A stretch of DNA of 64,000 bases. Origin: Opitutus sp. ER46 (lineage in GTDB: Bacteria > Verrucomicrobiota > Verrucomicrobiia > Opitutales > Opitutaceae). A program made the position numbers and the translations under genes. The stretch covers positions 248,001-312,000 of the forward strand of contig NZ_QAYX01000020.1 of assembly GCF_003054705.1 (NCBI RefSeq), written 5' to 3'. Under the pieces are notes generated by a model. That model was not told where the DNA came from, ran no database searches, and was given only the letters and a program-made list of their open reading frames with translations. Positions 1-64,000 of this stretch are shown here, one piece after another (the stretch's first letter is position 1; every line of letters starts with the position of its first letter).

Positions 1-1228
1 AGCCGATCTGCCGGCCGCCATCGCGGAGTGCCGCCTCGAGGTTGAGCCGCCGCACCTGCCAAAGCGGCACCAGACTGAAGGCGGCCGCCACGACGAGGGC
101 GAGTCCGAGCGCCGACCACACGACCACGGCGCCCACGGAGGGTGGCGGCAGACGGCGGAGCGCACTCTCCACCGGCAGGAGCAGAGAGGTGAGCGGCGCC
201 ACCCACGCCGCCAGCAACAGGCCCGCGACCGCGCCGGCAAGGGTCACCCAGAGTGACTCCAAAAAACACTGGCGAAACAGTTGCCACGGGCTGACCCCCA
301 GCGCGAGGCGCACGGCAAACTCGCGCCGACGGCGAATGCCCTGCGTTACCAAGAGGCAGCCCACGTTGACGCATGCCACCACGAGCACCAGCGCCACCGC
401 CGCCTGCAGGAGCAGGAGGTGCCAGCGAAACCCGCCCACCAGCACTTCTCGCAGGGAGAACGCGAAGAATCCGCGTTCACCGTTCGTAGCGGGAAAATCG
501 CGCGCCAGCGTGCGCCCGAATGCGACCAGTTCAGCGTTGAGCGCGGAAAGCGATACGCCCGGGGCGAGTTCACCGAAGACGAAATGGCGGGGGACGTTCC
601 GCTCGGCGCGATTGAAGTCCCGCGGCAGCAGCGCCAGCCACGCCTGTTGCCCATTGCCCACGATCGGTAGCGCCAGCTCGGATGGCGCGACGCCCACCAC
701 CCGATAGAGCGTCTGGTCCAGGTCGACGTTGCGGCCGACGATCCCGGCGTCACCGCCAAACCGCCGCTGCCACAGCTCGTGGCTCAGCACCAGCGCGCGC
801 TGGCCATCCTGTTCGGCGTTGCCCGGATGGATCACGTCGCCGCGCGCGGCCCGCACCCCGAGCAGCGGGAAGAAGTCAGGGGTGACGCGCTGGACAAAGA
901 TCGATTCGAGCGCGTCCCCCGTCCGCAGCGTGACCGACTCGTTGCGCACGGTCGCAACGCGCGAGAGCGTGCGGGTGTGCTCCGTGAGATCGGCGGCATT
1001 GGCGAAGCTCACGCGCGACCCGACGAGCGGTCCGGTCTGGAGCGGATACTCGCCGATCACGACCAGGCGCGAGGCGTCGCCATACGGCAGCGGGCGCAGC
1101 AGATAGCTTTCGATGAGCCCGAGCACGAGGAACGTGGCCGCAAACGCGACCGCCAGGGTGGCAACAATGCCGAGCGTCGGCAGCGGACGCCGCACAAGGA
1201 CGAGGAGGCTGTGGCGTAGGTTCAGCAT
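1..1228 (-). CDS. FtsX/MacB-type ABC transporter permease (ADOP-like), 3' end outside window
   Basis: The minus-strand frame is open from an ATG at 1228 to the window edge, so at least 409 residues are seen and the C-terminus is missing. An N-terminal membrane segment near residues 20-40 precedes a large MacB-type periplasmic domain (around residues 45-240, with the typical stretch RVTPDFFPLLGVRAARGD and the block LSHELWQRRFGGD). Further hydrophobic segments follow, separated by an FtsX-like stretch containing RRREFAVRLALG. This is the architecture of the orphan permeases common in Acidobacteria and Verrucomicrobia, which act in the inner membrane in ABC-driven export or envelope mechanotransmission; the substrate is unknown. 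No ATPase gene is visible. It lies downstream of two envelope paralogs on the same strand. Confidence 0.85.
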   Translation of the reverse strand, partial: MLNLRHSLLVLVRRPLPTLGIVATLAVAFAATFLVLGLIESYLLRPLPYGDASRLVVIGEYPLQTGPLVGSRVSFANAADLTEHTRTLSRVATVRNESVTLRTGDALESIFVQRVTPDFFPLLGVRAARGDVIHPGNAEQDGQRALVLSHELWQRRFGGDAGIVGRNVDLDQTLYRVVGVAPSELALPIVGNGQQAWLALLPRDFNRAERNVPRHFVFGELAPGVSLSALNAELVAFGRTLARDFPATNGERGFFAFSLREVLVGGFRWHLLLLQAAVALVLVVACVNVGCLLVTQGIRRRREFAVRLALGVSPWQLFRQCFLESLWVTLAGAVAGLLLAAWVAPLTSLLLPVESALRRLPPPSVGAVVVWSALGLALVVAAAFSLVPLWQVRRLNLEAALRDGGRQIG

Positions 1229-1428
1229 GAACGCGGGGGCTGCCCGCCCTTCGCAGACGTCGTGCCAGCGTCGGACACAAAACGTTAGTGCCCGTGGTCA
1301 AGAAGCTTACGTTCGATCCAGCCAGCCTCGGACGTTGCCACGGCCGCTGAATTCGGGACCATTCCTTCCCGGGAATGGGAAGATTCGACCGTCGTGACCG
1401 CACGTAGGTAGAGCCCCAATACGCCGCG

Positions 1429-2649
1429 TCATCGCTTCTCCAAATCGAGCAGCCAGTCGCCCTTCAGGTCGCGGTACGCCGACAGCCCGCGGTCACCGAG
1501 CTTTGCGCCGAGCCGCGTCGCGGCCTCCTTGGCCAGGCCTGACAATTGTTGCGCGCGCTCGGACGCCGTCAGCTGGGGATTCGCGCGGATGGACTGCGCA
1601 CGCTGCGTGATGTCGTCCCGGATCGAGTTAATGTGGCCGATCGTCGAGAGCGGCAGTTCAAGCCGGCCCATCAGCCGGCTGAGTTTGTCGCCTGCACTCT
1701 GCTGGGCCTGGACATAGTCCGCGTAGCGCTCCGATCCCAGCGCCGCTTCCACTTGGGACGTCAACTGCGTCTCCGCGGCCCGGCGCGCCAACCACGGCGC
1801 CATCCCGCCAGCCGAGAGTTGCCGCTCGATGGGCTCATAAAGATCGAACAGTGCCTGATACTCTGCCTCCGTCGGCTGAAAGAGCGCGAGCCGGGTGCGC
1901 AGCGCCACCGCCGTCGGGCTACTCCGGAGCGCGTACTCGCGGTACTCCTCGGGCGACAGCGCCGCCCGAAGCGCCGCGTCCTGCTCGGCCTTGATCTGCG
2001 CGTAGGCCTGCCCCTGAGCGACCATCACTTGCGTGTTGGCCTGCCCCTCCGCGGACAGCGCCAGCACGCGGTCCTCAAACGCCGCCTCGATATCTTCCGC
2101 ACGCTGCAGTTTCTCCAGCGGCAGGTTGCCATATCGTTCACGCGCTCGGTCCGCCGCATCGGCGTCCTCCGCCAACGGCACACGCACCAGTCTCTCCAAC
2201 TTCCGCCAAAGTGGCGCGAATTCGCGGGACGCCGCGTTCGCCTTCTCCTCCGCCTCTCGGTCCTGCGGCCCAAACGCCAGCGACCGCCAGTAGGGCGGGT
2301 CCTTTGCCGGGCTCAGCACCGACTTCAGTCGCTGCTGCCGGCGAGTCATTAGGACCGTCCGCGCAATTTCCTGAACCTCGCGGGCCGGGAAGCCCGCGGC
2401 CCGCAGTCGCGCGACGAGCGTATCCAGATCTTCCGATTCGATCTGCGTCCAAAGGAGCGGTGCCGACGTCGACGTCTGCGCTGCCGCCGCCGATGGCGTC
2501 CGCCGAGCGCCGATCTCCGACGTCGTGGCGCCCGCCGTTCTCAAACCGGTTACTTCGGTGTCGGATCCGGCGGCTCCGTGCCAAAGCGCGAAGCCCAGGG
2601 CCACGTTCCCCGCCAGGGTGGCGGCAAGGAGGAGATTTGTGCGCTTCAT
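1429..2649 (-). CDS. Secreted or membrane-anchored helical protein, paralog A
   Basis: This 406-residue protein starts with one hydrophobic segment (residues 5-25), a signal peptide or anchor, followed by a low-complexity linker and a helical, charge-rich body. I do not recognise a named domain. It is clearly paralogous to its upstream neighbour: both carry a PYWR stretch near residues 115-125, the block LRSSP followed by TR.RL and PTEAEY, and the block LGSERYA before a C-terminal Leu-Gly rich helix. Start and stop of the two genes overlap by four bases (ATGA), so translation is probably coupled. The next gene downstream is a permease. The helical, Arg/Glu-rich make-up would fit a periplasmic chaperone or sensor, but that is inference. 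Confidence 0.75.
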   Translation of the reverse strand: MKRTNLLLAATLAGNVALGFALWHGAAGSDTEVTGLRTAGATTSEIGARRTPSAAAAQTSTSAPLLWTQIESEDLDTLVARLRAAGFPAREVQEIARTVLMTRRQQRLKSVLSPAKDPPYWRSLAFGPQDREAEEKANAASREFAPLWRKLERLVRVPLAEDADAADRARERYGNLPLEKLQRAEDIEAAFEDRVLALSAEGQANTQVMVAQGQAYAQIKAEQDAALRAALSPEEYREYALRSSPTAVALRTRLALFQPTEAEYQALFDLYEPIERQLSAGGMAPWLARRAAETQLTSQVEAALGSERYADYVQAQQSAGDKLSRLMGRLELPLSTIGHINSIRDDITQRAQSIRANPQLTASERAQQLSGLAKEAATRLGAKLGDRGLSAYRDLKGDWLLDLEKR

Positions 2650-3863
2650 CGCCCGCCTCCCTTCGTCGCGCCCTGTTCCAGCTTCGGCAGCCAGTAGGGC
2701 CCGAACATCGCCTCGTAGCGCTCCAGCCCGTCGGCCCCGAGTTGCGCCGCGAGCTTCATTCTCGCCGCGGCCGCCAACGCCGAGAGCCGGGCGGCGCGCT
2801 CCTCGGCGGGCAAGTTCTGGTCCTGCTGCACGAGATCGGCCTGCTTCATAGTCTCCACCTTCACCTGCACGACGCCAAAGGCGGAGTCGCCGCTCAACCC
2901 CAACTGCTTCACGAGACTCACCACGCCGCCGTACGAGCCGTCGGTCACCACTTCATAGCGGGCGTACCGCTCACTCCCAAGCGCCTGGGCAATCTGCGCG
3001 CGCAACTCCGGGGTCGCCGCGCGGCGCCGCGCTTCCTGCTCGGCGCTCGTGTCGCCGGATCCAAACCGCGCATCGAAGGCGAGCTGCAGCTTCACCAGCG
3101 CCCGGTACTCCGCTTCGGTGGGTTCAAAATTCTGCAACCGCGACCGCGTCGTGGTGGCCGATGGGCTCGAGCGCAGATCGTACTCCGCCAGTTCCTCCGC
3201 GCTGAGCACCTTGGCCATGTCCGCCCGCTCCTGCTGGTCGAGGTACGCCTGCATCCGCCGGTCCTCCGCGAGCATGACGCCTTTCGCCCGGTCCCACACC
3301 TGGGCTCGCAGCTCGCGATAATCGTTCTGAATCGCCCGCAGCGCCTCGCCCTTCTCCGGCGGGAGATACCCGTAGTTCTGTCTTTGGAAGGCGCTCTCAT
3401 ACCACGTCCTCACCGCACCCGCACCCTCGTCACCCACGAGCGCCCGCAGCTGCTCGGCCTGCTCGCGGTTGATTCGCCTCAGTTCCGCCCGGCCTTCGGC
3501 GTCCAGGCTCGAGAAGCTCCCGGAGTACGCCGGGCCGCGCCAGTAGGGCACCGGCGCCTTCGTGCGCAGCGCGCGCTTCTGCTCGGCGTAACGCGTCGCA
3601 ATCCGCGCCGACGCCAGCGCGCGAACCACCGCCGGCGGAAATCCCTGCTCCCGCAATCGCGCCACGAACGTGCGGTCGTCCGCGTCCGCCAGTCTGCCCC
3701 ACACCTCCTTGCTCAACATGAGAGGCACGGACTCCGGTGCGCGCGTCGGTTCCGGCGCGACAGGGATTGCCGGAGCCGCGGCGGGGCGGCGGCTCAGCCA
3801 CGCCGCGCCGAGCGCGCCGTTGGCGATCAGGGAAAGAGCGATCAGGGTGACTCGAACGTTCAT
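2646..3863 (-). CDS. Secreted or membrane-anchored helical protein, paralog B
   Basis: This 405-residue protein has an N-terminal hydrophobic segment (about residues 5-22), a Pro/Ala-rich linker to about residue 45, then a helical domain. It shares the PYWR, LRSSP...PTEAEY and LGSERYA blocks with the gene directly downstream, with which it overlaps by four bases. The pair therefore arose by tandem duplication and has since diverged substantially. Function is unknown. The co-directional arrangement B, A, permease suggests one transcription unit from a promoter in the 224-bp gap downstream of the GH27 gene. The ATG at 3863 was chosen because it directly precedes the hydrophobic segment. Confidence 0.75.
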   Translation of the reverse strand: MNVRVTLIALSLIANGALGAAWLSRRPAAAPAIPVAPEPTRAPESVPLMLSKEVWGRLADADDRTFVARLREQGFPPAVVRALASARIATRYAEQKRALRTKAPVPYWRGPAYSGSFSSLDAEGRAELRRINREQAEQLRALVGDEGAGAVRTWYESAFQRQNYGYLPPEKGEALRAIQNDYRELRAQVWDRAKGVMLAEDRRMQAYLDQQERADMAKVLSAEELAEYDLRSSPSATTTRSRLQNFEPTEAEYRALVKLQLAFDARFGSGDTSAEQEARRRAATPELRAQIAQALGSERYARYEVVTDGSYGGVVSLVKQLGLSGDSAFGVVQVKVETMKQADLVQQDQNLPAEERAARLSALAAAARMKLAAQLGADGLERYEAMFGPYWLPKLEQGATKGGGR

Positions 3864-4087
3864 GGGGTCGCAGCGGCATGGGGCCAGGTGCCGCCGCGAA
3901 CGCGCAGTCTCTGCCCACGGTCCCGCTCAGAAAAGGTCAAAACCGCCCGCGATCACACCAGGAACGCAGTACCGCAGTCGGTGACTGGCCACGGCCGGCA
4001 GCGGCTCCGTTCCGCCCCCGCACCACTCGTCCACGAAGCACCCGTCGTTCTACTCGGGGTGCCGGCCGCGGGGCCACCGTGTCGCGC

Positions 4088-6082
4088 TCACCGCGCCGTC
4101 GGCCAGACGCGGATCAGGATTACGCCGTGCCGCGGTACGGACGCCACGAAGCCGCCGTCGGAGGCGGGCAGGTCCAGCTGCCGCCAAACATCGCGGACCC
4201 GAGCGGGCGGCTCCAGCCCGAGCTCCGCCCAGCGGAAGGAAACCTCCTGCGGGGCCGCCGCGAGATTGAACAAACCGATCGCCCGTGAGCCGTCGGCGAG
4301 TTCCTTCACCCATACCTGCTTCCGGCCGTTCACGAGCGTCTGCGCCGCCTGCCGGCCAAGTTCGTCCTGGTTGATCTCGAGCACTTCGTCGTTGGTCAGA
4401 AGGCTCAGCGTGAACGCGTCGAGGTCGTCCAGCGGACAACCGATCAGGATGGGCGCCGCCAACAGCGACCAGAGGCTCACCTGCGTGTACTGCTCGTCGG
4501 GCGTCAATCGCGTCGGCTGCATCACCGGTCCCCAGGGGCGGCCGTTCTTGCCGACGACGAGCGTATCCGGATCGTTCCAATGTCCCGGCCGGGCGAACTC
4601 GCGCCATTTGTCCTGCGTAAACCCGATGCTCTTGATGCTCACCCAGGTGTCGCGGATGTCGCCCGTGGTGCGCCACGCGTTCGCCAGGCGCGAGAGCGGC
4701 GCGGCGTTTCGAAAGGGGGCGGCGTTGGATAGACTGTAAACGATGTCGCGTCCCGACGCCCGGAGCGCCTTCGCCATCCGCTCCGTCTCGGGGACTTCGT
4801 TCCAGCGCCAGTCGTACTTCAGGTAATCGAAGCCCCACTCCGCCCACTGCTTCGCGTCGACCTCCACGAACGAATACGCCCCCAGGCCCAGCGGCTTCAC
4901 GTTGTTGCCGCTGTAGTCGAAGGCCCCGGTCCACTTCGTCCACGTGCCCTCCGGGTTGTCCGCCGATCCGCCGGCGTAGTTGGCGTAGGACGTAATCCAG
5001 GGTGTCGAGTAGATGCCCGCCTTCAGCCCGAGCGCGTGAATGTCGGCGCAGAGCTGCTTCATGTCGGGAAACTTCTGGTTCGGTTGCAGCGCGTGCGTCG
5101 GCGGCCGGCGTTCGCCCTGCCAGGTGTCATCAATATTCACATACACCCAGCCGTGCTGCGCCAGACCGGTGGTCACCATCGCCCGCGCCGAGGCGAGCAC
5201 CTTCTCCTGGTCCACCTCGGCCTCCCAGCAGGTCCAGCTGTTCCAACCGAGCGGCGGAGTCAGCGCGATTTCTTCCCCTACTTCGATGCGCAGCGGCTTC
5301 CGGTCTGTCCCGCGCGCGTTGGTCGCGATCAGCGCCACGCGATGCGTCCCGGCCTTCGGCACCACGCCGCGAATCTGCCCGGTGTCGCCATCGAGCGTTA
5401 GCCCGGCGGGCAACCCCTCGGCGGCGAAACGCATCGGGCGCTCGCCCGTCGCCGCGATCGTGAAGAGGAACGGGTGCCCCGGGCGCACGCCAAACACGCG
5501 CGCGCCGTTGATCCGCGGGGTCGACGACGCCGGGGGCGTTAGGATGTAGGCGTCCTCCTTGCGGCCGGGCACCGGCGCGGCCTTGGGCGCCTCTCCCGTG
5601 TAGGCGACACTCGCCTCGACCCAGTTGACCGGCGCCTGGTGAATCCCGTTGCCCGCATCTTCCGCGACGAGCGTCACGATGCGCTTACCCGCAATCTCAA
5701 GCTCGATCGTCTCGGCGAGCTGACCGGCGACCAGCCGGCGGCTCCAGACCGACTCGCCATCCGCGAGCACTTCGCAGGTCACGACGGCGTCCCCCAACGC
5801 GATGTCGTCGAGGCCGACCTTGGCCACCAGGCGCTGGCCGCCGTTCACCAGGAAGGCCACCGAGGTGTCCGTCTGCACGCCCAGGCCGGTCGCGAACGCC
5901 CGGCCCGCGATCCGCAGCGGCTGCCCGCGAACGTTCCGGTTCACCTTCGGGCGCAGGTCATCGGCGTCCGCCTTGGCGCCATCGATCAGTTTCTCCAGCG
6001 GGACGGTTTCGGCCACGGCCCAGGAGGTCAGAAGCAGACAGCCAGACGCCGCCAGGACGGAGAGCAGACGGGGGAGGTTCAT
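4088..6082 (-). CDS. NPCBM-GH27 alpha-galactosidase / alpha-N-acetylgalactosaminidase
   Basis: This is a secreted retaining alpha-glycosidase of 664 residues. The ATG at 6082 is preferred over an ATG 18 codons upstream because it directly precedes a good signal peptide (residues 1-24). An NPCBM carbohydrate-binding module follows (about 25-160), then an Ig-like putative domain (about 190-270), then the GH27 barrel starting at TPPLGWNSW. The nucleophile should be Asp424 in YLKYDW and the acid/base Asp475 in TTGDIRD. The substrate-recognition loop reads SLSNAA (450-455). The small Ser/Ala residues there resemble the GalNAc-specific rather than the Gal-specific animal enzymes; that reading is inference. 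It lies downstream of a TonB receptor on the same strand and opposite a NahK-like kinase and a second glycosidase. Confidence 0.9.
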   Translation of the reverse strand: MNLPRLLSVLAASGCLLLTSWAVAETVPLEKLIDGAKADADDLRPKVNRNVRGQPLRIAGRAFATGLGVQTDTSVAFLVNGGQRLVAKVGLDDIALGDAVVTCEVLADGESVWSRRLVAGQLAETIELEIAGKRIVTLVAEDAGNGIHQAPVNWVEASVAYTGEAPKAAPVPGRKEDAYILTPPASSTPRINGARVFGVRPGHPFLFTIAATGERPMRFAAEGLPAGLTLDGDTGQIRGVVPKAGTHRVALIATNARGTDRKPLRIEVGEEIALTPPLGWNSWTCWEAEVDQEKVLASARAMVTTGLAQHGWVYVNIDDTWQGERRPPTHALQPNQKFPDMKQLCADIHALGLKAGIYSTPWITSYANYAGGSADNPEGTWTKWTGAFDYSGNNVKPLGLGAYSFVEVDAKQWAEWGFDYLKYDWRWNEVPETERMAKALRASGRDIVYSLSNAAPFRNAAPLSRLANAWRTTGDIRDTWVSIKSIGFTQDKWREFARPGHWNDPDTLVVGKNGRPWGPVMQPTRLTPDEQYTQVSLWSLLAAPILIGCPLDDLDAFTLSLLTNDEVLEINQDELGRQAAQTLVNGRKQVWVKELADGSRAIGLFNLAAAPQEVSFRWAELGLEPPARVRDVWRQLDLPASDGGFVASVPRHGVILIRVWPTAR

Positions 6083-6172
6083 ATGCGGGAGAAGCCAAGC
6101 CGACACCAAGGCGCCACGTAGCGCAACGGGTGCCACCGGCCCGGCACGGCGGCCAGCGCGCCTTTGCCGGAA

Positions 6173-6201
6173 CGGGAGCCCGACGCGCGGCCGGGCTCCC
6201 G
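6173..6201 (-). terminator. GC-rich hairpin between receptor and glycosidase genes
   Basis: Perfect 10-bp arms (6173-6182 and 6192-6201) enclose a 9-base loop, beginning eight bases after the receptor stop codon. There is no T-run behind it on the minus strand. It may be a partial terminator or a 3'-end stabiliser that sets receptor and enzyme levels apart within one operon. Confidence 0.45.
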
Positions 6202-6208
6202 CATGAGA

Positions 6209-9200
6209 TCAGAACGAGAACGTCGACATCACCTGCCACGTCCGACGTTCGCCGATACGGTAGGCGACATTCTCGTGCGTGTTCAGGTCCCCGATCACGA
6301 CCGGGTTGGCCCGGACCGGGATCAGCAGGTTGTTGTCGAGGAGGTTGCGGACATTGAGCTGGATCTTCCAACCCACGCGGTTCCGGAAGATCCGCCGCTC
6401 GTAGCCGAGCCAGGCGTCGAACGCGATCTCGTCGGGCCCCATGAAGGGATGGTTCACGTCGGTCACGAGCCCGAGCTTCGGGTCCTGAATGACCGGGTAC
6501 CCGATCATGACCTTGTCCTGCCAGCGCGCGGCGCCGCCGATGGACCAACCCTTGAGGCGGGCGTAACTGAACTTGTAGTTCGTCATCAGGTTCGCGCGCC
6601 ACTTGCGCAGCTCAGCGACCGGACCGCCGGTGGAGAGAATCGCCGTGTTGAGCGGATTGATGATCTGCGCCTCCACGAGGGTCTGGCCGGTCCAGACGTT
6701 GTTGTTCAGCGGCGCGGACCAGATCGCCGGCTTCGTCCACTCCTTCATGCGCTCGGCGACGAGGGCGGAGACGGTCGCATCGGTCGCACCCTGCACCGCC
6801 TCCTGCTTGGCCGCGTTGAACATGATGCGCCAGTTGCGCGTCGGGTTGTACACGCCTTCGATCTCGAGGCCCTTCGACACCATGCTGGTGATGGCCGTGG
6901 TCGTCGTACTCGGAGCGGTGTAGGTGGGATTCGTGTACGTTGTACCGTCCGCCGTGAGCCCGCCGTACACCCAGCCCCAGGCCTTGAAGTAGCGGTCGGA
7001 CAGCGCCGGCAGGCGCGTATCCAGCGGCCCCACATAGCCGGCGGCATTGAGCGTCGCCTGCGGCACCCACGTGTAGATGAAGTCCTCGATGTAGGCGACC
7101 TTGTTGACCAGGCCCGCGACGCGGCGGTCATTGATGTTGTCCTGCTTCGTCTCGTAGTGCGTGACGCGCACGCTGAACTTCTCGTCGAGCGCACTCAGCC
7201 GGACGGCGTACTCCTTGGTGGTACCCTCCTGCGGCCCAAGCGGGTCGCCGAGGATGTTCATGCGGTACCCCGTCACCTGAAAGTTCGCGGAGTCGTTGTA
7301 GTAGAAGGACACGTTCGGCCGGCCCGGGAGCGAACGCAGGTAGCGCGCGGGCACATGCAGCGCCAGACCGTAGCTGAAAGTGCTCTTCTCGGCTGCCCCC
7401 TTTGGGTTTACGGGCGCGCGGGAGGTGTTGACGGCGCCGGTCACCGGGTTCTGCGTCGCCGGCCAGGAGCCCTCGAAGCCTTCCATCTTGTCATGCCGCC
7501 AGCCTGCCGTGGAAACGAGCGTGCTGTCCCACCAGTTGGCCTGCCAGACGCCCGCGTAGGTCTCGGCGTTGTTCGCGGTCACGCGGGAATCCCGGGCCAG
7601 GTGTGCGTAGTCCGGATACTGGTAGATCTTCGTCGGGACCTGCACCCACTTCTTGTTGTTGCTCGCCTCGCGACCGACCGTCCACGGCGAGAACTCGTCG
7701 GGATACTGCGTCTCCACCTGCACGCCGGAGATATGCGCGCCCTTGGCGCTGGCGGCGTTGGCAAGCGAGGGTCCGAGATACACCACGGTCGTGATGGTGC
7801 GGTCGGCCCAGCCGGTCCCGCCGTTGCCGCCGCGCCAGCCCATCGCGGCCATGGCGGCATCGCCGCTCATCAGCTTGGCCTCGTTCTTGTGGTCGGTGTA
7901 GAGGCCGGTGACGGTCTGCGTGCCAAGGAGCCGGCCGAGGAAGCCGGGACGCTTGCTGAAATCGTGCTTCAGGAACGCGGTGGCGCGGGCCGTCTCATAC
8001 TTGGCGTGGTCGTAGTTGAACGTGCCCTTGGACGCGATGAACGGCCGGCCGAAGTTGGGGTTGGTGCGGCCGTCGGGCGTGACCAGCTGGGGATCGATGA
8101 AGATGTTGTTGGCGCGCCACCACATGAACTTCCGGAGGGTGGACTGCTCCGCCTCCTGGTAGTCGTACACGAGCTCGATGCCGGCATTGCCGTCCAGGAA
8201 CAGCTGCTCGATGGCGGCGTTGGCGGTGTTGAACTGGGACTTCGTCGAGCTGTTCGGGCCGTCGATCAGCTGCGTGCGATAGTCGAAGATGGAGCGATCG
8301 AGGATCTGCCGGCTCATCATGAACGGCGCGAGCGGGTTTAGGTAGATGCTCTGCGCGACCTCGCGGCTGCTCTTCGGCGCCGAGTAGTACTGGGCGATGG
8401 TCGAAGTGGACCAGGACGGGAAGCCGTCGACCGGCGTGTACGCGTTGGGACCGGGATAGATCAGGCCCGTGTTGGCCTCCCACTGCGCGGCCATCCCGGA
8501 GACATTGTTGCGCGCCATCCAGTCTTTGTACGCCGCGTCGTTGTTGGCGGTGGTGACCTTGGCGGGTTTGCCGAAGTCCCACCACGTTGTGAGGCTGTCG
8601 ACCGGCGGATCAGTGCGCGGCAGGCGCTGTTCCACCTGCCCGGACTCGCCATTGATGCGGATCGTCGTGGAGCGGAATGGACGGAAGGTCGCCGCACCAT
8701 ACGTGCGCCGCTGGTCGCGGAAGGTGAACTCCTGCTCGTAATAGCGCCGCTCGTTCATCCCGATCAGCCGCACCGCGAGCTTCCCCTTGAGGAGGACACG
8801 ATCGATATCCAGCGAGGCGCGGTAGGAGCCATAGCTGCCGAAGCGCGCCTGCGCCGTGCCGCGATTTTTGAAGGAAGGTGTGCTGAGGCTGTTCTCGATG
8901 ATGCCGGCGGGACTGCCGAAGCCGAAGAGGATCGCGTTGGCACCGCGGTTGATGGTCACGCTCTGCGTGTTGTAGGCGTCCATCGGGATGTACGGGCTCG
9001 AGAAGAAATTCCGCGTCAGGTCCGCCGCGGCCAGGCCGCGCACGCGGTTGTTGCCGCCGGAATCCCGTGCGGTCGGGCCGGTCGTGATGGCCTCGCGCAC
9101 CGTCTCGCCCTCCATCGCGTACTGGCCGGTGGTCATGTTGGAGAAGTTGCCCGCCACGCCGGCAACTTCGGTGCCGGTCGTATAAACCAGCAGGTTGTCG

Positions 9201-9571
9201 AGGTTGGTCGCGGCGAGATCGTCGAGGAGATCCTTCGTCACGACGCTGACCGATGCGGCGATGTCCTTTAGCGGCGTGCGCAGACGTGTGCCGGCAAGCG
9301 AATCCGTCGCGGCATAGCCGGTGTCGCGCTCGCTCGAGACGACGAACGGGCTCAGGACAATGGATTCGTCGCTGGACGCACTTGCCGCCGTCGGCGTCGG
9401 CGTCTGCGCCCACAGCACCGGCGCGTGGAGCAACGCGGCTGCGAGCAGCGCGCCGCCCCACGGCCAGGGACGGCGCGTGGAGCAGGCTGATGGAACGAGG
9501 TGCGACTGGGCGTCGCACCGATGCTTCGCGGCACAAAGCCGGCGTGCAGGCGGGATAATTCCTGAGCTCAT
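6209..9571 (-). CDS. TonB-dependent outer-membrane receptor, glycan-locus type
   Basis: This 1120-residue protein has a long, basic N-terminal signal region (hydrophobic core about residues 38-55), then a TonB-box-like stretch SIVLSPFVVSSE near residue 70, a plug domain (about 75-220, with VSVVTKDLLDDL and VTINRGANAILFGFGSPAG) and a 22-strand barrel region ending in a terminal aromatic residue (VMSTFSF). It should import an oligosaccharide in a TonB-energised way across the outer membrane. The GH27 gene follows on the same strand, and a sugar kinase, a second glycosidase and a regulator are divergent, so the substrate is probably an alpha-Gal/GalNAc-containing glycan. The translation start is uncertain; ATG codons inside the signal region are possible. 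Confidence 0.9.
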   Translation of the reverse strand: MSSGIIPPARRLCAAKHRCDAQSHLVPSACSTRRPWPWGGALLAAALLHAPVLWAQTPTPTAASASSDESIVLSPFVVSSERDTGYAATDSLAGTRLRTPLKDIAASVSVVTKDLLDDLAATNLDNLLVYTTGTEVAGVAGNFSNMTTGQYAMEGETVREAITTGPTARDSGGNNRVRGLAAADLTRNFFSSPYIPMDAYNTQSVTINRGANAILFGFGSPAGIIENSLSTPSFKNRGTAQARFGSYGSYRASLDIDRVLLKGKLAVRLIGMNERRYYEQEFTFRDQRRTYGAATFRPFRSTTIRINGESGQVEQRLPRTDPPVDSLTTWWDFGKPAKVTTANNDAAYKDWMARNNVSGMAAQWEANTGLIYPGPNAYTPVDGFPSWSTSTIAQYYSAPKSSREVAQSIYLNPLAPFMMSRQILDRSIFDYRTQLIDGPNSSTKSQFNTANAAIEQLFLDGNAGIELVYDYQEAEQSTLRKFMWWRANNIFIDPQLVTPDGRTNPNFGRPFIASKGTFNYDHAKYETARATAFLKHDFSKRPGFLGRLLGTQTVTGLYTDHKNEAKLMSGDAAMAAMGWRGGNGGTGWADRTITTVVYLGPSLANAASAKGAHISGVQVETQYPDEFSPWTVGREASNNKKWVQVPTKIYQYPDYAHLARDSRVTANNAETYAGVWQANWWDSTLVSTAGWRHDKMEGFEGSWPATQNPVTGAVNTSRAPVNPKGAAEKSTFSYGLALHVPARYLRSLPGRPNVSFYYNDSANFQVTGYRMNILGDPLGPQEGTTKEYAVRLSALDEKFSVRVTHYETKQDNINDRRVAGLVNKVAYIEDFIYTWVPQATLNAAGYVGPLDTRLPALSDRYFKAWGWVYGGLTADGTTYTNPTYTAPSTTTTAITSMVSKGLEIEGVYNPTRNWRIMFNAAKQEAVQGATDATVSALVAERMKEWTKPAIWSAPLNNNVWTGQTLVEAQIINPLNTAILSTGGPVAELRKWRANLMTNYKFSYARLKGWSIGGAARWQDKVMIGYPVIQDPKLGLVTDVNHPFMGPDEIAFDAWLGYERRIFRNRVGWKIQLNVRNLLDNNLLIPVRANPVVIGDLNTHENVAYRIGERRTWQVMSTFSF

Positions 9572-9907
9572 AGCGGGGCGGATGGGTTCGGCCGAACCAC
9601 GAGATGGGGTCGCGTTTCAGCTGATTGCGTAACGTTTCGTCCGTCATTACAGGCCAAGTCGACAGGCAGCTGTCAATGATTTCCTCTCTGTTCGCGGAAA
9701 CGTAACGCTGCCGCTATCGCTGGCCGTACGCCGCAACGGGCTCTCAACAGGACGGGAATCCACTGCGACTTCACGCAACCGGGAACGCACGATGCAGCAT
9801 TGGTGAAACACGTAATTTTTTGTTGCACCAAAACGCGATCCCGGGCTGCATTCATTCACCCGCGGCCCCGCCGAGACCCCTTCGGCGCCGTCCCGCCCTC
9901 CCCGAAC
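9572..9907. other. Divergent promoter region of the glycan locus
   Basis: A 336-bp intergenic region separates the minus-strand receptor from the plus-strand kinase gene. It is locally AT-richer (9805-9835) and contains the inverted repeat listed separately. No credible small gene was seen in it. Confidence 0.6.
9801..9830. promoter_or_regulatory. Candidate operator palindrome
   Basis: The arms TGGTGAAACA (9801-9810) and TGTTGCACCA (9821-9830) are inverted complements at nine of ten positions around a 10-base AT-rich spacer. The site sits in the shared promoter of the receptor and kinase genes. The GntR/LacI-type regulator encoded 3.3 kb downstream is the natural candidate to bind it; this link is inference. 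Confidence 0.45.
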
Positions 9908-11053
9908 ATGTCCTCAACCGCCGTGCCCTTAAACCCTCCGGATCTCGCTGCCCTCGCGAAAATCTTCGCGACGGACGGCTCTTACGTTGCCGGTGCGCCG
10001 CATGGCACGGGTCATATCAACGACACGTTCGCCCTCACCATGGCCCAAGGTGACCGGCGCATCCGCTACATCCTGCAGCGAATCAATCACCGGATCTTCA
10101 AGGACGTCCCGGCGTTGATGGAGAATGTTGAACGCGTCACCGCTCATGCGCGCCAGCGGCTCGAGCGCAGTGGCATCACGGACACCGATCGCCGCGTCCT
10201 TCGCGTCATCCCCACCCGCGCTGGTCGCGCGTACCACGAGGATGCGGCCGGCGGGTTCTGGCGCTGCTACGCCTTCATCGAGGGCGCGCGGACGCATGAC
10301 CTGATCGAGACCCCCAGGCAGGCCTACGAAGCGGCCCGGGCCTTCGGCGAGTTTCAGAGCCTGCTCGTCGACCTTCCCGGCGGGCGGCTCCACGAGACCA
10401 TCCCCGCCTTCCACGACACGCGCCGGCGCTTCGACACCTTTCGCCGGATCCTGCAAGAGGACCCGCGGCAACGCGCCGTCACCGCCGCCGCCGAGATCGA
10501 ATTCGTGCTCTCCCGCGAGCCGATGGTGGACGTCCTCCTGAACCTGCAGCGTCGCGGCGCGATTCCCGAGCGCATCACCCACAACGACACGAAGCTGAAC
10601 AACGTGATGCTCGACGACGTCACCCAGGAGGGAGTGTGCGTCATCGACCTCGACACCGTCATGCCCGGCTTGGCGCTCTACGATTTCGGCGACATGGTCC
10701 GCTCCGCCACCAACGCCGCCGCCGAGGACGAACGCGATCTCGCGAAGGTCACCATGCGCATGCCGATCTACGAGGCGCTCGTCGCCGGTTATCTCTCCTC
10801 GGCCGGAAAGTTCCTCACGGACGCCGAGCGCGCCCACCTCGCCTTCTCCGGCAAGCTCATCACCTTCGAGATCGGCCTGCGCTTCCTCACCGACCACCTC
10901 GAGGGCGACGTGTACTTCAAGATTCACCGCCCCGGCCATAATCTCGACCGCGCCCGCAACCAGTTCGCCCTGGTCCGGAGCATCGAGGCGCAGGAAGCGG
11001 CCATGAACGCCGTCGCCGAGCGCACGCCGGGCGCGGCATCGCGGACTTCCTGA
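9908..11053 (+). CDS. NahK-like anomeric sugar kinase (APH fold)
   Basis: This 381-residue cytoplasmic kinase belongs to the aminoglycoside-phosphotransferase fold. The N-terminal lobe includes GTGHINDTF near residue 30 and RYILQRIN near residue 55. The catalytic loop is HNDTKLNN (His225, Asp227) and the metal-binding motif is IDLDT (Asp247, Asp249), followed by LYDFGDMVRS. Length and motifs match N-acetylhexosamine 1-kinases, which phosphorylate the C1 hydroxyl of GalNAc/GlcNAc or related sugars. The start at 9908 was chosen over a longer frame from 9800, whose first 36 codons cover the operator region and look non-coding. Beside two alpha-glycosidases it probably activates the released sugar. 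Related sequences are sometimes mis-annotated as mucin desulfatases. Confidence 0.85.
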   Translation: MSSTAVPLNPPDLAALAKIFATDGSYVAGAPHGTGHINDTFALTMAQGDRRIRYILQRINHRIFKDVPALMENVERVTAHARQRLERSGITDTDRRVLRVIPTRAGRAYHEDAAGGFWRCYAFIEGARTHDLIETPRQAYEAARAFGEFQSLLVDLPGGRLHETIPAFHDTRRRFDTFRRILQEDPRQRAVTAAAEIEFVLSREPMVDVLLNLQRRGAIPERITHNDTKLNNVMLDDVTQEGVCVIDLDTVMPGLALYDFGDMVRSATNAAAEDERDLAKVTMRMPIYEALVAGYLSSAGKFLTDAERAHLAFSGKLITFEIGLRFLTDHLEGDVYFKIHRPGHNLDRARNQFALVRSIEAQEAAMNAVAERTPGAASRTS

Positions 11054-11151
11054 TACGCCGTCCGCGCGTCGTCAGCCCCCTCACCTTCTCCACCCGATCT
11101 GCGTCGCCCGCCGTATCCCCATCGCGCCGGCGCGCCCCCCTCTGTCTGCCT

Positions 11152-12981
11152 ATGCCCCTCGCCAAATCGCTCCTCCTCTACGTCCTCACCTCGGTCGCCA
11201 TCCTCGCCGCGTCGGCGGCTGAATCGGCGGCTGCATTCCACCTCGACGCCAAGGCGTTCTCCCTCGGCTTCGCCGACGGCCGCGTCGTGCGGTCCGCCGA
11301 CCTGCGCGCGACCGCCTCCGGCTCCGCCTCCGCCCAGCGGTATGTCTCGGCCGACGGCGCGTTCTCCATCGCCGTGGCGACGACGACCGTCGACACCCCG
11401 GCCGTCACCTACACCCGCACCCGCCTCACCCTCACCAATACCGGCACGGCCGATCTGCCCCTCACGCAAGTGGTCATGGTGGACACGGCGGCGGCGGCCG
11501 ACGTGAAAGCGGCGGGCGACGTCAATGGTTCGCCGCTGGTGGCCGGACGAACTTTCTTTGGCGTCGAGCACCCGTTGGCGCGAAACACTGTCAACGGCGG
11601 CAAGGTGCAATGCCTCCTCCCGGTCATGCAACCGCTCCGGGCCGGCGAAACCCTGGTTGCCTCCTTCGTATTCGGCACGGCGCCGGACGCATCCCAGCTG
11701 CGGCGGGCGTTTCTCGCCTACATCGAGCGCGAGCGGCCGCGCCCCTACGCCCCGTTCCTGCATCACAACACGTGGTACAATCTCGGATACGGCAACACGT
11801 TCTCCGAGGCCCAGGAGCTCGCGCTCATCGCCACCGTGGGCCGTGAGCTCGTGGCGCAACGCGGGGTCAAGCTGGACGGCTTCGTGCTCGACGACGGCTG
11901 GGATGACACGCACTCGCTGTGGCGCTTTCACGCCGGCTGGCCCAACGGCCTGAAGGCGATGGCGGCCGCGACCGCCCGCTTCGGCGCCTCACCCGGCATC
12001 TGGCTGTCGCCGTGGGGCGGCTACCAGGAGGCCAAGGCGGCGCGCATCGCCGCGGCCGCCCCCGAGGGCTTCGAGATCCGGGACGGCAGCTTCTCGCTCG
12101 CCGGCCCCCGCTACTACGAGCGTTTTCGCGAACTCTGCGCCGCGGTCGTGCGGGACAACGGCGTCGCGTACTTCAAGTTCGATGGCATCGGCCCCAAGAA
12201 GACGGGAATGATTGATCCGGCGGCCGGGCGAGACTTCGACGCCATGCTGCGGCTCGTCGCCGAGTTGCGCGGCCTGAAGCCCGGGTTGTACGTGAGCCAG
12301 ACGACCGGCACCTGGGCCTCGCCTTTCTGGCTGCTGCACGTCGACAACATCTGGCGCGGCGGCCGCGACCACAGCTTTGCGGGCGTCGGCACCGACCGGC
12401 AGCAGTGGCTCACCTACCGCGATGCAGAGACGTTCAAGAACGTCGTCCAGCGGGGCCCCTTGTTCCCGCTCAACTCCGTGATGAACCACGGCGTCATCTA
12501 CGCGAAACTCGCCAAGAAACTCGGCACCGCCGAGGGCAGCGACTTCCGCGACGAGGTGCGCTCCTACTTCGGTTGCGGCACGCAGCTCCAGGAGCTCTAC
12601 CTCTCTCCCGAACTCCTCAGCACGCGCGACTGGGACGACATTGCCGCCGCGGCCAAATGGGCGCGCCGGCAGGCGACCATCCTGCGCGACACCCACTGGA
12701 TCGGCGGCGATCCCGCGCGCCTGGAGCCCTACGGCTGGGCCGCGTGGTCACCCGATGCGGCCGTGATCACCCTCCGCAACCCGGCGGCGCAACCGGCCGA
12801 GTTTCTCCTCGATGCCCAGATCGCCTTTGAGCTTCCCCGCGGTGCCCGCAGCCGCTTCCACGTGATCAGCCCCTACGCCGACGCGCCGGCGCCCATCACC
12901 GAGCTCCACGCGGGCAAACCCGCCCGAATCTCCCTGCGCCCCTTCGAGGTCCTCGTCCTCGAAGCCACGCCTGAACGATAG
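11152..12981 (+). CDS. Secreted clan GH-D glycosidase (GH36/GH27-like)
   Basis: This 609-residue protein has a signal peptide (about residues 1-22), an N-terminal beta-rich domain (about 25-190) and a TIM-barrel catalytic domain. Diagnostic stretches are NTWYNLGYGNTF, GFVLDDGWDD and WLSPWGGY. The likely nucleophile is Asp344 in YFKFDGIG. A C-terminal beta-domain follows about residue 510. This pattern matches clan D (GH27/31/36) enzymes acting on alpha-galactosides or alpha-GalNAc, including proteins loosely labelled enterotoxin in Bacteroidetes. The exact family and substrate cannot be fixed by eye. It is 98 bp downstream of the sugar kinase and probably co-transcribed with it. Confidence 0.8.
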   Translation: MPLAKSLLLYVLTSVAILAASAAESAAAFHLDAKAFSLGFADGRVVRSADLRATASGSASAQRYVSADGAFSIAVATTTVDTPAVTYTRTRLTLTNTGTADLPLTQVVMVDTAAAADVKAAGDVNGSPLVAGRTFFGVEHPLARNTVNGGKVQCLLPVMQPLRAGETLVASFVFGTAPDASQLRRAFLAYIERERPRPYAPFLHHNTWYNLGYGNTFSEAQELALIATVGRELVAQRGVKLDGFVLDDGWDDTHSLWRFHAGWPNGLKAMAAATARFGASPGIWLSPWGGYQEAKAARIAAAAPEGFEIRDGSFSLAGPRYYERFRELCAAVVRDNGVAYFKFDGIGPKKTGMIDPAAGRDFDAMLRLVAELRGLKPGLYVSQTTGTWASPFWLLHVDNIWRGGRDHSFAGVGTDRQQWLTYRDAETFKNVVQRGPLFPLNSVMNHGVIYAKLAKKLGTAEGSDFRDEVRSYFGCGTQLQELYLSPELLSTRDWDDIAAAAKWARRQATILRDTHWIGGDPARLEPYGWAAWSPDAAVITLRNPAAQPAEFLLDAQIAFELPRGARSRFHVISPYADAPAPITELHAGKPARISLRPFEVLVLEATPER

Positions 12982-13111
12982 GAGCGCATCTGCACCGTCG
13001 CACGCGTCACGCCGGCGTGGCGCGACGCGTGGCTCCGACGAGAATTCGCTTGAAAGCGAGAGACGTGTCCGCCGAGGTTGAGCGCCTCACCGCGTCTCGC
13101 GCGGCGCGTAA

Positions 13112-14251
13112 ATGACTCCCGGTTCAGAACATAACGAATCCGCCTCCGCCGTGGACAAGCCCGGCAGCGCGGGTGAGTTCCCCTCGGGCCGCGGTAGCGC
13201 GGAGTTGGAGAAGGCGTTGCGCCAGATTGCCACCGCCAAGAGCTGGAACGCCGCCGAGCCGCTGCCAACGACGCGCGAGATGGGCGAGCATTTCGGCATC
13301 TCGAACGCCACCGCCTGCCGCCTGCTGATCCGCCTCAGCGACGAGGGCGTCATCTGGCGGCGCGACAACGGCCGCTACTACCTGAACGACAGCCGCCGGC
13401 TCGTCGAACTGCACAAGCCCTACGCCTGCCTCCTGCGCCGCCTCCAGAACTGGAGTCGCGTGTACCAGGCGGTCATGGGTGGATTCAGCCAGGCCTTCGG
13501 ACGCGATCCCACCTCGATGCTGTTCGTGCACAACGAGACGCTCGTGCGGCACGCGGACACCGCCCATCCGCCCGTGCACGCCACGGCCGCCGAGCAGCGG
13601 AGCTCACTCGCCGAGTTCTTCCAGATTCATCGCAGCGGGTTCCGCGGCATTCTCCTGGACGAAGTCTGGGACGACCGCGTGCTCGCGGAGTACGCCACCG
13701 AGCTGACGAACGCGGTGATCGTCTGCCGCCCCACGTCAATCGCCGGCCTCTCGAGCGTCTCAGCCGACTTCGAAGCGGGCGCCCTGCTCGCGATCGGTCA
13801 TCTGTATGCCCGCGGGTTCGACGAGATCTGGATCGCCGTCCCCTACGCGGACTCCGTCGCAATCGAAAACCTGCGTGATGCCGCGACGCGGGCCGCCACG
13901 ATGCTCGGCGCGGGCATCGCCGAACAGAATGTGTGCCCGGTGGCGTCGCCCGACGACCGCGAGCGTTTCATCGCCCGACTCAAATCCGCCCGGCGCCGCA
14001 TCGGCGTGTTCTGTCTCGAGGACAACATCGCGCTCATCCTGCGGCAGGCCATCACCGCAGCCGGCATCGAATGCCCCGCCAACGTCGGTCTGCTCTCCGG
14101 CATGGGCACCGACCTGGTGACCGAACGACGCATCTCGTCGCTCCGCATCGATTATGAGGCGATCGGCCGCACCGCCGGCGAGATCATCACTTCCGGCCGC
14201 GTCCAGCAAATCACCCTCCGCCCGCTACTCGTCCCGGGCGAGACGACCTGA
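13112..14251 (+). CDS. GntR-type winged-helix regulator with LacI-like sugar-sensing domain
   Basis: This 379-residue regulator has an N-terminal winged helix-turn-helix (about residues 30-100; PTTREMGEHFGISNATACRLL is the recognition part) fused to a periplasmic-binding-protein-like domain of LacI type (about 110-370; it ends with the typical SSLRIDYEAIGRTAGEII). Such fusions repress carbohydrate operons until a sugar ligand binds. It is the last gene of the divergent glycan locus, so it probably controls the receptor, both glycosidases and the kinase through the palindrome at 9801-9830. The ligand is unknown. The neighbours suggest galactose, GalNAc or a phosphorylated product. Confidence 0.85.
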   Translation: MTPGSEHNESASAVDKPGSAGEFPSGRGSAELEKALRQIATAKSWNAAEPLPTTREMGEHFGISNATACRLLIRLSDEGVIWRRDNGRYYLNDSRRLVELHKPYACLLRRLQNWSRVYQAVMGGFSQAFGRDPTSMLFVHNETLVRHADTAHPPVHATAAEQRSSLAEFFQIHRSGFRGILLDEVWDDRVLAEYATELTNAVIVCRPTSIAGLSSVSADFEAGALLAIGHLYARGFDEIWIAVPYADSVAIENLRDAATRAATMLGAGIAEQNVCPVASPDDRERFIARLKSARRRIGVFCLEDNIALILRQAITAAGIECPANVGLLSGMGTDLVTERRISSLRIDYEAIGRTAGEIITSGRVQQITLRPLLVPGETT

Positions 14252-14308
14252 CGCTGAGCGGGCAGCGGGATGCCGCATCGCTCAGGATCAGGCCGGCACC
14301 CCGGCGGG

Positions 14309-17300
14309 CTATTGATAAGGCAGTTCGTACACCTCGACTAGCGCCAGGCCGGCGGCGTCCTCGACGCCTCGCACCATGGCTGTGTACACGCCCGGCGCCA
14401 GATCGACGACCAGCGCTGCGTCCTTCGAACCCGGTTCCAGGGAGAAGGCTCCGGTCGCCTTGAAATGTGCGTCCCACGCCTCCTTCGAGGTGCCCCAGTC
14501 GTCGTTCTCGGCGATGATGGTTCCACCGCGATAAACCTCCAAGCGCGGGTTGGCCAGCGGGCCGCTGACGCCCAGCGCGCTGAGCCGCGGACCAATGCCG
14601 CGTATCAGCAGGCGCTTGTACCGGTCTCCGGAAACCACAAAGCCGGCGATGAGGACTTGCCCAGGCCCGACGTAGGCCCGCCCCGAACTGTTCACCAGCC
14701 GCGGCGCGCCCTTCTCCGACGGCTTCGTGTCGTCGTAGATCTCCAGCAGCGCAATCCCGGGAGCCGCTCCGGCCGTGTTCACATGTACGCCGTACGATCC
14801 GGGTCCGAGATCCACGCGCAGCGCGGCGTCCTTGCTGCCGGGCGTGAGGGGGAAGGCTCCGCGCCGACTCGCCTCGTCGGCGATTGACTCGTCCCAGTCG
14901 TCGTTCTGCTCCGTCGTGCCGGCGGGCCGAAACAGGAGCATCTTGGGGTCGGCGAGAACCTCACCCGCGCCCAGGCCCAACGCCTCGAGCCCCGGGCCGA
15001 CCGCTCGCGTTAACATGGAACGTGAGCCCGACGCGCCGCCGATCACGAATCCGGCAATCAACGTACGATCCCCCTCCCCGGCCGTGGCCCGGATCGACAT
15101 GTTTGCCAACCGCGATGCGCCGCCGCTGGTCACGGGTTTGATCCGCGCCAATCCCGTCACCGCCCGGCCGTTGATGGCCGTGAAGCTCCCGGCGAGCAAC
15201 GGCCTGCCGTCAGGCAACAGGTGCAACCTCAACGTGACGGGATATGCGAGGTCGAATCGGGCGAGAAAGTCGGTGTCGCGAACGCCATCCGGGTCGTACC
15301 GCGCAAGCCCCGAGACCGATGCAACGACCAGCGATCCATCCGGGTTTAGGACCATGTCGATATTCCTGGGCGAACTCGTCATTGATCCGCCATGGAAGCT
15401 GACGCGACTATAGCCGGGATCTTCAAGAGCGGACGCAGTGAGTCGCCCAGCATAGATATCATATTCGCCCCAAATCTCGTTCACGAACGAGACGTAGTGA
15501 ATTTTGCCCGCGACGATCACAAGTTGTTCAATCGGCAAACTCAGGGTCCGGACCGGAAACGATGCGTCCACCAAGCCATCGGGCAGCAGTCGGATCAGTT
15601 TCGAGCCGCGCACGCCGATCGCTCCGGTCCCACCGGTACTCTGGTATGTGCTCGCGGCAAGGAACACGCGGCCGAGGTCGTCGTGGGCGAAGACAAAGCT
15701 GCGGTAGTCCGGGTCCCAGGAACCGACATGGGGTTCGGCGAGGACGATGGTCTGAGTCGGAAACCCCGCGTCGGGCGAACCATCGGGCTGGTTGCGGGAG
15801 ATCGTTACGACGTTGCCGTTCAGCGTCACGTTAAGGGAACGCCCGTCCGTCAACCAAATGTTGCCCGGGAGCCGAGTACCGAGCGGCACGATCGTCCCAT
15901 CGGATTTGACCAAGGTGTACGCCGGGGTACCGGCGTTGCCGCTCGGCGCAAGCGTCGAGACCGTGGAAATAAGCACGTCACCATTCGGCAGCACGCGCGG
16001 GGTGGTGCCGGTCGCGAGCCGCAAGCCCGCCGCGACCAGGTTGAAGGTTTCATCCAGCGATCCATCGACGTTCAGCCGCGCAATGCCCTCCTGCGGCTCG
16101 TCTCCGGGATAGAAATACATTTCGGCCCGAACGAGAAGCCGACCATCAGGCAGGATATCGACCCTCCGCGGCTCCGTGACGATCGGCGTGGAGAAAGTTG
16201 GATCGATGAGGTCGCCAGGGGTTGGCGCTGGGCGCACAGAGAGGGGGAGCCCGCTATTAGGACCGGTGGTGGAGCCATACGCGTTTGATACCTTGCATTG
16301 GTACTCCACCCCGACATCGGCTGGCGACAAGGGGCCCAGTGTCAGCGTGCTCGCCGTCGCGCCGGCAATCGCCACCCCACTCCGCAACCACTGGTAGGTC
16401 TTGGGCGTCGCACCGTTACTCGACCACGCCGAGAGCGTCACACGATTGCCGACGTACAAGCCGGGACCAGACACGGTGACGTCAATAACACCAGGAGATG
16501 TCTGCGGCGGCACCGAGCGAAGGATGACACCCTCAAAACCGACGGCCACGACTTCATTCGCGCTGGCCGCCACCGCCGCCAGGCGCGCGGCCGGGTTGTC
16601 GACCTTAACGACGTACCCGCGGCAGAAGATCGGCTCCAAGGGGTTCCCCCGCCCGCTTTGGCCGACGCAGATCGTCGTGTCGTTGAACCGAGTGATGCCA
16701 CGAAAGTACGCGTACCAGTCGGACGGTGAGATCCAGGGGTATGCGACAGTCCAATGTCGCGGATCGGTCGCGGTGGCCGTCAGCTCAGACTCGCCAGCGG
16801 CAAAGAAGGTTGTGCCATCACAGAACAGCGCCTCGACGTTGCCATGCGTCAGGATTCCCCGGCGCTTGAAATGAACGCCGTCGGTCGTCACCAGAATCGT
16901 TTGGTTCCCGCCGCCCAGTACAAAGCCAACATCAGCACGGTACGCGACGGCGCGAAGGAATGAGGGAGCGCCGCTCGCCGCGGCGGACCACGTCACCCCA
17001 TCCGCCGACGTGCTCACAATCCCCTGCTCGCCCACCGCGAGATAGCGGTCGCCCCCGAACGCCACGCCGTTCAGGCGGAGGTTGGTGCCCGAATCGCGTC
17101 GCGTCCAGGTGGCGGCATCCGGCGACGTGAGGATCGCACCATTGTTCCCCACCGCCACGTACTGACCGCCCCCGTAAGTGACGGCGAGGAGCCATTCGCT
17201 CGTCCCGCCGTCTCGCGCCGCCCACGCGGAGCCGTCGGTCGACGTGAGGATCGTGCCGCCCACGCCGACGGCGACGAACTGGCCGCCACCGTGGCACACG

Positions 17301-17467
17301 CCCCAGAGATCGTTCTGCGTGTGCGACGTCACCGTCGTCCAGGTGGTCTGCGCCCTCGCGTGGGGCGCAGCCCAAACCACGACCGCCAGCATCGCCCACA
17401 TTCCGAGGGCCCGGCAGGTATTGCGGAACCACTGATCCAAGACAGCTCGTCGCGAAGAGGTTTGCAC
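14309..17467 (-). CDS. Large secreted propeller / Ig / delta-60 repeat protein
   Basis: This 1052-residue exported protein has a signal peptide (cleavage near residue 39, ARAQTTW). Residues about 40-330 contain repeated VAVG and ILTSPD/WTRRDSG motifs typical of a YCF48-like beta-propeller. An Ig-like domain follows (about 335-410), then a delta-60 type propeller (about 420-770, with ILPDGRLLV and NVDGSLDETF). The last 280 residues are two copies of a module with IAGFVI.G, VGPGL..LG, DDW, PGSKDAAL.VDL.PG.Y and ALLEIY/ALVEVY. The same module ends the large protein at 56566-60966, so it may be a surface-sorting or secretion domain. A surface role is likely but unproven. It is convergent with the regulator gene. 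Confidence 0.8.
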   Translation of the reverse strand: MQTSSRRAVLDQWFRNTCRALGMWAMLAVVVWAAPHARAQTTWTTVTSHTQNDLWGVCHGGGQFVAVGVGGTILTSTDGSAWAARDGGTSEWLLAVTYGGGQYVAVGNNGAILTSPDAATWTRRDSGTNLRLNGVAFGGDRYLAVGEQGIVSTSADGVTWSAAASGAPSFLRAVAYRADVGFVLGGGNQTILVTTDGVHFKRRGILTHGNVEALFCDGTTFFAAGESELTATATDPRHWTVAYPWISPSDWYAYFRGITRFNDTTICVGQSGRGNPLEPIFCRGYVVKVDNPAARLAAVAASANEVVAVGFEGVILRSVPPQTSPGVIDVTVSGPGLYVGNRVTLSAWSSNGATPKTYQWLRSGVAIAGATASTLTLGPLSPADVGVEYQCKVSNAYGSTTGPNSGLPLSVRPAPTPGDLIDPTFSTPIVTEPRRVDILPDGRLLVRAEMYFYPGDEPQEGIARLNVDGSLDETFNLVAAGLRLATGTTPRVLPNGDVLISTVSTLAPSGNAGTPAYTLVKSDGTIVPLGTRLPGNIWLTDGRSLNVTLNGNVVTISRNQPDGSPDAGFPTQTIVLAEPHVGSWDPDYRSFVFAHDDLGRVFLAASTYQSTGGTGAIGVRGSKLIRLLPDGLVDASFPVRTLSLPIEQLVIVAGKIHYVSFVNEIWGEYDIYAGRLTASALEDPGYSRVSFHGGSMTSSPRNIDMVLNPDGSLVVASVSGLARYDPDGVRDTDFLARFDLAYPVTLRLHLLPDGRPLLAGSFTAINGRAVTGLARIKPVTSGGASRLANMSIRATAGEGDRTLIAGFVIGGASGSRSMLTRAVGPGLEALGLGAGEVLADPKMLLFRPAGTTEQNDDWDESIADEASRRGAFPLTPGSKDAALRVDLGPGSYGVHVNTAGAAPGIALLEIYDDTKPSEKGAPRLVNSSGRAYVGPGQVLIAGFVVSGDRYKRLLIRGIGPRLSALGVSGPLANPRLEVYRGGTIIAENDDWGTSKEAWDAHFKATGAFSLEPGSKDAALVVDLAPGVYTAMVRGVEDAAGLALVEVYELPYQ

Positions 17468-17631
17468 ATGTCCTGCGACAACTTGGCCGTTAGCACCCGC
17501 TACTCGTCACGCGAGAAGGCGGCGCAAGACTTGGCACGCGGAGTTTTCCCTCGCTCGGACGGTCTGGAGGCCGGGCGGTCGCGTCAGGATCCCGTCTGGA
17601 GCGACCGCAGATCTCTGCTAGAGTCCCGGCC

Positions 17632-18255
17632 ATGCCACTGCATCGAAAGAACATCTTCCGGCTGCCGCCGCCACCCCCGACGACGATCTACGTGCGGCAC
17701 GGGTACAACCGGGTGCTGGCGGAGGAGTTCGAGGCGCTGAAGCGGAAACGCGTCGACCTGGTGAAGGACAAGGTGGAGGCGCACAGCCAGGGCGACCTGC
17801 GCGAGAACTTCGGTTTCAAGGCGGCCAAGGAGGCGATCCGCGCCGTCGATCGGAAGATGACCGCGCTCGATCGTTTCGTCGTCCGCAACACCTTCATCGA
17901 AGTCGATCCGGCCACCTGGCTGACGAAGCCAACGCCGACGGTGCAGCTCGGGCACGTGGTCACGGTCGAGAAGCAGGACGTCGGTACAAAGCGCAAACAC
18001 CGGTTCACGTTTCTCGTGGCGACCCATGGCGAGACGGCGACCGACGCCGAGTCCGGCATCGAATGTCTGCCCCACAGCTCGCCGCTGGCGACCGCGATCC
18101 TGGGACTCACGCCCGACACGCCGACGACCGTGACGCTCCCCGCCGGGGAGGCCGTCATCACCGTCCGCGCGATCCGCAATCCCACCCAGGCCGAACTCGA
18201 CCGCCTTCTCTCTCCCATCGCCCCGCCCGACGTCCAGGACGACGAAGGCGAGTAA
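17632..18255 (+). CDS. GreA/GreB-family transcription elongation factor-like protein
   Basis: This 207-residue protein resembles Gre factors. Residues about 25-90 form the N-terminal coiled coil, with the family signature GDLRENFGFKAAKEA around residues 57-71. The C-terminal FKBP-like domain spans about residues 95-190 (VQLGHVVTVE, SSPLATAILG). Gre factors insert the coiled coil in the RNA polymerase secondary channel to rescue backtracked complexes. It is longer than canonical GreA (about 158 residues) because of an N-terminal proline-rich extension and an acidic tail. The canonical acidic tip is altered around SQGDLRENFG, so it could be a Gre paralog with a regulatory rather than a cleavage role. 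Confidence 0.8.
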   Translation: MPLHRKNIFRLPPPPPTTIYVRHGYNRVLAEEFEALKRKRVDLVKDKVEAHSQGDLRENFGFKAAKEAIRAVDRKMTALDRFVVRNTFIEVDPATWLTKPTPTVQLGHVVTVEKQDVGTKRKHRFTFLVATHGETATDAESGIECLPHSSPLATAILGLTPDTPTTVTLPAGEAVITVRAIRNPTQAELDRLLSPIAPPDVQDDEGE

Positions 18256-18350
18256 CCGGCGACAGCGGATATCGCCCCGACGGCCTCGCGCTCTGAGAGC
18301 ACCGGCTCAGTGACCAAAACGCGGTCACGAGCACCACAAGCGGGCGAAAC

Positions 18351-18449
18351 TTAGCCCTTCGCTTTCGCGGCCTTCTTGGCGGCCACGATGCGGTCGTTCT
18401 TAATGCGGCGGGTTTTTCGTTTCTTAACGTTGTGGGTGCAGGGAGGCAT
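18351..18449 (-). CDS. Very small basic protein, 32 residues
   Basis: An ATG at 18449 opens a 33-codon frame ending in TAA at 18351. The product begins MPPCTHNVKKRKTRR and ends in a run of Lys/Ala (KKAAKAKG). Nearly half of the residues are basic, as in small ribosomal or nucleic-acid-binding proteins, and every lysine codon is AAG or AAA within a GC-rich context. No strong ribosome-binding site is visible. I have no firm family name. A chance ORF remains possible. Confidence 0.45.
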   Translation of the reverse strand: MPPCTHNVKKRKTRRIKNDRIVAAKKAAKAKG

Positions 18450-18609
18450 AGGAGCGACTCAACCGGCGGGTTGAGCAAAAGCCAGTAGAATATACCTGCT
18501 CCACCATTCCTGAACGGCTAACGACTGGGGAAGAGCGTCGGCGCAGCCGCCTTGCTTGGTGGTTGGCAGCGGCAAGGAACGTTGCCCATCGGCCGCAAAC
18601 GACGCTTTG

Positions 18610-19473
18610 ATGACCGTCCAAACGAACATGGAAAATGCGCACCAGGAGAAGTTGATTCTCAATGTCCATGCATCAGCGCCGGGATTGACCGAGCGAAGCA
18701 TTGGCGCAGCGCGAACCGCGAGCGGAGCCACGAGTTATGACGCGTTCTCCACGTTTGCGGAGCCTGCCGATGGCATGTCGGTGGTGGACCTCGCCTGCGG
18801 GAACGGGCCGCTCACCGAGATTTTGGTGAAGCGCGTCGGGCCGGGAGGCCAGGTGACGGCGGTCGACTTGAGTGACGCCGAACTGGCTTCGGCGCGTATC
18901 CGCTTGGCTCACGTCGCTACCGTCCGGTTTCTGAACGAAGCGGCCGACCACCTTTCACTTCCTTCCGGCTCCGTGGATCTGGTCGTCTGCCATATGGCCT
19001 TCATGTTATTCAGCCCCCTGAATGCGGCGGTTGACGAGGTCGCCCGCGTCCTGAAACGCGGCGGCAGATTCGCCGCGGTGATACCCGGCTTGCGAGAACC
19101 CTCGGCGCTCTTTGCCGCCTGTGCGGCTGAGCTCAAGGCTTCGCTCGCGTCCGAAGGACTGGAGGGCGAGGCCATCAGCGGCAACGGGGTGCGAATGGCG
19201 GACGTCGACGACCTGAAGCGCATTTTTCCCGCCGCGCAGTGGCGTACCGACGAGGCGATCGCCACGGAGGCCATCGCAGTGGCTGTACAAGCCGCGCCGG
19301 AAGTCTTGGTCGAGCGAGTGGCGCCGGCCTTTTACAGCTATCAGATCCTCCCGGAGGCCAGCCGCCGCAGGTTGAGAGAGAGATGGCTGGCGCTATTCCG
19401 CACGGCGAGCAACGCACAGGGCGAGACTGCCTTCGAATTTCCGCTGACCGCGTTTAGGATCACGCGGCGCTGA
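18610..19473 (+). CDS. Class I SAM-dependent methyltransferase (UbiE/Methyltransf_11-like)
   Basis: This cytoplasmic enzyme of about 287 residues has a Rossmann-fold methyltransferase core. Motif I is VDLACGNGPLTE (residues 59-70), an acidic strand end VTAVDLSDAEL follows, and the post-II region DLVVCHMAFMLF precedes a typical ARVLKRGGRFAAV strand. The substrate is unknown; the fold is closest to small-molecule methyltransferases of the UbiE type. Candidate starts are ATG 18610 and ATG 18628; the frame also extends to a TTG at 18556. None has a strong ribosome-binding site. No operon partner is evident. Confidence 0.8.
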   Translation: MTVQTNMENAHQEKLILNVHASAPGLTERSIGAARTASGATSYDAFSTFAEPADGMSVVDLACGNGPLTEILVKRVGPGGQVTAVDLSDAELASARIRLAHVATVRFLNEAADHLSLPSGSVDLVVCHMAFMLFSPLNAAVDEVARVLKRGGRFAAVIPGLREPSALFAACAAELKASLASEGLEGEAISGNGVRMADVDDLKRIFPAAQWRTDEAIATEAIAVAVQAAPEVLVERVAPAFYSYQILPEASRRRLRERWLALFRTASNAQGETAFEFPLTAFRITRR

Positions 19474-19622
19474 ACGAAGGTCGATCGTAGCGTGCGATTG
19501 CAGCAGGCCGCGGGCAGCAGCGGAGCTAGACTAACCAAACCTGCAGCCGGGGCGGCGACCCCGGCTACACCCACGCCCAATCCTCGGCGGTTCCGCCGCC
19601 CGATGCTGCCCCGGCCGATCCC

Positions 19623-20816
19623 TCACATCTTCAGCAGCCGCCGCACCGTCTGCCCGAGCTTCTCGCCGCGCGCATCCGTGCTCACGAGGTTGCCCTGCTG
19701 ATCGAGCAGGAACATCGCCGGAATGCCGGAGATGGTGTATTCCCTCGCCAGCGCGTCGTTCCAGCCCTTGCCCTCGAACCGCTGCGGCCAGGTCACGCCC
19801 TCCTTCGCGACGAGATCGATGAACTTCTTCCGGTCTTTTTCCGCGTCGAGCGACACGCCGATCACCTCGAAGCCTTTGTCGTGCAGTTCCTCGTAGGTCT
19901 TCTTCACGTTCGGTATCTCAGCGATGCACGGCCCGCACCACGTCGCCCAGAAATCAATCAGCACGACTTTGCCGCGCAGCTTCTTCAAATCCACCTCGCG
20001 CCCATCGAGCGCCGTGAACGTCAGCTCGAAGGGTTTCTTGGACAACTCCGCGAAGCGCGCCCGTGCCTGCACATATTCGCGCGCCGCACGATTCGGGCTG
20101 TCACTGAATCCCGCCAGCACCGCGACCTCGTCCACCGTCCCGAGCTTCTTTCGCAGGCTCACGTACATCGGCAGGATGCCGCGGCCCGATTCGCTCTCCG
20201 GCCAGCCCGCCAGGAACTTCTTCATCGCCGCCTCCACCGCCGGCAGATCGACCGGCGTGCCACCCTCGAAAGCCGCGCGGTAGTTCGCATTCATCACCTG
20301 CATCATGTCGCCGAACTCGAGCTGCTCGCGCACCTCATCCGGCACATCAGCCGCCGCGCGCATCTCCTTCTCGATCGCCTCAACCTTCGCCGTCCACGCC
20401 GCCTCACGCGCCGTGTCGCGCACGACGAGCTTCTCGTCACTCGAGGCGTCGTAGCCCTCGCCGATCGACTTCACGAACCGCGGCAGATAGCGCGGCAGCA
20501 GGAAGGCTGCACGCCACCGGCGCGGATCGGTCGGATGTTTCTCCATGAACGCGACCGCTGCGTTGGAGAGGCTCTGGCAGTAGTTGTCATACCAGAAATA
20601 CTGCGCCGCACCCTTCGTGCCCTCAGGGGGGCGGCGGGCCTGCAATGCCAGCACGGCGTTGAGTTCGACCTCGACCGGATCGGACGAGGCCGGCGCCGGC
20701 ATGTCCGCGGGCGCAGCGGCCAGCCGCACGACTGGCGCCACCACACCAGCGATCGTGCCGAGGAGAAGCAGGCGGCGCGCCCAGAGCGCACCGCGGGAGA
20801 GAGAGGAGAGAAACAT
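19623..20816 (-). CDS. TlpA-type thioredoxin-fold lipoprotein or periplasmic protein
   Basis: This 397-residue exported protein has an N-terminal hydrophobic signal (about residues 10-32) and a helical N-terminal domain of about 230 residues. The C-terminal thioredoxin domain is of TlpA/ResA type: the stretch LRGKVVLIDFWATWCGPC carries the CxxC active site near residue 290, and a cis-Pro loop lies in SGIPAMFLLD. Such proteins reduce disulfides or assist cytochrome c maturation in the periplasm. In Bacteroidetes and Verrucomicrobia they often accompany TonB receptors. The start at 20816 was chosen because the 54 extra codons of the longer frame look non-coding and the signal begins here. It lies 181 bp downstream of a TonB receptor on the same strand. 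Confidence 0.85.
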   Translation of the reverse strand: MFLSSLSRGALWARRLLLLGTIAGVVAPVVRLAAAPADMPAPASSDPVEVELNAVLALQARRPPEGTKGAAQYFWYDNYCQSLSNAAVAFMEKHPTDPRRWRAAFLLPRYLPRFVKSIGEGYDASSDEKLVVRDTAREAAWTAKVEAIEKEMRAAADVPDEVREQLEFGDMMQVMNANYRAAFEGGTPVDLPAVEAAMKKFLAGWPESESGRGILPMYVSLRKKLGTVDEVAVLAGFSDSPNRAAREYVQARARFAELSKKPFELTFTALDGREVDLKKLRGKVVLIDFWATWCGPCIAEIPNVKKTYEELHDKGFEVIGVSLDAEKDRKKFIDLVAKEGVTWPQRFEGKGWNDALAREYTISGIPAMFLLDQQGNLVSTDARGEKLGQTVRRLLKM

Positions 20817-20997
20817 GATCAGAGTTGGAGGATTGATGGTGCGAGGGTCACTGCCGCGGATGCCGCACCGGGCACCGTAAGAGGAAATCCAAAAAACGAG
20901 AACCGCTTCTCCCGCCCGAGCCGGGATGCCGTGGGAGCGGGAAATTTGGGGCCGGTGCCCGGCTTTCCCGCTCTCCACGTTCCGGTTCGGGGCCGGG

Positions 20998-23900
20998 TTA
21001 GAAACTCTTTTTCACCTGCAGATACACATAACGCTGACGCGGATCATCGGCGCCGTCGTAGAACGCGCCGCTCGAGAGGAACGCCGGCTTGTCGTTCAGC
21101 ACATTGAGCATGCCGAGCGTGAACTTCGCGCCGGAGAACCAGGTCTTCCAGCCATCTGCGGCGGCGATGCCGTAGGGAATCTCATAGCTGGCCTGAAGGT
21201 CCCAGTGCAGATACGCCGGGATGCGGCCGCCATCGAGCGACGATGCGCCCGGATAGCTCTCGGACGGAGCCGTGGTGCTCGTCGAATGGTGCCCGACGTA
21301 GCGGCCCGTAATCGTGGCCGACCAACGCCCGCGGAGCCAGGTCGCCGAAGCATTCCCGCGCCAGCGGATCGGACCGCTGCCGCCCGCCGTGTTCACGATC
21401 GGCGCGGTCGGCGTCGTCGCGAGGAGGAACTTGTTCGTGAAGCTCGCCGAGCCGGCGAACTCGAACGTGCCCACCGCCGTCTTCACTTCGTTGTAGCGCA
21501 GGCCCACGTCGATGCCTTCCGTGTCCGTCACCGACGCGTTGAACGCCCGTGCGTCCACCGCCGTGATGCGGCCGAGCCAGCCCGCGGGATCGCCCGCGCC
21601 GGGCGCCTGCCGCGTGATGAGAAAGCCGAAGGCGTCCGGATTCGCGATAATGTCCACGAAAGAGGTCGAGACGACCGCATCGGTCTTCTTGATCTTCCAG
21701 TAATCGAGATTGAGCGTGAGATTTGGGAGCCAGCGCGGCGTGAGAATCACGCCGAAGTTGTCCGACTTCGCCTTCTCCGGCGTCAGGTTCGGATTGCCAC
21801 CCTGCTTGACCGCAATCATCGGCGTGAACTGCATCGTGTTGCCACGCTTCGGATCGGGGAAGTAGCCGCCGACCGGAAACTCCGTGGTCGGCGCGCTCAC
21901 GTCCCACCAGTTGGGCGGGTAGAAACCTTCCGAATACGACGCGCGCAGCGCGACGTCGCGTGTCACCTGCAGTTTCACCGCGACGACGCTGCTCGTCGCC
22001 GACTGTTTGTTGGTGAAGGGCTTATCTTCCGAGTTCAGGCCACTGCTGGTGTCGAGTTCCCGCGAAAGGCTGCCCTGGAGATCGAGACCCTCGATCGGCA
22101 GCGGCTGCCACTGCTTGCTGATCACTGGCACGCTCACCTCGACGGCACCCTGTCGGATCTTGCGCGTGCCGGGCGTGCTGCTCGACGAAGTGTCCCAACC
22201 GACGTTATGGATAAGCCGCGAGGTCGCATCGCTGCCGTCCATGAGCTGACCGGAGACAAAATCCCAATGTTGATACTTGCCCACCGCCGAGGCGCGGAGC
22301 GGTCCGGCCGGCAGGTTGAAGACCTCGCCCATCACGCGCGCATTGCCCTCCCATTGCAGGCCGTGCGAGGCGCTGCGGCGCACCGTGCCGAAATACTTAT
22401 CCGCGTCGGCCTGGCTGATCGGATACTTGGTGTGATCGCTGAAGAGCGGATAGATCGCGCGCCGAACCTCCGCCGGAGCGGACGGGCCGGGATCGGCGTA
22501 GGGATCGAGATCGTTGAGATCGATCAGGTCCGTCGACGGGTTCTTGCTGTTGGTCAAGCTGTGCGAGTAGTCGAGCACGCCGTCGACCGACCATTCCCAG
22601 CGCTCCGTGATCTGGCCCTTGAGTCCGAGCACCGCGCGGGCCGACTCATCCTTATAGAGGATTGAGGGATCGGGCAGGTCCGGCGAATCGAGAAAGACGG
22701 TTACCGCCCGGCCCGCGAAGCCCGGGGTGACGTTGTTGCGAAAGGGATTCAGCGGGTCGTCGGCATCCAGATACTCCACGAGCTGCTGCGGCATCGAGTA
22801 GGACTTCCGGTTCTGCCCGACGGTGAACTCGCCGTAGGCGTTGAGCTTGTCCTTCACGAACTCGTGTTCGAGCTGGGCGTTGACACTGAAGGATTCGATC
22901 GGCTCGTAGAGAATCGAGCGACCATAGCGCGGACTCAGCGTGGGCTTGCCCGCCGTGGCCGTAAACGACCCCGGCGTGAGTGCCAGCGCTTGGGCCGCAG
23001 TCAGGCCCGCCGGCACGCCGGCATAGCGCACGCCCGCGGCGCCGGGGATGCCCAGATCACCCGACGTGGCACCACCTTGGATCAGGATGGTCGCCGGCGA
23101 GCCCGCAAACGCCGGCAGGATCAACGTCTCGAACAGCCGCTGGCCCTGGGGGTTGACGGCGGTCGAGTCCGGACCGTAGCGGCGGAAGGCATCGTCGAGG
23201 TAGTCGCGCTGGTTGGCCCGCAGCGCCTCGCGATGCTGGTAGCTGAGCGCGTAGGTGAGATTGGTTTTGCCGCCGTTGAAGCTCCGGCCTTCGAGATACG
23301 TCGCGCGATACTCGGTCGCGCCGCCGTCGGTCGAGGTGCCGAAGTAGGTCGTGAGATCGCGGCCGGTGTATTCCTTGCGCAGGATGACGTTGATCGCGCC
23401 GCCGAGCGCGCCCGCGCCGTAGATGGCCGAGCCCGCGTAGGGCAGGATCTCGACGCGCTCGATCGCCGCGATCGGGATGCGCGCGATGTCCGCGCCGCCG
23501 TTCGACCCCAAGCCGCTGCGCGGCAGTGCGCGGCCATTGACCAACACGACCGTCTGCGACGAGTCGAACCCGCGCAGGCCGACGGTCGAGGTGCGGGAGG
23601 TCAGCCCGCCGCTGACGTTGGAAAAGCCCGCCGGGGCCTGCATGAACGTCGAGGCCGACGAGGTCTGCGGAATGTAGCGGAAGAGTTCCTCCAGGCTCGA
23701 GACGCCCATGCGCTCGATATCGAGGCGCGTGACGACCTCGTGGTAGAGCGGCGCGTTGGCGCCGGCCTGCAGCAGGCCCTTATTGTTCAGACCGTCGATG
23801 CGCGTGGTGGAGACGTCCACCCTCTCGAGCATGGTCGGCCGGCCTTCCGTGAAGGGCGGTTCATTCTCCGTGGTGTTTTCTTTTCGCGTTGCGGGTGCGG

Positions 23901-24303
23901 GCTTCGTGACGGTGAGCGCTCCGCTTTTCGGATCCTGCACGACCACCAGGCCGGTCTCGGCGACGAGCTGCTCGAGCGCCTGGCGGGGCGTGTAGTCCCC
24001 CTTCACGGAGTTGGTCTTCACGCCCTCGACCTTGTCCGCGCTGTAAATGACCTCGACCTTCGCCTGCTTGGCGAAGCTTTCGAGGGTCGTCTTGCCGGCT
24101 CCCGCCGGGATGTCGAATGATCGCGGTGGAGGCTCCGCCGCGCGAAGCCCGAACGCCAACGCGCTGAGCGCAAGGAGGCACGCTCCGCGGGGAAAGCGCC
24201 GCCAAATCCCCGAGATCGCTCCGGAGCGAGCGGCCGTATGATTGAGTCGGACGCGCGGCGTAGTGCCGACTGTCCCTGTGATATCGTGGTAGGTCTTTCC
24301 CAT
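20998..24303 (-). CDS. TonB-dependent receptor with N-terminal STN domain
   Basis: This 1101-residue outer-membrane receptor has a signal region (hydrophobic core about residues 35-52), then a secretin/TonB N-terminal STN domain (about 58-130, FDIPAGAGKTTLESFAKQAKVEV type), a plug domain (about 170-330, with STVGLRGFDSSQTVVLVNG and GSAIYGAGALGGAINVIL) and a barrel ending in VYLQVKKSF. STN domains usually transmit a signal to an anti-sigma factor, but no FecI/FecR-type genes lie next to it. A TlpA-type gene follows on the same strand. The ATG at 24303 places the signal peptide correctly; the longer frame to 24492 adds residues of non-coding character. Confidence 0.9.
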   Translation of the reverse strand: MGKTYHDITGTVGTTPRVRLNHTAARSGAISGIWRRFPRGACLLALSALAFGLRAAEPPPRSFDIPAGAGKTTLESFAKQAKVEVIYSADKVEGVKTNSVKGDYTPRQALEQLVAETGLVVVQDPKSGALTVTKPAPATRKENTTENEPPFTEGRPTMLERVDVSTTRIDGLNNKGLLQAGANAPLYHEVVTRLDIERMGVSSLEELFRYIPQTSSASTFMQAPAGFSNVSGGLTSRTSTVGLRGFDSSQTVVLVNGRALPRSGLGSNGGADIARIPIAAIERVEILPYAGSAIYGAGALGGAINVILRKEYTGRDLTTYFGTSTDGGATEYRATYLEGRSFNGGKTNLTYALSYQHREALRANQRDYLDDAFRRYGPDSTAVNPQGQRLFETLILPAFAGSPATILIQGGATSGDLGIPGAAGVRYAGVPAGLTAAQALALTPGSFTATAGKPTLSPRYGRSILYEPIESFSVNAQLEHEFVKDKLNAYGEFTVGQNRKSYSMPQQLVEYLDADDPLNPFRNNVTPGFAGRAVTVFLDSPDLPDPSILYKDESARAVLGLKGQITERWEWSVDGVLDYSHSLTNSKNPSTDLIDLNDLDPYADPGPSAPAEVRRAIYPLFSDHTKYPISQADADKYFGTVRRSASHGLQWEGNARVMGEVFNLPAGPLRASAVGKYQHWDFVSGQLMDGSDATSRLIHNVGWDTSSSSTPGTRKIRQGAVEVSVPVISKQWQPLPIEGLDLQGSLSRELDTSSGLNSEDKPFTNKQSATSSVVAVKLQVTRDVALRASYSEGFYPPNWWDVSAPTTEFPVGGYFPDPKRGNTMQFTPMIAVKQGGNPNLTPEKAKSDNFGVILTPRWLPNLTLNLDYWKIKKTDAVVSTSFVDIIANPDAFGFLITRQAPGAGDPAGWLGRITAVDARAFNASVTDTEGIDVGLRYNEVKTAVGTFEFAGSASFTNKFLLATTPTAPIVNTAGGSGPIRWRGNASATWLRGRWSATITGRYVGHHSTSTTAPSESYPGASSLDGGRIPAYLHWDLQASYEIPYGIAAADGWKTWFSGAKFTLGMLNVLNDKPAFLSSGAFYDGADDPRQRYVYLQVKKSF

Positions 24304-25060
24304 CGTCGTGCTGGTTGGAAGTGCCGAACGGAGCGGTTGCGGAAGACGTTCGGCTCGTTTCGCTAGCACGTTCCGTTCCGAGTCGGGAGCGGCGACGTGG
24401 GTAGAAATCGCCACAGACCTATCGGTGGTGCGTTTGAAGGGGCCTGTCTTGCGCAATTCTCCGCCAGTCATCTGGTCGGCGGCAGTACTCACACTGCCTT
24501 TTCGAGGACTTGTTATTATCTAACTAAACGAGGCGACTATCATCCGTGTACACCTGCTTTTAGGGGGAAATCCGTGTCTCCGAGCGGCAATCACAAGTTT
24601 CTATCTTACAGGTCATTACAATGCGACTTATAAAGCCATTAAGATCCGCTTGATTCGCATCCCGTTCACCGGCCTTCGTTTGACGCTGGTACAGGTAAAC
24701 GATCAGCCGACGCGCCAGTCGTGAGTTCGCATGAAAAGTAGATTCGGAATGCGTCACCGGAGCGGAGCGATGGAGATACAGATCGTAGCTCACGTCACAT
24801 CAAGTCCTCGACTGACTGAGCTGTATTGTAATCGAACATGCCGGCCACGGGCCATGAGCAAGCCGTGCTCGGACGGTGCGTCGAATGGCAATCCGGGCTG
24901 GGATCGAACCAATGCTCCGTTTTCTGGAGGTGTTCGCCGAGGCAATTTCTTCGGAGAGTGCCAACACCGCCGACGCACACCTGCGCGCACGGGGGGCCAC
25001 TCTAGCCCAATGCAGCAACTCGGAATTGCACTGCCGATCCAAACGGAGGAGCCTGCCGCG
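24304..25060. other. Long intergenic region with the left boundary of the integration hot spot
   Basis: These 757 bp hold no convincing gene. The part from about 24490 to 24720 is AT-richer than its surroundings. The tRNA-like relic at 24885-24911 lies in it. Open frames crossing the region (for instance minus 24560-24793) show no domain and no biased composition. Confidence 0.6.
24885..24911 (-). repeat. Relic tRNA-Asn 3' end, possible attL of element 1
   Basis: Twenty-four of 27 bases match the 3' end of the tRNA-Asn at 49071, in the same orientation, including an exact 19-base core (24893-24911) covering the T-loop and part of the acceptor arm. Beyond the core no tRNA can be folded. It is best read as an old attachment site; chance similarity to another tRNA T-arm is possible. 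Confidence 0.5.
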
Positions 25061-26107
25061 GTGAGAACGACGCGCTATCGCTTCCGGGCCATCCTCCTTG
25101 CCGTCGGTGTCTCGTCTTGGACGCCATTCGTGCTTATCGCTGACAGTCCCGCTCCTGAACTGACGAAGGTCACGACCTCGGAACGCGGATCGGCATTCGT
25201 GAAGATGGTGGCAGGCGGAGAAACGGGAGTTCCTTATGCCGCGGTCTACTCAGTTTCTCCTCACGGAGAGACGCGGGAGGCATGGCGGGCCCAAGGCTGG
25301 TATTCACATCAGGTGTTTTTGTCAGACGACGCGCGGTTCCTTGTCCGGATGGGGCCGTGGCACGATGGCAGCAGACCCCAACCCGGGCATTTGGCCGTCG
25401 CGTTCTACTGTGAAGGCAAGCTGCTCAAGGAATACTCAACCGTGGATCTCTTGAAGGACGCGTCGAAGGTGCTGGTTTCGGCCAGCCACTATCAATGGCT
25501 CGCCGATGACGTCGGTCGATCGTTGCCAGACCCGGAGATCGCATTGCGTCTTGAGGAGTACGACAAGAGCTTTTGCCTGACGACCGCCGACGGCTGGCAC
25601 TACACCTTTGATCTCTCCACTGGCGCGATACGCAGTACCCGAAAGATCGACGTGCCCGTCGGTGACTGGTCGTCAAACGCAGATATCGCGCGTCTCGGCG
25701 TCGCGCTGATGCTGATCGAATTTCCCTGTGACTACACGCAACTCAGACGGCTGCTCGGGTTGGGCCGTGTGGATTCGGTTTCCGGCTCTTGGTCGGACGG
25801 CGTCGACACGCGGCTGTGGGCGATAAGCGAGCCGGCGGCGCCAAATGGGTTCACCGCGTTGGAGGTAACGATAAAGGACTACGACTACAAGGGAGGTCCC
25901 GACGGCGCCGGAACCGGAACGGTCACCGGCGCGCGGCTACTGTACGTTTCGTGCGCCGGCCTGCGCTACGCGTTTTATCCGCCACGGCACCTAGAGAGGC
26001 TTGTACAGGACTTCAAAGTCGCTAACCGGCGTGGAAACAGGACTCCGTCAGAAATGGCGGCCGAAATCATGGAGGGAATGAACGCGCGGCTGTTGCTGGA
26101 TTACTGA
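25061..26107 (+). CDS. Exported protein of unknown function
   Basis: A GTG at 25061 is preferred because GGAGGA lies ten bases upstream and a signal peptide follows (hydrophobic stretch about residues 8-28, then IADSPAPEL). Longer frames start inside the tRNA relic region. The mature part of about 320 residues is mixed alpha/beta with many aromatic residues (GWYSHQVFLSDDARFLVRMG; EYDKSFCLTTADGWHYTFDL). I recognise no family. It may be a periplasmic or surface protein. Whether it is cargo of element 1 or host DNA left of it depends on the true left boundary. Confidence 0.65.
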   Translation: MRTTRYRFRAILLAVGVSSWTPFVLIADSPAPELTKVTTSERGSAFVKMVAGGETGVPYAAVYSVSPHGETREAWRAQGWYSHQVFLSDDARFLVRMGPWHDGSRPQPGHLAVAFYCEGKLLKEYSTVDLLKDASKVLVSASHYQWLADDVGRSLPDPEIALRLEEYDKSFCLTTADGWHYTFDLSTGAIRSTRKIDVPVGDWSSNADIARLGVALMLIEFPCDYTQLRRLLGLGRVDSVSGSWSDGVDTRLWAISEPAAPNGFTALEVTIKDYDYKGGPDGAGTGTVTGARLLYVSCAGLRYAFYPPRHLERLVQDFKVANRRGNRTPSEMAAEIMEGMNARLLLDY

Positions 26108-26136
26108 CAACTTACGCTGACCGGGCCAGCCATTGA

Positions 26137-26524
26137 CTGGGGACGGTTCAAGGAGAACTCGAAAAACTCTCGGGGGCCGATCTTGTCACCAGCCGGCGCA
26201 ACGGGAACCGACGCTACTACCGGGCCAACTCAAGCCACCCGCTGTTCCCGGACCTGCAGCAACTCGTCCTCAAGACCACGGGCTTGCGCGACGTGCTCGC
26301 GGAGGCAATTCGGGGCATCAAGGGGATCGAAGTGGCATTCGTTTTCGGCTCGCTTGCCTCCGGCGCTGGCAAGGCGACGAGCGACGTGGGCCCTGAGAAA
26401 GGCCACGGACGCGGTCGGCCGTGAGATAAATCCTGTGTCGATGACCGCCGCGGAGTTTCGGAAGCGGCGAGCGAAGAACCCGTTCGTGCTGGATGTGCTC
26501 GGGAAGGAAAAACTCTTCGTGTAG
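26137..26524 (+). pseudogene. MNT-type nucleotidyltransferase with winged helix, broken
   Basis: The frame from 26137 reads as the second half of a winged-helix domain (LEKLSGADLVTSRRNGNRRYYRANSS is the region, 26155-26235), then a nucleotidyltransferase start (VAFVFGSLASGAGKATSDV). Immediately after SDV the frame is lost, and the rest continues in another frame as KATDAVGREINPVSM and FVLDVLGKEKLFV. The Asp-containing catalytic block after GS has been deleted. No start codon remains. In intact form such proteins are the antitoxin of MNT/HEPN modules and AMPylate the HEPN partner encoded next to them. Confidence 0.7.
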
Positions 26525-26534
26525 GGAGGCGCCG

Positions 26535-26983
26535 ATGACCTTGAGCGACTGGGCTAGGAGCGGGGTGGCTCAAACCACAGCAGCCGTCCCGCGACCAAAT
26601 CGCGAAGATCTTCGGCGTGTTGATCGCGACCTTGAGGATTCGAAGCGAAATCTGTCCCACACGGTCGATTCAACATCGCCTACAACGCCGCGCTCCAGCT
26701 CTGCTCGATTGCGCTGCTCGCGGAGGACTGGCGACCCGACAAGCTGAACGCGCATTACCGCACCACTGCGTCGCTGCCGTTGATATTGGGCAAAACCTGG
26801 CCGGACGGCGCCGACTGCCTTGATGCCTGTCGTGCGAAACGGAACGGGCTGGAGTACGACGCCGCCGGCCGCGTGAGTGCCGCAGAAGCGAGGGAGCTGC
26901 GGGAGTTCGCACTTGAGCTTCGTGTCGCCGTGGTCGACTGGCTCGGCACCGCACACGCTGACCTTTCGCCGTGGGCGAAGTGA
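26535..26983 (+). pseudogene. HEPN-domain toxin, frameshifted
   Basis: From the ATG at 26535 the product starts LSDWARSG. It then changes frame at least twice: KPQQPSRDQIAKIFGV appears in a second frame, RDLEDSKRNLS in the first, and RFNIAYNAALQL onward in a third, running to the stop at 26981. The C-terminal part holds the HEPN hallmark R-N-x-x-x-Y-D (RNGLEYD) and a helical bundle. HEPN proteins of this type are RNases held inactive by the neighbouring MNT protein. Both partners being broken shows that the module is dead. Confidence 0.7.
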
Positions 26984-27052
26984 CTGGCTGGAAGTTCGTT
27001 CCGGGATCGACCTGACTCAGCGCGGATGCCGATCGCTGAGGGAAGTTGACCG

Positions 27053-27069
27053 TGTAGCGAAATGCTACA
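27053..27069. promoter_or_regulatory. Candidate antitoxin operator
   Basis: Six-base arms TGTAGC and GCTACA flank a five-base spacer, ending ten bases before the antitoxin ATG. A TTGACC hexamer lies just upstream (27046-27051). The position suits autoregulation by the antitoxin. Confidence 0.35.
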
Positions 27070-27079
27070 GAGTTCGCCC

Positions 27080-27451
27080 ATGAGTTCAATCCCCCTGCGC
27101 ATCGATTCGGAGTTGGTGAACATGGCGAGAACAACCGGCGCGTTGTTCGATCGGCCTCCGACCGCGCAGATCGAGCACTGGGCCAAGCTGGGGCGGGTGC
27201 TCGACAGCGTGCTGGTGGGCGAAAGCGTCGCGAAAGTGAAGCAGCGCGGAAATGTCGCGGATCTCGATCAGGTCGTAGCGTTGTCGCAGTCCGAAAAAGG
27301 CCGAAAGAAGGCTCTCGCGCTAATCGCCAAACATGCAGGACCTGTTTACGAAGCGGATACGACGGCACCCGATCTCATCATCGAACGCAGGGCCGACGGA
27401 TCAACTCGACGCGGACGGTTTTCGAACCGCCAGTTCATTCCCGTCGAATAG
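27080..27451 (+). CDS. ParD-like antitoxin
   Basis: This 123-residue protein begins SSIPLRIDSELVNMAR, a ribbon-helix-helix-like start. It continues with the stretch RPPTAQIEHWAKLGRVLD, typical of the ParD-like family that accompanies kinase or RelE/ParE-type toxins. The C-terminal part (from about residue 85) is Arg/Asp-rich and would bind the toxin. The ATG at 27080 was chosen over one six codons upstream because the operator palindrome ends before it. The next gene, nine bases downstream, is a zeta-type kinase; the pair forms a type II module with an unusual antitoxin for this toxin class. Confidence 0.7.
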   Translation: MSSIPLRIDSELVNMARTTGALFDRPPTAQIEHWAKLGRVLDSVLVGESVAKVKQRGNVADLDQVVALSQSEKGRKKALALIAKHAGPVYEADTTAPDLIIERRADGSTRRGRFSNRQFIPVE

Positions 27452-27460
27452 AGTGCCGGC

Positions 27461-28021
27461 ATGGAACCGAGGCTGATCTTTCTCGCCGGCCCGAATGGCG
27501 CAGGCAAATCCACGTTTTTCGAGACCTTCCTCAAGGACACCGGGCTGCCATTCGTAAACGCCGACCGAATCGGCGCAGCGCTCGGAATTTCGGATTCTGA
27601 GGCCGCCGCAGCAGCGGATGCGGCGCGGTCGCAACTCCTGGCCGAGGAAATGTCCTTCATCACGGAGACCGTTTTCTCTGATCCCGTGGGCGCGAAACTT
27701 CAGTTTCTGCGCGATGCGATCGCGGCCGGCTACCGCGTGACGGTCTATTTCATCGGCATCTCCAGCGCTCAACTTTCCGGGGCTCGGGTGGCTCAACGGG
27801 TGCGCGCCGGCGGTCATGACGTGCCGCCGGAACGTCTCGAGCGGCGCTTCCGGCAGTCCCTGGAGAACCTCAGACAGGCGCTGACGTTTGTCCCCGAGGT
27901 TCACGTCTATGACAACAGTTCAGCCGAAAATCCATATCGGCTCGTTCTCAGCGTCCGAGAAAGCCGCTCCGTCCGCGCCGATCCTCTGCCGGGTTGGCTG
28001 AAGCCGGTCATTTCGGGTTAG
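27461..28021 (+). CDS. Zeta-toxin-like P-loop kinase
   Basis: This 186-residue protein has a Walker A motif GPNGAGKST (residues 10-18) and the segment FVNADRIGAAL, which in zeta toxins positions the sugar-nucleotide substrate. ITETVF follows as in the family, and an Arg-rich lid lies at RVRAGGHDVPPERLERRF. Zeta toxins phosphorylate UDP-N-acetylglucosamine and block wall synthesis; other members act on RNA ends or small molecules, so the target is inferred. It sits nine bases after a ParD-like antitoxin gene and should be co-expressed with it. The size matches short zeta/AAA_33 proteins. Confidence 0.8.
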   Translation: MEPRLIFLAGPNGAGKSTFFETFLKDTGLPFVNADRIGAALGISDSEAAAAADAARSQLLAEEMSFITETVFSDPVGAKLQFLRDAIAAGYRVTVYFIGISSAQLSGARVAQRVRAGGHDVPPERLERRFRQSLENLRQALTFVPEVHVYDNSSAENPYRLVLSVRESRSVRADPLPGWLKPVISG

Positions 28022-28739
28022 TCTCACTCGATGAATGCGAGCGCCGCCGATTCACGATTGGATGAACTCCGCGCGAAATTGGCCGAGGTTCGCTCGCAGG
28101 CCTCGAAGCTGGTCCTTCGGCTGGCCATTCAGGCGGCTGAGGCAGCCATGCGCTCCGCGAATTGGGCGTGTTTTCAGAACCGATGAGTAGGCTCATCGCG
28201 AACCGCCGCGAGCTGGACTCTAGTGCTCCGCTTCCTTCGTAGATCGCTGCGTCGAGGACTTGGCCCTCTACGACGAAACTCCGCACCTCGGCTGTTAATG
28301 TCACGGGCTCCGCAACCAAAACCGCAGTGTCCGGCGGTAGACCGCGGCATTCGGCGCTGAGTTCTTCCGGTGAGGAGTAGACGGCGCCGCGAAATTGCTT
28401 CGGCGTGACCGGCTTCACGAATGCCGGAAGCGTGGTGAGAGCATCAGTCAATGTGCGTCGCACAATCTGGCGCTGAAGGAAGCGCGATGGCACATGTAGC
28501 AGCAGATCGTCGGCGGGCGAGCAGAGCGCGAGCCCGAGCTTCTGCTGAAGCACCAAACAAAACGAGTCCGCTCCGTAGACGCGCACCGTTGCGGGATCGA
28601 ATACCGGCGGATCCCAAAACCGGCCCAAGCGGTGCACCTCGCCACCTCCCCGGGCAAACGCGTCGGCCAATGCGTCCCGCTCGATGTCCGGCTTGTCGGA
28701 GATAAGCAGGTTAAGTCCGGTGGTGCTGGGAGCCGTCAT
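28008..28739 (-). CDS. ATP-grasp (R2K-type) protein, C-terminus probably lost
   Basis: This 243-residue frame reads as an ATP-grasp protein of the R2K family (DUF4343-like) up to about residue 180. It has a basic block RFLQRQIVRRTL, the nucleotide-binding strand LPAFVKPVTPKQFRGAVYSS and the segment VLVAEPVTLTAEVRSFVVEGQVLDAA. The family normally ends with an Asn/Glu-containing metal-binding strand, which is absent. Instead the frame continues into Pro/Arg/Ser-rich sequence antisense to a small plus-strand ORF, and it overlaps the end of the zeta-like gene. The protein is therefore probably truncated. R2K proteins are predicted peptide- or RNA-modifying ligases of conflict systems. Confidence 0.6.
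   Translation of the reverse strand: MTAPSTTGLNLLISDKPDIERDALADAFARGGGEVHRLGRFWDPPVFDPATVRVYGADSFCLVLQQKLGLALCSPADDLLLHVPSRFLQRQIVRRTLTDALTTLPAFVKPVTPKQFRGAVYSSPEELSAECRGLPPDTAVLVAEPVTLTAEVRSFVVEGQVLDAAIYEGSGALESSSRRFAMSLLIGSENTPNSRSAWLPQPPEWPAEGPASRPASEPRPISRGVHPIVNRRRSHSSSETNPK
28031..28186 (+). CDS. Small helical protein, 51 residues
   Basis: An ATG at 28031, ten bases after the zeta-like kinase stop, opens a 51-codon frame encoding an Ala/Leu-rich amphipathic helix (LDELRAKLAEVRSQASKLV) and a short tail. It could be the third gene of the toxin-antitoxin unit. It overlaps the degenerate C-terminal part of the minus-strand ATP-grasp frame, and its composition looks more protein-like than that frame. 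Family unknown. Confidence 0.4.
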   Translation: MNASAADSRLDELRAKLAEVRSQASKLVLRLAIQAAEAAMRSANWACFQNR

Positions 28740-28809
28740 GCGGCATTCATCCTGGGGCAGGTAATTTCTCGACTGACTCGTGAGCAGTAACGAGTAGCAA
28801 CTGAGTCCG

Positions 28810-29781
28810 GTGGCATTCTGGTGGGTGAATCACAAGCAAACTTTCCGGCACGAATTTCGTGGCGGTTACATCTGGTCACCAAAGCGCCGCAAGGATGGTG
28901 CACGAAATATCTTCTATGATTTCATGCGGATGGTCCGGCCGGGCGACGTTGTTTTCTCGTATGCCGATGGTCTGATCCATGGCTCTGGCGCAGCGAAAAC
29001 CCACTGCTACACGTCGCCCAGGCCAGACGAGTTTGGCCACATTGGTAACGCGTGGGACGTGATCGGATGGCGGGTGGACGTTGAATTCGCGGCTGCGGCT
29101 AACCCGATCCAGCCGCGCGCCGTCCTCGATGAGATCGGCCCCCACATCGGTGTTCGCCACTCTCCGCTCAACGCCGACGGGACCGGCCGTCAGGCCGTCT
29201 ATCTCGCGGCCATTCCGGATGTGCTCGGACATATCGTGGCGGAGCGGATCGGCTTCGTGGTCCCAGCTGTTCAGGTTGCCGAGCTGGGTAGCGGAAACAA
29301 CATCGAGGTGGAATTGCCCGGGATCGATGAGTGGGAGCAGGTCGAGGAACGAAAAATTGAGTCATCGGAGTTGCCGCAAACGGAACGCGCGGCCCTCATC
29401 AAGTCTCGTCTGGGCCAAGGTCGGTTCAAAACTAACGTCAGCCGCTTTGAAACTCGCTGCCGCGTTACGCAGGTTTCAAACCCCGTCCACCTCATCGCGA
29501 GCCACATCAAGCCGTGGCGTGAATCGAACAATGAGGAGCGTCTAGCTGCGGGGAACGGGCTGCTGCTGACACCCTCGATCGATCATCTCTTCGATCGTGG
29601 ATTCATCTCCTTTGCCGATTCCGGCGAGACACTAATCTCGCCCATCGCAGACGTTGATTCTCTGCGGCGCATGGGAGTCGACCCTGGGAATCCGCCTCGC
29701 GTCGGTGGTTTCAATTCGGATCAGAAGTATTTTCTCCAGCACCACCGAACGTCGATTTTCCTGGAGGGCGTGAGCGCGTAG
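28810..29781 (+). CDS. HNH endonuclease with N-terminal EVE/PUA-like domain
   Basis: This 323-residue protein begins at a GTG with FWWVNHKQTFRHEF. The N-terminal domain (residues 1-100; NIFYDFMRMVRPGDVVFSYADG) resembles EVE/PUA-type modified-base readers. The C-terminal half (about 185-300) is an HNH nuclease: CRVTQVSNPVHLIASHIKPWRES and GNGLLLTPSIDHLFDRGFI supply the metal-binding His and Asn residues. Such fusions act as modification-dependent restriction enzymes against phage DNA. It is flanked by toxin-antitoxin genes within element 1. The actual DNA modification recognised is unknown. Confidence 0.8.
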   Translation: MAFWWVNHKQTFRHEFRGGYIWSPKRRKDGARNIFYDFMRMVRPGDVVFSYADGLIHGSGAAKTHCYTSPRPDEFGHIGNAWDVIGWRVDVEFAAAANPIQPRAVLDEIGPHIGVRHSPLNADGTGRQAVYLAAIPDVLGHIVAERIGFVVPAVQVAELGSGNNIEVELPGIDEWEQVEERKIESSELPQTERAALIKSRLGQGRFKTNVSRFETRCRVTQVSNPVHLIASHIKPWRESNNEERLAAGNGLLLTPSIDHLFDRGFISFADSGETLISPIADVDSLRRMGVDPGNPPRVGGFNSDQKYFLQHHRTSIFLEGVSA

Positions 29782-29799
29782 AACAACGGCCAGCTCATT

Positions 29800-29825
29800 C
29801 ATTCGCGATTCGCGAATAGCGAATG
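29800..29825. repeat. Inverted repeat behind the HNH gene
   Basis: Seven-base arms CATTCGC and GCGAATG enclose a central ATTCGCGAAT palindrome, 18 bases after the HNH stop codon. No T-run follows. It could be a factor-assisted terminator or a protein-binding site. Confidence 0.35.
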
Positions 29826-29931
29826 GGAATGCGGCGACGACGTGGCCTTGCCAACGTGCCACGCCTCGCTGGCGTCAGAGACGTGGAACCAGCGCGATGG
29901 CAGTCGGCGAGTAACCTGAAACGACCGGAAT

Positions 29932-29951
29932 AACCTTACGACCGTAAGGTT
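29932..29951. promoter_or_regulatory. Palindrome upstream of hipBA, distal site
   Basis: Perfect 9-base arms AACCTTACG and CGTAAGGTT are separated by two bases. The short, symmetric layout is typical of dimeric HTH-protein operators. Its sequence differs from the proximal palindrome, so a different binder is possible. Confidence 0.4.
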
Positions 29952-30121
29952 TATCCGAACAGTTGGGCCGTGCGGACCGTCGGTTTTGCCGATCATTTTG
30001 CCGATGTTTAGAGCGCTTTTTCACGCTGGGAATCAAATGCTTGAGCGCGGAAGAGGGTAAAAATTTGTCGGCGTTTTTGCCGGTCTGCTGAAGGATGGCC
30101 AGGCCCACTTTGTTGGGCGAA

Positions 30122-30147
30122 TTAAGCAATCAATCATGATTGCTTAA
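30122..30147. promoter_or_regulatory. Candidate HipB operator
   Basis: Perfect 11-base arms TTAAGCAATCA and TGATTGCTTAA flank a four-base centre, 27 bases before the hipB ATG. HipB-type antitoxins bind such palindromes to repress their own operon. A second short palindrome, GATAATATGTTATC (30169-30182), spans the proposed start codon. Confidence 0.5.
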
Positions 30148-30174
30148 ACCCTCATCTTGGACCTTAGTGATAAT

Positions 30175-30486
30175 ATGTTATCGCTTAATACGGAAGCCGA
30201 CTTGCTGCGGACTGTAGCCGACGCTGTCCGTCAGCACCGCTTGGCCCATGGGCTTCGGCAACTCGATCTTGGCCAAAAAAGCGGCGTAGCGATTGCGACC
30301 CTGCGGCGTTTCGAACGCTCCGGACAGATCAGCTTTTTGGGGCTGGCGAAGCTGCTGACAACACTCGGCCTCACCGACGCGTTTATCGCGTCGTTTCAGC
30401 GGACGCCGGAGACTCCGGCGAGCGCGCGAGAATTCATGAACGCGAGCGCCCAGCGCCGGAAACGCGCACCCCGGCGTTCCGCCTAA
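30175..30486 (+). CDS. hipB: HipB-like XRE-family antitoxin
   Basis: This DNA-binding protein of about 103 residues has a helix-turn-helix of the XRE type (about residues 15-70; LAHGLRQLDLGQKSGVAIAT, then LRRFERSGQISFLGLAKLLTTLGL). It would repress the operon through the upstream palindromes and neutralise the HipA kinase encoded three bases after its stop codon. The ATG at 30175 was chosen; a TTG at 30157 is an alternative. The C-terminal tail is Arg/Lys-rich and probably flexible, as in HipB proteins whose tail controls stability. Confidence 0.8.
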   Translation: MLSLNTEADLLRTVADAVRQHRLAHGLRQLDLGQKSGVAIATLRRFERSGQISFLGLAKLLTTLGLTDAFIASFQRTPETPASAREFMNASAQRRKRAPRRSA

Positions 30487-30489
30487 ACC

Positions 30490-31818
30490 ATGGACAAGAA
30501 CCCATCATCTGTTCGCCTCGCTTTTCTCGGTCAGCCGATGGCGACGCTGATGCATCGCGAGGAAGACGGCGCGCATCTCCTCGAATTCGAAGCGAGCTTC
30601 CTGCAGCTCGGGCACGATCTTTCGCCGATCGCATTTCCGCTCGAGCAGATGGCGCAGCCGCGGGTATTCCGTGCGGGTGACTCGCCGTTTCCCGGCGGAC
30701 TGCCGGGGCTCATCGCGGATTCGCTGCCAGATGCGTGGGGCGAGCGCGTGATGCGCGCGGAGCTGCCGCAGATCACGACGGTCGTGGGCAAGTTGGCAGC
30801 CATCGGTCGCCGCGGACCCGGCGCCATCACCTTCGAACCAGCGCTCGGACCTGGCCGGGACGCGGACGCCTCTTCCGTCGAGCTGGCAGTGCTCGCCGAA
30901 CGCGCCGCCGCCTTGGCTTCGGCCAAGCCCGCGCCACTCACCACCGATGACGTGAACGCTGCATTGGCCAAAGGCGGCAGTTCGCTTGGGGGAGCATTTC
31001 CCAAGACGACTGCGCATTTGCCGCTCTCGGCCGACGTAACCGACAAACGTGAGATTCTCGTCGGCGGGCCGACTCCCGTCGGCCACGTGCCGTGCATCCT
31101 GAAGTTCTCGCCGGCCGACTCTGATGGCGGCGGCGCGGTGGAATTCGCCTACATGAAGATGGCGAAAGCGGCTGGAATTCGGGTGCCGCGCACCTGTCTC
31201 GTGAACGACGGCCAACGCCGGCATTTCGCCGCGGCGCGGTTCGATCGATACATCGCGAGCGATGGAACGGTGGCGAAACGGCACGTCCACACGTTGAGCG
31301 GCCTGCTGCATCGTCGCGCGTCCGATGGCCAGTTGGACTATTCGGATTTCATGCGCGTCGCCCGACGGCTCTGCGGCCACGAGGAAGCGGTCGAGTGCCT
31401 ACGACGCGCGATCTTCAATCTTCTCGCCGTGAATCGCGACGATCACGGACGCAATCACGCCTTCCTTTACGACGAGACCACGCGCACCTGGACACTCGCG
31501 CCCGCCTACGACCTCAACCCAAATGTCGCGAACATCCTGATCGGTTTGTCGTGGTTCGGCAGCGCCGCGATCCCACAAACGCTCGCCGATCTGAATCGCA
31601 TGGCAGAGCTGGCCGGGATTCGTCCGACGATGGTCCGGACGATTTTCGGTGAAGTGGAAGAGTCCGTGATCGGTGGTTGGCGTCGCGTCGCAACCGAGTG
31701 CGGCGTGCCGCCGGAGATCGTCGCCATCTGGGAAAAAGAAACGCTGATCCAGACGCGCGCTCTGCGCGCGGACGTGGCAAAACGCGCGGCTAAAGGCCGG
31801 CAGAAAGGCGAGCAGTAG
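30490..31818 (+). CDS. hipA: HipA-like serine/threonine kinase toxin
   Basis: This 442-residue kinase has the N-terminal HipA subdomain (about 1-110, with FPGGLPGLIADSLPDAWGERVM) and a kinase core. The Gly-rich segment is KGGSSLGGAFPK (about residues 160-171), the catalytic loop is NRDDHGRN (residues 315-322, with Asp318) and the DFG-equivalent is AYDLNP (Asp341). In Escherichia coli, HipA phosphorylates glutamyl-tRNA synthetase and induces dormancy; the target here is not known. All catalytic residues are present and the frame is intact, so this module of element 1 looks functional. It is co-transcribed with hipB. Confidence 0.9.
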   Translation: MDKNPSSVRLAFLGQPMATLMHREEDGAHLLEFEASFLQLGHDLSPIAFPLEQMAQPRVFRAGDSPFPGGLPGLIADSLPDAWGERVMRAELPQITTVVGKLAAIGRRGPGAITFEPALGPGRDADASSVELAVLAERAAALASAKPAPLTTDDVNAALAKGGSSLGGAFPKTTAHLPLSADVTDKREILVGGPTPVGHVPCILKFSPADSDGGGAVEFAYMKMAKAAGIRVPRTCLVNDGQRRHFAAARFDRYIASDGTVAKRHVHTLSGLLHRRASDGQLDYSDFMRVARRLCGHEEAVECLRRAIFNLLAVNRDDHGRNHAFLYDETTRTWTLAPAYDLNPNVANILIGLSWFGSAAIPQTLADLNRMAELAGIRPTMVRTIFGEVEESVIGGWRRVATECGVPPEIVAIWEKETLIQTRALRADVAKRAAKGRQKGEQ

Positions 31819-32309
31819 GCCGTGTTGGCCCGTGATTTGGTTGCGGTTTTGGGCAGCTGGAGGGCGCGATTCATGAGCGCCAACGAGCGCACCGGCTTTG
31901 CTTTCTTGCCATTAGTTGCCCCGAGCCGGGGGCGCGGGGGCGGCGGCGAGCGCCCCGCTTTTTCGGGCGGCGGCACCCTCGAGGCGAAGCCGAGCCGCCG
32001 CATCGTGGGGATTTTCGGATCGTGCGTCGCCTACCGCGATCACGGTAGGCGCCGACCGCGGCTTGAGGCGATAGCTGGGGACCGGTTTGAGCGACTTGGA
32101 AACCCAAGAAGTCCTTAGGGTATTGCGTCTCGAACCAACAAAGTGCCCGAAGTGTGCGACCACGATGCAGGCGCTTCTTCACCTCGGACGCGCGAAGAAC
32201 GGAGCAGACTCGCGCACGAGCTACCGGAAAATGGGGAGGCACTCTCGCCCGGATTCGGTAGGCGCGGGCGATTGAGCGCGCCGCCTACGGCGGCGAGAGT
32301 GGTGCCGTC
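31819..32309. other. Intergenic region between hipA and the excisionase-like gene
   Basis: The 491 bp contain a perfect hairpin with 8-base arms GCCTACCG and CGGTAGGC (32029-32050), and related GTAGGCG/CGCCTAC words near 32259 and 32283. No T-run follows the hairpin. A weak TTG-started frame at 32087-32275 has one CPKC motif but is not convincing. Confidence 0.5.
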
Positions 32310-32707
32310 ATGAATACCACGAGCGCATCCGAACTTGAGTTTCGCACCATGAGCGCCGTTGGCGGCCAGCACCCGGAGACTCCGCCGCTGGCGACGCTGG
32401 TGGACGCGGCAAGCGCGGGTTCGGTTTGGCCGCGCGAGCCGCACCGCGACGGGACTCGTTCGCGAGCAAACACTGCACCGAAATCGAAGGCGTTGCGGAA
32501 CGTGGGCGATGCCGGCGCGGTCGAGACCTTGCTGAATTTTGCCGAAGCGGCTCGGGTGCTGGGGATTTCGTTGCGGCAGTTCCGGCGGCTTGTGGATGGC
32601 GGCCGGGTTGCTTTCGTGAAGGTCAGCGAACGGGCGCCGCGGATTCGGCCGAGCGAGCTGCAACGGTTCCTCGAAGCATCGGCGGTCAAATACTCGGAGG
32701 TGCAATC

Positions 32708-32711
<4 letters not shown>
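32310..32711 (+). CDS. Excisionase/AlpA-like helix-turn-helix protein of element 1
   Basis: The product has 133 residues. The first 70 are low-complexity and may be partly non-coding. The last 60 form a MerR/excisionase-type winged helix: LLNFAEAARVLGISLRQFRRL, then VDGGRVAFVKVSERAPRIRPSEL. Such proteins bend DNA at attachment sites or regulate the integrase. The stop codon overlaps the integrase start by four bases (ATGA at 32708), so the two are translationally coupled. A later internal start is possible. Confidence 0.65.
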
Positions 32712-34070
<1,359 letters not shown>

Positions 34071-34153
34071 TATTGAGTGGACACTTCTCATCACTTCGCT
34101 TCTATCGCGTAAAGGCCGGTACTCGTGCCGAGTTACCAGCGATTTACGGGACA

Positions 34154-35539
34154 ATGAATGCGAAGTTGAGCGAAGCAAAAAGCGGGAGTGAGAAGCGAAA
34201 AAGTGGCGGAGAAGTGGCGGAGCAACATCAGGTGCGCCGCTCCAAGCTCCACGCCGACTATTGGAAAAAGCGGCTATTCCACGAGGGGTTCACTCGTGGT
34301 GGCCGGCGGCTACTCTCCGGGAATTGGTCGGTTCGAATTAAGCACCAGGGCAGGCGCGGGGCGTTCGGACTCAACACACCAAACGCGGCGGCGGCGGCGG
34401 CAAAGGCCCAACAGATTTACGCCTCACTCGTCTCCGCCGGTTGGGATGCGACGCTTGCGAAATTCAAACCGGATGCCGTCAAGAAACCTGCGGCCGGAAC
34501 GGTTGGCCAGGCGATTGGCGCCGCTGCCCAACTCGTGACGACGCGAAAGCAGTCGTTTGCCCAGGCCGCGTTGCGGCTCCGCCAAATCGCGGGCGAACTC
34601 GCCGGCATTAAGCGCCCCGAGAACCCGACCGCATACAGGTCCGCCGAGTTTCTTGCCTGGCGTGCGAAAGTTGACGGGGTTCCACTCTCCATAATCACGG
34701 CAGCCGCGGTCCGCGAGTGGCGCGACAAGCGCATTGCCGCACGCGCAACAAATCCGGTGGAGAAGCGCGCGGCAACTATCTCCGCCGACTCGACCATCAG
34801 GATGGCGCGCGCGGTATTCTCGAGGCGAATCATGGAGAGCGGGCTTGCGTCTCATGTCACGCTGCCGAGCCCCCCACCCTTTGCTGGCGTCACTGTTGGC
34901 GGAAGCACCAAGCGCTTCGCCGGACGGATCAACGCAGGACAGTTGTTTGCCAAGGCACGCCAAGTGTTGGAAAAGGAAGAGCCGGAGGCATTTCGCGCCT
35001 TCTGTCTCTGTGTGCTCGCTGGACTGCGGAGAAGTGAGGCTGACCGGCTGGCGTGGTCGCAGGTGGATCTTGCTGGGCGAGTCATCACGATCGAGCGCAC
35101 CGAGTGGTTCGAGCCGAAGTCGGAAGAAAGCGCCCGGACAATCGACTTGGATGAAGTCGCCGTCGATATCCTTCGGCGCGCGAAATCAGACAACCCGGAC
35201 CCCGTGTTTGTGCTCAAGGGCGGCGCACCGAAGCTGCAAACCAAAGCCGCGCCCGCGTACCGCTGTGATGCTTCGCCATGGCGCACGTGGGAAAAGTTAA
35301 CAGAATGGCTGAGGGCCAACGGTGTTCACGACGCAAAGCCCATTCATGTTTTGCGGAAGCTCGCGGGATCGCTCGTTTTCCAGGCTCACGGGCTTGAACA
35401 GGCACGTGGATTTCTGGGGCACGCATCTATCACGACGACGAGCGACAGTTATCTTGTGAGACAGCGCCGAGTCACTGTTTCAATTCCAACTCCAAGCGAC
35501 GAGGTTTCGCGCGAGGCCGGAAAGGCAGGTGGCATGTGA
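34154..35539 (+). CDS. int: Tyrosine recombinase integrase of element 2
   Basis: The protein has 461 residues from ATG 34154; a GTG at 34214 is an alternative start. It has a basic arm-binding region, a core-binding domain (about 135-240) and a catalytic domain. The catalytic set is visible: Arg292 in AGLRRSEADRL, His398 and Arg401 in IHVLRKLAG, His423 in LGHAS and the nucleophile Tyr433 in TTSDSYL. It would recombine the 47-bp tRNA-Asn site with the element circle. It begins 84 bp from the att repeat. A 20-bp sequence repeated at the other end of the element overlaps its 5' part and may be an arm-type binding site. All catalytic residues are intact. Confidence 0.9.
   Translation: MNAKLSEAKSGSEKRKSGGEVAEQHQVRRSKLHADYWKKRLFHEGFTRGGRRLLSGNWSVRIKHQGRRGAFGLNTPNAAAAAAKAQQIYASLVSAGWDATLAKFKPDAVKKPAAGTVGQAIGAAAQLVTTRKQSFAQAALRLRQIAGELAGIKRPENPTAYRSAEFLAWRAKVDGVPLSIITAAAVREWRDKRIAARATNPVEKRAATISADSTIRMARAVFSRRIMESGLASHVTLPSPPPFAGVTVGGSTKRFAGRINAGQLFAKARQVLEKEEPEAFRAFCLCVLAGLRRSEADRLAWSQVDLAGRVITIERTEWFEPKSEESARTIDLDEVAVDILRRAKSDNPDPVFVLKGGAPKLQTKAAPAYRCDASPWRTWEKLTEWLRANGVHDAKPIHVLRKLAGSLVFQAHGLEQARGFLGHASITTTSDSYLVRQRRVTVSIPTPSDEVSREAGKAGGM
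34204..34223 (+). repeat. Putative arm-type integrase site, left copy
   Basis: Twenty bases built from two TGGCGGAG words recur exactly at 49007-49026, near the opposite end of element 2. Both copies lie inside the element, 134 and 45 bp from the respective 47-bp att repeats. This resembles arm sites of lambda-type integrases. Confidence 0.45.
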
Positions 35540-36117
35540 ACGCGCGCCGCAAAACCAAGGCAAAAAAGCCAAGCTCCCGAAGGCCAGGGCGCCCCGAGAA
35601 TAGCCGCAGGATTCTGACGAAAAAGGGTGCCGACTACTTCGATAACGAGATGCGGGCTCGTCTCGGTGATCTTCACGACGCCCCGCCTGGTTCCTTCTGG
35701 GCTGAGCGAGTATGGATAGATCGTCACCCCCGGGGCACGACTCTGCAGAAACGCGCGGAGGCACAGCATACGACCCCAGAGGCTTTGATCGTGGAGGCGA
35801 AAGCGCGCCCGCTGGCAGATTGGGCCTTGGCTCAGTTGATCGACGCCATCGACCGCCGAGACACGCAATTCTTTGAAGACGCTGCGCGCTACCTGCGGCG
35901 GCTCGGGTCCGACGGTTCACTTAACCTGCACGACCCGTGGCGATCTGCGATTCTTGATAGCATCGATTGGAGCGGCCGAACCAAGTACACAGTGACCGGC
36001 CTAATGGATTCCGTTCCGTGGAGGCGCTTTGGCTCCGGGTGCCCTGACTGGGGCTACCTGAAGAAGATGTGTGCTGAATTGGGAGTACCGATGCGGCGCG
36101 GCCGACCGCGGAAATAA
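35536..36117 (+). CDS. Hypothetical protein downstream of the integrase
   Basis: The GTG start overlaps the integrase stop by four bases, so the two are probably translated together. The 193-residue product has a very basic N-terminus (RRKTKAKKPSSRRPGRP), a helical middle (about 75-140) and ends with MRRGRPRK, an AT-hook-like tail. Nucleic-acid binding is plausible. I recognise no family, and it is too short to be a terminase or portal. Confidence 0.6.
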   Translation: MNARRKTKAKKPSSRRPGRPENSRRILTKKGADYFDNEMRARLGDLHDAPPGSFWAERVWIDRHPRGTTLQKRAEAQHTTPEALIVEAKARPLADWALAQLIDAIDRRDTQFFEDAARYLRRLGSDGSLNLHDPWRSAILDSIDWSGRTKYTVTGLMDSVPWRRFGSGCPDWGYLKKMCAELGVPMRRGRPRK

Positions 36118-36182
36118 AGGTTCCATTTCCGGCAATTCTTGTCCGATTGTCGGGCGAGGTGTTGCGCGGTCTTGTCCGCGGC

Positions 36183-36407
36183 ATGGAAGACATACCGCGC
36201 AGTAGTAACACCAGTGACAGGTTGGTTGATTTCCGGTATTTCAACGAAATCACCGGGTCGCGCTGCAAGACCTCACACACCGCGCGACAGTACGCCAAGC
36301 GGGGGCTAATCAGGGCTGTTCGGCTCAACGCCCGGGTGCTCCGCTATTCCGAAGCGAGCATTCGACAGTTCATCGCCAATGCCACGGATGGCGGAAGGGC
36401 GGCATGA
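36183..36407 (+). CDS. Small helix-turn-helix protein
   Basis: The protein has 74 residues from the ATG at 36183. The segment CKTSHTARQYAKRGLIRAVRLN followed by VLRYSEASIRQFIAN has the layout of a MerR/excisionase-type DNA-binding domain. It could be the excisionase or an early regulator of element 2. The stop overlaps the next start by four bases. Confidence 0.55.
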   Translation: MEDIPRSSNTSDRLVDFRYFNEITGSRCKTSHTARQYAKRGLIRAVRLNARVLRYSEASIRQFIANATDGGRAA

Positions 36408-36586
36408 ACCGCCGCGAGAACCGCGCGAGCGGCAGCACACACACCAAGGTCGATCGCATTGTCACCTGGGCGCGATCTCAGCGACTGCCGCACGAGTTGA
36501 CACCCAACGCGCTGTTGAGTGCATACCGTGAAGCCACAAGAACGGCCAGGGAACGGCGAGGGGGGCCGCGCCATGAAGGCCGATGA
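36404..36586 (+). CDS. Small basic protein
   Basis: This 60-residue ORF starts in an ATGA overlap with the preceding gene. It is Arg-rich with one probable helix (TKVDRIVTWARSQRLPHEL). Function is unknown. It is kept because of the tight gene packing; its C-terminal codons overlap the next start. Confidence 0.45.
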   Translation: MNRRENRASGSTHTKVDRIVTWARSQRLPHELTPNALLSAYREATRTARERRGGPRHEGR

Positions 36587-36764
36587 CCTCCCCCACCAAT
36601 ACCCCCTTTGCCTGCCGCCGATGCCAATGGAGCCGGCCGGCACGCGCTCCGAAGCCCTGGCAGACTTCTACGAAGCCGACGAGGTAGACCGGCCGCCGCA
36701 ACGCGAGGTGTTGCGAAGGATCGAGCGCATTCGCCGCGAAGCCGGCGAGAAGGGGGCCCAGTGA
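36573..36764 (+). CDS. Small acidic protein
   Basis: This 63-residue ORF overlaps genes on both sides. The product is Pro/Glu-rich (LADFYEADEVDRPPQREVL) with a C-terminal helix. No family is recognised. Coupling to the following initiator-like gene (GTGA overlap at 36761) suggests a role in the same early operon. Confidence 0.45.
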   Translation: MKADDLPHQYPLCLPPMPMEPAGTRSEALADFYEADEVDRPPQREVLRRIERIRREAGEKGAQ

Positions 36765-37669
36765 ATGCGCGGGACATCCATGACGGCCCGTGGTGCTGGC
36801 AGAGCAAAGGCGCGCGCCGCATCATCCGAGACGCCTTCGACGCGACGAACAACGTCGCTACTGCGCTGGCCGTGTATGACGCGTTGACGGAGATCGCGAG
36901 CGACAAACAGGCAGAGTCTTTCGAGACAACGCACGCATGGATTCAGCGGCTGAGCGGCGTTGGCGTTAGCACCATTAAAAGGCACCTCCGCGTCATGGCC
37001 GATCTCGGGCTCGTCGAGATCAACACGCCGGCCCTTCGCGCACCGTCCACCTACCGACTCCTTTCGATAGCCAACCATGGGCCAACGATAGCCAGCAGTG
37101 GGCTAGCGTTAGCCAACGGAACCCAAATCGCTCCGTTGGCTACATCAGAAGAATCAGAGAAGAATCACATGAAGAACGGGGGGAAAGAAGGCGCTGCGCG
37201 CCCCGCCCCCGCCTCTGTGCCCTTTCCTTGGTCTTCCCGATTTGATCTACCGCCCGAGTTGGCTGAGAAGCTGGCGACCGCCTTCCCGAACACCAACGCC
37301 GCCGAGGCCACCTTCTGCGAGATCCGCGGCCGAAAGCTCATGCATCGGGACTCATACCCCGCTGCCGATTGGCCGTCTGTGTTTCATGCCGAGGTCGATC
37401 GCGCTCGCGAGAAGGGTAATCCCGGACGATCCGGCCGCCACTTCGACAATGCTGAACCACACCCCGGTGTAACCGAGAGGACGGCGGCGGCTATGCAGTC
37501 GCGCGAGGGCGCCGCGATTCCCGAGCCTGCCAATTGGAGGCCGTGGGTGCGGGAGAATGCGGTCAACCCAGACCTGGCAGACCAACGGTGGGAGCAGTTG
37601 GACCGCGTGCAGCAGCGGTACCTGGCTGACAATGTGCCGGCTTCGTATGCGCCAAAGGAGGCCGCATGA
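36761..37669 (+). CDS. Replication-initiator-like protein with winged helix
   Basis: The protein has 302 residues from a GTG that overlaps the previous stop. The N-terminal 110 residues form a winged helix-turn-helix (ALAVYDALTEIASDKQAESF, then THAWIQRLSGVGVSTIKRHLRVMADLGLVEI as the recognition region), as in HTH_36-type phage replication proteins. The coding sequence right after this domain (37065-37142) consists of 21-bp direct repeats and a perfect inverted repeat, an arrangement like the origin inside lambda gene O. The C-terminal half is helical and may recruit a helicase. Replication is therefore the likely role, by context and architecture. Confidence 0.6.
   Translation: MNARDIHDGPWCWQSKGARRIIRDAFDATNNVATALAVYDALTEIASDKQAESFETTHAWIQRLSGVGVSTIKRHLRVMADLGLVEINTPALRAPSTYRLLSIANHGPTIASSGLALANGTQIAPLATSEESEKNHMKNGGKEGAARPAPASVPFPWSSRFDLPPELAEKLATAFPNTNAAEATFCEIRGRKLMHRDSYPAADWPSVFHAEVDRAREKGNPGRSGRHFDNAEPHPGVTERTAAAMQSREGAAIPEPANWRPWVRENAVNPDLADQRWEQLDRVQQRYLADNVPASYAPKEAA
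37065..37142. repeat. Candidate origin: 21-bp iterons and inverted repeat
   Basis: Two adjacent 21-bp units (37065-37085 and 37086-37106) share CGATAGCCA and TGGGC at the same spacing. A third partial unit begins at 37107. An 11-base perfect inverted repeat follows, with arms TAGCCAACGGA (37110-37120) and TCCGTTGGCTA (37132-37142). The whole lies inside the initiator-like gene. Confidence 0.5.
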
Positions 37670-37794
37670 AGCGCCCCCGTCGATTCCTTCGCGTTTACGG
37701 CATTGGGTCCGCGGGCAAGCCCTCGGCGTCGGTCTGGCCATTCTCGCCACGCCACGGCCACGGGGCGGCGTGCGGCGGGCCTCGGGCGCGAGTC

Positions 37795-37850
37795 GGTCAC
37801 CCCCGGGGGCGGGTCAAAAGTCTTCAGGCCACGGCGCAACACCGAGTGGC
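37795..37850. other. Packaging-site-like (cos-like) GC-rich sequence
   Basis: A CCCCCGGGGG palindrome (37800-37809) is followed by a GGGCGGGTCAAAAGTC-type stretch. From memory, similar stretches often precede terminase genes in tailed phages; this was not checked. An ATGA-overlapping frame from 37666 to 37956 crosses it but has the composition of non-coding DNA. No terminase gene follows. Confidence 0.3.
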
Positions 37851-37964
37851 TACAGTCACTCAAAACTCGCAAGGTTTCTGCAACAGCCCCCTTTTTGATG
37901 CGTCCGGGTGGTCCGCACAACTCGGTTTTACCCTGGGCGGCTTCGGCTGGGCGTGACTCACGAC

Positions 37965-38276
37965 ATGCGCCCACGTGATTCCAGTTCACTGCCAGCGGCC
38001 GTCCGATGGGTTACAGAATCCAAGGCGCAGAAGTGGAGGCATGATCGTGCCATGGCGTTCTTCTTCGCCACGTGCGGCGCCAACGCGTTCCCGGGGTGCG
38101 AAACGATGGCCGACGTGTGCGCGCGGCTCGGCGTATCAGAGCGGACGATGCAGGCGCACCTAGAGGCCCTTCGCATTGGATTCAGGCTTTATGCCCCCCG
38201 TCACGTGGCGACCGACCTACCGGTGCAAACGGAACACGAGTTTGCGGGGCAAAAGAAGACAGAAGAATCGGAATAG
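37965..38276 (+). CDS. Helix-turn-helix protein of element 2
   Basis: The protein has 103 residues. The segment ETMADVCARLGVSERTMQAHLEALRI is a typical HTH recognition region, preceded by a helical WVTESKAQKWRHDRAMAFFF stretch. It may regulate the late genes that start about 100 bp downstream. No effector domain is present. An alternative is a small terminase-like DNA-binding protein, given its position just after the cos-like sequence. Confidence 0.6.
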   Translation: MRPRDSSSLPAAVRWVTESKAQKWRHDRAMAFFFATCGANAFPGCETMADVCARLGVSERTMQAHLEALRIGFRLYAPRHVATDLPVQTEHEFAGQKKTEESE

Positions 38277-38368
38277 CCGATGCCTACACATTTTCAATCC
38301 AGTCAGTTTGCGCATCCATACATTTAGCGGAGGGGCCTCACGCCGGCCCAATGTAACCAACAACCAAC

Positions 38369-38968
38369 ATGTTTAAAACTAAAACCCAGACCGAGAAGGC
38401 CGTCGAGATCCTGCGCGAAATTGCGAAGTCCAGCGCACCACACCTCGCGATCATCAACGCGGCGCGCGCGGAAGTTGAGGCCGAGTGCGGGAAGAATCGC
38501 GCAATGAACGAAGCTGAACTCGAGTTCCAGTGCCGCGAATCCGGCGAACTCAACAACGCGCGCCAACAGTTGATCCGACTGCGACTCGAAGCGGAACGGG
38601 TCGCGCAGCCAATCATCTCCGAAGTCGCCGCGCTCGAAGCCGAGGTTCGCGCGACGCACGCCGAGAATATCGAGACGCTCAGACGCAGCGTGGTTGATGG
38701 CACGATCGCGACCCTTGGCGAGGCGCTTGCGAGAAAGTGCAGCTACATCGCCCCGCAGGTGATCGCTGAGCAGGAGTTCCAGGCCGCAAATCACGCGTCG
38801 ACCTGGGCCGAGTCGATGCGGCGGCTGTTCGCCGACGCGAGCGATTTCGACGGCCGCAATATTGCAGAACAGATCGCACTACAGGTGCCCCGGATTCAGG
38901 CAAGCGTGCTGGTGGTGCGGCAGCATAGCGAGGAGTTGCGGGCCGCGCATGGGCGTCCCGCGGCGTGA
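38369..38968 (+). CDS. Coiled-coil protein before the capsid gene, possible scaffold
   Basis: This 199-residue protein is almost entirely alpha-helical and charged, with heptad-like stretches from about residue 45 to 110 (RQQLIRLRLEAERVAQPI, EVAALEAEVRATHAEN). Its size, coiled-coil character and position directly upstream of the major capsid gene suggest a scaffolding protein, which would be needed here because no capsid protease or delta domain is visible. This is inference. The start follows an A/C-rich leader with CAA repeats instead of a Shine-Dalgarno sequence. Confidence 0.5.
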   Translation: MFKTKTQTEKAVEILREIAKSSAPHLAIINAARAEVEAECGKNRAMNEAELEFQCRESGELNNARQQLIRLRLEAERVAQPIISEVAALEAEVRATHAENIETLRRSVVDGTIATLGEALARKCSYIAPQVIAEQEFQAANHASTWAESMRRLFADASDFDGRNIAEQIALQVPRIQASVLVVRQHSEELRAAHGRPAA

Positions 38969-39007
38969 TCATCTTCAGGCAACCAAACCAACAAACCGAC
39001 CAATATT

Positions 39008-40066
39008 ATGTCACGATTTCCAAGTATCTATCAAATCGCCGTCGAGTCCCGCTCTGCGGTCGGCGCGAAATATCTCACCAGGGAGCAGGCCGAGGCGCAG
39101 GAGGAGCTGCGGACTCGCGTTCCGTTCGGGAAAACGTCCGGGATCATCCTGCCGTGGTACGAGCACCGCGACCTTTCGGCGACCGGGACCACTGCCATCG
39201 CAGGCGACCAGGGCGGCATGACCATCTCCACCGAAGTGCCCGAAATCGGCGCCGCGTTTCGCGATAAATTGGTGCTCGAGAAAATGGGCGCGCGCGTGTT
39301 CGGGGGCCTGCAGTCAGAGCTGCACTTCCCCCGGGCGCTCGCTGCAATATCTGCGGATTGGATGAGCGAGAACGCCTCGGGCGACGGCAAGACGTTCAAC
39401 TTTGGGCGGCTCGCGCTCGTGCCGCACCGCATCACGGCCTGGATTGATGTCTCCACCCAGCTTCTCCTGCAGGGGTCGCTCGTCGAGCCATTCCTTCGAA
39501 GCGAGCTTATGGCGGCACTCGCCACGGAGATTCAGCGCGTTGTTATCTCGGGGACCGGCAGCAGCAGTCAGCCCATGGGCATCCTAAACACGCCGGGCGT
39601 CCAGACCCTAGTGGGTGGTGTTAATGGTGCCGCCCCGACGTACGACAATCTGTGTGATTTCGAGTACGCCGTTGCGAACGGGAAGGCCGACCGCGGCAAT
39701 CTCGGGTGGCTCGTCTCTCCATTGACGCGAAAGAAGCTCCGGAAGACCGAGGGGTTCGCCGGCAGCGGGAAGCCGATCTGGGAGCCTACCGCCGCAGACT
39801 CGCTCCTCGGGTATTCGGCCGGTGTTACGACGGCGGTGCCCGACAACCTATCGAAGGGTTCCGCGTCCGGCGTATGCAGCGCGATCGCCTTCCTGGAAAT
39901 GAGCGAGGTGATTATCTGCCTATGGGGCGCCGGCGTCGAAATTAGCGCAACTCGCGCTGGTCTGCACAATACTGGGCAGACCCGGGTTTACGCATCAGCG
40001 TATGCTGACGGTGGTCTCCGGATTCCGGGGGCGGCTGCCGTCATGGTTGACGCGCTTTGCGCCTGA
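39008..40066 (+). CDS. HK97-fold major capsid protein
   Basis: This 352-residue virion protein has the family hallmarks: the N-arm/E-loop region with TTAIAGDQGGMTISTEV, a P-domain with LHFPRALAAISADWMSEN, and the A-domain signature VVISGTGSSSQPMGILNTPGV followed by NLGWLVSPLTRKKLRK. It should assemble the icosahedral shell. It lacks the long N-terminal delta domain of HK97 itself, and no protease gene precedes it, so the upstream coiled-coil protein may scaffold it. The leader is A/C-rich without a Shine-Dalgarno sequence. The neighbours on both sides are co-directional. Confidence 0.9.
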   Translation: MSRFPSIYQIAVESRSAVGAKYLTREQAEAQEELRTRVPFGKTSGIILPWYEHRDLSATGTTAIAGDQGGMTISTEVPEIGAAFRDKLVLEKMGARVFGGLQSELHFPRALAAISADWMSENASGDGKTFNFGRLALVPHRITAWIDVSTQLLLQGSLVEPFLRSELMAALATEIQRVVISGTGSSSQPMGILNTPGVQTLVGGVNGAAPTYDNLCDFEYAVANGKADRGNLGWLVSPLTRKKLRKTEGFAGSGKPIWEPTAADSLLGYSAGVTTAVPDNLSKGSASGVCSAIAFLEMSEVIICLWGAGVEISATRAGLHNTGQTRVYASAYADGGLRIPGAAAVMVDALCA

Positions 40067-40071
40067 TCGCC

Positions 40072-40443
40072 ATGTGGGTCACACTTGACGAGTTTCGCGA
40101 GATCCATCCGGCGTTCGCCGACGAGGCGCGCGCGGTGTTTGGGACCATTCAGACCCGCAAAGTCGCTGCCGACGGTCGCGCCGCCGTGCCGCTGGACCTT
40201 TTGGCCCGTGCGTGTGTGGTCTGGCGCGCCGATCAAACGATGATGCGGCGAGACGGCTCAATGAAGTCGGCCCCGCAGTTCAGGCATGCCGATTACCAGG
40301 GCGGTCTCGCCGATCTCCACGCCGAAGACGTCGCGACGGATACGGCCGCACGCCGGCAGGCCATACTTGAGCGACGCGGGGTCCCGTCACCACAACCGAC
40401 TCCCAGATTCCCGGCGATGCGAAGCGCCGTGCCATTGATATGA
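40072..40443 (+). CDS. Small structural or connector-like protein
   Basis: This 123-residue protein starts six bases after the capsid stop. The sequence is helical with aromatic and acidic residues (WVTLDEFREIHPAF, RACVVWRADQTMMRRDG). Position and size suit a head-completion or tail-assembly protein, but I recognise no family. Its stop overlaps the next start by four bases. Confidence 0.5.
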   Translation: MWVTLDEFREIHPAFADEARAVFGTIQTRKVAADGRAAVPLDLLARACVVWRADQTMMRRDGSMKSAPQFRHADYQGGLADLHAEDVATDTAARRQAILERRGVPSPQPTPRFPAMRSAVPLI

Positions 40444-40892
40444 CTAGTTGCGGGTGCGCCCCCGGGAGCAGAACTCCCGGGGGCCAAACCGCCAAATCGC
40501 CACCGATCAATCCAATGAACGTTCCCGTTTTGCCAAAGAATCCCGACGAGTGGGAGGGAGTGACCTTTACGGTACATCTCGACCGGCCCCGGACGCTTCG
40601 AATCACGCTCCCTGCACTCAGAACCTTCGAACAGAAGATTGGCCGGGCGATCGTCGACGGCGGCCTAAGTTCGCCGGAGCAGCTGGCCGTGTTGATCGAG
40701 GTGCTTTCGCGCGCGGCCGGTGACCCGATTGACGCGCGAGAAGCCGTGGCGCTTCTGGATTCCCGCAGCGTGCTCGAAATCCACGGTGGGTTTCGCCTCT
40801 TCACGAGCGAGGTGTCTCGGATGCGCGATCTCGCGCAGGCGTGGGGCCCGGCAATGCGGCTGATCGACGCACCCGCCTCAACCGACAACTGA
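40440..40892 (+). CDS. Putative tail assembly chaperone
   Basis: The product has 150 residues from an ATGA overlap; an internal ATG (MNVPVLPKN, codon 26) is an alternative start. It has a beta-rich start (GVTFTVHLDRPRTLRITL) and a helical body (LRTFEQKIGRAIVDGGL, EQLAVLIEVLSRAAG). This matches the layout of tail assembly chaperones, which sit directly before the tape measure gene in siphophages and keep the tape measure soluble. No slippery sequence for a gpG/gpGT-type frameshift was seen. Confidence 0.5.
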   Translation: MTSCGCAPGSRTPGGQTAKSPPINPMNVPVLPKNPDEWEGVTFTVHLDRPRTLRITLPALRTFEQKIGRAIVDGGLSSPEQLAVLIEVLSRAAGDPIDAREAVALLDSRSVLEIHGGFRLFTSEVSRMRDLAQAWGPAMRLIDAPASTDN

Positions 40893-40905
40893 CAAACAAA
40901 CCGTC

Positions 40906-42483
40906 ATGGCAAAATCACTACCGCCAATTTCCGCCAAGGTCATCGCCGACGCCGAACAATATGTCGCTGAGCTGAAGCGTGCCGATCGCGCCACCAAGAC
41001 GTTCGGGTCGCAGGTTGACAAAGAGCTCGATGCGCTCGGCAGGAAGGTTAAGCGCAAGTTCTCGCTAGCCGACATCGGGACAAGCGTCCTGTCCGGCCTC
41101 GGCCTCGGGTCCGGCTTTGCGATTGCCGAGAAGGCGATCGACCTAATTGCGAGCCGCTACGCCGACGCCGCAAAGGCGCAGCTTATCATGGAAGAGAGCG
41201 CGGCGCGGCAGCTGGCGATCACGAAGGAAATTCTGGCCGTCGGGCAGACCGATGAACAGCGGCTCGACTCGATGATTGCCGAGGCCACTGAGCTTTACAA
41301 GAAGCGCCAGGCACTGCTCGAGCAACAGTACGACACGATCACGAAGACGGACCGCGAGGGCAACGAGTTCACAGTCAGCACGCCGAGGGCACGCAGTTCC
41401 GAGGATGAGAAGAAGCTGGCCGACCTCACCGCCGCCTACGACAAACTGCGCGTGTCCGTGGCAAAGCTGCGGAAGGAACTCCAGGACAAGGCCGTCACCG
41501 AGCGGGCGACGGAGGCGGAGCGGGATCAGGAAGCACGCATTCGCAACGGTACCGCGTATCTCCGGGAGCGTGAAGCTGCCTTTGATGCACTACTCAAGAA
41601 GCAGGATGAGCACGCGGATGCGACCGCCCGCGCAAACAAAGAGGAAGAAGTGCTTGCCGATCGGATTCGCGCGATGAGCGATCCGCTCTTCGAGTACAAG
41701 AAGAACCTGGAGGATCTTGAGAAGGCGCGGGCGAAACTGACGGCCGCAGAGTATGCGGCAGCGAAAGTTGCGATCGAGAACAAGGAAAAGGCGCGGCAGG
41801 TGTCAGACGTTTCCAGCGAGCTCGACGACTTTTTCGGAAACATCGATCAGGCATCGCGCAAGTTTAAGGACGTGACCAATGGCGCGCGCGCGTTCGAGAC
41901 CGAAATGAACCAGCTGTGGAACAGCATCTCCGACCGCGCCGGGCAGACGTTTGCTGATATGCTGCTAGAGGGTGAGATGACGTTTGGGAATCTTGCGAAC
42001 ATGGTCTCGCGTGCGGTCATCGAAATGGTGAGTCGCTTGGCGATCATCAACCCAATCCTCAACGCGCTATTTGGTGGTGCGACCGGCGTGTTGCCGGCGC
42101 TGTTTAGCATTGGCGGTGCGGTTGCTGGTGGTGCTGCCGGAGCTGCTGGCGCAGCAAGCTCTGGCGGTGCTGGCATCATAGATGCGGGCGCATTTTCGAC
42201 GACGATGGCACCCGTTATGGCATCGGGCGGTAGCGCAGAGGCCGGCATAACGTATCGGGTAAACGAGGACGGTCAGGAGTTTTTCCGGGCGTCCGTCGGA
42301 GGAACAATAATCCCAGTCGGCGCGAGTGGGCATCTTCGAGGCGAGTCGCAGCCGACCAAGGTCTTCAATTTTACGTACCATATTCCGGCCGGCGTGACGC
42401 ATGCCGAGTTGTTGCCGATTCTTAAGGCGCAGGAGCGGCGGACTATTGCAGCACTGCGCGACGCGGACCGGAGGGGCATCTAA
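40906..42483 (+). CDS. Tail tape measure protein
   Basis: The protein has 525 residues. It begins with ISAKVIADAEQYVAELKRAD, typical of tape measure proteins, and continues with a hydrophobic segment near residues 55-85 (VLSGLGLGSGFAIAEKAI). Long coiled coils follow (about 150-340), then a second hydrophobic region (about 375-420) with Gly/Ala-rich repeats. The C-terminal end YRVNEDGQEFFRASVGGTI resembles the conserved tape measure tail. By the usual 1.5-angstrom-per-residue rule it would set a tail of roughly 80 nm, short for a siphophage. The leader is A/C-rich without a Shine-Dalgarno sequence. Confidence 0.85.
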   Translation: MAKSLPPISAKVIADAEQYVAELKRADRATKTFGSQVDKELDALGRKVKRKFSLADIGTSVLSGLGLGSGFAIAEKAIDLIASRYADAAKAQLIMEESAARQLAITKEILAVGQTDEQRLDSMIAEATELYKKRQALLEQQYDTITKTDREGNEFTVSTPRARSSEDEKKLADLTAAYDKLRVSVAKLRKELQDKAVTERATEAERDQEARIRNGTAYLREREAAFDALLKKQDEHADATARANKEEEVLADRIRAMSDPLFEYKKNLEDLEKARAKLTAAEYAAAKVAIENKEKARQVSDVSSELDDFFGNIDQASRKFKDVTNGARAFETEMNQLWNSISDRAGQTFADMLLEGEMTFGNLANMVSRAVIEMVSRLAIINPILNALFGGATGVLPALFSIGGAVAGGAAGAAGAASSGGAGIIDAGAFSTTMAPVMASGGSAEAGITYRVNEDGQEFFRASVGGTIIPVGASGHLRGESQPTKVFNFTYHIPAGVTHAELLPILKAQERRTIAALRDADRRGI

Positions 42484-42487
42484 TATT

Positions 42488-42757
42488 ATGATCAAACCAT
42501 TCGACGGATTGCGACGGACGTTCAGAAAGATGGCGGCGCTTCTGCGCATCGCTTGCGCCCCGGGTGTCACGCGGATCTCGCGCGACGTGTACTCTGATAA
42601 GGCGGATATTGGGGGCCCTCGCGTACTGCGCTATAGCGACGAGGATCAGCAGCGTCTCTTCCCCGGCGATCGCGGGCTAGAGCACGCTGCAAACGCAAAT
42701 CGGCCGCTTCCCTGGGGGCATCTGCAGGAGAATGACGGTCATGGTTCTGAGGGCTAA
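42488..42757 (+). CDS. Small protein between tape measure and tail tip genes
   Basis: The protein has 89 residues from the ATG five bases after the tape measure stop. It has a basic N-terminal helix (FDGLRRTFRKMAALLRIA) and a charged, probably flexible C-terminal part (YSDEDQQRLFPGD). In siphophages this slot holds distal tail or hub proteins. It is too short for a complete one and no family is recognised. Confidence 0.45.
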   Translation: MIKPFDGLRRTFRKMAALLRIACAPGVTRISRDVYSDKADIGGPRVLRYSDEDQQRLFPGDRGLEHAANANRPLPWGHLQENDGHGSEG

Positions 42758-42760
42758 GCC

Positions 42761-45700
42761 ATGGCACCAGCAGTAGGATGGGTTGCGGCAAAAGTTGCGG
42801 CTTGGTGGGCAGCGGCATCGCTGGCGACAAAGGTATTTGTCGTGCTGTCGATCGCATCAACGGCGTACTCCATTACGTCGTCGGCGCGTGCGCGAAAAAA
42901 GATGCGCGCCATGTTGGACTCGCTCAAAAATAGCGGGCAGACAATCACAGTACAGGAGGCGGCAGGGTCGCGTCACATCGTTTACGGCACAGCGCGCAAG
43001 GGTGGTAACCGCGTGTTTGCACACCTCACGGGCACAAAGGGAGAATACCTGCACGTCATCATCGCGCTTGCGCTCGGAGAGTGTGAGTCTATCGGCGACA
43101 TCTATCTTGGTGACGACGTTGTGCCGCTCGACGCCAGCGGCAACGCCACCGGAACCTACTCCGGATTTGTCCGCTGCAAAAAGTACACCGGAACCACTAC
43201 GCAGGTTATCGGATCATCGACGCTCGCGGTTGAGGCTCCTGGCATCTGGGACGCGTCGCATAAGGGTTCGGGTATCGCGGCAATTGAGCTGCGGTTCAAA
43301 TACGATTCCGATAAGTATCCCAACGGCATTGAAAACATCAGCGCGATGGTCAGCGGTCGGAAGCTGTATGATCCGCGCACCGGCGCTACTGCATTTTCGA
43401 ACAACCCGGCCCTTGTCGTCCGCGACTATCTAACGAATCCACAATATGGATTCGGCGCGGCCGAGGACGAGATTGATGACGCGACAGTGATTGCTGCGGC
43501 CAACGTGTGCGACGAAGACGTTGGACTTGTCGGCGGCGGGACCGAAAAGCGCTATACCTGTAACGGAGTGGTTGATACGTCGAACATTAGGAGCGAAATC
43601 CTGCTGCAGCTAACGAACTCAATGGCTGGCTGGGTTGTGTACTCTGGCGGTCGCTGGCGTGTGTATGCCGGCGCCCACCGTGCGCCGTCAGCATCATTTA
43701 CGCTCGACGACCTACGCGGCCCGATCACGGTGCAGGCGTCGGCCAGCCGTCGCGACTCGTGCAACGGCGTCAAGGGCGTGTTTTTGTGCCAAGATAATCA
43801 ATGGCAGCCGGCGGACTATCCGCCGATCCGAAACGCCACCTACGAGGTGGAGGACGCGACCCAGGTGCGCAGCGTAACGGCCGACGCTACGACAGACGCG
43901 CTGACGCTCGACGCTCAGACAAACATCCTCGCCGGCACTGCGATCCGGCTATCGACTACAGGCACGGCGCCGGGAGGCATCACGGCTGGCACGGTCTATT
44001 ACGCAATCGTTGTAGACTCGACGCATATCAAGGTAGCCAGTACGCGCGCCAATGCTACGGCCGGCACATCGATTGACATCACGTCGGCGGGAACTGGCGC
44101 GCATAGCATCCTTGTCGGCGATACCGTGTGGCGCGAAATGGATCTGCCGTTTACGACGTCGGCCGCGACGGCGCAGCGACTCGCAAAGATCGAGCTCGAG
44201 CGTAGTCGGCAAGATATTGTTGTGAGTCTGCCGCTCAAGCTACATGGCATGCGCGTGCAGGCGGGCGACGTGTTTGCGCTGACGGTCGCGCGATACGGCT
44301 GGACCAACAAACTCTTCGAGGTCAGCGAGTGGAAATTTTCGCTCGACGACGGAGACAACCCGGCGCTTGGCGTAGATATTGTTGCGTGCGAGACAGCGGC
44401 CGGCGTGTGGGATTGGGCTGACGGCGAGGAGACTGCGATTGACCTGGCGCCAAACACCACGCTGCCGGACCCGCGCAACGTCGCAACTCCCGCGGGGCTC
44501 ACGGTCACGAGTGGCGCGACTACGGTGCAGATGCAGCCAGACGGCACGGTGCTACCGCGCATGCTCGTGGCGTGGACAGCGCCAAACGACATCCACATCG
44601 AGAGCGGCGGTCGTGTCATCATCGAGACGGCAATTAATGGCAGTGGGGCGTGGTTCCCAGCAAAGACGGTGCGTGGCGACGCGACGTCTGATTACCTTGT
44701 TGGGTACCGCGCTGGCGGCGTATTTGATATTCGCGTACGATTCCAAAATAACCGCGGCATTCGCGGCGAGTGGGCTACTGTAACCGGCCATACGCTTGTC
44801 GGCGACACGGCCAAGCCAAGCGCTCCAGGCACTCCGACGGCCGTCGCGTACCCAGGTTACAATCGCATCACATGGTCCAAGAGCAGCGCGGCTGACGTGT
44901 ACGAGTACGCGATCTACCGCAACACGAGTAACAGTTTCTCGGGTGCCACAAAGCTGGGCGAGACCGGCGGGCTTGCGTGGGACGATCCATCCGTCACTGC
45001 CGGCGTGACGTACTACTACTTTGTTACCGCGATCGACGGCTCGGAAAACGAGAGCGACCCGACGAGTAGCGGCGCGGCAACTACAGCCACAGCCCCCGTT
45101 GGCGCCGTCGTCCCGTCCGCCCCGTCCGCTGCCTCGCGCGTCACACCCGGCAGTAATGACACGTACATGGCCGGCGACGGCACGGTGTACGCGTTTATCA
45201 CTCTGAGCGTGCCGGCAATGCCGTCGGGCGCCGTATGGCAAAACGTGCTATACCGTCGCAATGGCGGCGGCGAGTGGATCGTTGCGGCCCAGCTAAAAAA
45301 TACGGGCAGCACGACGCTGCGTGTTGACGACCTATCGACTGGCGTAGCCTACGAGTTTGCGACACAGGCATGGTCGGGCGCCGGCGGGTCTGCGATCACG
45401 GCGGCGACGGGATCACCGTTCACGGCGCCAACAAAGACTGGCGCACCGCCAGTAATGAGCAGCACCTACGGCTTTGGTCTGCTCAACTACGGATTTAGCC
45501 CAACATTCACGTCATCTGGCGCGAGGCGATATGGGGTTGCTGCTAGGTGGGCCGACGGAATTGGATACACGAATTATCCATATCCGTCCGACTTTAGTCA
45601 CTGGGAGGTCAAGGCCACCGCAACCGACTCGGACGCGGCAGTCGACTATAATGCGGATAGCGGCAGCGGTGTTCCCGCGCTGATAAAGTCTTCATCACCT

Positions 45701-46291
45701 GTTGTCTTTTACTATGTAGATTCGCCGGTCAGATCATATCTCAGGATACGCGGGGTCAACAAGTCGGGCCAGGCCGCGGACTGGTTCAGGGCAACTACGA
45801 TTTGGGAGACACCCGGGTATTGGACGCTGACGGGCGGGGATGCGTCCGCCAAAAACGTCGGAACAACATCCGGGACGGTGGCGGCCGGTGACGACTCCCG
45901 CATAACCGGAGCCGCTCAGAAGGCCAGCAACCTATCGGACCTTACAAATACGTCTGCCGCTCGTAGCAACCTTGGGGTTGGAACCGCCGCGACGCTCAAC
46001 GCGGACAACATGGGCGCCGTTGGCCTGTCCAGCATCACCTCCACCAACGGCGATGGGTATGGTCCGGCGATGCGGTCCGCGGTCGGCAGCAACTACATGT
46101 CGTTTAAGTGGGGCTCGACACTCCTTATCAAGATTGACGTCAGTGAGTTCATCATCCCGCACCACGCGGGGAAGTCGTCTGCCGTGGGGTTTGTGTCGGG
46201 TGGCGGGGTGAGTGACGCGCAGGACGTCGAGGCCCGCGCCGCACTCGATTCGGTCATCCAGACGCTCAAAGATTGGAATATAATGGCGTAG
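42761..46291 (+). CDS. J-like tail tip / host-specificity protein
   Basis: This 1176-residue virion protein has a hydrophobic N-terminus (about 1-40) and a hub domain like lambda J/tip attachment proteins (about 60-370; GTKGEYLHVIIALALGECESI, NPALVVRDYLTNPQYGFG). A beta-rich module of about 70 residues is inserted near 380-455. The hub resumes at VWREMDLPFTTSAATAQRLAKI. Fibronectin III-like domains follow (about 685-860), and a C-terminal fibre-like part has the repeat SNLSDLTNTSAARSNLGVG. It would contact the host receptor and fix host range. Codon and base use look less GC-rich than in host genes. Confidence 0.85.
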   Translation: MAPAVGWVAAKVAAWWAAASLATKVFVVLSIASTAYSITSSARARKKMRAMLDSLKNSGQTITVQEAAGSRHIVYGTARKGGNRVFAHLTGTKGEYLHVIIALALGECESIGDIYLGDDVVPLDASGNATGTYSGFVRCKKYTGTTTQVIGSSTLAVEAPGIWDASHKGSGIAAIELRFKYDSDKYPNGIENISAMVSGRKLYDPRTGATAFSNNPALVVRDYLTNPQYGFGAAEDEIDDATVIAAANVCDEDVGLVGGGTEKRYTCNGVVDTSNIRSEILLQLTNSMAGWVVYSGGRWRVYAGAHRAPSASFTLDDLRGPITVQASASRRDSCNGVKGVFLCQDNQWQPADYPPIRNATYEVEDATQVRSVTADATTDALTLDAQTNILAGTAIRLSTTGTAPGGITAGTVYYAIVVDSTHIKVASTRANATAGTSIDITSAGTGAHSILVGDTVWREMDLPFTTSAATAQRLAKIELERSRQDIVVSLPLKLHGMRVQAGDVFALTVARYGWTNKLFEVSEWKFSLDDGDNPALGVDIVACETAAGVWDWADGEETAIDLAPNTTLPDPRNVATPAGLTVTSGATTVQMQPDGTVLPRMLVAWTAPNDIHIESGGRVIIETAINGSGAWFPAKTVRGDATSDYLVGYRAGGVFDIRVRFQNNRGIRGEWATVTGHTLVGDTAKPSAPGTPTAVAYPGYNRITWSKSSAADVYEYAIYRNTSNSFSGATKLGETGGLAWDDPSVTAGVTYYYFVTAIDGSENESDPTSSGAATTATAPVGAVVPSAPSAASRVTPGSNDTYMAGDGTVYAFITLSVPAMPSGAVWQNVLYRRNGGGEWIVAAQLKNTGSTTLRVDDLSTGVAYEFATQAWSGAGGSAITAATGSPFTAPTKTGAPPVMSSTYGFGLLNYGFSPTFTSSGARRYGVAARWADGIGYTNYPYPSDFSHWEVKATATDSDAAVDYNADSGSGVPALIKSSSPVVFYYVDSPVRSYLRIRGVNKSGQAADWFRATTIWETPGYWTLTGGDASAKNVGTTSGTVAAGDDSRITGAAQKASNLSDLTNTSAARSNLGVGTAATLNADNMGAVGLSSITSTNGDGYGPAMRSAVGSNYMSFKWGSTLLIKIDVSEFIIPHHAGKSSAVGFVSGGGVSDAQDVEARAALDSVIQTLKDWNIMA

Positions 46292-46308
46292 GGATTCGCG
46301 CTGGCGGG

Positions 46309-46653
46309 TCATGGATTTCGACCGCCGAGCTTGAGCAACTCGGAGCCGCGAATCATCCAGGGTGCGCGCGGTCCGCTGCGCTGTCCAATGATCCAGCGGC
46401 AACGCAGCCGCCTGCGGATGGTCTTGCCGCTCAGTCCTGGGATTAGCGCGGTAGCCTCGGCAATCGAGTACACCGCGTTAGGCTCAATGCGCTTAACCGC
46501 GGCTGTCCCGCGCAGCTCTTGACGCAGCTCGCGCACCTCCCGCATGAGGCTTGGAAGAAGGCATTCGGTGAGGTCGGCCTGGGGCATGAGCTCGACTAAC
46601 CGGCGGGCAATAGCCTCAACCGATTCTGGGGACAGGGTGCAGACGGGGTGCAT
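46309..46653 (-). CDS. HTH DNA-binding protein, copy A of an inverted pair
   Basis: The protein has 114 residues from ATG 46653; a TTG at 46671 is an alternative start. Residues 1-60 form a helical N-terminal part (VEAIARRLVELMPQADL, MREVRELRQELRG). The rest is an excisionase/MerR-like domain (VYSIAEATALIPGLSGKTIRRRL, then WMIRGSELLKLGG). The first 62 codons plus leader belong to a 226-bp inverted repeat shared with the gene at 47618-47965, while the DNA-binding tails differ at many silent and coding positions. It points left, convergent with the tail tip gene. It is a likely regulator or recombination directionality factor. Confidence 0.65.
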   Translation of the reverse strand: MHPVCTLSPESVEAIARRLVELMPQADLTECLLPSLMREVRELRQELRGTAAVKRIEPNAVYSIAEATALIPGLSGKTIRRRLRCRWIIGQRSGPRAPWMIRGSELLKLGGRNP

Positions 46654-46691
46654 GCCATTGCGATGGTACAAAAAGCCCGCCTTGGCGAACC
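46466..46691 (-). repeat. 226-bp inverted repeat, left arm
   Basis: It pairs with 47580-47805 at 225 of 226 positions in inverted orientation; the only mismatch is at 46682/47590-type position in the GTTCGCCAA(G/T) word. It covers a terminator arm, the leader and the N-terminal coding part of HTH copy A. Confidence 0.95.
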
Positions 46692-46706
46692 GCGTCCGAC
46701 GGCGGG
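46670..46706 (-). terminator. Rho-independent terminator of the zinc-ribbon gene
   Basis: On the minus strand, six-base arms CCCGCC and GGCGGG flank a 19-base loop and are followed by C and a run of five T. It starts 16 bases after the zinc-ribbon stop codon and precedes HTH copy A. One arm lies inside the inverted repeat and the other outside, yet pairing is kept. Confidence 0.55.
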
Positions 46707-46722
46707 TCGCCCGGCGCCCCCG

Positions 46723-46896
46723 TCACCAGATTCCCAGCAACTTCAGCAGCAGCGCACCGGCAACTAGCCCAATGATGATTGCCGCCACGATACCCGTGGC
46801 GGTCTGCCTTTCCTTAATTGGCCGTCCGCACTTCGGACACTTCTCTGCGGATTCGGATACTTCGGTTTTACAGTCGGGGCAGGTAATAAGGGGCAT
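46723..46896 (-). CDS. Zinc-ribbon membrane protein, 57 residues
   Basis: The ATG at 46896 opens a 57-codon frame. The N-terminus carries two CxxC knuckles (CPDC and CPKC, spaced for one zinc ribbon) and the C-terminal half is a single hydrophobic segment (GIVAAIIIGLVAGALLL). Zinc-ribbon plus one membrane helix is common in small bacterial and phage-borne membrane proteins; superinfection exclusion is one possibility, without direct evidence. It lies in the segment between the 226-bp inverted repeats and is followed by a terminator. Confidence 0.65.
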   Translation of the reverse strand: MPLITCPDCKTEVSESAEKCPKCGRPIKERQTATGIVAAIIIGLVAGALLLKLLGIW

Positions 46897-47268
46897 AGCC
46901 GAATGGGGTTCAGTTCTTCTCTCAAATAGACACGCGCTTCACAAATCGAATCTCAATCTAGCATGGCGGGACCGGCGGCGGGGCAATATTCGTTGGCCGA
47001 TGTCCGCGACAACCGGCGGCCGTGGAAAACTGGTGAGCCGTTCCACCCAGAAGCGCTTTGACGTTCCGGCGCATGGCGGGCAGTGTCCGCCGCGAGGTTG
47101 GGTGCGCTGCCTTGAACAGTGACGCCCCGGCCGGAGTGGTTCGTAGAAGGATGAAAACCAGAAATACAACAGAATTGGGCCGGGTGTGTGCGGGCGGCGA
47201 AAGCCGGGGCGCCTTCATCCGCGTCTGTTCAATCCGGACGCATCCGGCCCTCCCTGTTGAAAGCTAAA
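46897..47268. other. Divergent intergenic region inside the inverted-repeat segment
   Basis: The 372 bp separate the minus-strand zinc-ribbon gene from the plus-strand 91-codon gene and must hold promoters for both. Overlapping frames on each strand (for example plus 47058-47267) have no family signal. Locally AT-richer DNA at 46910-46970 is the best promoter candidate for the zinc-ribbon gene. Confidence 0.5.
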
Positions 47269-47544
47269 ATGGAACTGAACAATGACCGCGGCTTCGCGTC
47301 GTCGAATGCTAGTCACCACTGCCCCGCCTGCGCCAAATGCATCGACCAGCGCGTGGAATACGTGCGGGAGGTGATAGAGGTGGTTCGGGGTATCGTCTCC
47401 CCGGTGCAACTTGCCGCGATCAGTGAGCGAGTGGAGTGCATCAAGCTCGAGGAGATCGCTGAGCGTGTCGCGCGGCGCCGCTTCCGCGAGGCGATCGCCG
47501 AGCGCGTGGCGCCACGTTTACCGCCCGATCTGCGCCGGCACTAA
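47269..47544 (+). CDS. Small protein with a CxxC knuckle and coiled coil
   Basis: The protein has 91 residues from ATG 47269. It has one HCPACAKC knuckle near residue 17, followed by a charged helix (DQRVEYVREVIEVVRGIV) and an Arg/Glu-rich tail (AERVARRRFREAIAERVA). Function is unknown. It lies between the inverted repeats, points right, and is followed by a strong terminator and HTH copy B. The frame extends 27 codons upstream but the extra part looks non-coding. Confidence 0.55.
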   Translation: MELNNDRGFASSNASHHCPACAKCIDQRVEYVREVIEVVRGIVSPVQLAAISERVECIKLEEIAERVARRRFREAIAERVAPRLPPDLRRH

Positions 47545-47569
47545 GCTCTGGCCGCACCTGGCCCCATAC

Positions 47570-47601
47570 AGCCCGCCCTGGTTCGCCAATGCGGGCTTTT
47601 T
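47570..47601 (+). terminator. Rho-independent terminator
   Basis: Seven-base arms AGCCCGC (47570-47576) and GCGGGCT (47591-47597) enclose an inner TGG-TTCG-CCA stem-loop and are followed by five T. It ends the small gene at 47269-47544 and lies immediately before HTH copy B. Confidence 0.75.
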
Positions 47602-47805
47602 GTACCATCGCAATGGCATGCACCCCGTCTGCACCCTGTCCCCAGAATCGGTTGAGGCTATTGCCCGCCGGTTAGTCGAGCTCATGCCCCAGGCCGACCT
47701 CACCGAATGCCTTCTTCCAAGCCTCATGCGGGAGGTGCGCGAGCTGCGTCAAGAGCTGCGCGGGACAGCCGCGGTTAAGCGCATTGAGCCTAACGCGGTG
47801 TACTC
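47580..47805 (+). repeat. 226-bp inverted repeat, right arm
   Basis: It is the inverted partner of 46466-46691, identical except for one base. The match begins at GGTTCGCC and stops abruptly at the codon for the first residues of the DNA-binding tail (TACTC), after which the two genes differ substantially. Confidence 0.95.
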
Positions 47806-47965
47806 CATCGATGAGGCTGCGGCGCTGATCCCGGGACTGAGCGCAAAGACAATCTGCAAGCGGCTGCGTTGCCGCTCGATAATCGGGCAAAAGGGCGGAC
47901 TGCGGTCGCCCTGGATGATCCGCGGCTCCGAGCTGCTTAAGTTGGGCGGCAAGGTCGTTGGCTAG
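47618..47965 (+). CDS. HTH DNA-binding protein, copy B of an inverted pair
   Basis: The protein has 115 residues from ATG 47618. The N-terminal 62 residues equal those of copy A (46309-46653). The tail (VYSIDEAAALIPGLSAKTICKRL, then SPWMIRGSELLKLGGK) is an excisionase/MerR-like DNA-binding domain that differs from copy A in the recognition part. It points right and starts just behind a terminator, so it needs its own promoter or antitermination. A CCAT-CGCA-ATGG palindrome (47605-47616) directly before the start is a possible operator present in both copies. Confidence 0.65.
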   Translation: MHPVCTLSPESVEAIARRLVELMPQADLTECLLPSLMREVRELRQELRGTAAVKRIEPNAVYSIDEAAALIPGLSAKTICKRLRCRSIIGQKGGLRSPWMIRGSELLKLGGKVVG

Positions 47966-47968
47966 GCA

Positions 47969-48346
47969 TCAGACGATTCGCCGCCCGTTCCGGTCCCATG
48001 CGGGGAACTTCGGTGATCCGAGCGCCGGTGAGGGCGCTGCGCACAACCAGTCGGGGTGGTAGCCGTATGAGAACGCCCCGACCATCACGCGGTAGCTCTG
48101 CCAGATGTCGAAGCAGAGACAGTGAGGGTCGTCGGTGCAGTCCTCGCCGCGCCGGAACGCCCAGGCCATGAGATCGGCCGGCGTCGTTGCGCAACCGTCG
48201 TGGCGCACGCTGATGTCATCCAGGATCTCGCGCAGCAGTGCTTCGGCGCAGACGACGGGCGCGCCGGTCTCGGTCTGGGCCGTCAGCATGTAACGGAGTA
48301 GGTCGCGCTCATACACCCAGGGATCGCCATCTGTGTTCCTCGACAT
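47969..48346 (-). CDS. Hypothetical protein of element 2
   Basis: The protein has 125 residues from ATG 48346; a longer frame to 48388 adds residues of non-coding type. It is rich in Trp, Tyr, Cys and Asp (PWVYERDLLRYMLTAQTETG, DDPHCLCFDIWQSYRVMV) and looks like a compact globular protein. No family is recognised. It is convergent with HTH copy B and divergent from the next gene. Confidence 0.55.
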   Translation of the reverse strand: MSRNTDGDPWVYERDLLRYMLTAQTETGAPVVCAEALLREILDDISVRHDGCATTPADLMAWAFRRGEDCTDDPHCLCFDIWQSYRVMVGAFSYGYHPDWLCAAPSPALGSPKFPAWDRNGRRIV

Positions 48347-48420
48347 GTAACGAGCCAACGACGGCCGAAGGCGTGTGCAAACGTACACTATTCACAAGTT
48401 GCCGACAGAAATCCAATCAG

Positions 48421-48996
48421 ATGCAGGCGTTTGACACGCGCCGCGGATTCGCCCAGACTTGGGCGTTGATGCCCCAGAAGACGAGCACCAGCGGCAAAAC
48501 GGTGGTGGACTACGCCAAGCGCGAGATCGGCGGAATCTTGGTTCGCCCCGATTCTCGCGACGTGATGCGCAAGGCTGTTGAGGGCCACCCGATCCGCGTC
48601 CATTCCGCAAGCGACTACGTGAACCTCTACCACGTGTTCAAGCGGATGCGCGAGGCAGGCCGCGCCGGTGCGAACCTCGAACTGGTTCGGCGGCAGGTCG
48701 CACAGTCGGAGTGGCTGCTTTTTGTGCTCCCGGCCGACGTCAACGCCCCCAAGGTTGAGATCCGCGCGGGCTACGACCCGAAGCGCGGCCGGTACAGGCG
48801 CTACGCTGAACGCCTCGCGGCGGGCGAGGTGCTCCACCTGGACAGCCGGGAAGAGGCGGTGAAGGCGCGCAAGGCGTGGCGGCTGTATGTGCCGCTGGCG
48901 CAACGCCAGGGTTTGAGATCCACGACGAAGAAGCGCCCGGGAGGAGGGGTTACTGTCGCCATCTCGAAACGGCACGCCCACCTCGGGGAAGCGTGA
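48421..48996 (+). CDS. Hypothetical protein at the right end of element 2
   Basis: The protein has 191 residues from ATG 48421. It is Arg/Lys-rich and mixed alpha/beta (SASDYVNLYHVFKRMREAGR, EWLLFVLPADVNAPKVEIRAG, KARKAWRLYVPLAQRQGL). No domain is recognised. It is the last gene before the right arm-site repeat and the tRNA, where satellites and prophages often carry accessory (for example anti-phage) cargo. Confidence 0.55.
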   Translation: MQAFDTRRGFAQTWALMPQKTSTSGKTVVDYAKREIGGILVRPDSRDVMRKAVEGHPIRVHSASDYVNLYHVFKRMREAGRAGANLELVRRQVAQSEWLLFVLPADVNAPKVEIRAGYDPKRGRYRRYAERLAAGEVLHLDSREEAVKARKAWRLYVPLAQRQGLRSTTKKRPGGGVTVAISKRHAHLGEA

Positions 48997-49006
48997 ATCG
49001 CGGGAA

Positions 49007-49026
49007 TGGCGGAGAAGTGGCGGAGC
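49007..49026 (+). repeat. Putative arm-type integrase site, right copy
   Basis: It is an exact copy of the 20 bases at 34204-34223, in direct orientation, made of two TGGCGGAG words. It lies 45 bases from the right att repeat and inside element 2. Confidence 0.45.
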
Positions 49027-49042
49027 TGAAAAAATGGAAAAA

Positions 49043-49066
49043 CCCAAGAACGCGTAAGTTCTTGGG
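49043..49066 (-). terminator. Terminator of tRNA-Asn, supplied by element 2
   Basis: Perfect nine-base arms CCCAAGAAC and GTTCTTGGG flank a six-base loop, and on the minus strand the stem is followed by TTTTT. It lies five bases beyond the tRNA CCA end, on the element side of the att repeat, so integration replaced the host terminator with this one. Confidence 0.8.
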
Positions 49067-49070
49067 CTTC

Positions 49071-49146
<76 letters not shown>

Positions 49147-49872
49147 ACGTGGCTCGCACGATTTCCGTGCAAAGGAAGGGCTGAAAAACACGGCGCCGCC
49201 GGGGGTTGTCAATGCTCCTTTTTCCGGTGCACACGAAAAACCCGGGTAGTATCCGCATTTCCCACTCCTAGAAGAACTAAACGCGCCGCGGGGCGCGCCA
49301 TTAGTCGACCAGACTCCACCGCGAATTCCAATTGCCGATTCCTCGGCCCCCAGGCCGTGCAATCAGTGCTCACCGGCCCTACGCCGAACGCGCCGGAGCA
49401 TTCGCCCTGGCCGGCCATCGGCTCGCCCGCCAAGGACTCCATCCGCCCCTGCATGAGTTTCAAACCGTGACGTTGTGCCGTCGGCGCATCCTTGAACAGG
49501 GCATCAACTGCGTCTGGAAGATTCAAATCCAAGCGGCCGACGCACCTTTTGGGGACAGCCGTTCTCATCATATCGTTTCCTGGGAACGCGACTGACTCGT
49601 GGCCGGCGTCTGCGGCGGCGGGGAATTCACCGTCTTTCCGGGCGCGGTGGTTACCCGGGTCACGTTTCGCACGGCGGGAGGGCGCCGCGTCCCACTTCCT
49701 TCACGTGGCTATGCGCATAAATTGTCTCATCGAACGGACCGATTGGTTCCCTTAGCCACTCCGATCTGCCCGCCTCCTTCACGCCCCCCCGGGGCCGACC
49801 GTATGCCGGCAGCCCCATCCGGAAGATCATCGCGGCGCCGCGACCCCCGCTGGGCGCGATTCCCTTACCCCT
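49147..49872. other. Intergenic region right of the tRNA
   Basis: These 726 bp contain the tRNA-Asn promoter area near the tRNA (a TTGACA word at 49207-49212 on the minus strand) and otherwise no supported gene. Frames on both strands between 49209 and 49595 overlap each other and show neither domains nor a ribosome-binding site. The CT-rich stretch before 49873 is the leader of the next gene. Confidence 0.55.
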
Positions 49873-51678
49873 ATGAAATCCAACCACGCTTGTTGCGCCG
49901 GCCTCCTCTCGCGATGCCGGCTTCGCCCCATCCCCGCGCTGCTGATTCTCTTCGCCCTCCTCGCGTTGCCAGCCGTCGCCACGATCACGGAGCCCAACAA
50001 CCAAAAGGTCGTCTTCCGGTATCGCTCCTTCTCCGGCACGACACCGGACTGGGTGTCCCCGCTCACCAGCCTCGGTAACATCAGCCATGCCAGCGGCTCG
50101 GCCGACCTGGTCACGACCGACCGCGGCGCGGGCTTCGATAACCTGACGGTGACCGACTTTGACGGCTCGACCGAATACGTCCAGGGCGCCGGCACGATCA
50201 CGACGGTCGACGGCGCGGCCGACGATTCCTTCACCGTCGAAGCGTGGTTCAAAGCCGATACGCTCAGCGGCCCACGCACCCTCTTTTCGAATACGGAAGA
50301 CTATCGCGGTTTCGCCCTCCGCCTGAACGGCGCCCGCCTGCGGGGCGAGGTCCGGTTCAAGAACGGTTCGACCTACGTGAACCAGATTGTCGCCCAGGAG
50401 GCCGCGTACGCCGACCTGGAGACCGGCGCCTGGTACTGTGCCGTGCTGCACGTTCGGAAAACATCCAGCGCCTACGAAATCCGGCTCTACCTCAACGGCA
50501 CGCGCGTCGCCTTCGTAACGACCAGTTCCCAATGGGACGGCGTCTACCAGTCGGTGGAGCTGCCCATGGTCGGAGCGGAACCAGCCGGCGGGGTGGGCAG
50601 CAGCAGCTTCTTTGACGGGCAAATCTACGCCGTGACCGTCAGCAACCACGACCTGTACCTGGACAACTACGTCAAGAACGCGGTGGTCCGCGACGGTTCG
50701 CGCTACGGCGGCATGATCGGCTATCACGACTATCTCAGCACCACGGCAGGCGTGGACTTCCGCATCCAGGCGACAATCTCAGACTACACCGACCTGGGTT
50801 CCTCGCAGGTCGTGGGCCGGATGCAGCTCCCATACCTGAACGATGGTTACGTGCCGCAGGGACTCGGCTACGACGCCGCCAACGGCTATTTCTACGTGAG
50901 CTACTACTGGTGCGGCGACGACGGCAGCACCGGCAGCACCACGGCCAACTCCGACAAGATCTCGATCGTGGCGGAGATCGACCGAAGCACCCAGACCCTG
51001 CGCCGCACCTTCCGCCTGTATCGTCCCAATGGAGACGCCAACTACGGCCACTTGGGCGGGTTGGAGTATTACAACGGCAGCCTCTACGTGACCTATGGCA
51101 CGTCGGTGTATCGGTACCCGCTCGCGAGCGCGCCAAGCCCGACCTACGTCTTTGATCCCAAGACCTTCGCCAATCCGCGCGCCGACCAGAATCCGCTCAC
51201 CGACGTCACCACTTACCCGCTCAGCAGCTACCTCCAGGGCAACACCTCCAACTCCACGCTTCACCTTGCGACCGACACCGACGGCGACGTCGTGCTGTGG
51301 GTGAGCGAATACGATTCCGCCGCGAAGAAGAAGATCCTCGGTTTCGTGCTCAACTCGAGTGGAGGCATCACCACCCCCGCGAAGTACGCCTTCACGCTCC
51401 CCGTGTTCAGCGTGAACGGCATGGCCTGCTACAACATGACGGCCACCGAGTGCTACTTCTACGTGGTCACCGGCGGCGTGTGGAAACGTGTCCGTTACCT
51501 CAAGTCCAGCGCGACGGCGCAAAGCACGACCACGGTGTTCTCCGGCCCGCCCGGCACGGAGGATCTTGTACTCGTGGGCACGCAGGTATGGACGACCTCC
51601 GAGACCGGCGGCCGCTATTACCAGAAGGGCGCCGGCTGGGATAATCTCTTCCCATTCCTTTTCGGGGTAAGCCCATAG
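49873..51678 (+). CDS. Secreted LamG-domain protein with propeller-like C-terminal half
   Basis: This 601-residue exported protein has a signal peptide (hydrophobic core about residues 19-35). Residues about 60-260 form a concanavalin-like LamG domain: DDSFTVEAWFKADTLSGPRT is its hallmark strand and GAWYCAVLHVRKTSSAYEI another. The second half (about 280-595) has repeated aromatic-Gly strands (PQGLGYDAANGYFYVSYYW, HLGGLEYYNGSLYVTYG) resembling a beta-propeller. A role in carbohydrate or surface binding is likely; no catalytic residues can be named. It is monocistronic. Confidence 0.8.
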   Translation: MKSNHACCAGLLSRCRLRPIPALLILFALLALPAVATITEPNNQKVVFRYRSFSGTTPDWVSPLTSLGNISHASGSADLVTTDRGAGFDNLTVTDFDGSTEYVQGAGTITTVDGAADDSFTVEAWFKADTLSGPRTLFSNTEDYRGFALRLNGARLRGEVRFKNGSTYVNQIVAQEAAYADLETGAWYCAVLHVRKTSSAYEIRLYLNGTRVAFVTTSSQWDGVYQSVELPMVGAEPAGGVGSSSFFDGQIYAVTVSNHDLYLDNYVKNAVVRDGSRYGGMIGYHDYLSTTAGVDFRIQATISDYTDLGSSQVVGRMQLPYLNDGYVPQGLGYDAANGYFYVSYYWCGDDGSTGSTTANSDKISIVAEIDRSTQTLRRTFRLYRPNGDANYGHLGGLEYYNGSLYVTYGTSVYRYPLASAPSPTYVFDPKTFANPRADQNPLTDVTTYPLSSYLQGNTSNSTLHLATDTDGDVVLWVSEYDSAAKKKILGFVLNSSGGITTPAKYAFTLPVFSVNGMACYNMTATECYFYVVTGGVWKRVRYLKSSATAQSTTTVFSGPPGTEDLVLVGTQVWTTSETGGRYYQKGAGWDNLFPFLFGVSP

Positions 51679-52066
51679 CCGAAACCTCACGCCGCCCCAC
51701 CCCGACGGCGACCCGTCGGGTGCGGCGCGGGCACGAGCGCGCCCCCCTCTTCCACCAGAGTGACTGCCACGCGCGCGGGAACTGACCTGCCGATCGCCCC
51801 AAGTCCGCGGCGGTGTCGCCGAATAGGACATGAGCGCTGGAAACGATCTCAGGGGTGCCGGTGGCGCCAACGGTGACGCCATCCCACCAACTGCCCAGGG
51901 TCTTTCACGGGCAATGTGTGCGGCAGCGCGGCGTCGACGAGACTGAACACGGCGCTGTTCGCCCCAATTTCTAAGGCAAGGGAGACCATGGGCGCGCTGC
52001 GCGGCATCGTGGCCGATCACAAGGGAACATCGGCCTTGACAATGGATAGTTTGCTATACTTTATGC
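51679..52066. other. Intergenic region with promoter-like elements
   Basis: The 388 bp have no supported gene. At the right end TTGACA (52036-52041) and TATACT (52055-52060) are spaced 13 bases apart, closer than the usual 17. The TATACT ends only six bases before the next ATG. Confidence 0.5.
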
Positions 52067-52339
52067 ATGGTTAACTTTACTCCATTGGATCCCTTCGTCC
52101 TCAAGAACCACCTCCGCAAACTGCGCTTTGAACACGGCGAACTGACGCAGCAGGCTCTGGCAAACGCCGTGGGAGTGACCCGCCTTACTATTCACTCGAT
52201 TGAGGCGGAGAAGTTTTCCCCCTCGGCCCTCCTGGCCTTCAAGATCGCACATTTCTTCGGCCGGCGGGTGGACGAGGTATTCTACCTTGAGAGAAAAGAT
52301 CAGGCCCAAGAGCCCCAACGAAAGGCAGACGCGCTATGA
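52067..52339 (+). CDS. XRE-family transcriptional regulator
   Basis: The protein has 90 residues. The helix-turn-helix lies at about 12-65 (KNHLRKLRFEHGELTQQALANAVGV, then TRLTIHSIEAEKFSPSALLAFKIAHFFGRRVDEVF as family pattern regions). The short length and the VDEVFYLE ending are typical of regulators paired with small membrane proteins. The stop overlaps the start of the membrane protein gene by four bases. The -10-like TATACT lies only six bases before the ATG, so the transcript may be leaderless. Confidence 0.85.
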   Translation: MVNFTPLDPFVLKNHLRKLRFEHGELTQQALANAVGVTRLTIHSIEAEKFSPSALLAFKIAHFFGRRVDEVFYLERKDQAQEPQRKADAL

Positions 52340-53238
52340 AATCTCGGCTGTACCGCCACACTCGCATCGCCCAAGTCCTTGGCGCGGTCGCACTGGTTGC
52401 CCTGCTGTACAATATCGTCGTTCTCGCGTTGGTGCTGCCGCGCTCGGCCGCCCTGCAGGCAATCCCGCCTTGGGCCGAAACGGCCGGGCTCGGCGTAGGG
52501 CTGGGCATCCTGCTAACGGGACTCCAACACCTCGCAGCGCTCTGGATACTGGTCTCGCAGATCAGGATCACGCATCGGATTGGACTGGCGACGGCGGCGG
52601 TGTGCCTCATGGGCGTGACGTCCCTCCTGTTGCTGGGCGCAGACGTGACTCTCCTCGGGGACATCGGACACGAGTACAGAGCCGGCCTTGGAACCACGCG
52701 CGAATGCCAGATGGTCGCCGGATTCCACGGCCTGCATCTATCGTTTGTGATTCTTGCGGGCTGGATCATCACTCTGACCAACCGCTCTCTCCAAGCCGGG
52801 CCGGCGCCCGAGGCGGCCGAGCAGGATGAAGCTTTCATTCTGACGACCCACTACGTCGGCGTGCTCTCCGGCACGTTGGTCCTGACGATCCTGGTCGTCC
52901 TGGCCGCCTCGGGCCTGCCTGCGCAGTACCTCAGGCGCATGGTGATTACTTTCCAAACCGTGGCCACGGTTCCCTATCTCCTCGCGCTGGGCGCTTGCGC
53001 CGCGATCCGGTGGCGACGCCCCCTGACGCAGTGGCTGGACGAGCGGGCGCTGATCAACACCGGCCTCGCCAGTCTGGCCACCTTGGCAACATCGCTCCTG
53101 GTCTTGGGAATCGGCTACGCATTTCAGGAAACACTCATCCCCGCCTCGCTGGTCACAGTTCTCTGGTTCCCTGCCGCCGTCGGACTCGGCATGGCGGTTT
53201 TCTCCGGTTCGTCCCTCTGGCTCGCACGGTATCGATAA
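52336..53238 (+). CDS. Multi-pass membrane protein paired with the XRE regulator
   Basis: This 300-residue protein has about eight hydrophobic segments (for instance residues 13-35, 50-72, 78-105, 130-152, 175-200, 210-230, 245-268 and 275-296). It has no recognised catalytic motif. XRE regulators translationally coupled to multi-pass membrane proteins (DUF2975-type and others) are common and may sense membrane or stress signals; the specific role is unknown. Confidence 0.75.
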   Translation: MKSRLYRHTRIAQVLGAVALVALLYNIVVLALVLPRSAALQAIPPWAETAGLGVGLGILLTGLQHLAALWILVSQIRITHRIGLATAAVCLMGVTSLLLLGADVTLLGDIGHEYRAGLGTTRECQMVAGFHGLHLSFVILAGWIITLTNRSLQAGPAPEAAEQDEAFILTTHYVGVLSGTLVLTILVVLAASGLPAQYLRRMVITFQTVATVPYLLALGACAAIRWRRPLTQWLDERALINTGLASLATLATSLLVLGIGYAFQETLIPASLVTVLWFPAAVGLGMAVFSGSSLWLARYR

Positions 53239-53262
53239 GCAGCTCGCCTGAGCATCCCCAAC

Positions 53263-54000
53263 ATGATCCTCCCCCGCAGTCTTCTTTTCGCCCTGGCCCT
53301 CATCTCCCTTGGCTGCCGCACGCAAGCCGGCGCCATAGAGAACCTGCCGCCTTTGCCGGCGACCGGTACCCAATGGAGTTACGACAACCAAGGCGGGAGT
53401 ACCTGGCACCAAGTCGCGGGCAAAGGCACGCGTACCCGGCTCGTGGTGGGCACGGTAGAACGCAACGGCCGAAAATGCCTCAAGCTGACCGATCATTATG
53501 ACCAGGACGGCAAGGCCGCGATTGAGTATATCAACACTGCCGACCACATGCTTGTGGCCGTCGATTCGGCCGACGGCGCGGTCGCGGTCGATTTCACCCC
53601 TGCGGTCTGCTGGCCCGTACCACAATTGGGCATCGGCGAATCCCGAACCGAGGTCTTCTCCATCACCTACGACAAGACGAGGACCGGAGCCAGCGCCCGG
53701 AAGATGGTAATGCACTGCACTGCCGTCACCACACGCCTGCCGAATGAAACGGTGACCACGCCCGCCGGAGTGTTTGCGGACTGCCTTCACTCGCTCGTCA
53801 AAAAGACCACCGCCGTCGAAGGGCTGAAAACCCACGCGGTCGTGCACTGCGACCTCTGGTTCAACCCCCAAGGCGTCCTGATCAGGGAGGAACTGCGCTA
53901 CGAGGCGATCCGTGCCCCTGACGGAAGGGAAGTGAAACCCGAGCGTCGCTCTTCGAGCATCCTGCGCGCGTGCGAACGCCCTGCGCCCCCGGCGCCCTGA
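53263..54000 (+). CDS. Predicted lipoprotein
   Basis: The protein has 245 residues. The N-terminus ILPRSLLFALALISLGC is a lipoprotein signal with the lipobox Cys at residue 18. The mature part is beta-rich (YDNQGGSTWHQVAGKG, RTRLVVGTVERNGRKCLKL, TVTTPAGVFADCLHSLVK) and resembles secreted proteins of unknown function found near membrane regulators. It follows the membrane protein gene by 24 bp and may share its transcript. Confidence 0.75.
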   Translation: MILPRSLLFALALISLGCRTQAGAIENLPPLPATGTQWSYDNQGGSTWHQVAGKGTRTRLVVGTVERNGRKCLKLTDHYDQDGKAAIEYINTADHMLVAVDSADGAVAVDFTPAVCWPVPQLGIGESRTEVFSITYDKTRTGASARKMVMHCTAVTTRLPNETVTTPAGVFADCLHSLVKKTTAVEGLKTHAVVHCDLWFNPQGVLIREELRYEAIRAPDGREVKPERRSSSILRACERPAPPAP

Positions 54001-54078
54001 TGTCCGTCGCGAGGCCAGCGATCGCCCGCCCTCAATGCGGCAACGGTCTTCCCGGGCCGGTCGATCCGTTTCGCGCCC

Positions 54079-54564
54079 TCACCCGCGGCGCGCGGCCTCG
54101 ATTTTCGCGACGTCGATCTTGCCCATCTCCATCATCGCCGCGAAGGCCCGCTTGGCTTCGGCGCCTCCCGCGGCCAGTGCCTCCGTCAGCACACGCGGCG
54201 TGATCTGCCAGGAGAGCCCCCAGCGGTCCTTGCACCAGCCGCAGACGCTCTCCTGCCCGCCGTTGCCGACGATCGCGTTCCAATAGCGGTCCGTCTCCTC
54301 CTGCGTGTCGGTCGCCACCTGGAACGAGAACGCCTCGCTGTGCTTGAACTCGGGGCCACCGTTCAGACCGAGACACGGGATCCCGAGCACCGTGAACTCC
54401 ACCGTAATCACGTCGCCTTCTTTCCCCGAGGGATAGTCGCCCGGCGCCTGATGCACCGCCGTCACCTTGCTGTCCGGAAACGTCGCGGCGTAAAAGCGCG
54501 CCGCATCCAGGGCGTCCTTATTGTACCATAGGCAGATCGTGTTCTTGGGCGTGGGTGTGTTCAT
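54079..54564 (-). CDS. VOC-superfamily (PhnB-like) protein
   Basis: This 161-residue cytoplasmic protein has two beta-alpha-beta-beta-beta units. It begins NTICLWYNKDALDAARFYAATFPDS, and it contains the PhnB-like segments GLNGGPEFKHSEAFSF and YWNAIVGNGGQESVCGWCKDRWGLSWQI. Relatives are annotated as 3-demethylubiquinone methyltransferase-like or glyoxalase-like; the reaction is unknown. The promoter should lie in the 260-bp gap to the divergent PIN-like gene. Confidence 0.85.
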   Translation of the reverse strand: MNTPTPKNTICLWYNKDALDAARFYAATFPDSKVTAVHQAPGDYPSGKEGDVITVEFTVLGIPCLGLNGGPEFKHSEAFSFQVATDTQEETDRYWNAIVGNGGQESVCGWCKDRWGLSWQITPRVLTEALAAGGAEAKRAFAAMMEMGKIDVAKIEAARRG

Positions 54565-54823
54565 CGTCGTATCGCTCTCGAGGCGGTGGGTTGATTCCCG
54601 CGACCAGGGAGCGGTCGCTAGCGCCTGTCCTCCCTCAACGAACGAAGTGACGGCCGCCGGACACTCGAGTGGAGTCTCATTCCACTCCTGGCGCTAATCC
54701 CGATTCCTTTTCCCCAGGCCACGCCGCTTTCCCTGAGCAAACGTGATAGAGACTGCGCGCTACGCGCCTGATCGCGCTCAGCCGCGCCTTGCCTCGCGCG
54801 TCCTGCTCCCACCACCTTCCCTC

Positions 54824-55525
54824 ATGCCCGATATCCCCACCCCGAAGCAGATCGTCTTCGTCGACTGCGAAAACATCCCGTCGTTCGACCTCAGCCGCAT
54901 CGCCGGCCAGCCGCTCGAGGTGAGTCTCGTGCTCGGCAAGCAGCAGAAGCAGGTCGGGATCGAGATCTTCAAGGCCGCGCTCCGCTTCCCGGCCCAGGTG
55001 AAACTGATCGAGTCCGGGGTCACCGGGCACAACGCGCTCGATCTCGTGCTCGCCGCGCATCTCGGCCAAGCGCTGGCCCGCCACGCGGACGCGGAGTTCG
55101 TCATCGTCTCGAAGGACCGCGACTTTGATCCGCTCATCGCCCACCTGCAGGCCCAGGACGTGTCGGCGCGACGCGACCCTGATTTTCTCGCCGTGCGGAA
55201 GTCCGCTCCCCCGCGGCCAAGTCGCTCCCCGGCGACGCCACCCCGCCGCCCCAAAGCGCCGAAACCTGCCGCCGCCGGACCCGCGGCGACGGCAAGCGAA
55301 ACGCTTCACTCACCCCGCTTCGCGGAACTCGCCCGCTTCATCCAGACCGAGAGCAGCCCGCTCCCGCGCAAGAAGACCGCGCTGTTGCGACTCATCGCGA
55401 ATCGCTTCGGAAACCAGCTTTCGCCCGACGAACAGCAAGAGGTCCTGCACGAGCTCGCCCGCCGAAAGGTCATCGCCCTGACCGATGGCGGAACCGTGAC
55501 GTATCCGTCGGCCACGCGCTCCTGA
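54824..55525 (+). CDS. PIN/NYN-like nuclease domain protein
   Basis: The protein has 233 residues. The N-terminal domain (residues 8-125) has the acidic pattern of PIN-like ribonucleases: FVDCENIPSFD, ESGVTGHNALDLVLAAHLG and EFVIVSKDRDFDPLI. A Pro/Arg-rich linker (about 130-165) leads to a C-terminal helical domain (about 170-225, RFAELARFIQTESSPLPRKK) of LOTUS/OST-HTH-like size. It would cleave RNA in the cytoplasm. The ATG at 54824 follows a pyrimidine-rich leader; the longer frame from 54743 looks non-coding. Confidence 0.8.
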   Translation: MPDIPTPKQIVFVDCENIPSFDLSRIAGQPLEVSLVLGKQQKQVGIEIFKAALRFPAQVKLIESGVTGHNALDLVLAAHLGQALARHADAEFVIVSKDRDFDPLIAHLQAQDVSARRDPDFLAVRKSAPPRPSRSPATPPRRPKAPKPAAAGPAATASETLHSPRFAELARFIQTESSPLPRKKTALLRLIANRFGNQLSPDEQQEVLHELARRKVIALTDGGTVTYPSATRS

Positions 55526-55695
55526 CGCCAACTCCGGGCGAACCCGTTTGGCGGCGCCGCGTCCAGTTGCGCCGCGGTGATCTCGGAGGAGGGTACGCCG
55601 CCCGCCCATCGGGGCCAGAGCTCCGACGCCCAACGTCCGCGCCGTGGCCGGCGTCCGCGCCCGGAGCTCCGGCGTTTCTCCCGTCCTCATCCCAC

Positions 55696-56511
55696 ATGCC
55701 CCCGTCAAATACCCCCTCCCCCGACTCCGTCTTCTCCGACTCCTCCGTGCACACCGGCTACGCCCCTGTAAACGGGCTGAAGCTCTACTACGAAATCCAC
55801 GGCCCGGCCCGCCCGGGCCAGGTGCCGCTCGTGCTCCTCCACGGCGGCGGCGACACCATCGAAACCTCGTTCGCGAAACTCCTGCCCATCCTCGCCCGCA
55901 CCCGCCAGATCATCGCCTTCGAACAACAGGGCTATGGCCACACCGCCGACATCCTCGATCGGCCGTTCTCGTTTGCCCAGTCGGCCGACGACACCGCCGC
56001 GCTCCTCCAACACCTCGGGATTCCCCAGGCCGACTTCCTCGGTTTCAGCAACGGCGGCACCATCGCCCTCCAGCTCTCCATTCGCCACCCGCACACCGTC
56101 CGCCGGCTCGTTCTTGCCTCCGCCGTCTTCCGCCGCGACGGCGTCATTCCCCAACTCTGGGATCTCATGCGCGACGCCCGTCTCGAGAACATGCCGGCAG
56201 AACTGCAGGACGCCTACCTCCGCGTGGCGCCTCACCCCGAGAACCTCCGGCTCTTCCACGACAAGGCCGCCCAGCGCATGCGTGAGTTTTGCGACCTCCC
56301 CGACGCCGCGATCCGCGCCATCGCCGCACCCGCGCTCATTGTCAGTGGCGACGTCGACATCGTTCTGCCCGAGCACAGCATCGCCCTCTACCGCCTGCTC
56401 CCGCACGCCCAACTCGCGATCCTGCCCGCCACCAACCACGGCGAGCTCACGTCGCGCGACGCCCTCGCGCCCATGGTGGAGTCCTTCCTTAACGCTGCCG
56501 CCTTGCCCTGA
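55696..56511 (+). CDS. Alpha/beta hydrolase
   Basis: This 271-residue enzyme has the alpha/beta-hydrolase fold. The oxyanion-hole strand is PLVLLHGGGDT, the nucleophile elbow is GFSNGG (Ser about residue 116), the acid is in VSGDVDIVLP and the catalytic His in TNHGEL near the end. The substrate is unknown (esterase, lactonase or peptidase). The start at 55696 was chosen because the 43 extra upstream codons of the open frame are Arg/Pro/Ser-rich and lack a motif. It is convergent with the large Ig-repeat gene. Confidence 0.85.
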   Translation: MPPSNTPSPDSVFSDSSVHTGYAPVNGLKLYYEIHGPARPGQVPLVLLHGGGDTIETSFAKLLPILARTRQIIAFEQQGYGHTADILDRPFSFAQSADDTAALLQHLGIPQADFLGFSNGGTIALQLSIRHPHTVRRLVLASAVFRRDGVIPQLWDLMRDARLENMPAELQDAYLRVAPHPENLRLFHDKAAQRMREFCDLPDAAIRAIAAPALIVSGDVDIVLPEHSIALYRLLPHAQLAILPATNHGELTSRDALAPMVESFLNAAALP

Positions 56512-56565
56512 GTCCGGTCCGTGGGCGCCCCCCCTGCCATCGCCACCGTCACGCGCGGCGCCGGC

Positions 56566-59500
56566 TCACTTCACCTCATAGATTTCGATCAGCGCCAGGC
56601 CCGCGGCGCCGTCCTTCGACTGCACCTGCGCTGTGTACAATCCCGGCGTCAGGGTGACGAGCAGCGCGGCGTCGGCAGAATCGGGCGCCAGCCCAAACGC
56701 CATGGTCGTCTTGAACGCGCGCTCCAGCGCCGCGTCGCCACCCCACCCGGCATTACTCGTCAGCTCCTGCCCGGCCGCGTTGAACAGCACGAGCTTCGGC
56801 TGCGCCAGCAGCCCCGACAGCGAAAACACCTTCAGCCCGGGCCCCACCCCGCGCAGCAGCACCGTCAGCGGTCCGTTGCCGCTGATCACGAATCCGGCCG
56901 ACAACACATCGATTCCCGACGCCGTCTTCGCCCGCGCCGAGAGGTTCACCAGCCGCTCGCCGGTCGCCGCCGTGTCGGCGTCGTACACTTCGGCGAGGCA
57001 GATGCCGTTCTCAACGTCCTTGCCGCTTAGAATCGCCGTGTGCGAGCCGCCTTCGATCGGCCCCAAATAGGCGCAGTCGAGCGCCACCGGCAGCAGCGGA
57101 AACGCCCCGAGACGTTGCGCCGTGTCGGTGATCGCGGCCGCACTGCCATAGCGCAACCCGCTCCACATCGGATTCGACCGTCCGTCGTACAGCGTCATCG
57201 CCGGCACCTTGAGGAAGCCCGGCAACTGCAGCTGCGCCAACGATGGGCCCACCCCGCGAATCAGCAGGTTCTTGGCCGCCGCGCCGCTCGTCGTGAAGCC
57301 CACGATCGCGAGGTCACTCGACCCGTCCACCCGCGCCCGCGCCGAAAGATTCATGAGCCGGCTCGTGTTGGTTGCGCCCGCCACCAGCCCGCCAAACTCC
57401 GTCCGCGCCCCGGCCGTATCCTGCAGCGCCAGCGTCGCACGCTTGCTGCTCCCGTCCAGCGCCACGCTCAGGGTCTCACCCGCCGCGGTCTTAACGCTGA
57501 GCGTTCCGTTCGCGCCGAGCGTTCCCGCCGCGCCCACGACCCCAGCCGGCGTCGTCACGACGATCACCGCCTTGCCGCTCGCCCCAACGAGGATGTCCGC
57601 TCCGCCACTCGCGCCCGCGAGTGCCGTCACGTGATGCAAACCGCTCAGCGCGACCCCACTCGTGCCGCTGTCGAGCGTCCCCGTCAGACCCATCGCGCCG
57701 CCGCTCACGCCGCCGCCCGCGCCGATCTGTCCGCTCACGGCGGCAGTCGCCTCGGTCGTGAGCGCACGCACGGCCGCTCCACTCACGCTCGTCGCCGTCG
57801 ACGCCGACGGCGTGACCGTAAACGAGCCGTCCGCGGCAACCGTCACGGTGCCCGCAATCGCGCGCGCCGGCTGCGTGCCGTAGCCGAGGAACGTCCCGCG
57901 GTTGTCGGTCCCAATCACCATCACCCAGTTCCCGCCGTCGCTGAAGGTCCCCGAGTAGCTCCCACCAAAATTGGCCGGGGCTTCCGTCACCGTGACAGTG
58001 GCCGTCGAACTGTAGATGAAGCCGAAGCCCGACACCTTCACCCAATAGCTGGTCGTCGCGAGCAAAGGCGGGGTCGTATAACTTGCCGCCGTCGCCCCCG
58101 CGATCGGCCTGGAAGTATCGCCTCGCTCCCCCTGGTACCACTGGTAGGTCACCGCCGCTGACGCCGGCACGCTCAGCGTCGCGCTCGTGCCGGGTCGCAC
58201 CGACACCGCCGCAGGGGTAACGGCATACGAAACCTGCAACCCCATTCTCGTGCTCCAGCACGTCCCGTGGGCATTGCTGAGGTACAGCCGGTAGCCGCCC
58301 GACGCATCCGCCGCACTGACATTGGCCAGAGTCAGGGTCGCATCAGTCGCGCCCGCGATCGCAGTCTCGTCGCGCCACCACTGATAGGTCGGCGCCGGAC
58401 TCCCAGTCACCGCCGCCGCAAAAGTCACGGTGCTTCCAGCCACCGCCGACTCCGGTGCCAGGATGGACGTGATGCGGGGCGCCGAGCGCGTGGTATCCAC
58501 CTCCAGTCGAACCACCGCACTCTTTACTGAGCCACCCGCCCCCGTCACGACGACCCAGTAGTCTCCTGATTTCGCCGGCGAGTCGGCCCAAACCGTACAG
58601 GTAGGCCACACGTCCTGACCTGTGATCGCCACTCCGTCATGGAACCACTGGTACCCCAATGAGTGGAGCCACGTCATGGGCGTGCCCACCGCGGTGATGG
58701 ACAGCGTCGCGGACGTGTACAGCGGTGGCGTAACCGAGACTGGCTGCTCGATGATCGTCGGCCCATACGTCGCCGGTGCCACGATCAGGTCGAAGGTCCG
58801 CGTGCCAGTCCCTCCCGCGTTGATGGCGCTCACGGTGACGGGGAACGTACCGCTCGCGGTCGGTGTGCCGGTGATGTCGCCACTCGCCGGGTCAATCGCC
58901 AATCCCGCGGGCAGCCCGGTCGCGACATAACGCGTGGGGTAGTTCGTGGCCCGCGCCCGAATCGACACAGGCATGCCAATCTGGCCATACTGCGTGGCGA
59001 TGGCGGCGAACTCCGGGACCGGCACATTCGTGACGGTAAGTGTCACGGGCACGCTATCGACGCGCCCGGCGTCGTTGAACACCCGCACCTGATACGCCCC
59101 CGCCATGTAGGGCTGCACGTTCGTCAGGGTGAGCGTACTCAGGTGGTCGTCCGTCAGCACGAAGGGATAGCTCGTCTTGCCGACGTAATCCCACTCGTAC
59201 TTCAGGTCGCCGCCCGTGGCGGACACACTCAGCGTCGCCGTACCGCCAAGCGCCACCGAGGTATTCACCGGCTGGAGGGTGATCGTCGGCTGCTCATAGA
59301 AGAGCACCGATACGGCGTTCGAGGTCGCGGAACCATTGGGGTTGGTGATCACCGCCTTGTACTGACCGCTGTCGGCGAGCTTTCCGGGGTTGAGCACGAG
59401 CAACGTCGCCGTCGCGCCTGCGACCGCTGTGTCGTCCTTGTACCATTGGTAGCTCAGGGGCCCGGGGCCGTAGGCGCGGAAATTGAGTCTCCAGGAGATG

Positions 59501-60966
59501 CCTGCCGGCAGCCTGCACCCTTCCGGTTGCAACAGGATTACCGGCAACGGACTCGAGAACAGAACCGTCAGCGTCGCGGCATCCGAATCAACCGAGCCGT
59601 ACATCGTGGTGACCCGCGCCCAGTAGCTCGTGGTGTCTGTTGGCGGTTGCGGGGTAAAAGTGGACAGGTCCCCTACGGGATTCGAGGTATCGCCCCGCTT
59701 CCCCTGATACCACTGTACCGCGGCCACTGGCCCGAAGTACTCGACGGACAGCGTCTTCGTCGCCCCCGGCTGCACGGTACCGCCTTCCGGTTGCCGCGTG
59801 ATGACCGGAGGAATCTTGAGCACGTCCGCGACAGTAACATCGGCATTAGGGTATGGTATCCACGGCAGCGTCGAATCGAAGTTCGACCGCGGCTCGAGCA
59901 TATCGCCCGAGCGGACATACCTTACGGTAAATCCGAAAATATTCGTCAGCGAGACACCGGCCAACGTGTAGAGGCCATCAACCGTTTGCGGCTGCACTTG
60001 AAAGCTGCCGGTGCCGTCCGCCGCCAGCCTGAGCTCAAACCGGCTCGGGCCGCTATAGACTGCGGTTCCCGACTTCAGGGCCACGCTGCCGGGATCGACC
60101 GTACACGCCATGGATATGGTGTCGTTCAGGCCAAACGGGCCGTGGCCCGATACCGCGATCGACTTCAGCTGGGGCAACGTCATCCGCTCTGCACCGCCAG
60201 TGATGACAAAACTCCCAACGAGCCCCCCCGCTGAGCCGTTCTCGTTGCCCCAACACGTGTAATACACCTTGTAGGTACCGTTCACCCAATTGGGGGTGGT
60301 GGGATAGGAGTAGGTCCCAGAAGCAGTGCCCTTGCCCGCGGCAGCTCGAGTAAAAATGTTTATCGAGTTCGGTCCCATGATCTGAAGGTCGAATCTCCAG
60401 TCGTCGCCGACGCCCGGGGTGGCAGTATACGACCAGACCAGCGGATCCCCGGCCTTGATTTCACCGGGCGAGACCTGCGCAATATCCAGCCTAGGCATCG
60501 CAGGGCGTTCGCCGGCCCCCGTCACTGCGAATGCAAGAGTCAATGCGGCCCGCGGTCCTTCTCCGGGAAGGAACCAGTCATTGTCCCGAATGCTGATCGC
60601 GCCCGACGCGTCGTAGGCGGCATTTCCCCCGGCGGCATCCGACACCGAGATCGTTTTCACGCTATAGATCGTATTGCGCCAGAACCTGCTCACGGTTTCC
60701 GCCGCCAAGCCGCTTGCGGGATCAGTCGATATGACGGTGCGGTCGTTGGAGCCATCGGCGGCTTGGAGAATAAACGCCACCCGGTCCGCGGCATAGCTGC
60801 CCGCGTTGAGCGTGAACCGCACCTTCACCTCCTGCCCCGGCGAAAAGGGGCCGGGCGAAACCAGCTCAGCCGAGGCGACGCTCGGATAGTAGTACTGCGC
60901 GACCGCTCCGGGCACGTAGCTCGCCACCAACACCACCAAGGCCATCAGTCGTCGGCCAAAATTCAT
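56566..60966 (-). CDS. Giant secreted Ig-repeat protein with shared C-terminal module
   Basis: The protein has 1466 residues. A signal peptide (residues 1-23, ending AVAQ) is followed by about 10-11 Ig-like domains, with repeated YQWYKDDTAVAGAT-type and LTLTNV strands. A putative Ig domain with GLPAGLAIDPASGDITGTPT lies near residue 700. A Gly/Thr/Ala-rich region follows (about 1050-1200). The last 280 residues are two copies of the module seen in the 14309-17467 protein (VGFTTSG/AGFVISG, GVGPSL/GVGPGL and the final ALIEIYEVK). It is probably a surface adhesin or glycan-binding protein; the shared module suggests a common export or anchoring route. Confidence 0.8.
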   Translation of the reverse strand: MNFGRRLMALVVLVASYVPGAVAQYYYPSVASAELVSPGPFSPGQEVKVRFTLNAGSYAADRVAFILQAADGSNDRTVISTDPASGLAAETVSRFWRNTIYSVKTISVSDAAGGNAAYDASGAISIRDNDWFLPGEGPRAALTLAFAVTGAGERPAMPRLDIAQVSPGEIKAGDPLVWSYTATPGVGDDWRFDLQIMGPNSINIFTRAAAGKGTASGTYSYPTTPNWVNGTYKVYYTCWGNENGSAGGLVGSFVITGGAERMTLPQLKSIAVSGHGPFGLNDTISMACTVDPGSVALKSGTAVYSGPSRFELRLAADGTGSFQVQPQTVDGLYTLAGVSLTNIFGFTVRYVRSGDMLEPRSNFDSTLPWIPYPNADVTVADVLKIPPVITRQPEGGTVQPGATKTLSVEYFGPVAAVQWYQGKRGDTSNPVGDLSTFTPQPPTDTTSYWARVTTMYGSVDSDAATLTVLFSSPLPVILLQPEGCRLPAGISWRLNFRAYGPGPLSYQWYKDDTAVAGATATLLVLNPGKLADSGQYKAVITNPNGSATSNAVSVLFYEQPTITLQPVNTSVALGGTATLSVSATGGDLKYEWDYVGKTSYPFVLTDDHLSTLTLTNVQPYMAGAYQVRVFNDAGRVDSVPVTLTVTNVPVPEFAAIATQYGQIGMPVSIRARATNYPTRYVATGLPAGLAIDPASGDITGTPTASGTFPVTVSAINAGGTGTRTFDLIVAPATYGPTIIEQPVSVTPPLYTSATLSITAVGTPMTWLHSLGYQWFHDGVAITGQDVWPTCTVWADSPAKSGDYWVVVTGAGGSVKSAVVRLEVDTTRSAPRITSILAPESAVAGSTVTFAAAVTGSPAPTYQWWRDETAIAGATDATLTLANVSAADASGGYRLYLSNAHGTCWSTRMGLQVSYAVTPAAVSVRPGTSATLSVPASAAVTYQWYQGERGDTSRPIAGATAASYTTPPLLATTSYWVKVSGFGFIYSSTATVTVTEAPANFGGSYSGTFSDGGNWVMVIGTDNRGTFLGYGTQPARAIAGTVTVAADGSFTVTPSASTATSVSGAAVRALTTEATAAVSGQIGAGGGVSGGAMGLTGTLDSGTSGVALSGLHHVTALAGASGGADILVGASGKAVIVVTTPAGVVGAAGTLGANGTLSVKTAAGETLSVALDGSSKRATLALQDTAGARTEFGGLVAGATNTSRLMNLSARARVDGSSDLAIVGFTTSGAAAKNLLIRGVGPSLAQLQLPGFLKVPAMTLYDGRSNPMWSGLRYGSAAAITDTAQRLGAFPLLPVALDCAYLGPIEGGSHTAILSGKDVENGICLAEVYDADTAATGERLVNLSARAKTASGIDVLSAGFVISGNGPLTVLLRGVGPGLKVFSLSGLLAQPKLVLFNAAGQELTSNAGWGGDAALERAFKTTMAFGLAPDSADAALLVTLTPGLYTAQVQSKDGAAGLALIEIYEVK

Positions 60967-61186
60967 GCCGACGCTATCGCAGCTTCCTTTCACCCAAACA
61001 AATACAATCTCGCACCGAAAACGCAGGATCACGCGCGTGCCCGGCTCCGTTAGGCGCCGCTGCCACCGCTAGCCCCTGGTCGCTATACGCATATTCAAAT
61101 CTGTCGGAATCGCCCGGGCTGAGCCGTCATCGGGGTGCACGCGGCGATTCCGTCCGCATCATACCATCAAGCCCCCCCTCCCTCCC

Positions 61187-61396
61187 ATGCCATCTTCCAC
61201 CACACGCATCATCCTGCGCTGGATTCACCTCGTCGCCGGCGTTCCTGTCCTCGGCTACATCTACAGTCCGTTTGCGGAACTCCCGAATTACGCCCCCGTT
61301 GTCCGCTATGCCGCCATGCCCGCCATCCTGCTGTCCGGCCTCTGGATGTGGAAGGGGCACGTCCTCCGCCGGCTCCTGACCAAACGCGCCGTCTGA
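61187..61396 (+). CDS. Small two-helix membrane protein
   Basis: The 69-residue product has two hydrophobic segments (about residues 8-28, WIHLVAGVPVLGYIY, and 41-57, YAAMPAILLSGLWMW) and a basic C-terminus. Function is unknown. It follows a C/T-rich leader without a Shine-Dalgarno sequence and precedes a DUF4256-like gene by 26 bp. Confidence 0.7.
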   Translation: MPSSTTRIILRWIHLVAGVPVLGYIYSPFAELPNYAPVVRYAAMPAILLSGLWMWKGHVLRRLLTKRAV

Positions 61397-61422
61397 CCCA
61401 CCTTTCATTTCCACCCTCCCAC

Positions 61423-61992
61423 ATGAAATCCGCCAAACCCACCCAAGCGTCCGTCGCACCTGCGACGGACCTGCTCACCGTCCTCCAGCAGCGCTTCGAA
61501 AAATTTGCCTCCCGCCATCCGAAGCTCGACTGGGCCAAGGTTCGGGCCCGCCTCGAGGCCGCCCCCGCCAAGCTCCGCACTCTCGAGCAAATGGAAGCCA
61601 CCGGCGGCGAACCCGACGTCATCGGCCAGGACAAGAAGTCCGGTGAAATTCTGTTCGCCGACTGCTCGCCCCAAAGCCCCGCCGGCCGCACCAGCCTCTG
61701 CTACGATGGCGCCGCCCTCGCCGCGCGCAAGGAACACAAGCCCAAGAACAGCGCCCAGGACCTCGCCGCCAGCATGGGCGTCGAACTGCTCACCGAGGAG
61801 CAGTACCGCGAACTCCAGCAACTCGGTGAGTTCGACACCAAATCCTCCAGCTGGCTCGCCACCCCCGCCGAGATCCGCCAGCTCGGCGGCGCCATCTTCG
61901 GCGACCGCCGCTTCGGCCGCGTCTTCGTCTATCACAACGGCGCCGACTCCTACTACAGCGGCCGCGGCTTCCGCGCGCTCCTGCGCGTGTAG
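61423..61992 (+). CDS. DUF4256-like protein
   Basis: This 189-residue cytoplasmic protein has the family stretches HPKLDWAKVRARLEA, MEATGGEPDVIGQDKKSGE and DFDS-like SPAGRTSLCYDGAALAAR, ending with GRVFVYHNGADSYYSGRGFRALLRV spanning the last 25 residues. The function of DUF4256 is unknown. The ATG at 61423 is preferred because upstream codons of the longer frame lie inside the preceding membrane-protein gene. The next genes are a YCII protein and a sigma factor. Confidence 0.8.
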   Translation: MKSAKPTQASVAPATDLLTVLQQRFEKFASRHPKLDWAKVRARLEAAPAKLRTLEQMEATGGEPDVIGQDKKSGEILFADCSPQSPAGRTSLCYDGAALAARKEHKPKNSAQDLAASMGVELLTEEQYRELQQLGEFDTKSSSWLATPAEIRQLGGAIFGDRRFGRVFVYHNGADSYYSGRGFRALLRV

Positions 61993-62139
61993 TCGGCTGC
62001 CGGACGCCCACAATTCGGCGGCCCGCCGCCTTCGTTCGACCGGCCGCCTTCGATCGCCCAGCCGCTCGCAACGACTCCCGCCCGCGGCCCACGATTCCGC
62101 GGCTGACCGCCTCCCTGTTCCCACCACCCCGTTCCCGCC

Positions 62140-62523
62140 ATGAAATACATTCTCCTCGTCCATCTCCCCCAGTCTGCCCTCGACGCCCCGCGCGATCCCG
62201 CCGCCGCTGCCGCGGGACGCGCCTACGGCGAAGCGCTTCAAGCCGCCGGCATTTTCGTCGCCGGCGTCGGCCTGGGCTCCCCTCACAACGCAACCGTTGT
62301 CTCCGTCCGCGACGGCAAACGCCAGGTGCAGGACGGCCCCTACGCCGAGAGCAAGGAGTTCCTCGGCGGCTTCGTCGTCATCGACGTCCCCGATCTCGAC
62401 ACCGCGCTCGAGTGGGCGGCCCGCAATCCGTCCGCCGCCCTCGGGACGATCGAGGTCCTCCCCGTCGGCGGCTCGACCTTTGCCGCCTCCGCTCCGCCTC
62501 GCCCCGCCACCGCGCCCCACTAG
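62140..62523 (+). CDS. YCII/DGPF-domain protein
   Basis: The product has 127 residues. It begins KYILLVHLPQS and carries the DGPF-type motif QDGPYAESKEFLGGFVVIDV, followed by the helix DLDTALEWAARNPSA, all typical of YCII-related proteins. These small ferredoxin-like proteins are encoded beside ECF42-type sigma factors, as here (10 bp upstream of one). Their role is unresolved, either enzymatic or as a sigma regulator. Confidence 0.85.
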   Translation: MKYILLVHLPQSALDAPRDPAAAAAGRAYGEALQAAGIFVAGVGLGSPHNATVVSVRDGKRQVQDGPYAESKEFLGGFVVIDVPDLDTALEWAARNPSAALGTIEVLPVGGSTFAASAPPRPATAPH

Positions 62524-62533
62524 ACCAACCGCG

Positions 62534-63808
62534 ATGGGCGAACCTGCCTCCTCCCCACCCGACTCGGCCGAAGCCGCGATCGTCAGCGTCGCCCGCCTTT
62601 CATACGGGCGGCTCGTCGCCTATCTCGCCGCCCGTTCCGGCGACATCGCCGCCGCGGAAGACGCCCTCAGCGACGCTTTTGCCACCGCGCTTCGTCGCTG
62701 GCCCGCCGACGGCGTGCCCCACAAACCCGAGGCCTGGCTGCTACACGCGGCTCGCAACCGGCTCACGGACGCCGTCCGCCACGAGATGGTCCGCCGCAAG
62801 GTCGAGCCGCTGCTCCAAGTCGCCGCCGCCGCCGAAAGCGCCGCGACCGCCGACTCCCCATTCCCCGACGAACGTCTCAAGCTCCTCTTCGTCTGCGCGC
62901 ACCCCGCCATCGATCCCGCCGCGCGCACTCCCCTGATGCTCCAGGCCGTCCTCGGCCTCTCCGCCGCCCGCATCGCCTCCGCCTTCCTCGTCTCGCCCGC
63001 CGCCATGGATCAGCGGCTCGTGCGGGCCAAGACCAAGATCCGCGAGACCCGCATCGCGTTTCGGGTTCCCGAGCCGCCCGAATGGGACGAACGCGCCAGC
63101 TTCGTCCTCGACGCCATCTACTCCGCCTACACCGCCGGCTGGGAGGATGCAGCCGACGAGAACGCCACGCACCACGCGCTCGCCAGCGAGGCCGTCGCCC
63201 TCGGCCGAACCGTCGTCGAACTCCTCCCCCACGAACCGGAGGCCCGCGGGCTCCTCGCCCTCATGCTGCACTGCGAAGCCCGTCGCCCCGCCCGTCTGCG
63301 CCCGGTCGACGACGGCAACGGCGCCTCTGCGCCGACTTTCGTACCCCTCGATCGCCAGGATCCCGCGCACTGGTCGCCAACGCTGATCGCCGAAGCCGAG
63401 TCCCACCTGCGCGCCGCCTCGGCTGCCCAACGGCTCGGTCGCTATCAACTCGAGGCCGCCATCCAGTCCGTCCACGCCCATCGCGCGATCAGCGGCACCA
63501 TCGACTGGCCGCAAATCGCGTTGCTCTACGAGGGTCTCGTCCGCCTTGCGCCCACCATCGGCGCCCATGTCGGCCGCGCCGTGGCCCTCGGCGAATGCGG
63601 ACAACCCGCGCAAGGGATTGCCGCGCTCGACGCGCTCCCGCCTCCGCGCGCCGCCGCCTACCAGCCGTGGTGGGCCGCCCGCGCCCACCTGCTGCGCCAG
63701 CTCGGTCGCGCCGCCGACGCTCGCAACGCGTTCGAACGCGCCGCCAGCCTCAGCGACGATCCCGTGCTCCGCACTCACCTACTCGCACAAGCCGCCGCGC
63801 TCGCCTGA
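62534..63808 (+). CDS. ECF42-like sigma factor with C-terminal TPR-type extension
   Basis: The protein has 424 residues. Region 2 lies at about 15-90 (LVAYLAARSGDIAAAEDALSD, KPEAWLLHAARNRLTDAVRH) and region 4 at about 120-175 (LSAARIASAFLVSPAAMDQRL). A helical C-terminal domain of about 230 residues with TPR-like repeats follows (YEGLVRLAPTIGAHVGRAVAL, QLGRAADARNAFERAA). This is the layout of ECF42 sigma factors, which use the C-terminal domain rather than an anti-sigma factor for control and are linked to DGPF/YCII genes. It follows the YCII gene by 10 bp. Confidence 0.9.
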   Translation: MGEPASSPPDSAEAAIVSVARLSYGRLVAYLAARSGDIAAAEDALSDAFATALRRWPADGVPHKPEAWLLHAARNRLTDAVRHEMVRRKVEPLLQVAAAAESAATADSPFPDERLKLLFVCAHPAIDPAARTPLMLQAVLGLSAARIASAFLVSPAAMDQRLVRAKTKIRETRIAFRVPEPPEWDERASFVLDAIYSAYTAGWEDAADENATHHALASEAVALGRTVVELLPHEPEARGLLALMLHCEARRPARLRPVDDGNGASAPTFVPLDRQDPAHWSPTLIAEAESHLRAASAAQRLGRYQLEAAIQSVHAHRAISGTIDWPQIALLYEGLVRLAPTIGAHVGRAVALGECGQPAQGIAALDALPPPRAAAYQPWWAARAHLLRQLGRAADARNAFERAASLSDDPVLRTHLLAQAAALA

Positions 63809-64000
63809 GCGTCGCCGGCCCCCGGGCACAGAGCCGGGCCCCGCGCCCTGTGTCGCCGCCCGACGCGTGCAGCACCGGGTCGCTTTGCACCCACACGCCC
63901 GTTGCCCGCCGCTCCCTGCGCCCGCGTCGCGCGACGCCGCGCGTTCTTGTTCCCGAGTTGCGTATTTCCCGCCTCCTCCGCCTTCCACCGCACCCAACGT
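63809..64000. other. Non-coding window end
   Basis: The last 192 bp are CG-rich. Minus-strand frames reach the window edge here, but their composition is that of shadow frames. No gene is supported. Confidence 0.5.

Follow-up and report, generated by a model that had tools for sequence, protein, structure and literature searches.

The PLE satellites of Vibrio cholerae have genes for a tape measure protein (TMP) and a tail assembly chaperone (TAC), and some also for a baseplate hub; the tails that they assemble are chimeric, with the tube and further components supplied by the helper phage (PMC12987554). They parasitize the contractile-tailed virulent phage ICP1 and remodel its hijacked coat with a scaffold (PMC10945586). 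Chimeric satellite tails have been shown only recently, in the PLEs; the same study reports putative tmp genes in other satellites as well, including some cf-PICIs (PMC12987554). No satellites with tape measures beyond PLEs and cf-PICIs were found in the open-access literature searched, a scope that excluded subscription papers and preprints. SaPIbov5 and other cos-type SaPIs encode a stand-alone homolog of the major capsid protein (MCP) and lack a protease gene; the 355-residue-long homolog from SaPIbov5, Ccm, is placed in the pentamers of the helper head and makes the head smaller (PMC8569155). The cf-PICIs are integrative satellites with their own MCP and a full head and packaging set, comprising the small (TerS) and large (TerL) terminase subunits, portal, protease, and connectors, and they borrow tails (PMC10690885). 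The Streptomyces satellites Mulch and Flayer also have structural genes; besides portal, MCP, scaffold, and adapter, they encode both subunits of the terminase (PMC10690885). The original prediction for the locus described here held that the satellites known so far either take whole particles from a helper or make capsids alone; the chimeric tails of PLEs show this claim to be out of date.

The window analyzed here is a stretch of 64,000 nucleotides from Opitutus sp. ER46 (NZ_QAYX01000020.1:248001-312000). It contains an element at positions 34,024–49,117, 15.1 kb long, the ends of which are an exact 47-bp direct repeat identified by blastn self-comparison. The ER46 element is likely an integrative phage satellite belonging to a recurrent Opitutaceae family, whereas its mobilization, the formation of hybrid particles, and the effects of its proteins are inferred. 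The recognized genes are co-directional and encode, in order, an integrase, an HTH protein, a winged-helix Rep-like protein, a second HTH protein, a coiled-coil protein, an HK97 capsid protein, a small helical protein, a probable TAC, a tape measure protein, and a J-like tip. The features are listed below; labels such as G104 and L057 designate the genomes and contigs compared.

34024..34070, no strand: left attachment repeat of 47 bp, same sequence as 49071–49117 (blastn self-comparison)
34073..35539, + strand: tyrosine integrase, likely start ATG 34154 (PF00589 1e-9, phrog_1 1e-25; 68% identical in G104)
35536..36117, + strand: unknown protein after the integrase, no family match worth naming
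36147..36407, + strand: small HTH regulator or excisionase-like protein (HTH_17 1e-3; 60% identical in G104)
36761..37669, + strand: winged-helix "Rep-like" protein, relatives in G136, G488, G014, and L057
37908..38276, + strand: HTH protein (39% in G136, 38% in L081)
38369..38968, + strand: coiled-coil protein upstream of the capsid gene, no family match
39008..40066, + strand: stand-alone HK97-fold MCP (PF05065 2e-35, phrog_617 2e-37)
40072..40443, + strand: small helical protein between the capsid gene and the TAC gene (G004 37%, E 2e-7; G104 25%, E 0.02)
40440..40892, + strand: probable TAC, likely start 40515 (homology chain and position)
40906..42483, + strand: TMP, 525 aa (phrog_1716 1e-8; family HMM 2e-39; 35% to G104)
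42626..42727 (within 42401-42757), + strand: C-terminal remnant of a gp31-like phage tail gene (phrog_2048 3e-7; HMM 5e-5)
42761..46291, + strand: J-like tail-tip or baseplate-hub protein, 1176 aa (phrog_5616 3e-80; family HMM 3.5e-250)
46322..46691, no strand: arm 1 of an inverted duplication (91%), contains a small HTH-like gene on the minus strand
47580..47949, no strand: arm 2 of the inverted duplication (91%), counterpart of 46322..46691
48238..48996, + strand: unknown protein at the right end, no family match
49071..49117, no strand: right attachment repeat, overlaps the 3' end of tRNA-Asn
49072..49146, - strand: tRNA-Asn (gtt), the integration target (ARAGORN)

In general, a satellite is integrative, has its own intact integrase and attachment sites, is smaller than a phage, and lacks the full set of virion and packaging genes. 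The 15.1-kb ER46 element fulfills all of these criteria, the last according to PHROGs, Pfam, and custom HMMs. Searches of its 20 open reading frames with PHROGs and Pfam gave no large terminase, portal, tail tube, or lysis match. Family HMMs built from related phages were searched against all six frames of the element, and none of the frames contained TerL, portal, MTP, tail terminator, gp32, or gp30 (best 0.2 or worse). In the control prophage L006, the same HMMs detected TerL at 5e-122 and portal at 1.5e-109; this prophage had been left out of the TerL and portal models and thus serves as an outside control. The MTP and tail terminator models lack an outside control, since the control phage L079 was among their input sequences. 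The predicted absence of large terminase, portal, tail-tube, and lysis genes held in the PHROGs and Pfam searches and, for TerL, portal, and MTP, in the family HMM searches; the HMM check for divergent versions of portal, terminase, and tail tube, which could have refuted the prediction, revealed none. No terminase small subunit was recognized in the ER46 element; four of its relatives carry one.

The 352-residue-long MCP of the ER46 element is without a fused protease and matches the family HMM at 3e-67. No protease gene was found in the 34,024–49,117 element. The stretch ahead of the aligned capsid domain is only approximately 41 residues long, leaving little room for a delta domain. Therefore, assembly would require either a separate scaffold, possibly the product of the upstream coiled-coil gene, or co-assembly with a helper protein. 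That the coiled-coil protein is this scaffold is a guess. The MCP is 48% identical to that of G136, 45% to that of L081, and 28% to that of Roseobacter phage CRP-823. In the MCP tree, the proteins of the ER46 element, G136, and L081 form a clade with a support of 96/94; the tree does not resolve where this clade stands with respect to phages G679 and G742. When the MCP was used as the sole query, no relatives were retrieved from viral or genome contigs; only alignments and whole-genome searches worked.

A sub-hypothesis of the satellite reading is that the MCP acts in the manner of Ccm: it would form no shell alone but co-assemble with the capsid protein of the helper, resulting in smaller heads. 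The proteins are similar in length (352 and 355 residues), the element has no protease, and helper-type phages encode protease-MCP fusions; complete phages from the same order and class (L006, L023, and L051) have TerL, portal, and a fusion of 630–750 residues. However, Ccm retains an N-terminal delta domain (PMC8569155), as opposed to the approximately 41 residues found here, and the compatibility of the interfaces cannot be judged because the helper MCP is unknown. On balance, we lean slightly against this sub-hypothesis.

The small helical protein encoded downstream of the MCP has a homolog at the same position in G004 and a possible one in G104. Its single-sequence AF2 model is helical (pLDDT 62) and without a significant PDB match; matches to MerR-type wHTH proteins are not significant. 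Given this model and the lack of a PDB match, we do not claim that the protein is a TerS.

The gene at 40440..40892 is likely that of a tail assembly chaperone, an assignment inferred from sequence alone that rests on its position and a chain of weak homologies. The protein is 37% identical to one in G104 (E 3e-20), which leads to G004 (1.5e-4) and from there to a gene between those of MTP and TMP in phage L054 (6e-5). The structure model is poor (pLDDT 58) and has no significant PDB match. The prediction of a chaperone-like gene thus held only in part, as its support comes solely through the chain of homologs. The J-like protein is about 42–43% identical to that of CRP-823, and a full-length J is present only in the ER46 element among the members of the family.

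The gp31 remnant is 46–51% identical to proteins of phages L055 and L054. The order of genes in related phages is TMP-gp32-gp31-gp30-J, and the position of the C-terminal piece of gp31 between TMP and J therefore indicates a scar of deletion or capture. The original prediction had stated that all genes were intact, and that random decay should have left broken ones. The first statement held in part, as the sequence at 42401–42757 is not intact, and the second has to be qualified, as deletion did contribute. The remnant supports the alternative explanation that the ER46 element is a defective prophage, in which deletions removed the packaging, portal, tube, and lysis genes of a lambda-like siphophage and the surviving genes have not yet decayed. 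An older broken integrase, located at 32.4–34.1 kb immediately outside the element, can also be cited in favor of this explanation. The criterion for a defective prophage of multiple interrupted or truncated genes is, however, not fulfilled, because apart from the one remnant the other recognized genes are all open.

Further evidence against a defective prophage comes from elements with the same plan. In the congener G104, the same tRNA-Asn is occupied by a 16.2-kb element, which is flanked by a 46–49 bp copy of the repeat. In addition to the integrase and HTH protein, it shares the TAC (37%) and TMP (35%) with the ER46 element, and it encodes a TerS (phrog_83 5e-10), a BT4734-type primase, and, at the position of the ER46 capsid gene, a prohead protease (PF04586 7e-37). 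Profile searches identified no TerL, portal, MTP, or J in it. Close relatives with the same flanks and terminase, portal, and tube genes in between would have refuted the original prediction; the outcome was the opposite, as G104 at the same tRNA-Asn is also without TerL, portal, and MTP. In the Opitutaceae metagenome-assembled genome (MAG) BROCD003 (G136, JACFMR010000001), a 13.5-kb element bounded by a 19-bp repeat lies at tRNA-Arg; it encodes TerS, an MCP, a TMP, and a Rep-like protein, and profile searches found no TerL, portal, or J in it. The viral contig L057 has a 40-bp repeat at another tRNA-Arg, the Rep relative, a TerS (7e-12), an MCP from another family (phrog_10 1.5e-74), and a TMP (7e-15), and no TerL or portal in profile searches. 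The G004 element, from a further Opitutaceae genome, has a 30-bp repeat at tRNA-Cys and encodes a TerS-like protein, an HNH-like protein (assigned by eye), the small helical protein, TAC, and TMP; no capsid gene was recognized in it, and no TerL or portal. The partial contig L081 encodes a TerS 75% identical to that of G104, its MCP, a protease 47% identical to that of G104, and a 253-residue J hub domain, and contains no TMP. Simpler elements with TerS or with TerS and MCP are present in G181, G488, and G126 (the last assigned by eye). Several of the relatives are MAGs or viral contigs.

The shared genes have diverged under purifying selection. The conservation of codon positions 1/2/3 between ER46 and G136 is.58/.70/.42 for the MCP and.60/.64/.35 for the Rep-like protein; the third positions are the least conserved, which points to selection on the proteins. 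The MCP, TMP, and Rep genes are still open at a divergence corresponding to 32–49% amino acid identity. It is unlikely that the ER46 element is a defective prophage, because a congener lacks the same genes at the same attachment site, because several elements that differ in MCP, integrase, and tRNA are alike in being without TerL and portal, and because of this codon conservation in genes that remain open. The elements in G104, G136, G004, L057, and L081 instead probably represent a lineage that spans hosts rather than one shrunken prophage, since the ER46 capsid gene forms a supported clade with those of two other satellite-like loci. The bounded element, the missing genes, and the recurrence of the plan in these five relatives support the earlier satellite reading.

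A second alternative is that the ER46 element is a domesticated anti-phage island, no longer packaged, in which the capsid, tape measure, and tip proteins act as decoys that jam the assembly of an invader. The MCP without a protease and most of the delta domain, and the absence of a recognized TerS in the ER46 element, could be interpreted in this way, as could the 38-kb non-phage island in G816, which occupies the same tRNA-Asn and has an integrase 42% identical to that of ER46. However, the intact integrase and replication-type genes have been retained, and the TerS of the relatives makes sense only for packaging their own DNA. We consider this explanation very unlikely. The integrase, attachment sites, and J spoke against reading the element as an encapsulin or a gene transfer agent, and both readings were rejected.

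According to the satellite reading, a lambda-like siphophage helper would infect the cell or be induced, upon which the satellite would excise at tRNA-Asn and replicate. The satellite MCP may build or reshape the head, the TAC-TMP pair would set the tail ruler, and the satellite J would take over as the tip and may determine the host range. Lysis would depend on the helper, which would also contribute the portal, large terminase, tail tube, and terminator as well as most of the distal tail. Excision, replication, packaging, and the production and composition of particles are all inferred, and the effect of each protein on head size, tail length, or host range is inferred by analogy; the earlier claim that J determines the host range thus remains an inference. 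A search of the host genome for a helper, which covered the PF04860 portal family, the PF03354 TerL family, and the L051-type TerL, gave no match; other families were outside that search. A bolder reading, which we judge slightly more apt to fail than to hold, is that of a Verrucomicrobiota satellite lineage with interchangeable genes that override virion components (capsid protein, prohead protease, chaperone with tape measure, and tip). Each member would build mosaic virions around the portal, terminase, and tail tube of the helper, so that head size, tail length, and, in the ER46 member, host range would be satellite-encoded.

The ER46 element resembles PLEs in its TMP and J-like hub or tip, although not all PLEs have a hub, and would also do so in its TAC if the assignment by the homology chain is right. 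It differs from them in its lambda- and roseophage-like tail genes and in having its own MCP, and on this likeness in gene content it is treated here as an analog of PLEs rather than as a member. With SaPIbov5 it shares the capsid-protein homolog and the missing protease gene; tail genes are not described for SaPIbov5 (PMC8569155), and the host phyla are unrelated. Like cf-PICIs, the ER46 element is integrative and has an MCP, and its relatives also have TerS, protease, or HNH (PMC10690885); however, the criteria for cf-PICIs are not fulfilled, because the MCP is the only part of the capsid and packaging module present and the element encodes TMP and J. The nearest annotated phages for MCP and J are CRP-823 (PV211013) and its relatives; by contrast, CRP-823 has a complete phage genome of 29 kb, in which TerS, TerL, portal, a protease-MCP fusion, the tube, and lysis functions are all encoded. 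By analogy, the ER46 element probably combines the chimeric-tail strategy of PLEs with the capsid-redirecting strategy of SaPIbov5 in another phylum. Because satellites of both types have already been published (PMC12987554, PMC8569155), the claim of novelty is narrowed and no new category is proposed. The Opitutaceae family is a distinct lineage, from a phylum other than that of the PLEs, with parts that may override both head and tail, and with capsid protein, protease, and tip swapped between members. With this family, it could be tested which components of the virion have to be encoded by the satellite itself and which can be taken from the helper, and whether a satellite's own tip protein can change the host range.

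The Rep-like protein of the ER46 element is 56% identical over 166 residues to that of G136, 49% to that of G488, 30% to that of G014, and 36% to that of L057. The earlier label "initiator-like" held in part: the winged-helix protein is conserved, but its similarity to Rep is weak. As inferred from sequence alone, it may be a satellite hallmark in part of the Opitutaceae element family. At its right end, the element contains the 91% inverted duplication together with short genes that have no assigned function. An island upstream of the element, at 24.9–34.0 kb, was judged to be separate from it.

A stand-alone major capsid protein (MCP) of 344 aa is encoded, together with an HTH protein, by an element with a 46-bp repeat at a tRNA-Arg gene of another genome (G677, locus L053); no structural genes besides the MCP were recognised in it. 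Three IMG/VR contigs encode a small terminase subunit of the family found in relatives of the window's element, accompanied by a prohead protease (L082), a tape measure of 704 aa (L083), or an MCP (L084), and it is possible that they represent further satellites of this kind.

At the same tRNA-Asn gene in the congener G816, ~38 kb separates the tRNA from the att copy (L068/L069, G816:C21 43500-82950). Its integrase is 42% related, and its other contents include large genes of helicase, restriction, and chaperone-like type, with no phage structural genes. The region has the appearance of a defence island that uses a related integrase.

The genome G237, listed as a single contig, contains four identical MCP copies spaced by exactly 35,720 bp (G237:C1 4490820-4598813), which could be either tandem prophages or an assembly artefact.

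A second island (24893-34023), older than the neighbouring element, lies to the left of it. Its features, with toxin-related names assigned by eye, are:

24893-24911, partial att copy of 19 bp, left end
27461-28021, zeta-toxin-like kinase
30157-31818, HipA-like and HipB-like genes (toxin-antitoxin)
32.4-34.1 kb, frame-shifted integrase, which stops at the att repeat

The related element in the congener G104 is also flanked by a similar kinase gene (L066 16939-17502). At the right end of the window's element, a small HTH-like gene is duplicated in inverted orientation (46322-46691 and 47580-47949, 91% identical).

Follow-up and report, generated by a model that had tools for sequence, protein, structure and literature searches.

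Near-identical heads and diverged tails in an inverted gene pair of a prophage-like element of Opitutus sp. ER46

A prophage-like element at a tRNA-Asn gene

The analysed window comprises 64,000 nucleotides of the Opitutus sp. ER46 genome (contig NZ_QAYX01000020.1, positions 248,001 to 312,000) and harbours a 15-kb element bounded by a perfect 47-bp direct repeat on the plus strand. The left copy, attL (34024-34070), reproduces the 3' end of tRNA-Asn and is 100% identical to the right copy, attR (49071-49117), which is located at the 3' end of the tRNA-Asn gene (49072-49146, minus strand). A tyrosine integrase gene lies beside attL (34073-35539, plus strand; Pfam Phage_integrase, 38.6 bits; phrog_1), and the element further encodes a major head protein, a tape-measure protein and a gpJ-like central tail fibre or host-specificity protein (42761-46291, plus strand; phrog_5616, E 3e-80; phrog_31, E 1e-70). 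No terminase, portal or lysis genes were recognised in the scanned open reading frames (ORFs) of 34024-49117, and the occurrence of head and tail genes without them points to a degraded prophage or a satellite-like element. Relatives of the gpJ-like protein, approximately 44% identical, are present in viral contigs L009-L011, in which neither a long inverted repeat nor a relative of the gene pair described below was detected.

Several further features accompany the element borders. A second direct repeat (78%; 34184-34223 and 48987-49026, with TGGCGGAGAAGTGGCGGAGC in common) is positioned just inside both att sites, and its copies are possibly integrase arm sites. The ORF beside attR (48421-48993) belongs to an unknown family, with a 58% identical relative in the same genome (contig C24; locus L026, 9628-10089) and 48-51% identical relatives in two same-family genomes (L027 and L028); the loci holding these relatives contain no counterpart of the gene pair and no inverted repeat. 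A third, partial copy of the tRNA-Asn att core, with 2 mismatches in 21 positions, occurs at 24894-24914. The interval from there to 34062 includes a frame-split integrase (32426-33724 / 33094-34062), with ParD-like, zeta-toxin-like, HNH, HTH_3 and HipA genes between, and is probably an older island inserted in tandem at the same tRNA-Asn.

The inverted gene pair and its interior

The right end of the element, between the tail-fibre gene and attR, is occupied by a divergent block of four genes: gene A (46309-46653, minus strand, 114 aa), gene B (47618-47965, plus strand, 115 aa) and two small genes between them. The A and B proteins are 89% identical. The block is flanked by convergent genes, the tail-fibre gene on one side and an ORF on the minus strand (47969-48346) on the other, and lies about 1 kb inside attR. 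Of the interior genes, the one next to A encodes a zinc-ribbon protein of 57 aa that has a hydrophobic stretch at its C-terminus (46723-46896, minus strand; Pfam Zn_ribbon_3, 26.5 bits, just under the cut-off of 27), and the one next to B encodes a 91-aa ORFan (47269-47544, plus strand) with no family assignment and no relative in 250 genomes of the family. The two are unrelated by eye.

Genes A and B reside in the arms of an inverted repeat (46322-46691 and 47580-47949), each 370 nt long, 91% complementary and separated by 888 nt. It is the sole pair of inverted repeats of at least 26 nt in 20000-52500, and the genome holds these two copies and no third. Differences between the arms total 32 and are distributed very unevenly: 31 fall in the outer 144 nt, which carry the diverged tails of A (46322-46465, minus strand) and B (47806-47949, plus strand), and a single one falls in the inner 226 nt, which carry the head of each gene together with its leader (46466-46691, minus strand; 47580-47805, plus strand). 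The first-pass annotation had described heads identical at 225 of 226 bases in inverted orientation, an abrupt boundary to tails with many silent differences, and an 888-bp interior with two small genes between A on the minus and B on the plus strand. Each of these points is borne out, and the count of 225 is exact for a draft assembly of 25 contigs, in which a repeat of 226 bp may prove difficult to resolve, a circumstance that bears on both the orientation and the identity of the arms. The longest identical run between the arms is 215 nt, a length that permuting the 32 differences 200,000 times never produced (maximum 148); the pattern is real, and chance is ruled out as its source. The sole inner difference, at position 46681, is situated in the leader, inside the hairpin found ahead of each gene and at a distance of 11 bases from where the repeat ends on its interior side. 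The ten bases interior to this difference match between the arms, so the older repeat extends at least that far.

The hairpins resemble terminators. On the A side, the structure precedes a U run immediately upstream of the gene (46674-46691, minus strand) and is part of the inner arm; on the B side (47570-47600, plus strand), it has a 7-bp stem, U5 and a predicted energy of -17 kcal/mol, with its right half in the inner arm. The U run ends roughly 20 bases before the ATG of both A and B. With seven pairs and U5, the B-side hairpin is shaped as intrinsic terminators usually are. Both hairpins are best regarded as putative and unproven: a simple terminator scan returned as many such matches from shuffled sequence, and the 71 nt around the hairpins showed no folding advantage over shuffled versions (z = -0.27 and -1.45). 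If they are real, expression of A and B would depend on transcription reading through from the gene upstream or on a promoter that overlaps the hairpin. A scan of the region for sigma-70-like promoters, a weak test in this phylum, found none.

Neither A nor B matches any Pfam, PHROG or NCBIfam family above the cut-off, the Pfam HTH_17 (PF12728) threshold included. The first-pass annotation had called both helix-turn-helix (HTH) genes; this label finds no backing in family matches of the proteins themselves and is upheld for the tails through kinship with an HTH_17 protein. A profile search built from A and B retrieved a 75-aa protein of a same-family genome (G362) that is 43% identical to the B tail over 60 aa and passes Pfam HTH_17 at 32.7 bits against a cut-off of 27. 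By sequence comparison, it is this relative only that connects the tails with HTH_17. Its gene, about 0.6 kb away from an integrase-like ORF, forms an overlapping tandem with a second HTH_17 gene (locus L031, 8480-8880). An AlphaFold model of low confidence (mean pLDDT 69) places two helices in the head and a strand, two helices, a strand and a helix in the tail, and this predicted tail order is that of winged HTH proteins. Foldseek searches with the model returned nothing significant, only the MerR-type CarH and BldC at E of about 4, and a sequence search of the PDB yielded just ribosomal protein L1 with a non-significant E-value. Relatives of A and B were sought among phages and plasmids (tblastn), viral contigs, genome contigs, 95 relatives and 373 genomes of the order, and the weak HTH_17 tail relative was all that emerged. 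For the head, the phages, plasmids, viral contigs and genomes of the order yielded no relative, and the DNA pattern of the leader was absent from the viral contigs.

Divergence of heads and tails and its possible causes

The coding sequences separate into two parts with different histories. Across the tails (codons 63-111), 19.5 synonymous differences were counted at 39.5 sites (approximately 49%), giving a dS of 0.81 that has only these 39.5 sites behind it; non-synonymous differences numbered 12.5 at 107.5 sites (dN 0.126), and dN/dS is about 0.16. Across the heads (codons 1-62), which were compared between A and B alone and for which the searches gave no outgroup, there were neither synonymous nor non-synonymous differences, with 47.7 synonymous sites. 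Had the heads diverged synonymously as fast as the tails, 47.7 sites would be left without synonymous change with a probability of approximately 1e-14. Unequal constraint on the protein as the cause of head identity is ruled out by these silent sites (0 in 47.7 against 49% in the tails). Heads free of synonymous change beside tails with dS 0.81 and dN 0.13 indicate an old gene pair, its tails apparently under purifying selection, whose heads, judged from this comparison, are recently homogenised.

The reading that we favour, and consider probable, is recent gene conversion between old inverted paralogues; it explains all that was seen. The first-pass annotation had named gene conversion of the heads as the alternative to an invertible switch, and this alternative accounts for all the data. 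A and B would each encode a small phage regulator composed of an N-terminal helical head and a C-terminal DNA-binding domain of HTH_17 type, and would be related as old, inverted paralogues or xenologues. Ordinary homologous recombination between the inverted copies may recently have copied a tract of about 215-226 bp, spanning the leader and 62 codons, from one copy into the other, ending at codons 62/63. An identical run far longer than expected, extending to synonymous sites and ending at a sharp edge, is the pattern that marks gene conversion. The difference at 46681, followed by ten matching bases, is the residue expected of a conversion tract lying inside an older repeat. The failure to recognise a dedicated invertase in the scanned ORFs and the presence of only two genomic copies were also counted in favour of gene conversion. 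The products would probably be phage regulators or recombination directionality factors sharing the same head and presenting slightly different DNA-binding faces. Inversion of the interior by this same recombination would also be possible, probably at a low rate.

A mosaic origin is unlikely. One gene with its adjoining small gene may have come, inverted, from a related phage, or one head may have been acquired from another phage. Mosaicism is usual in phages, the visible lack of relationship between the two upstream genes would fit such an origin, and the tail dS of 0.81 could reflect separate histories in different phages. However, a head identity of 225/226 within one genome is most simply read as mutual exchange, and no donor relative was found in the phages, plasmids, viral contigs and genomes searched.

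The invertible switch proposed in the first-pass annotation appears improbable, even if the anatomy permits it. Recombination between the 226-bp arms would flip the interior, swapping the upstream gene or promoter region of the A tail against that of the B tail, and repeated flipping would keep the heads identical. A simulated crossover in the identical block left both proteins and both hairpins intact, placing the zinc-ribbon gene before B and the gene at 47269 before A; with coding unchanged, only the upstream context of each tail can alter. As only about 20 bases separate the U run from the start codon of A or B, the promoters plausibly lie in the invertible interior, and the convergent genes bounding the block mean that a flip would leave the neighbours undisturbed. 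The pneumococcal hsdS loci undergo inversion at inverted repeats of 85-333 bp (PMC4948785, PMC6620402). Against this stand the genome and viral collections searched, which revealed neither a second orientation nor a related locus arranged either way. The scanned ORFs yielded no recognisable dedicated invertase, only the tyrosine integrase of the element and the second, frame-split integrase; the former matched a tyrosine-type invertase model weakly (15.8 bits, far under the cut-off of 221). The promoter scan described above, weak as it is in this phylum, also lends the switch no support, and with identical heads inversion gives rise to no new protein. Should flipping of the interior take place, the locus would constitute a promoter-swapping switch with the protein sequence untouched. 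The specific form in which such a switch of the prophage is driven by homology, with flips between the identical heads exchanging the promoters of two paralogous regulators whose DNA-binding faces differ, leaving their proteins unchanged and preserving head identity, is very improbable.

An assembly artefact, in which the assembler placed the same consensus in both arms, is least credible of all, for although the genome is a draft of 25 contigs and the repeat exceeds common short-read length, the contig spans the repeat, the tails were kept distinct, and so was position 46681, which is no more than 11 bases away from the interior edge.

Comparison with known systems

Returning to gene conversion as the preferred reading, the proteins may be compared with winged-HTH recombination directionality factors such as RdfS (PMC11963761) and with HTH_17 phage regulators. 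Shared features are the small size of a DNA-binding protein, its location in an integrase-bearing element and an extra N-terminal helix before the HTH, and by this analogy it is reasonable to suppose that A and B may act as regulators or, as for RdfS, recombination directionality factors. Unlike those proteins, A and B have a head without known relative, and their genes, in the integrated state, are about 11 kb away from that of the integrase, yet close to attR.

The pneumococcal hsdS loci (spnIII / Spn556II; PMC4948785, PMC6620402) likewise combine inverted homologous segments, the longest of about 300 bp, with diverged segments that determine specificity, and inverted repeats of this size can invert there independently of RecA. 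Inversion at hsdS yields new chimeric specificity proteins, whereas inversion between A and B would leave both proteins unchanged; moreover, the hsdS locus encodes a tyrosine recombinase (PsrA/CreX), in contrast to the A/B block, for which no dedicated invertase was recognised.

A further likeness in sequence pattern is with gene conversion and concerted evolution of bacterial or phage paralogues, in which a sharp-edged identical tract, synonymous sites included, interrupts otherwise diverged repeated genes. A and B differ from such cases in being inverted, very close together (888 bp) and carried by a prophage. Read as gene conversion, the locus would document that inverted paralogues of a phage regulator, lying close to each other, have recently exchanged sequence.
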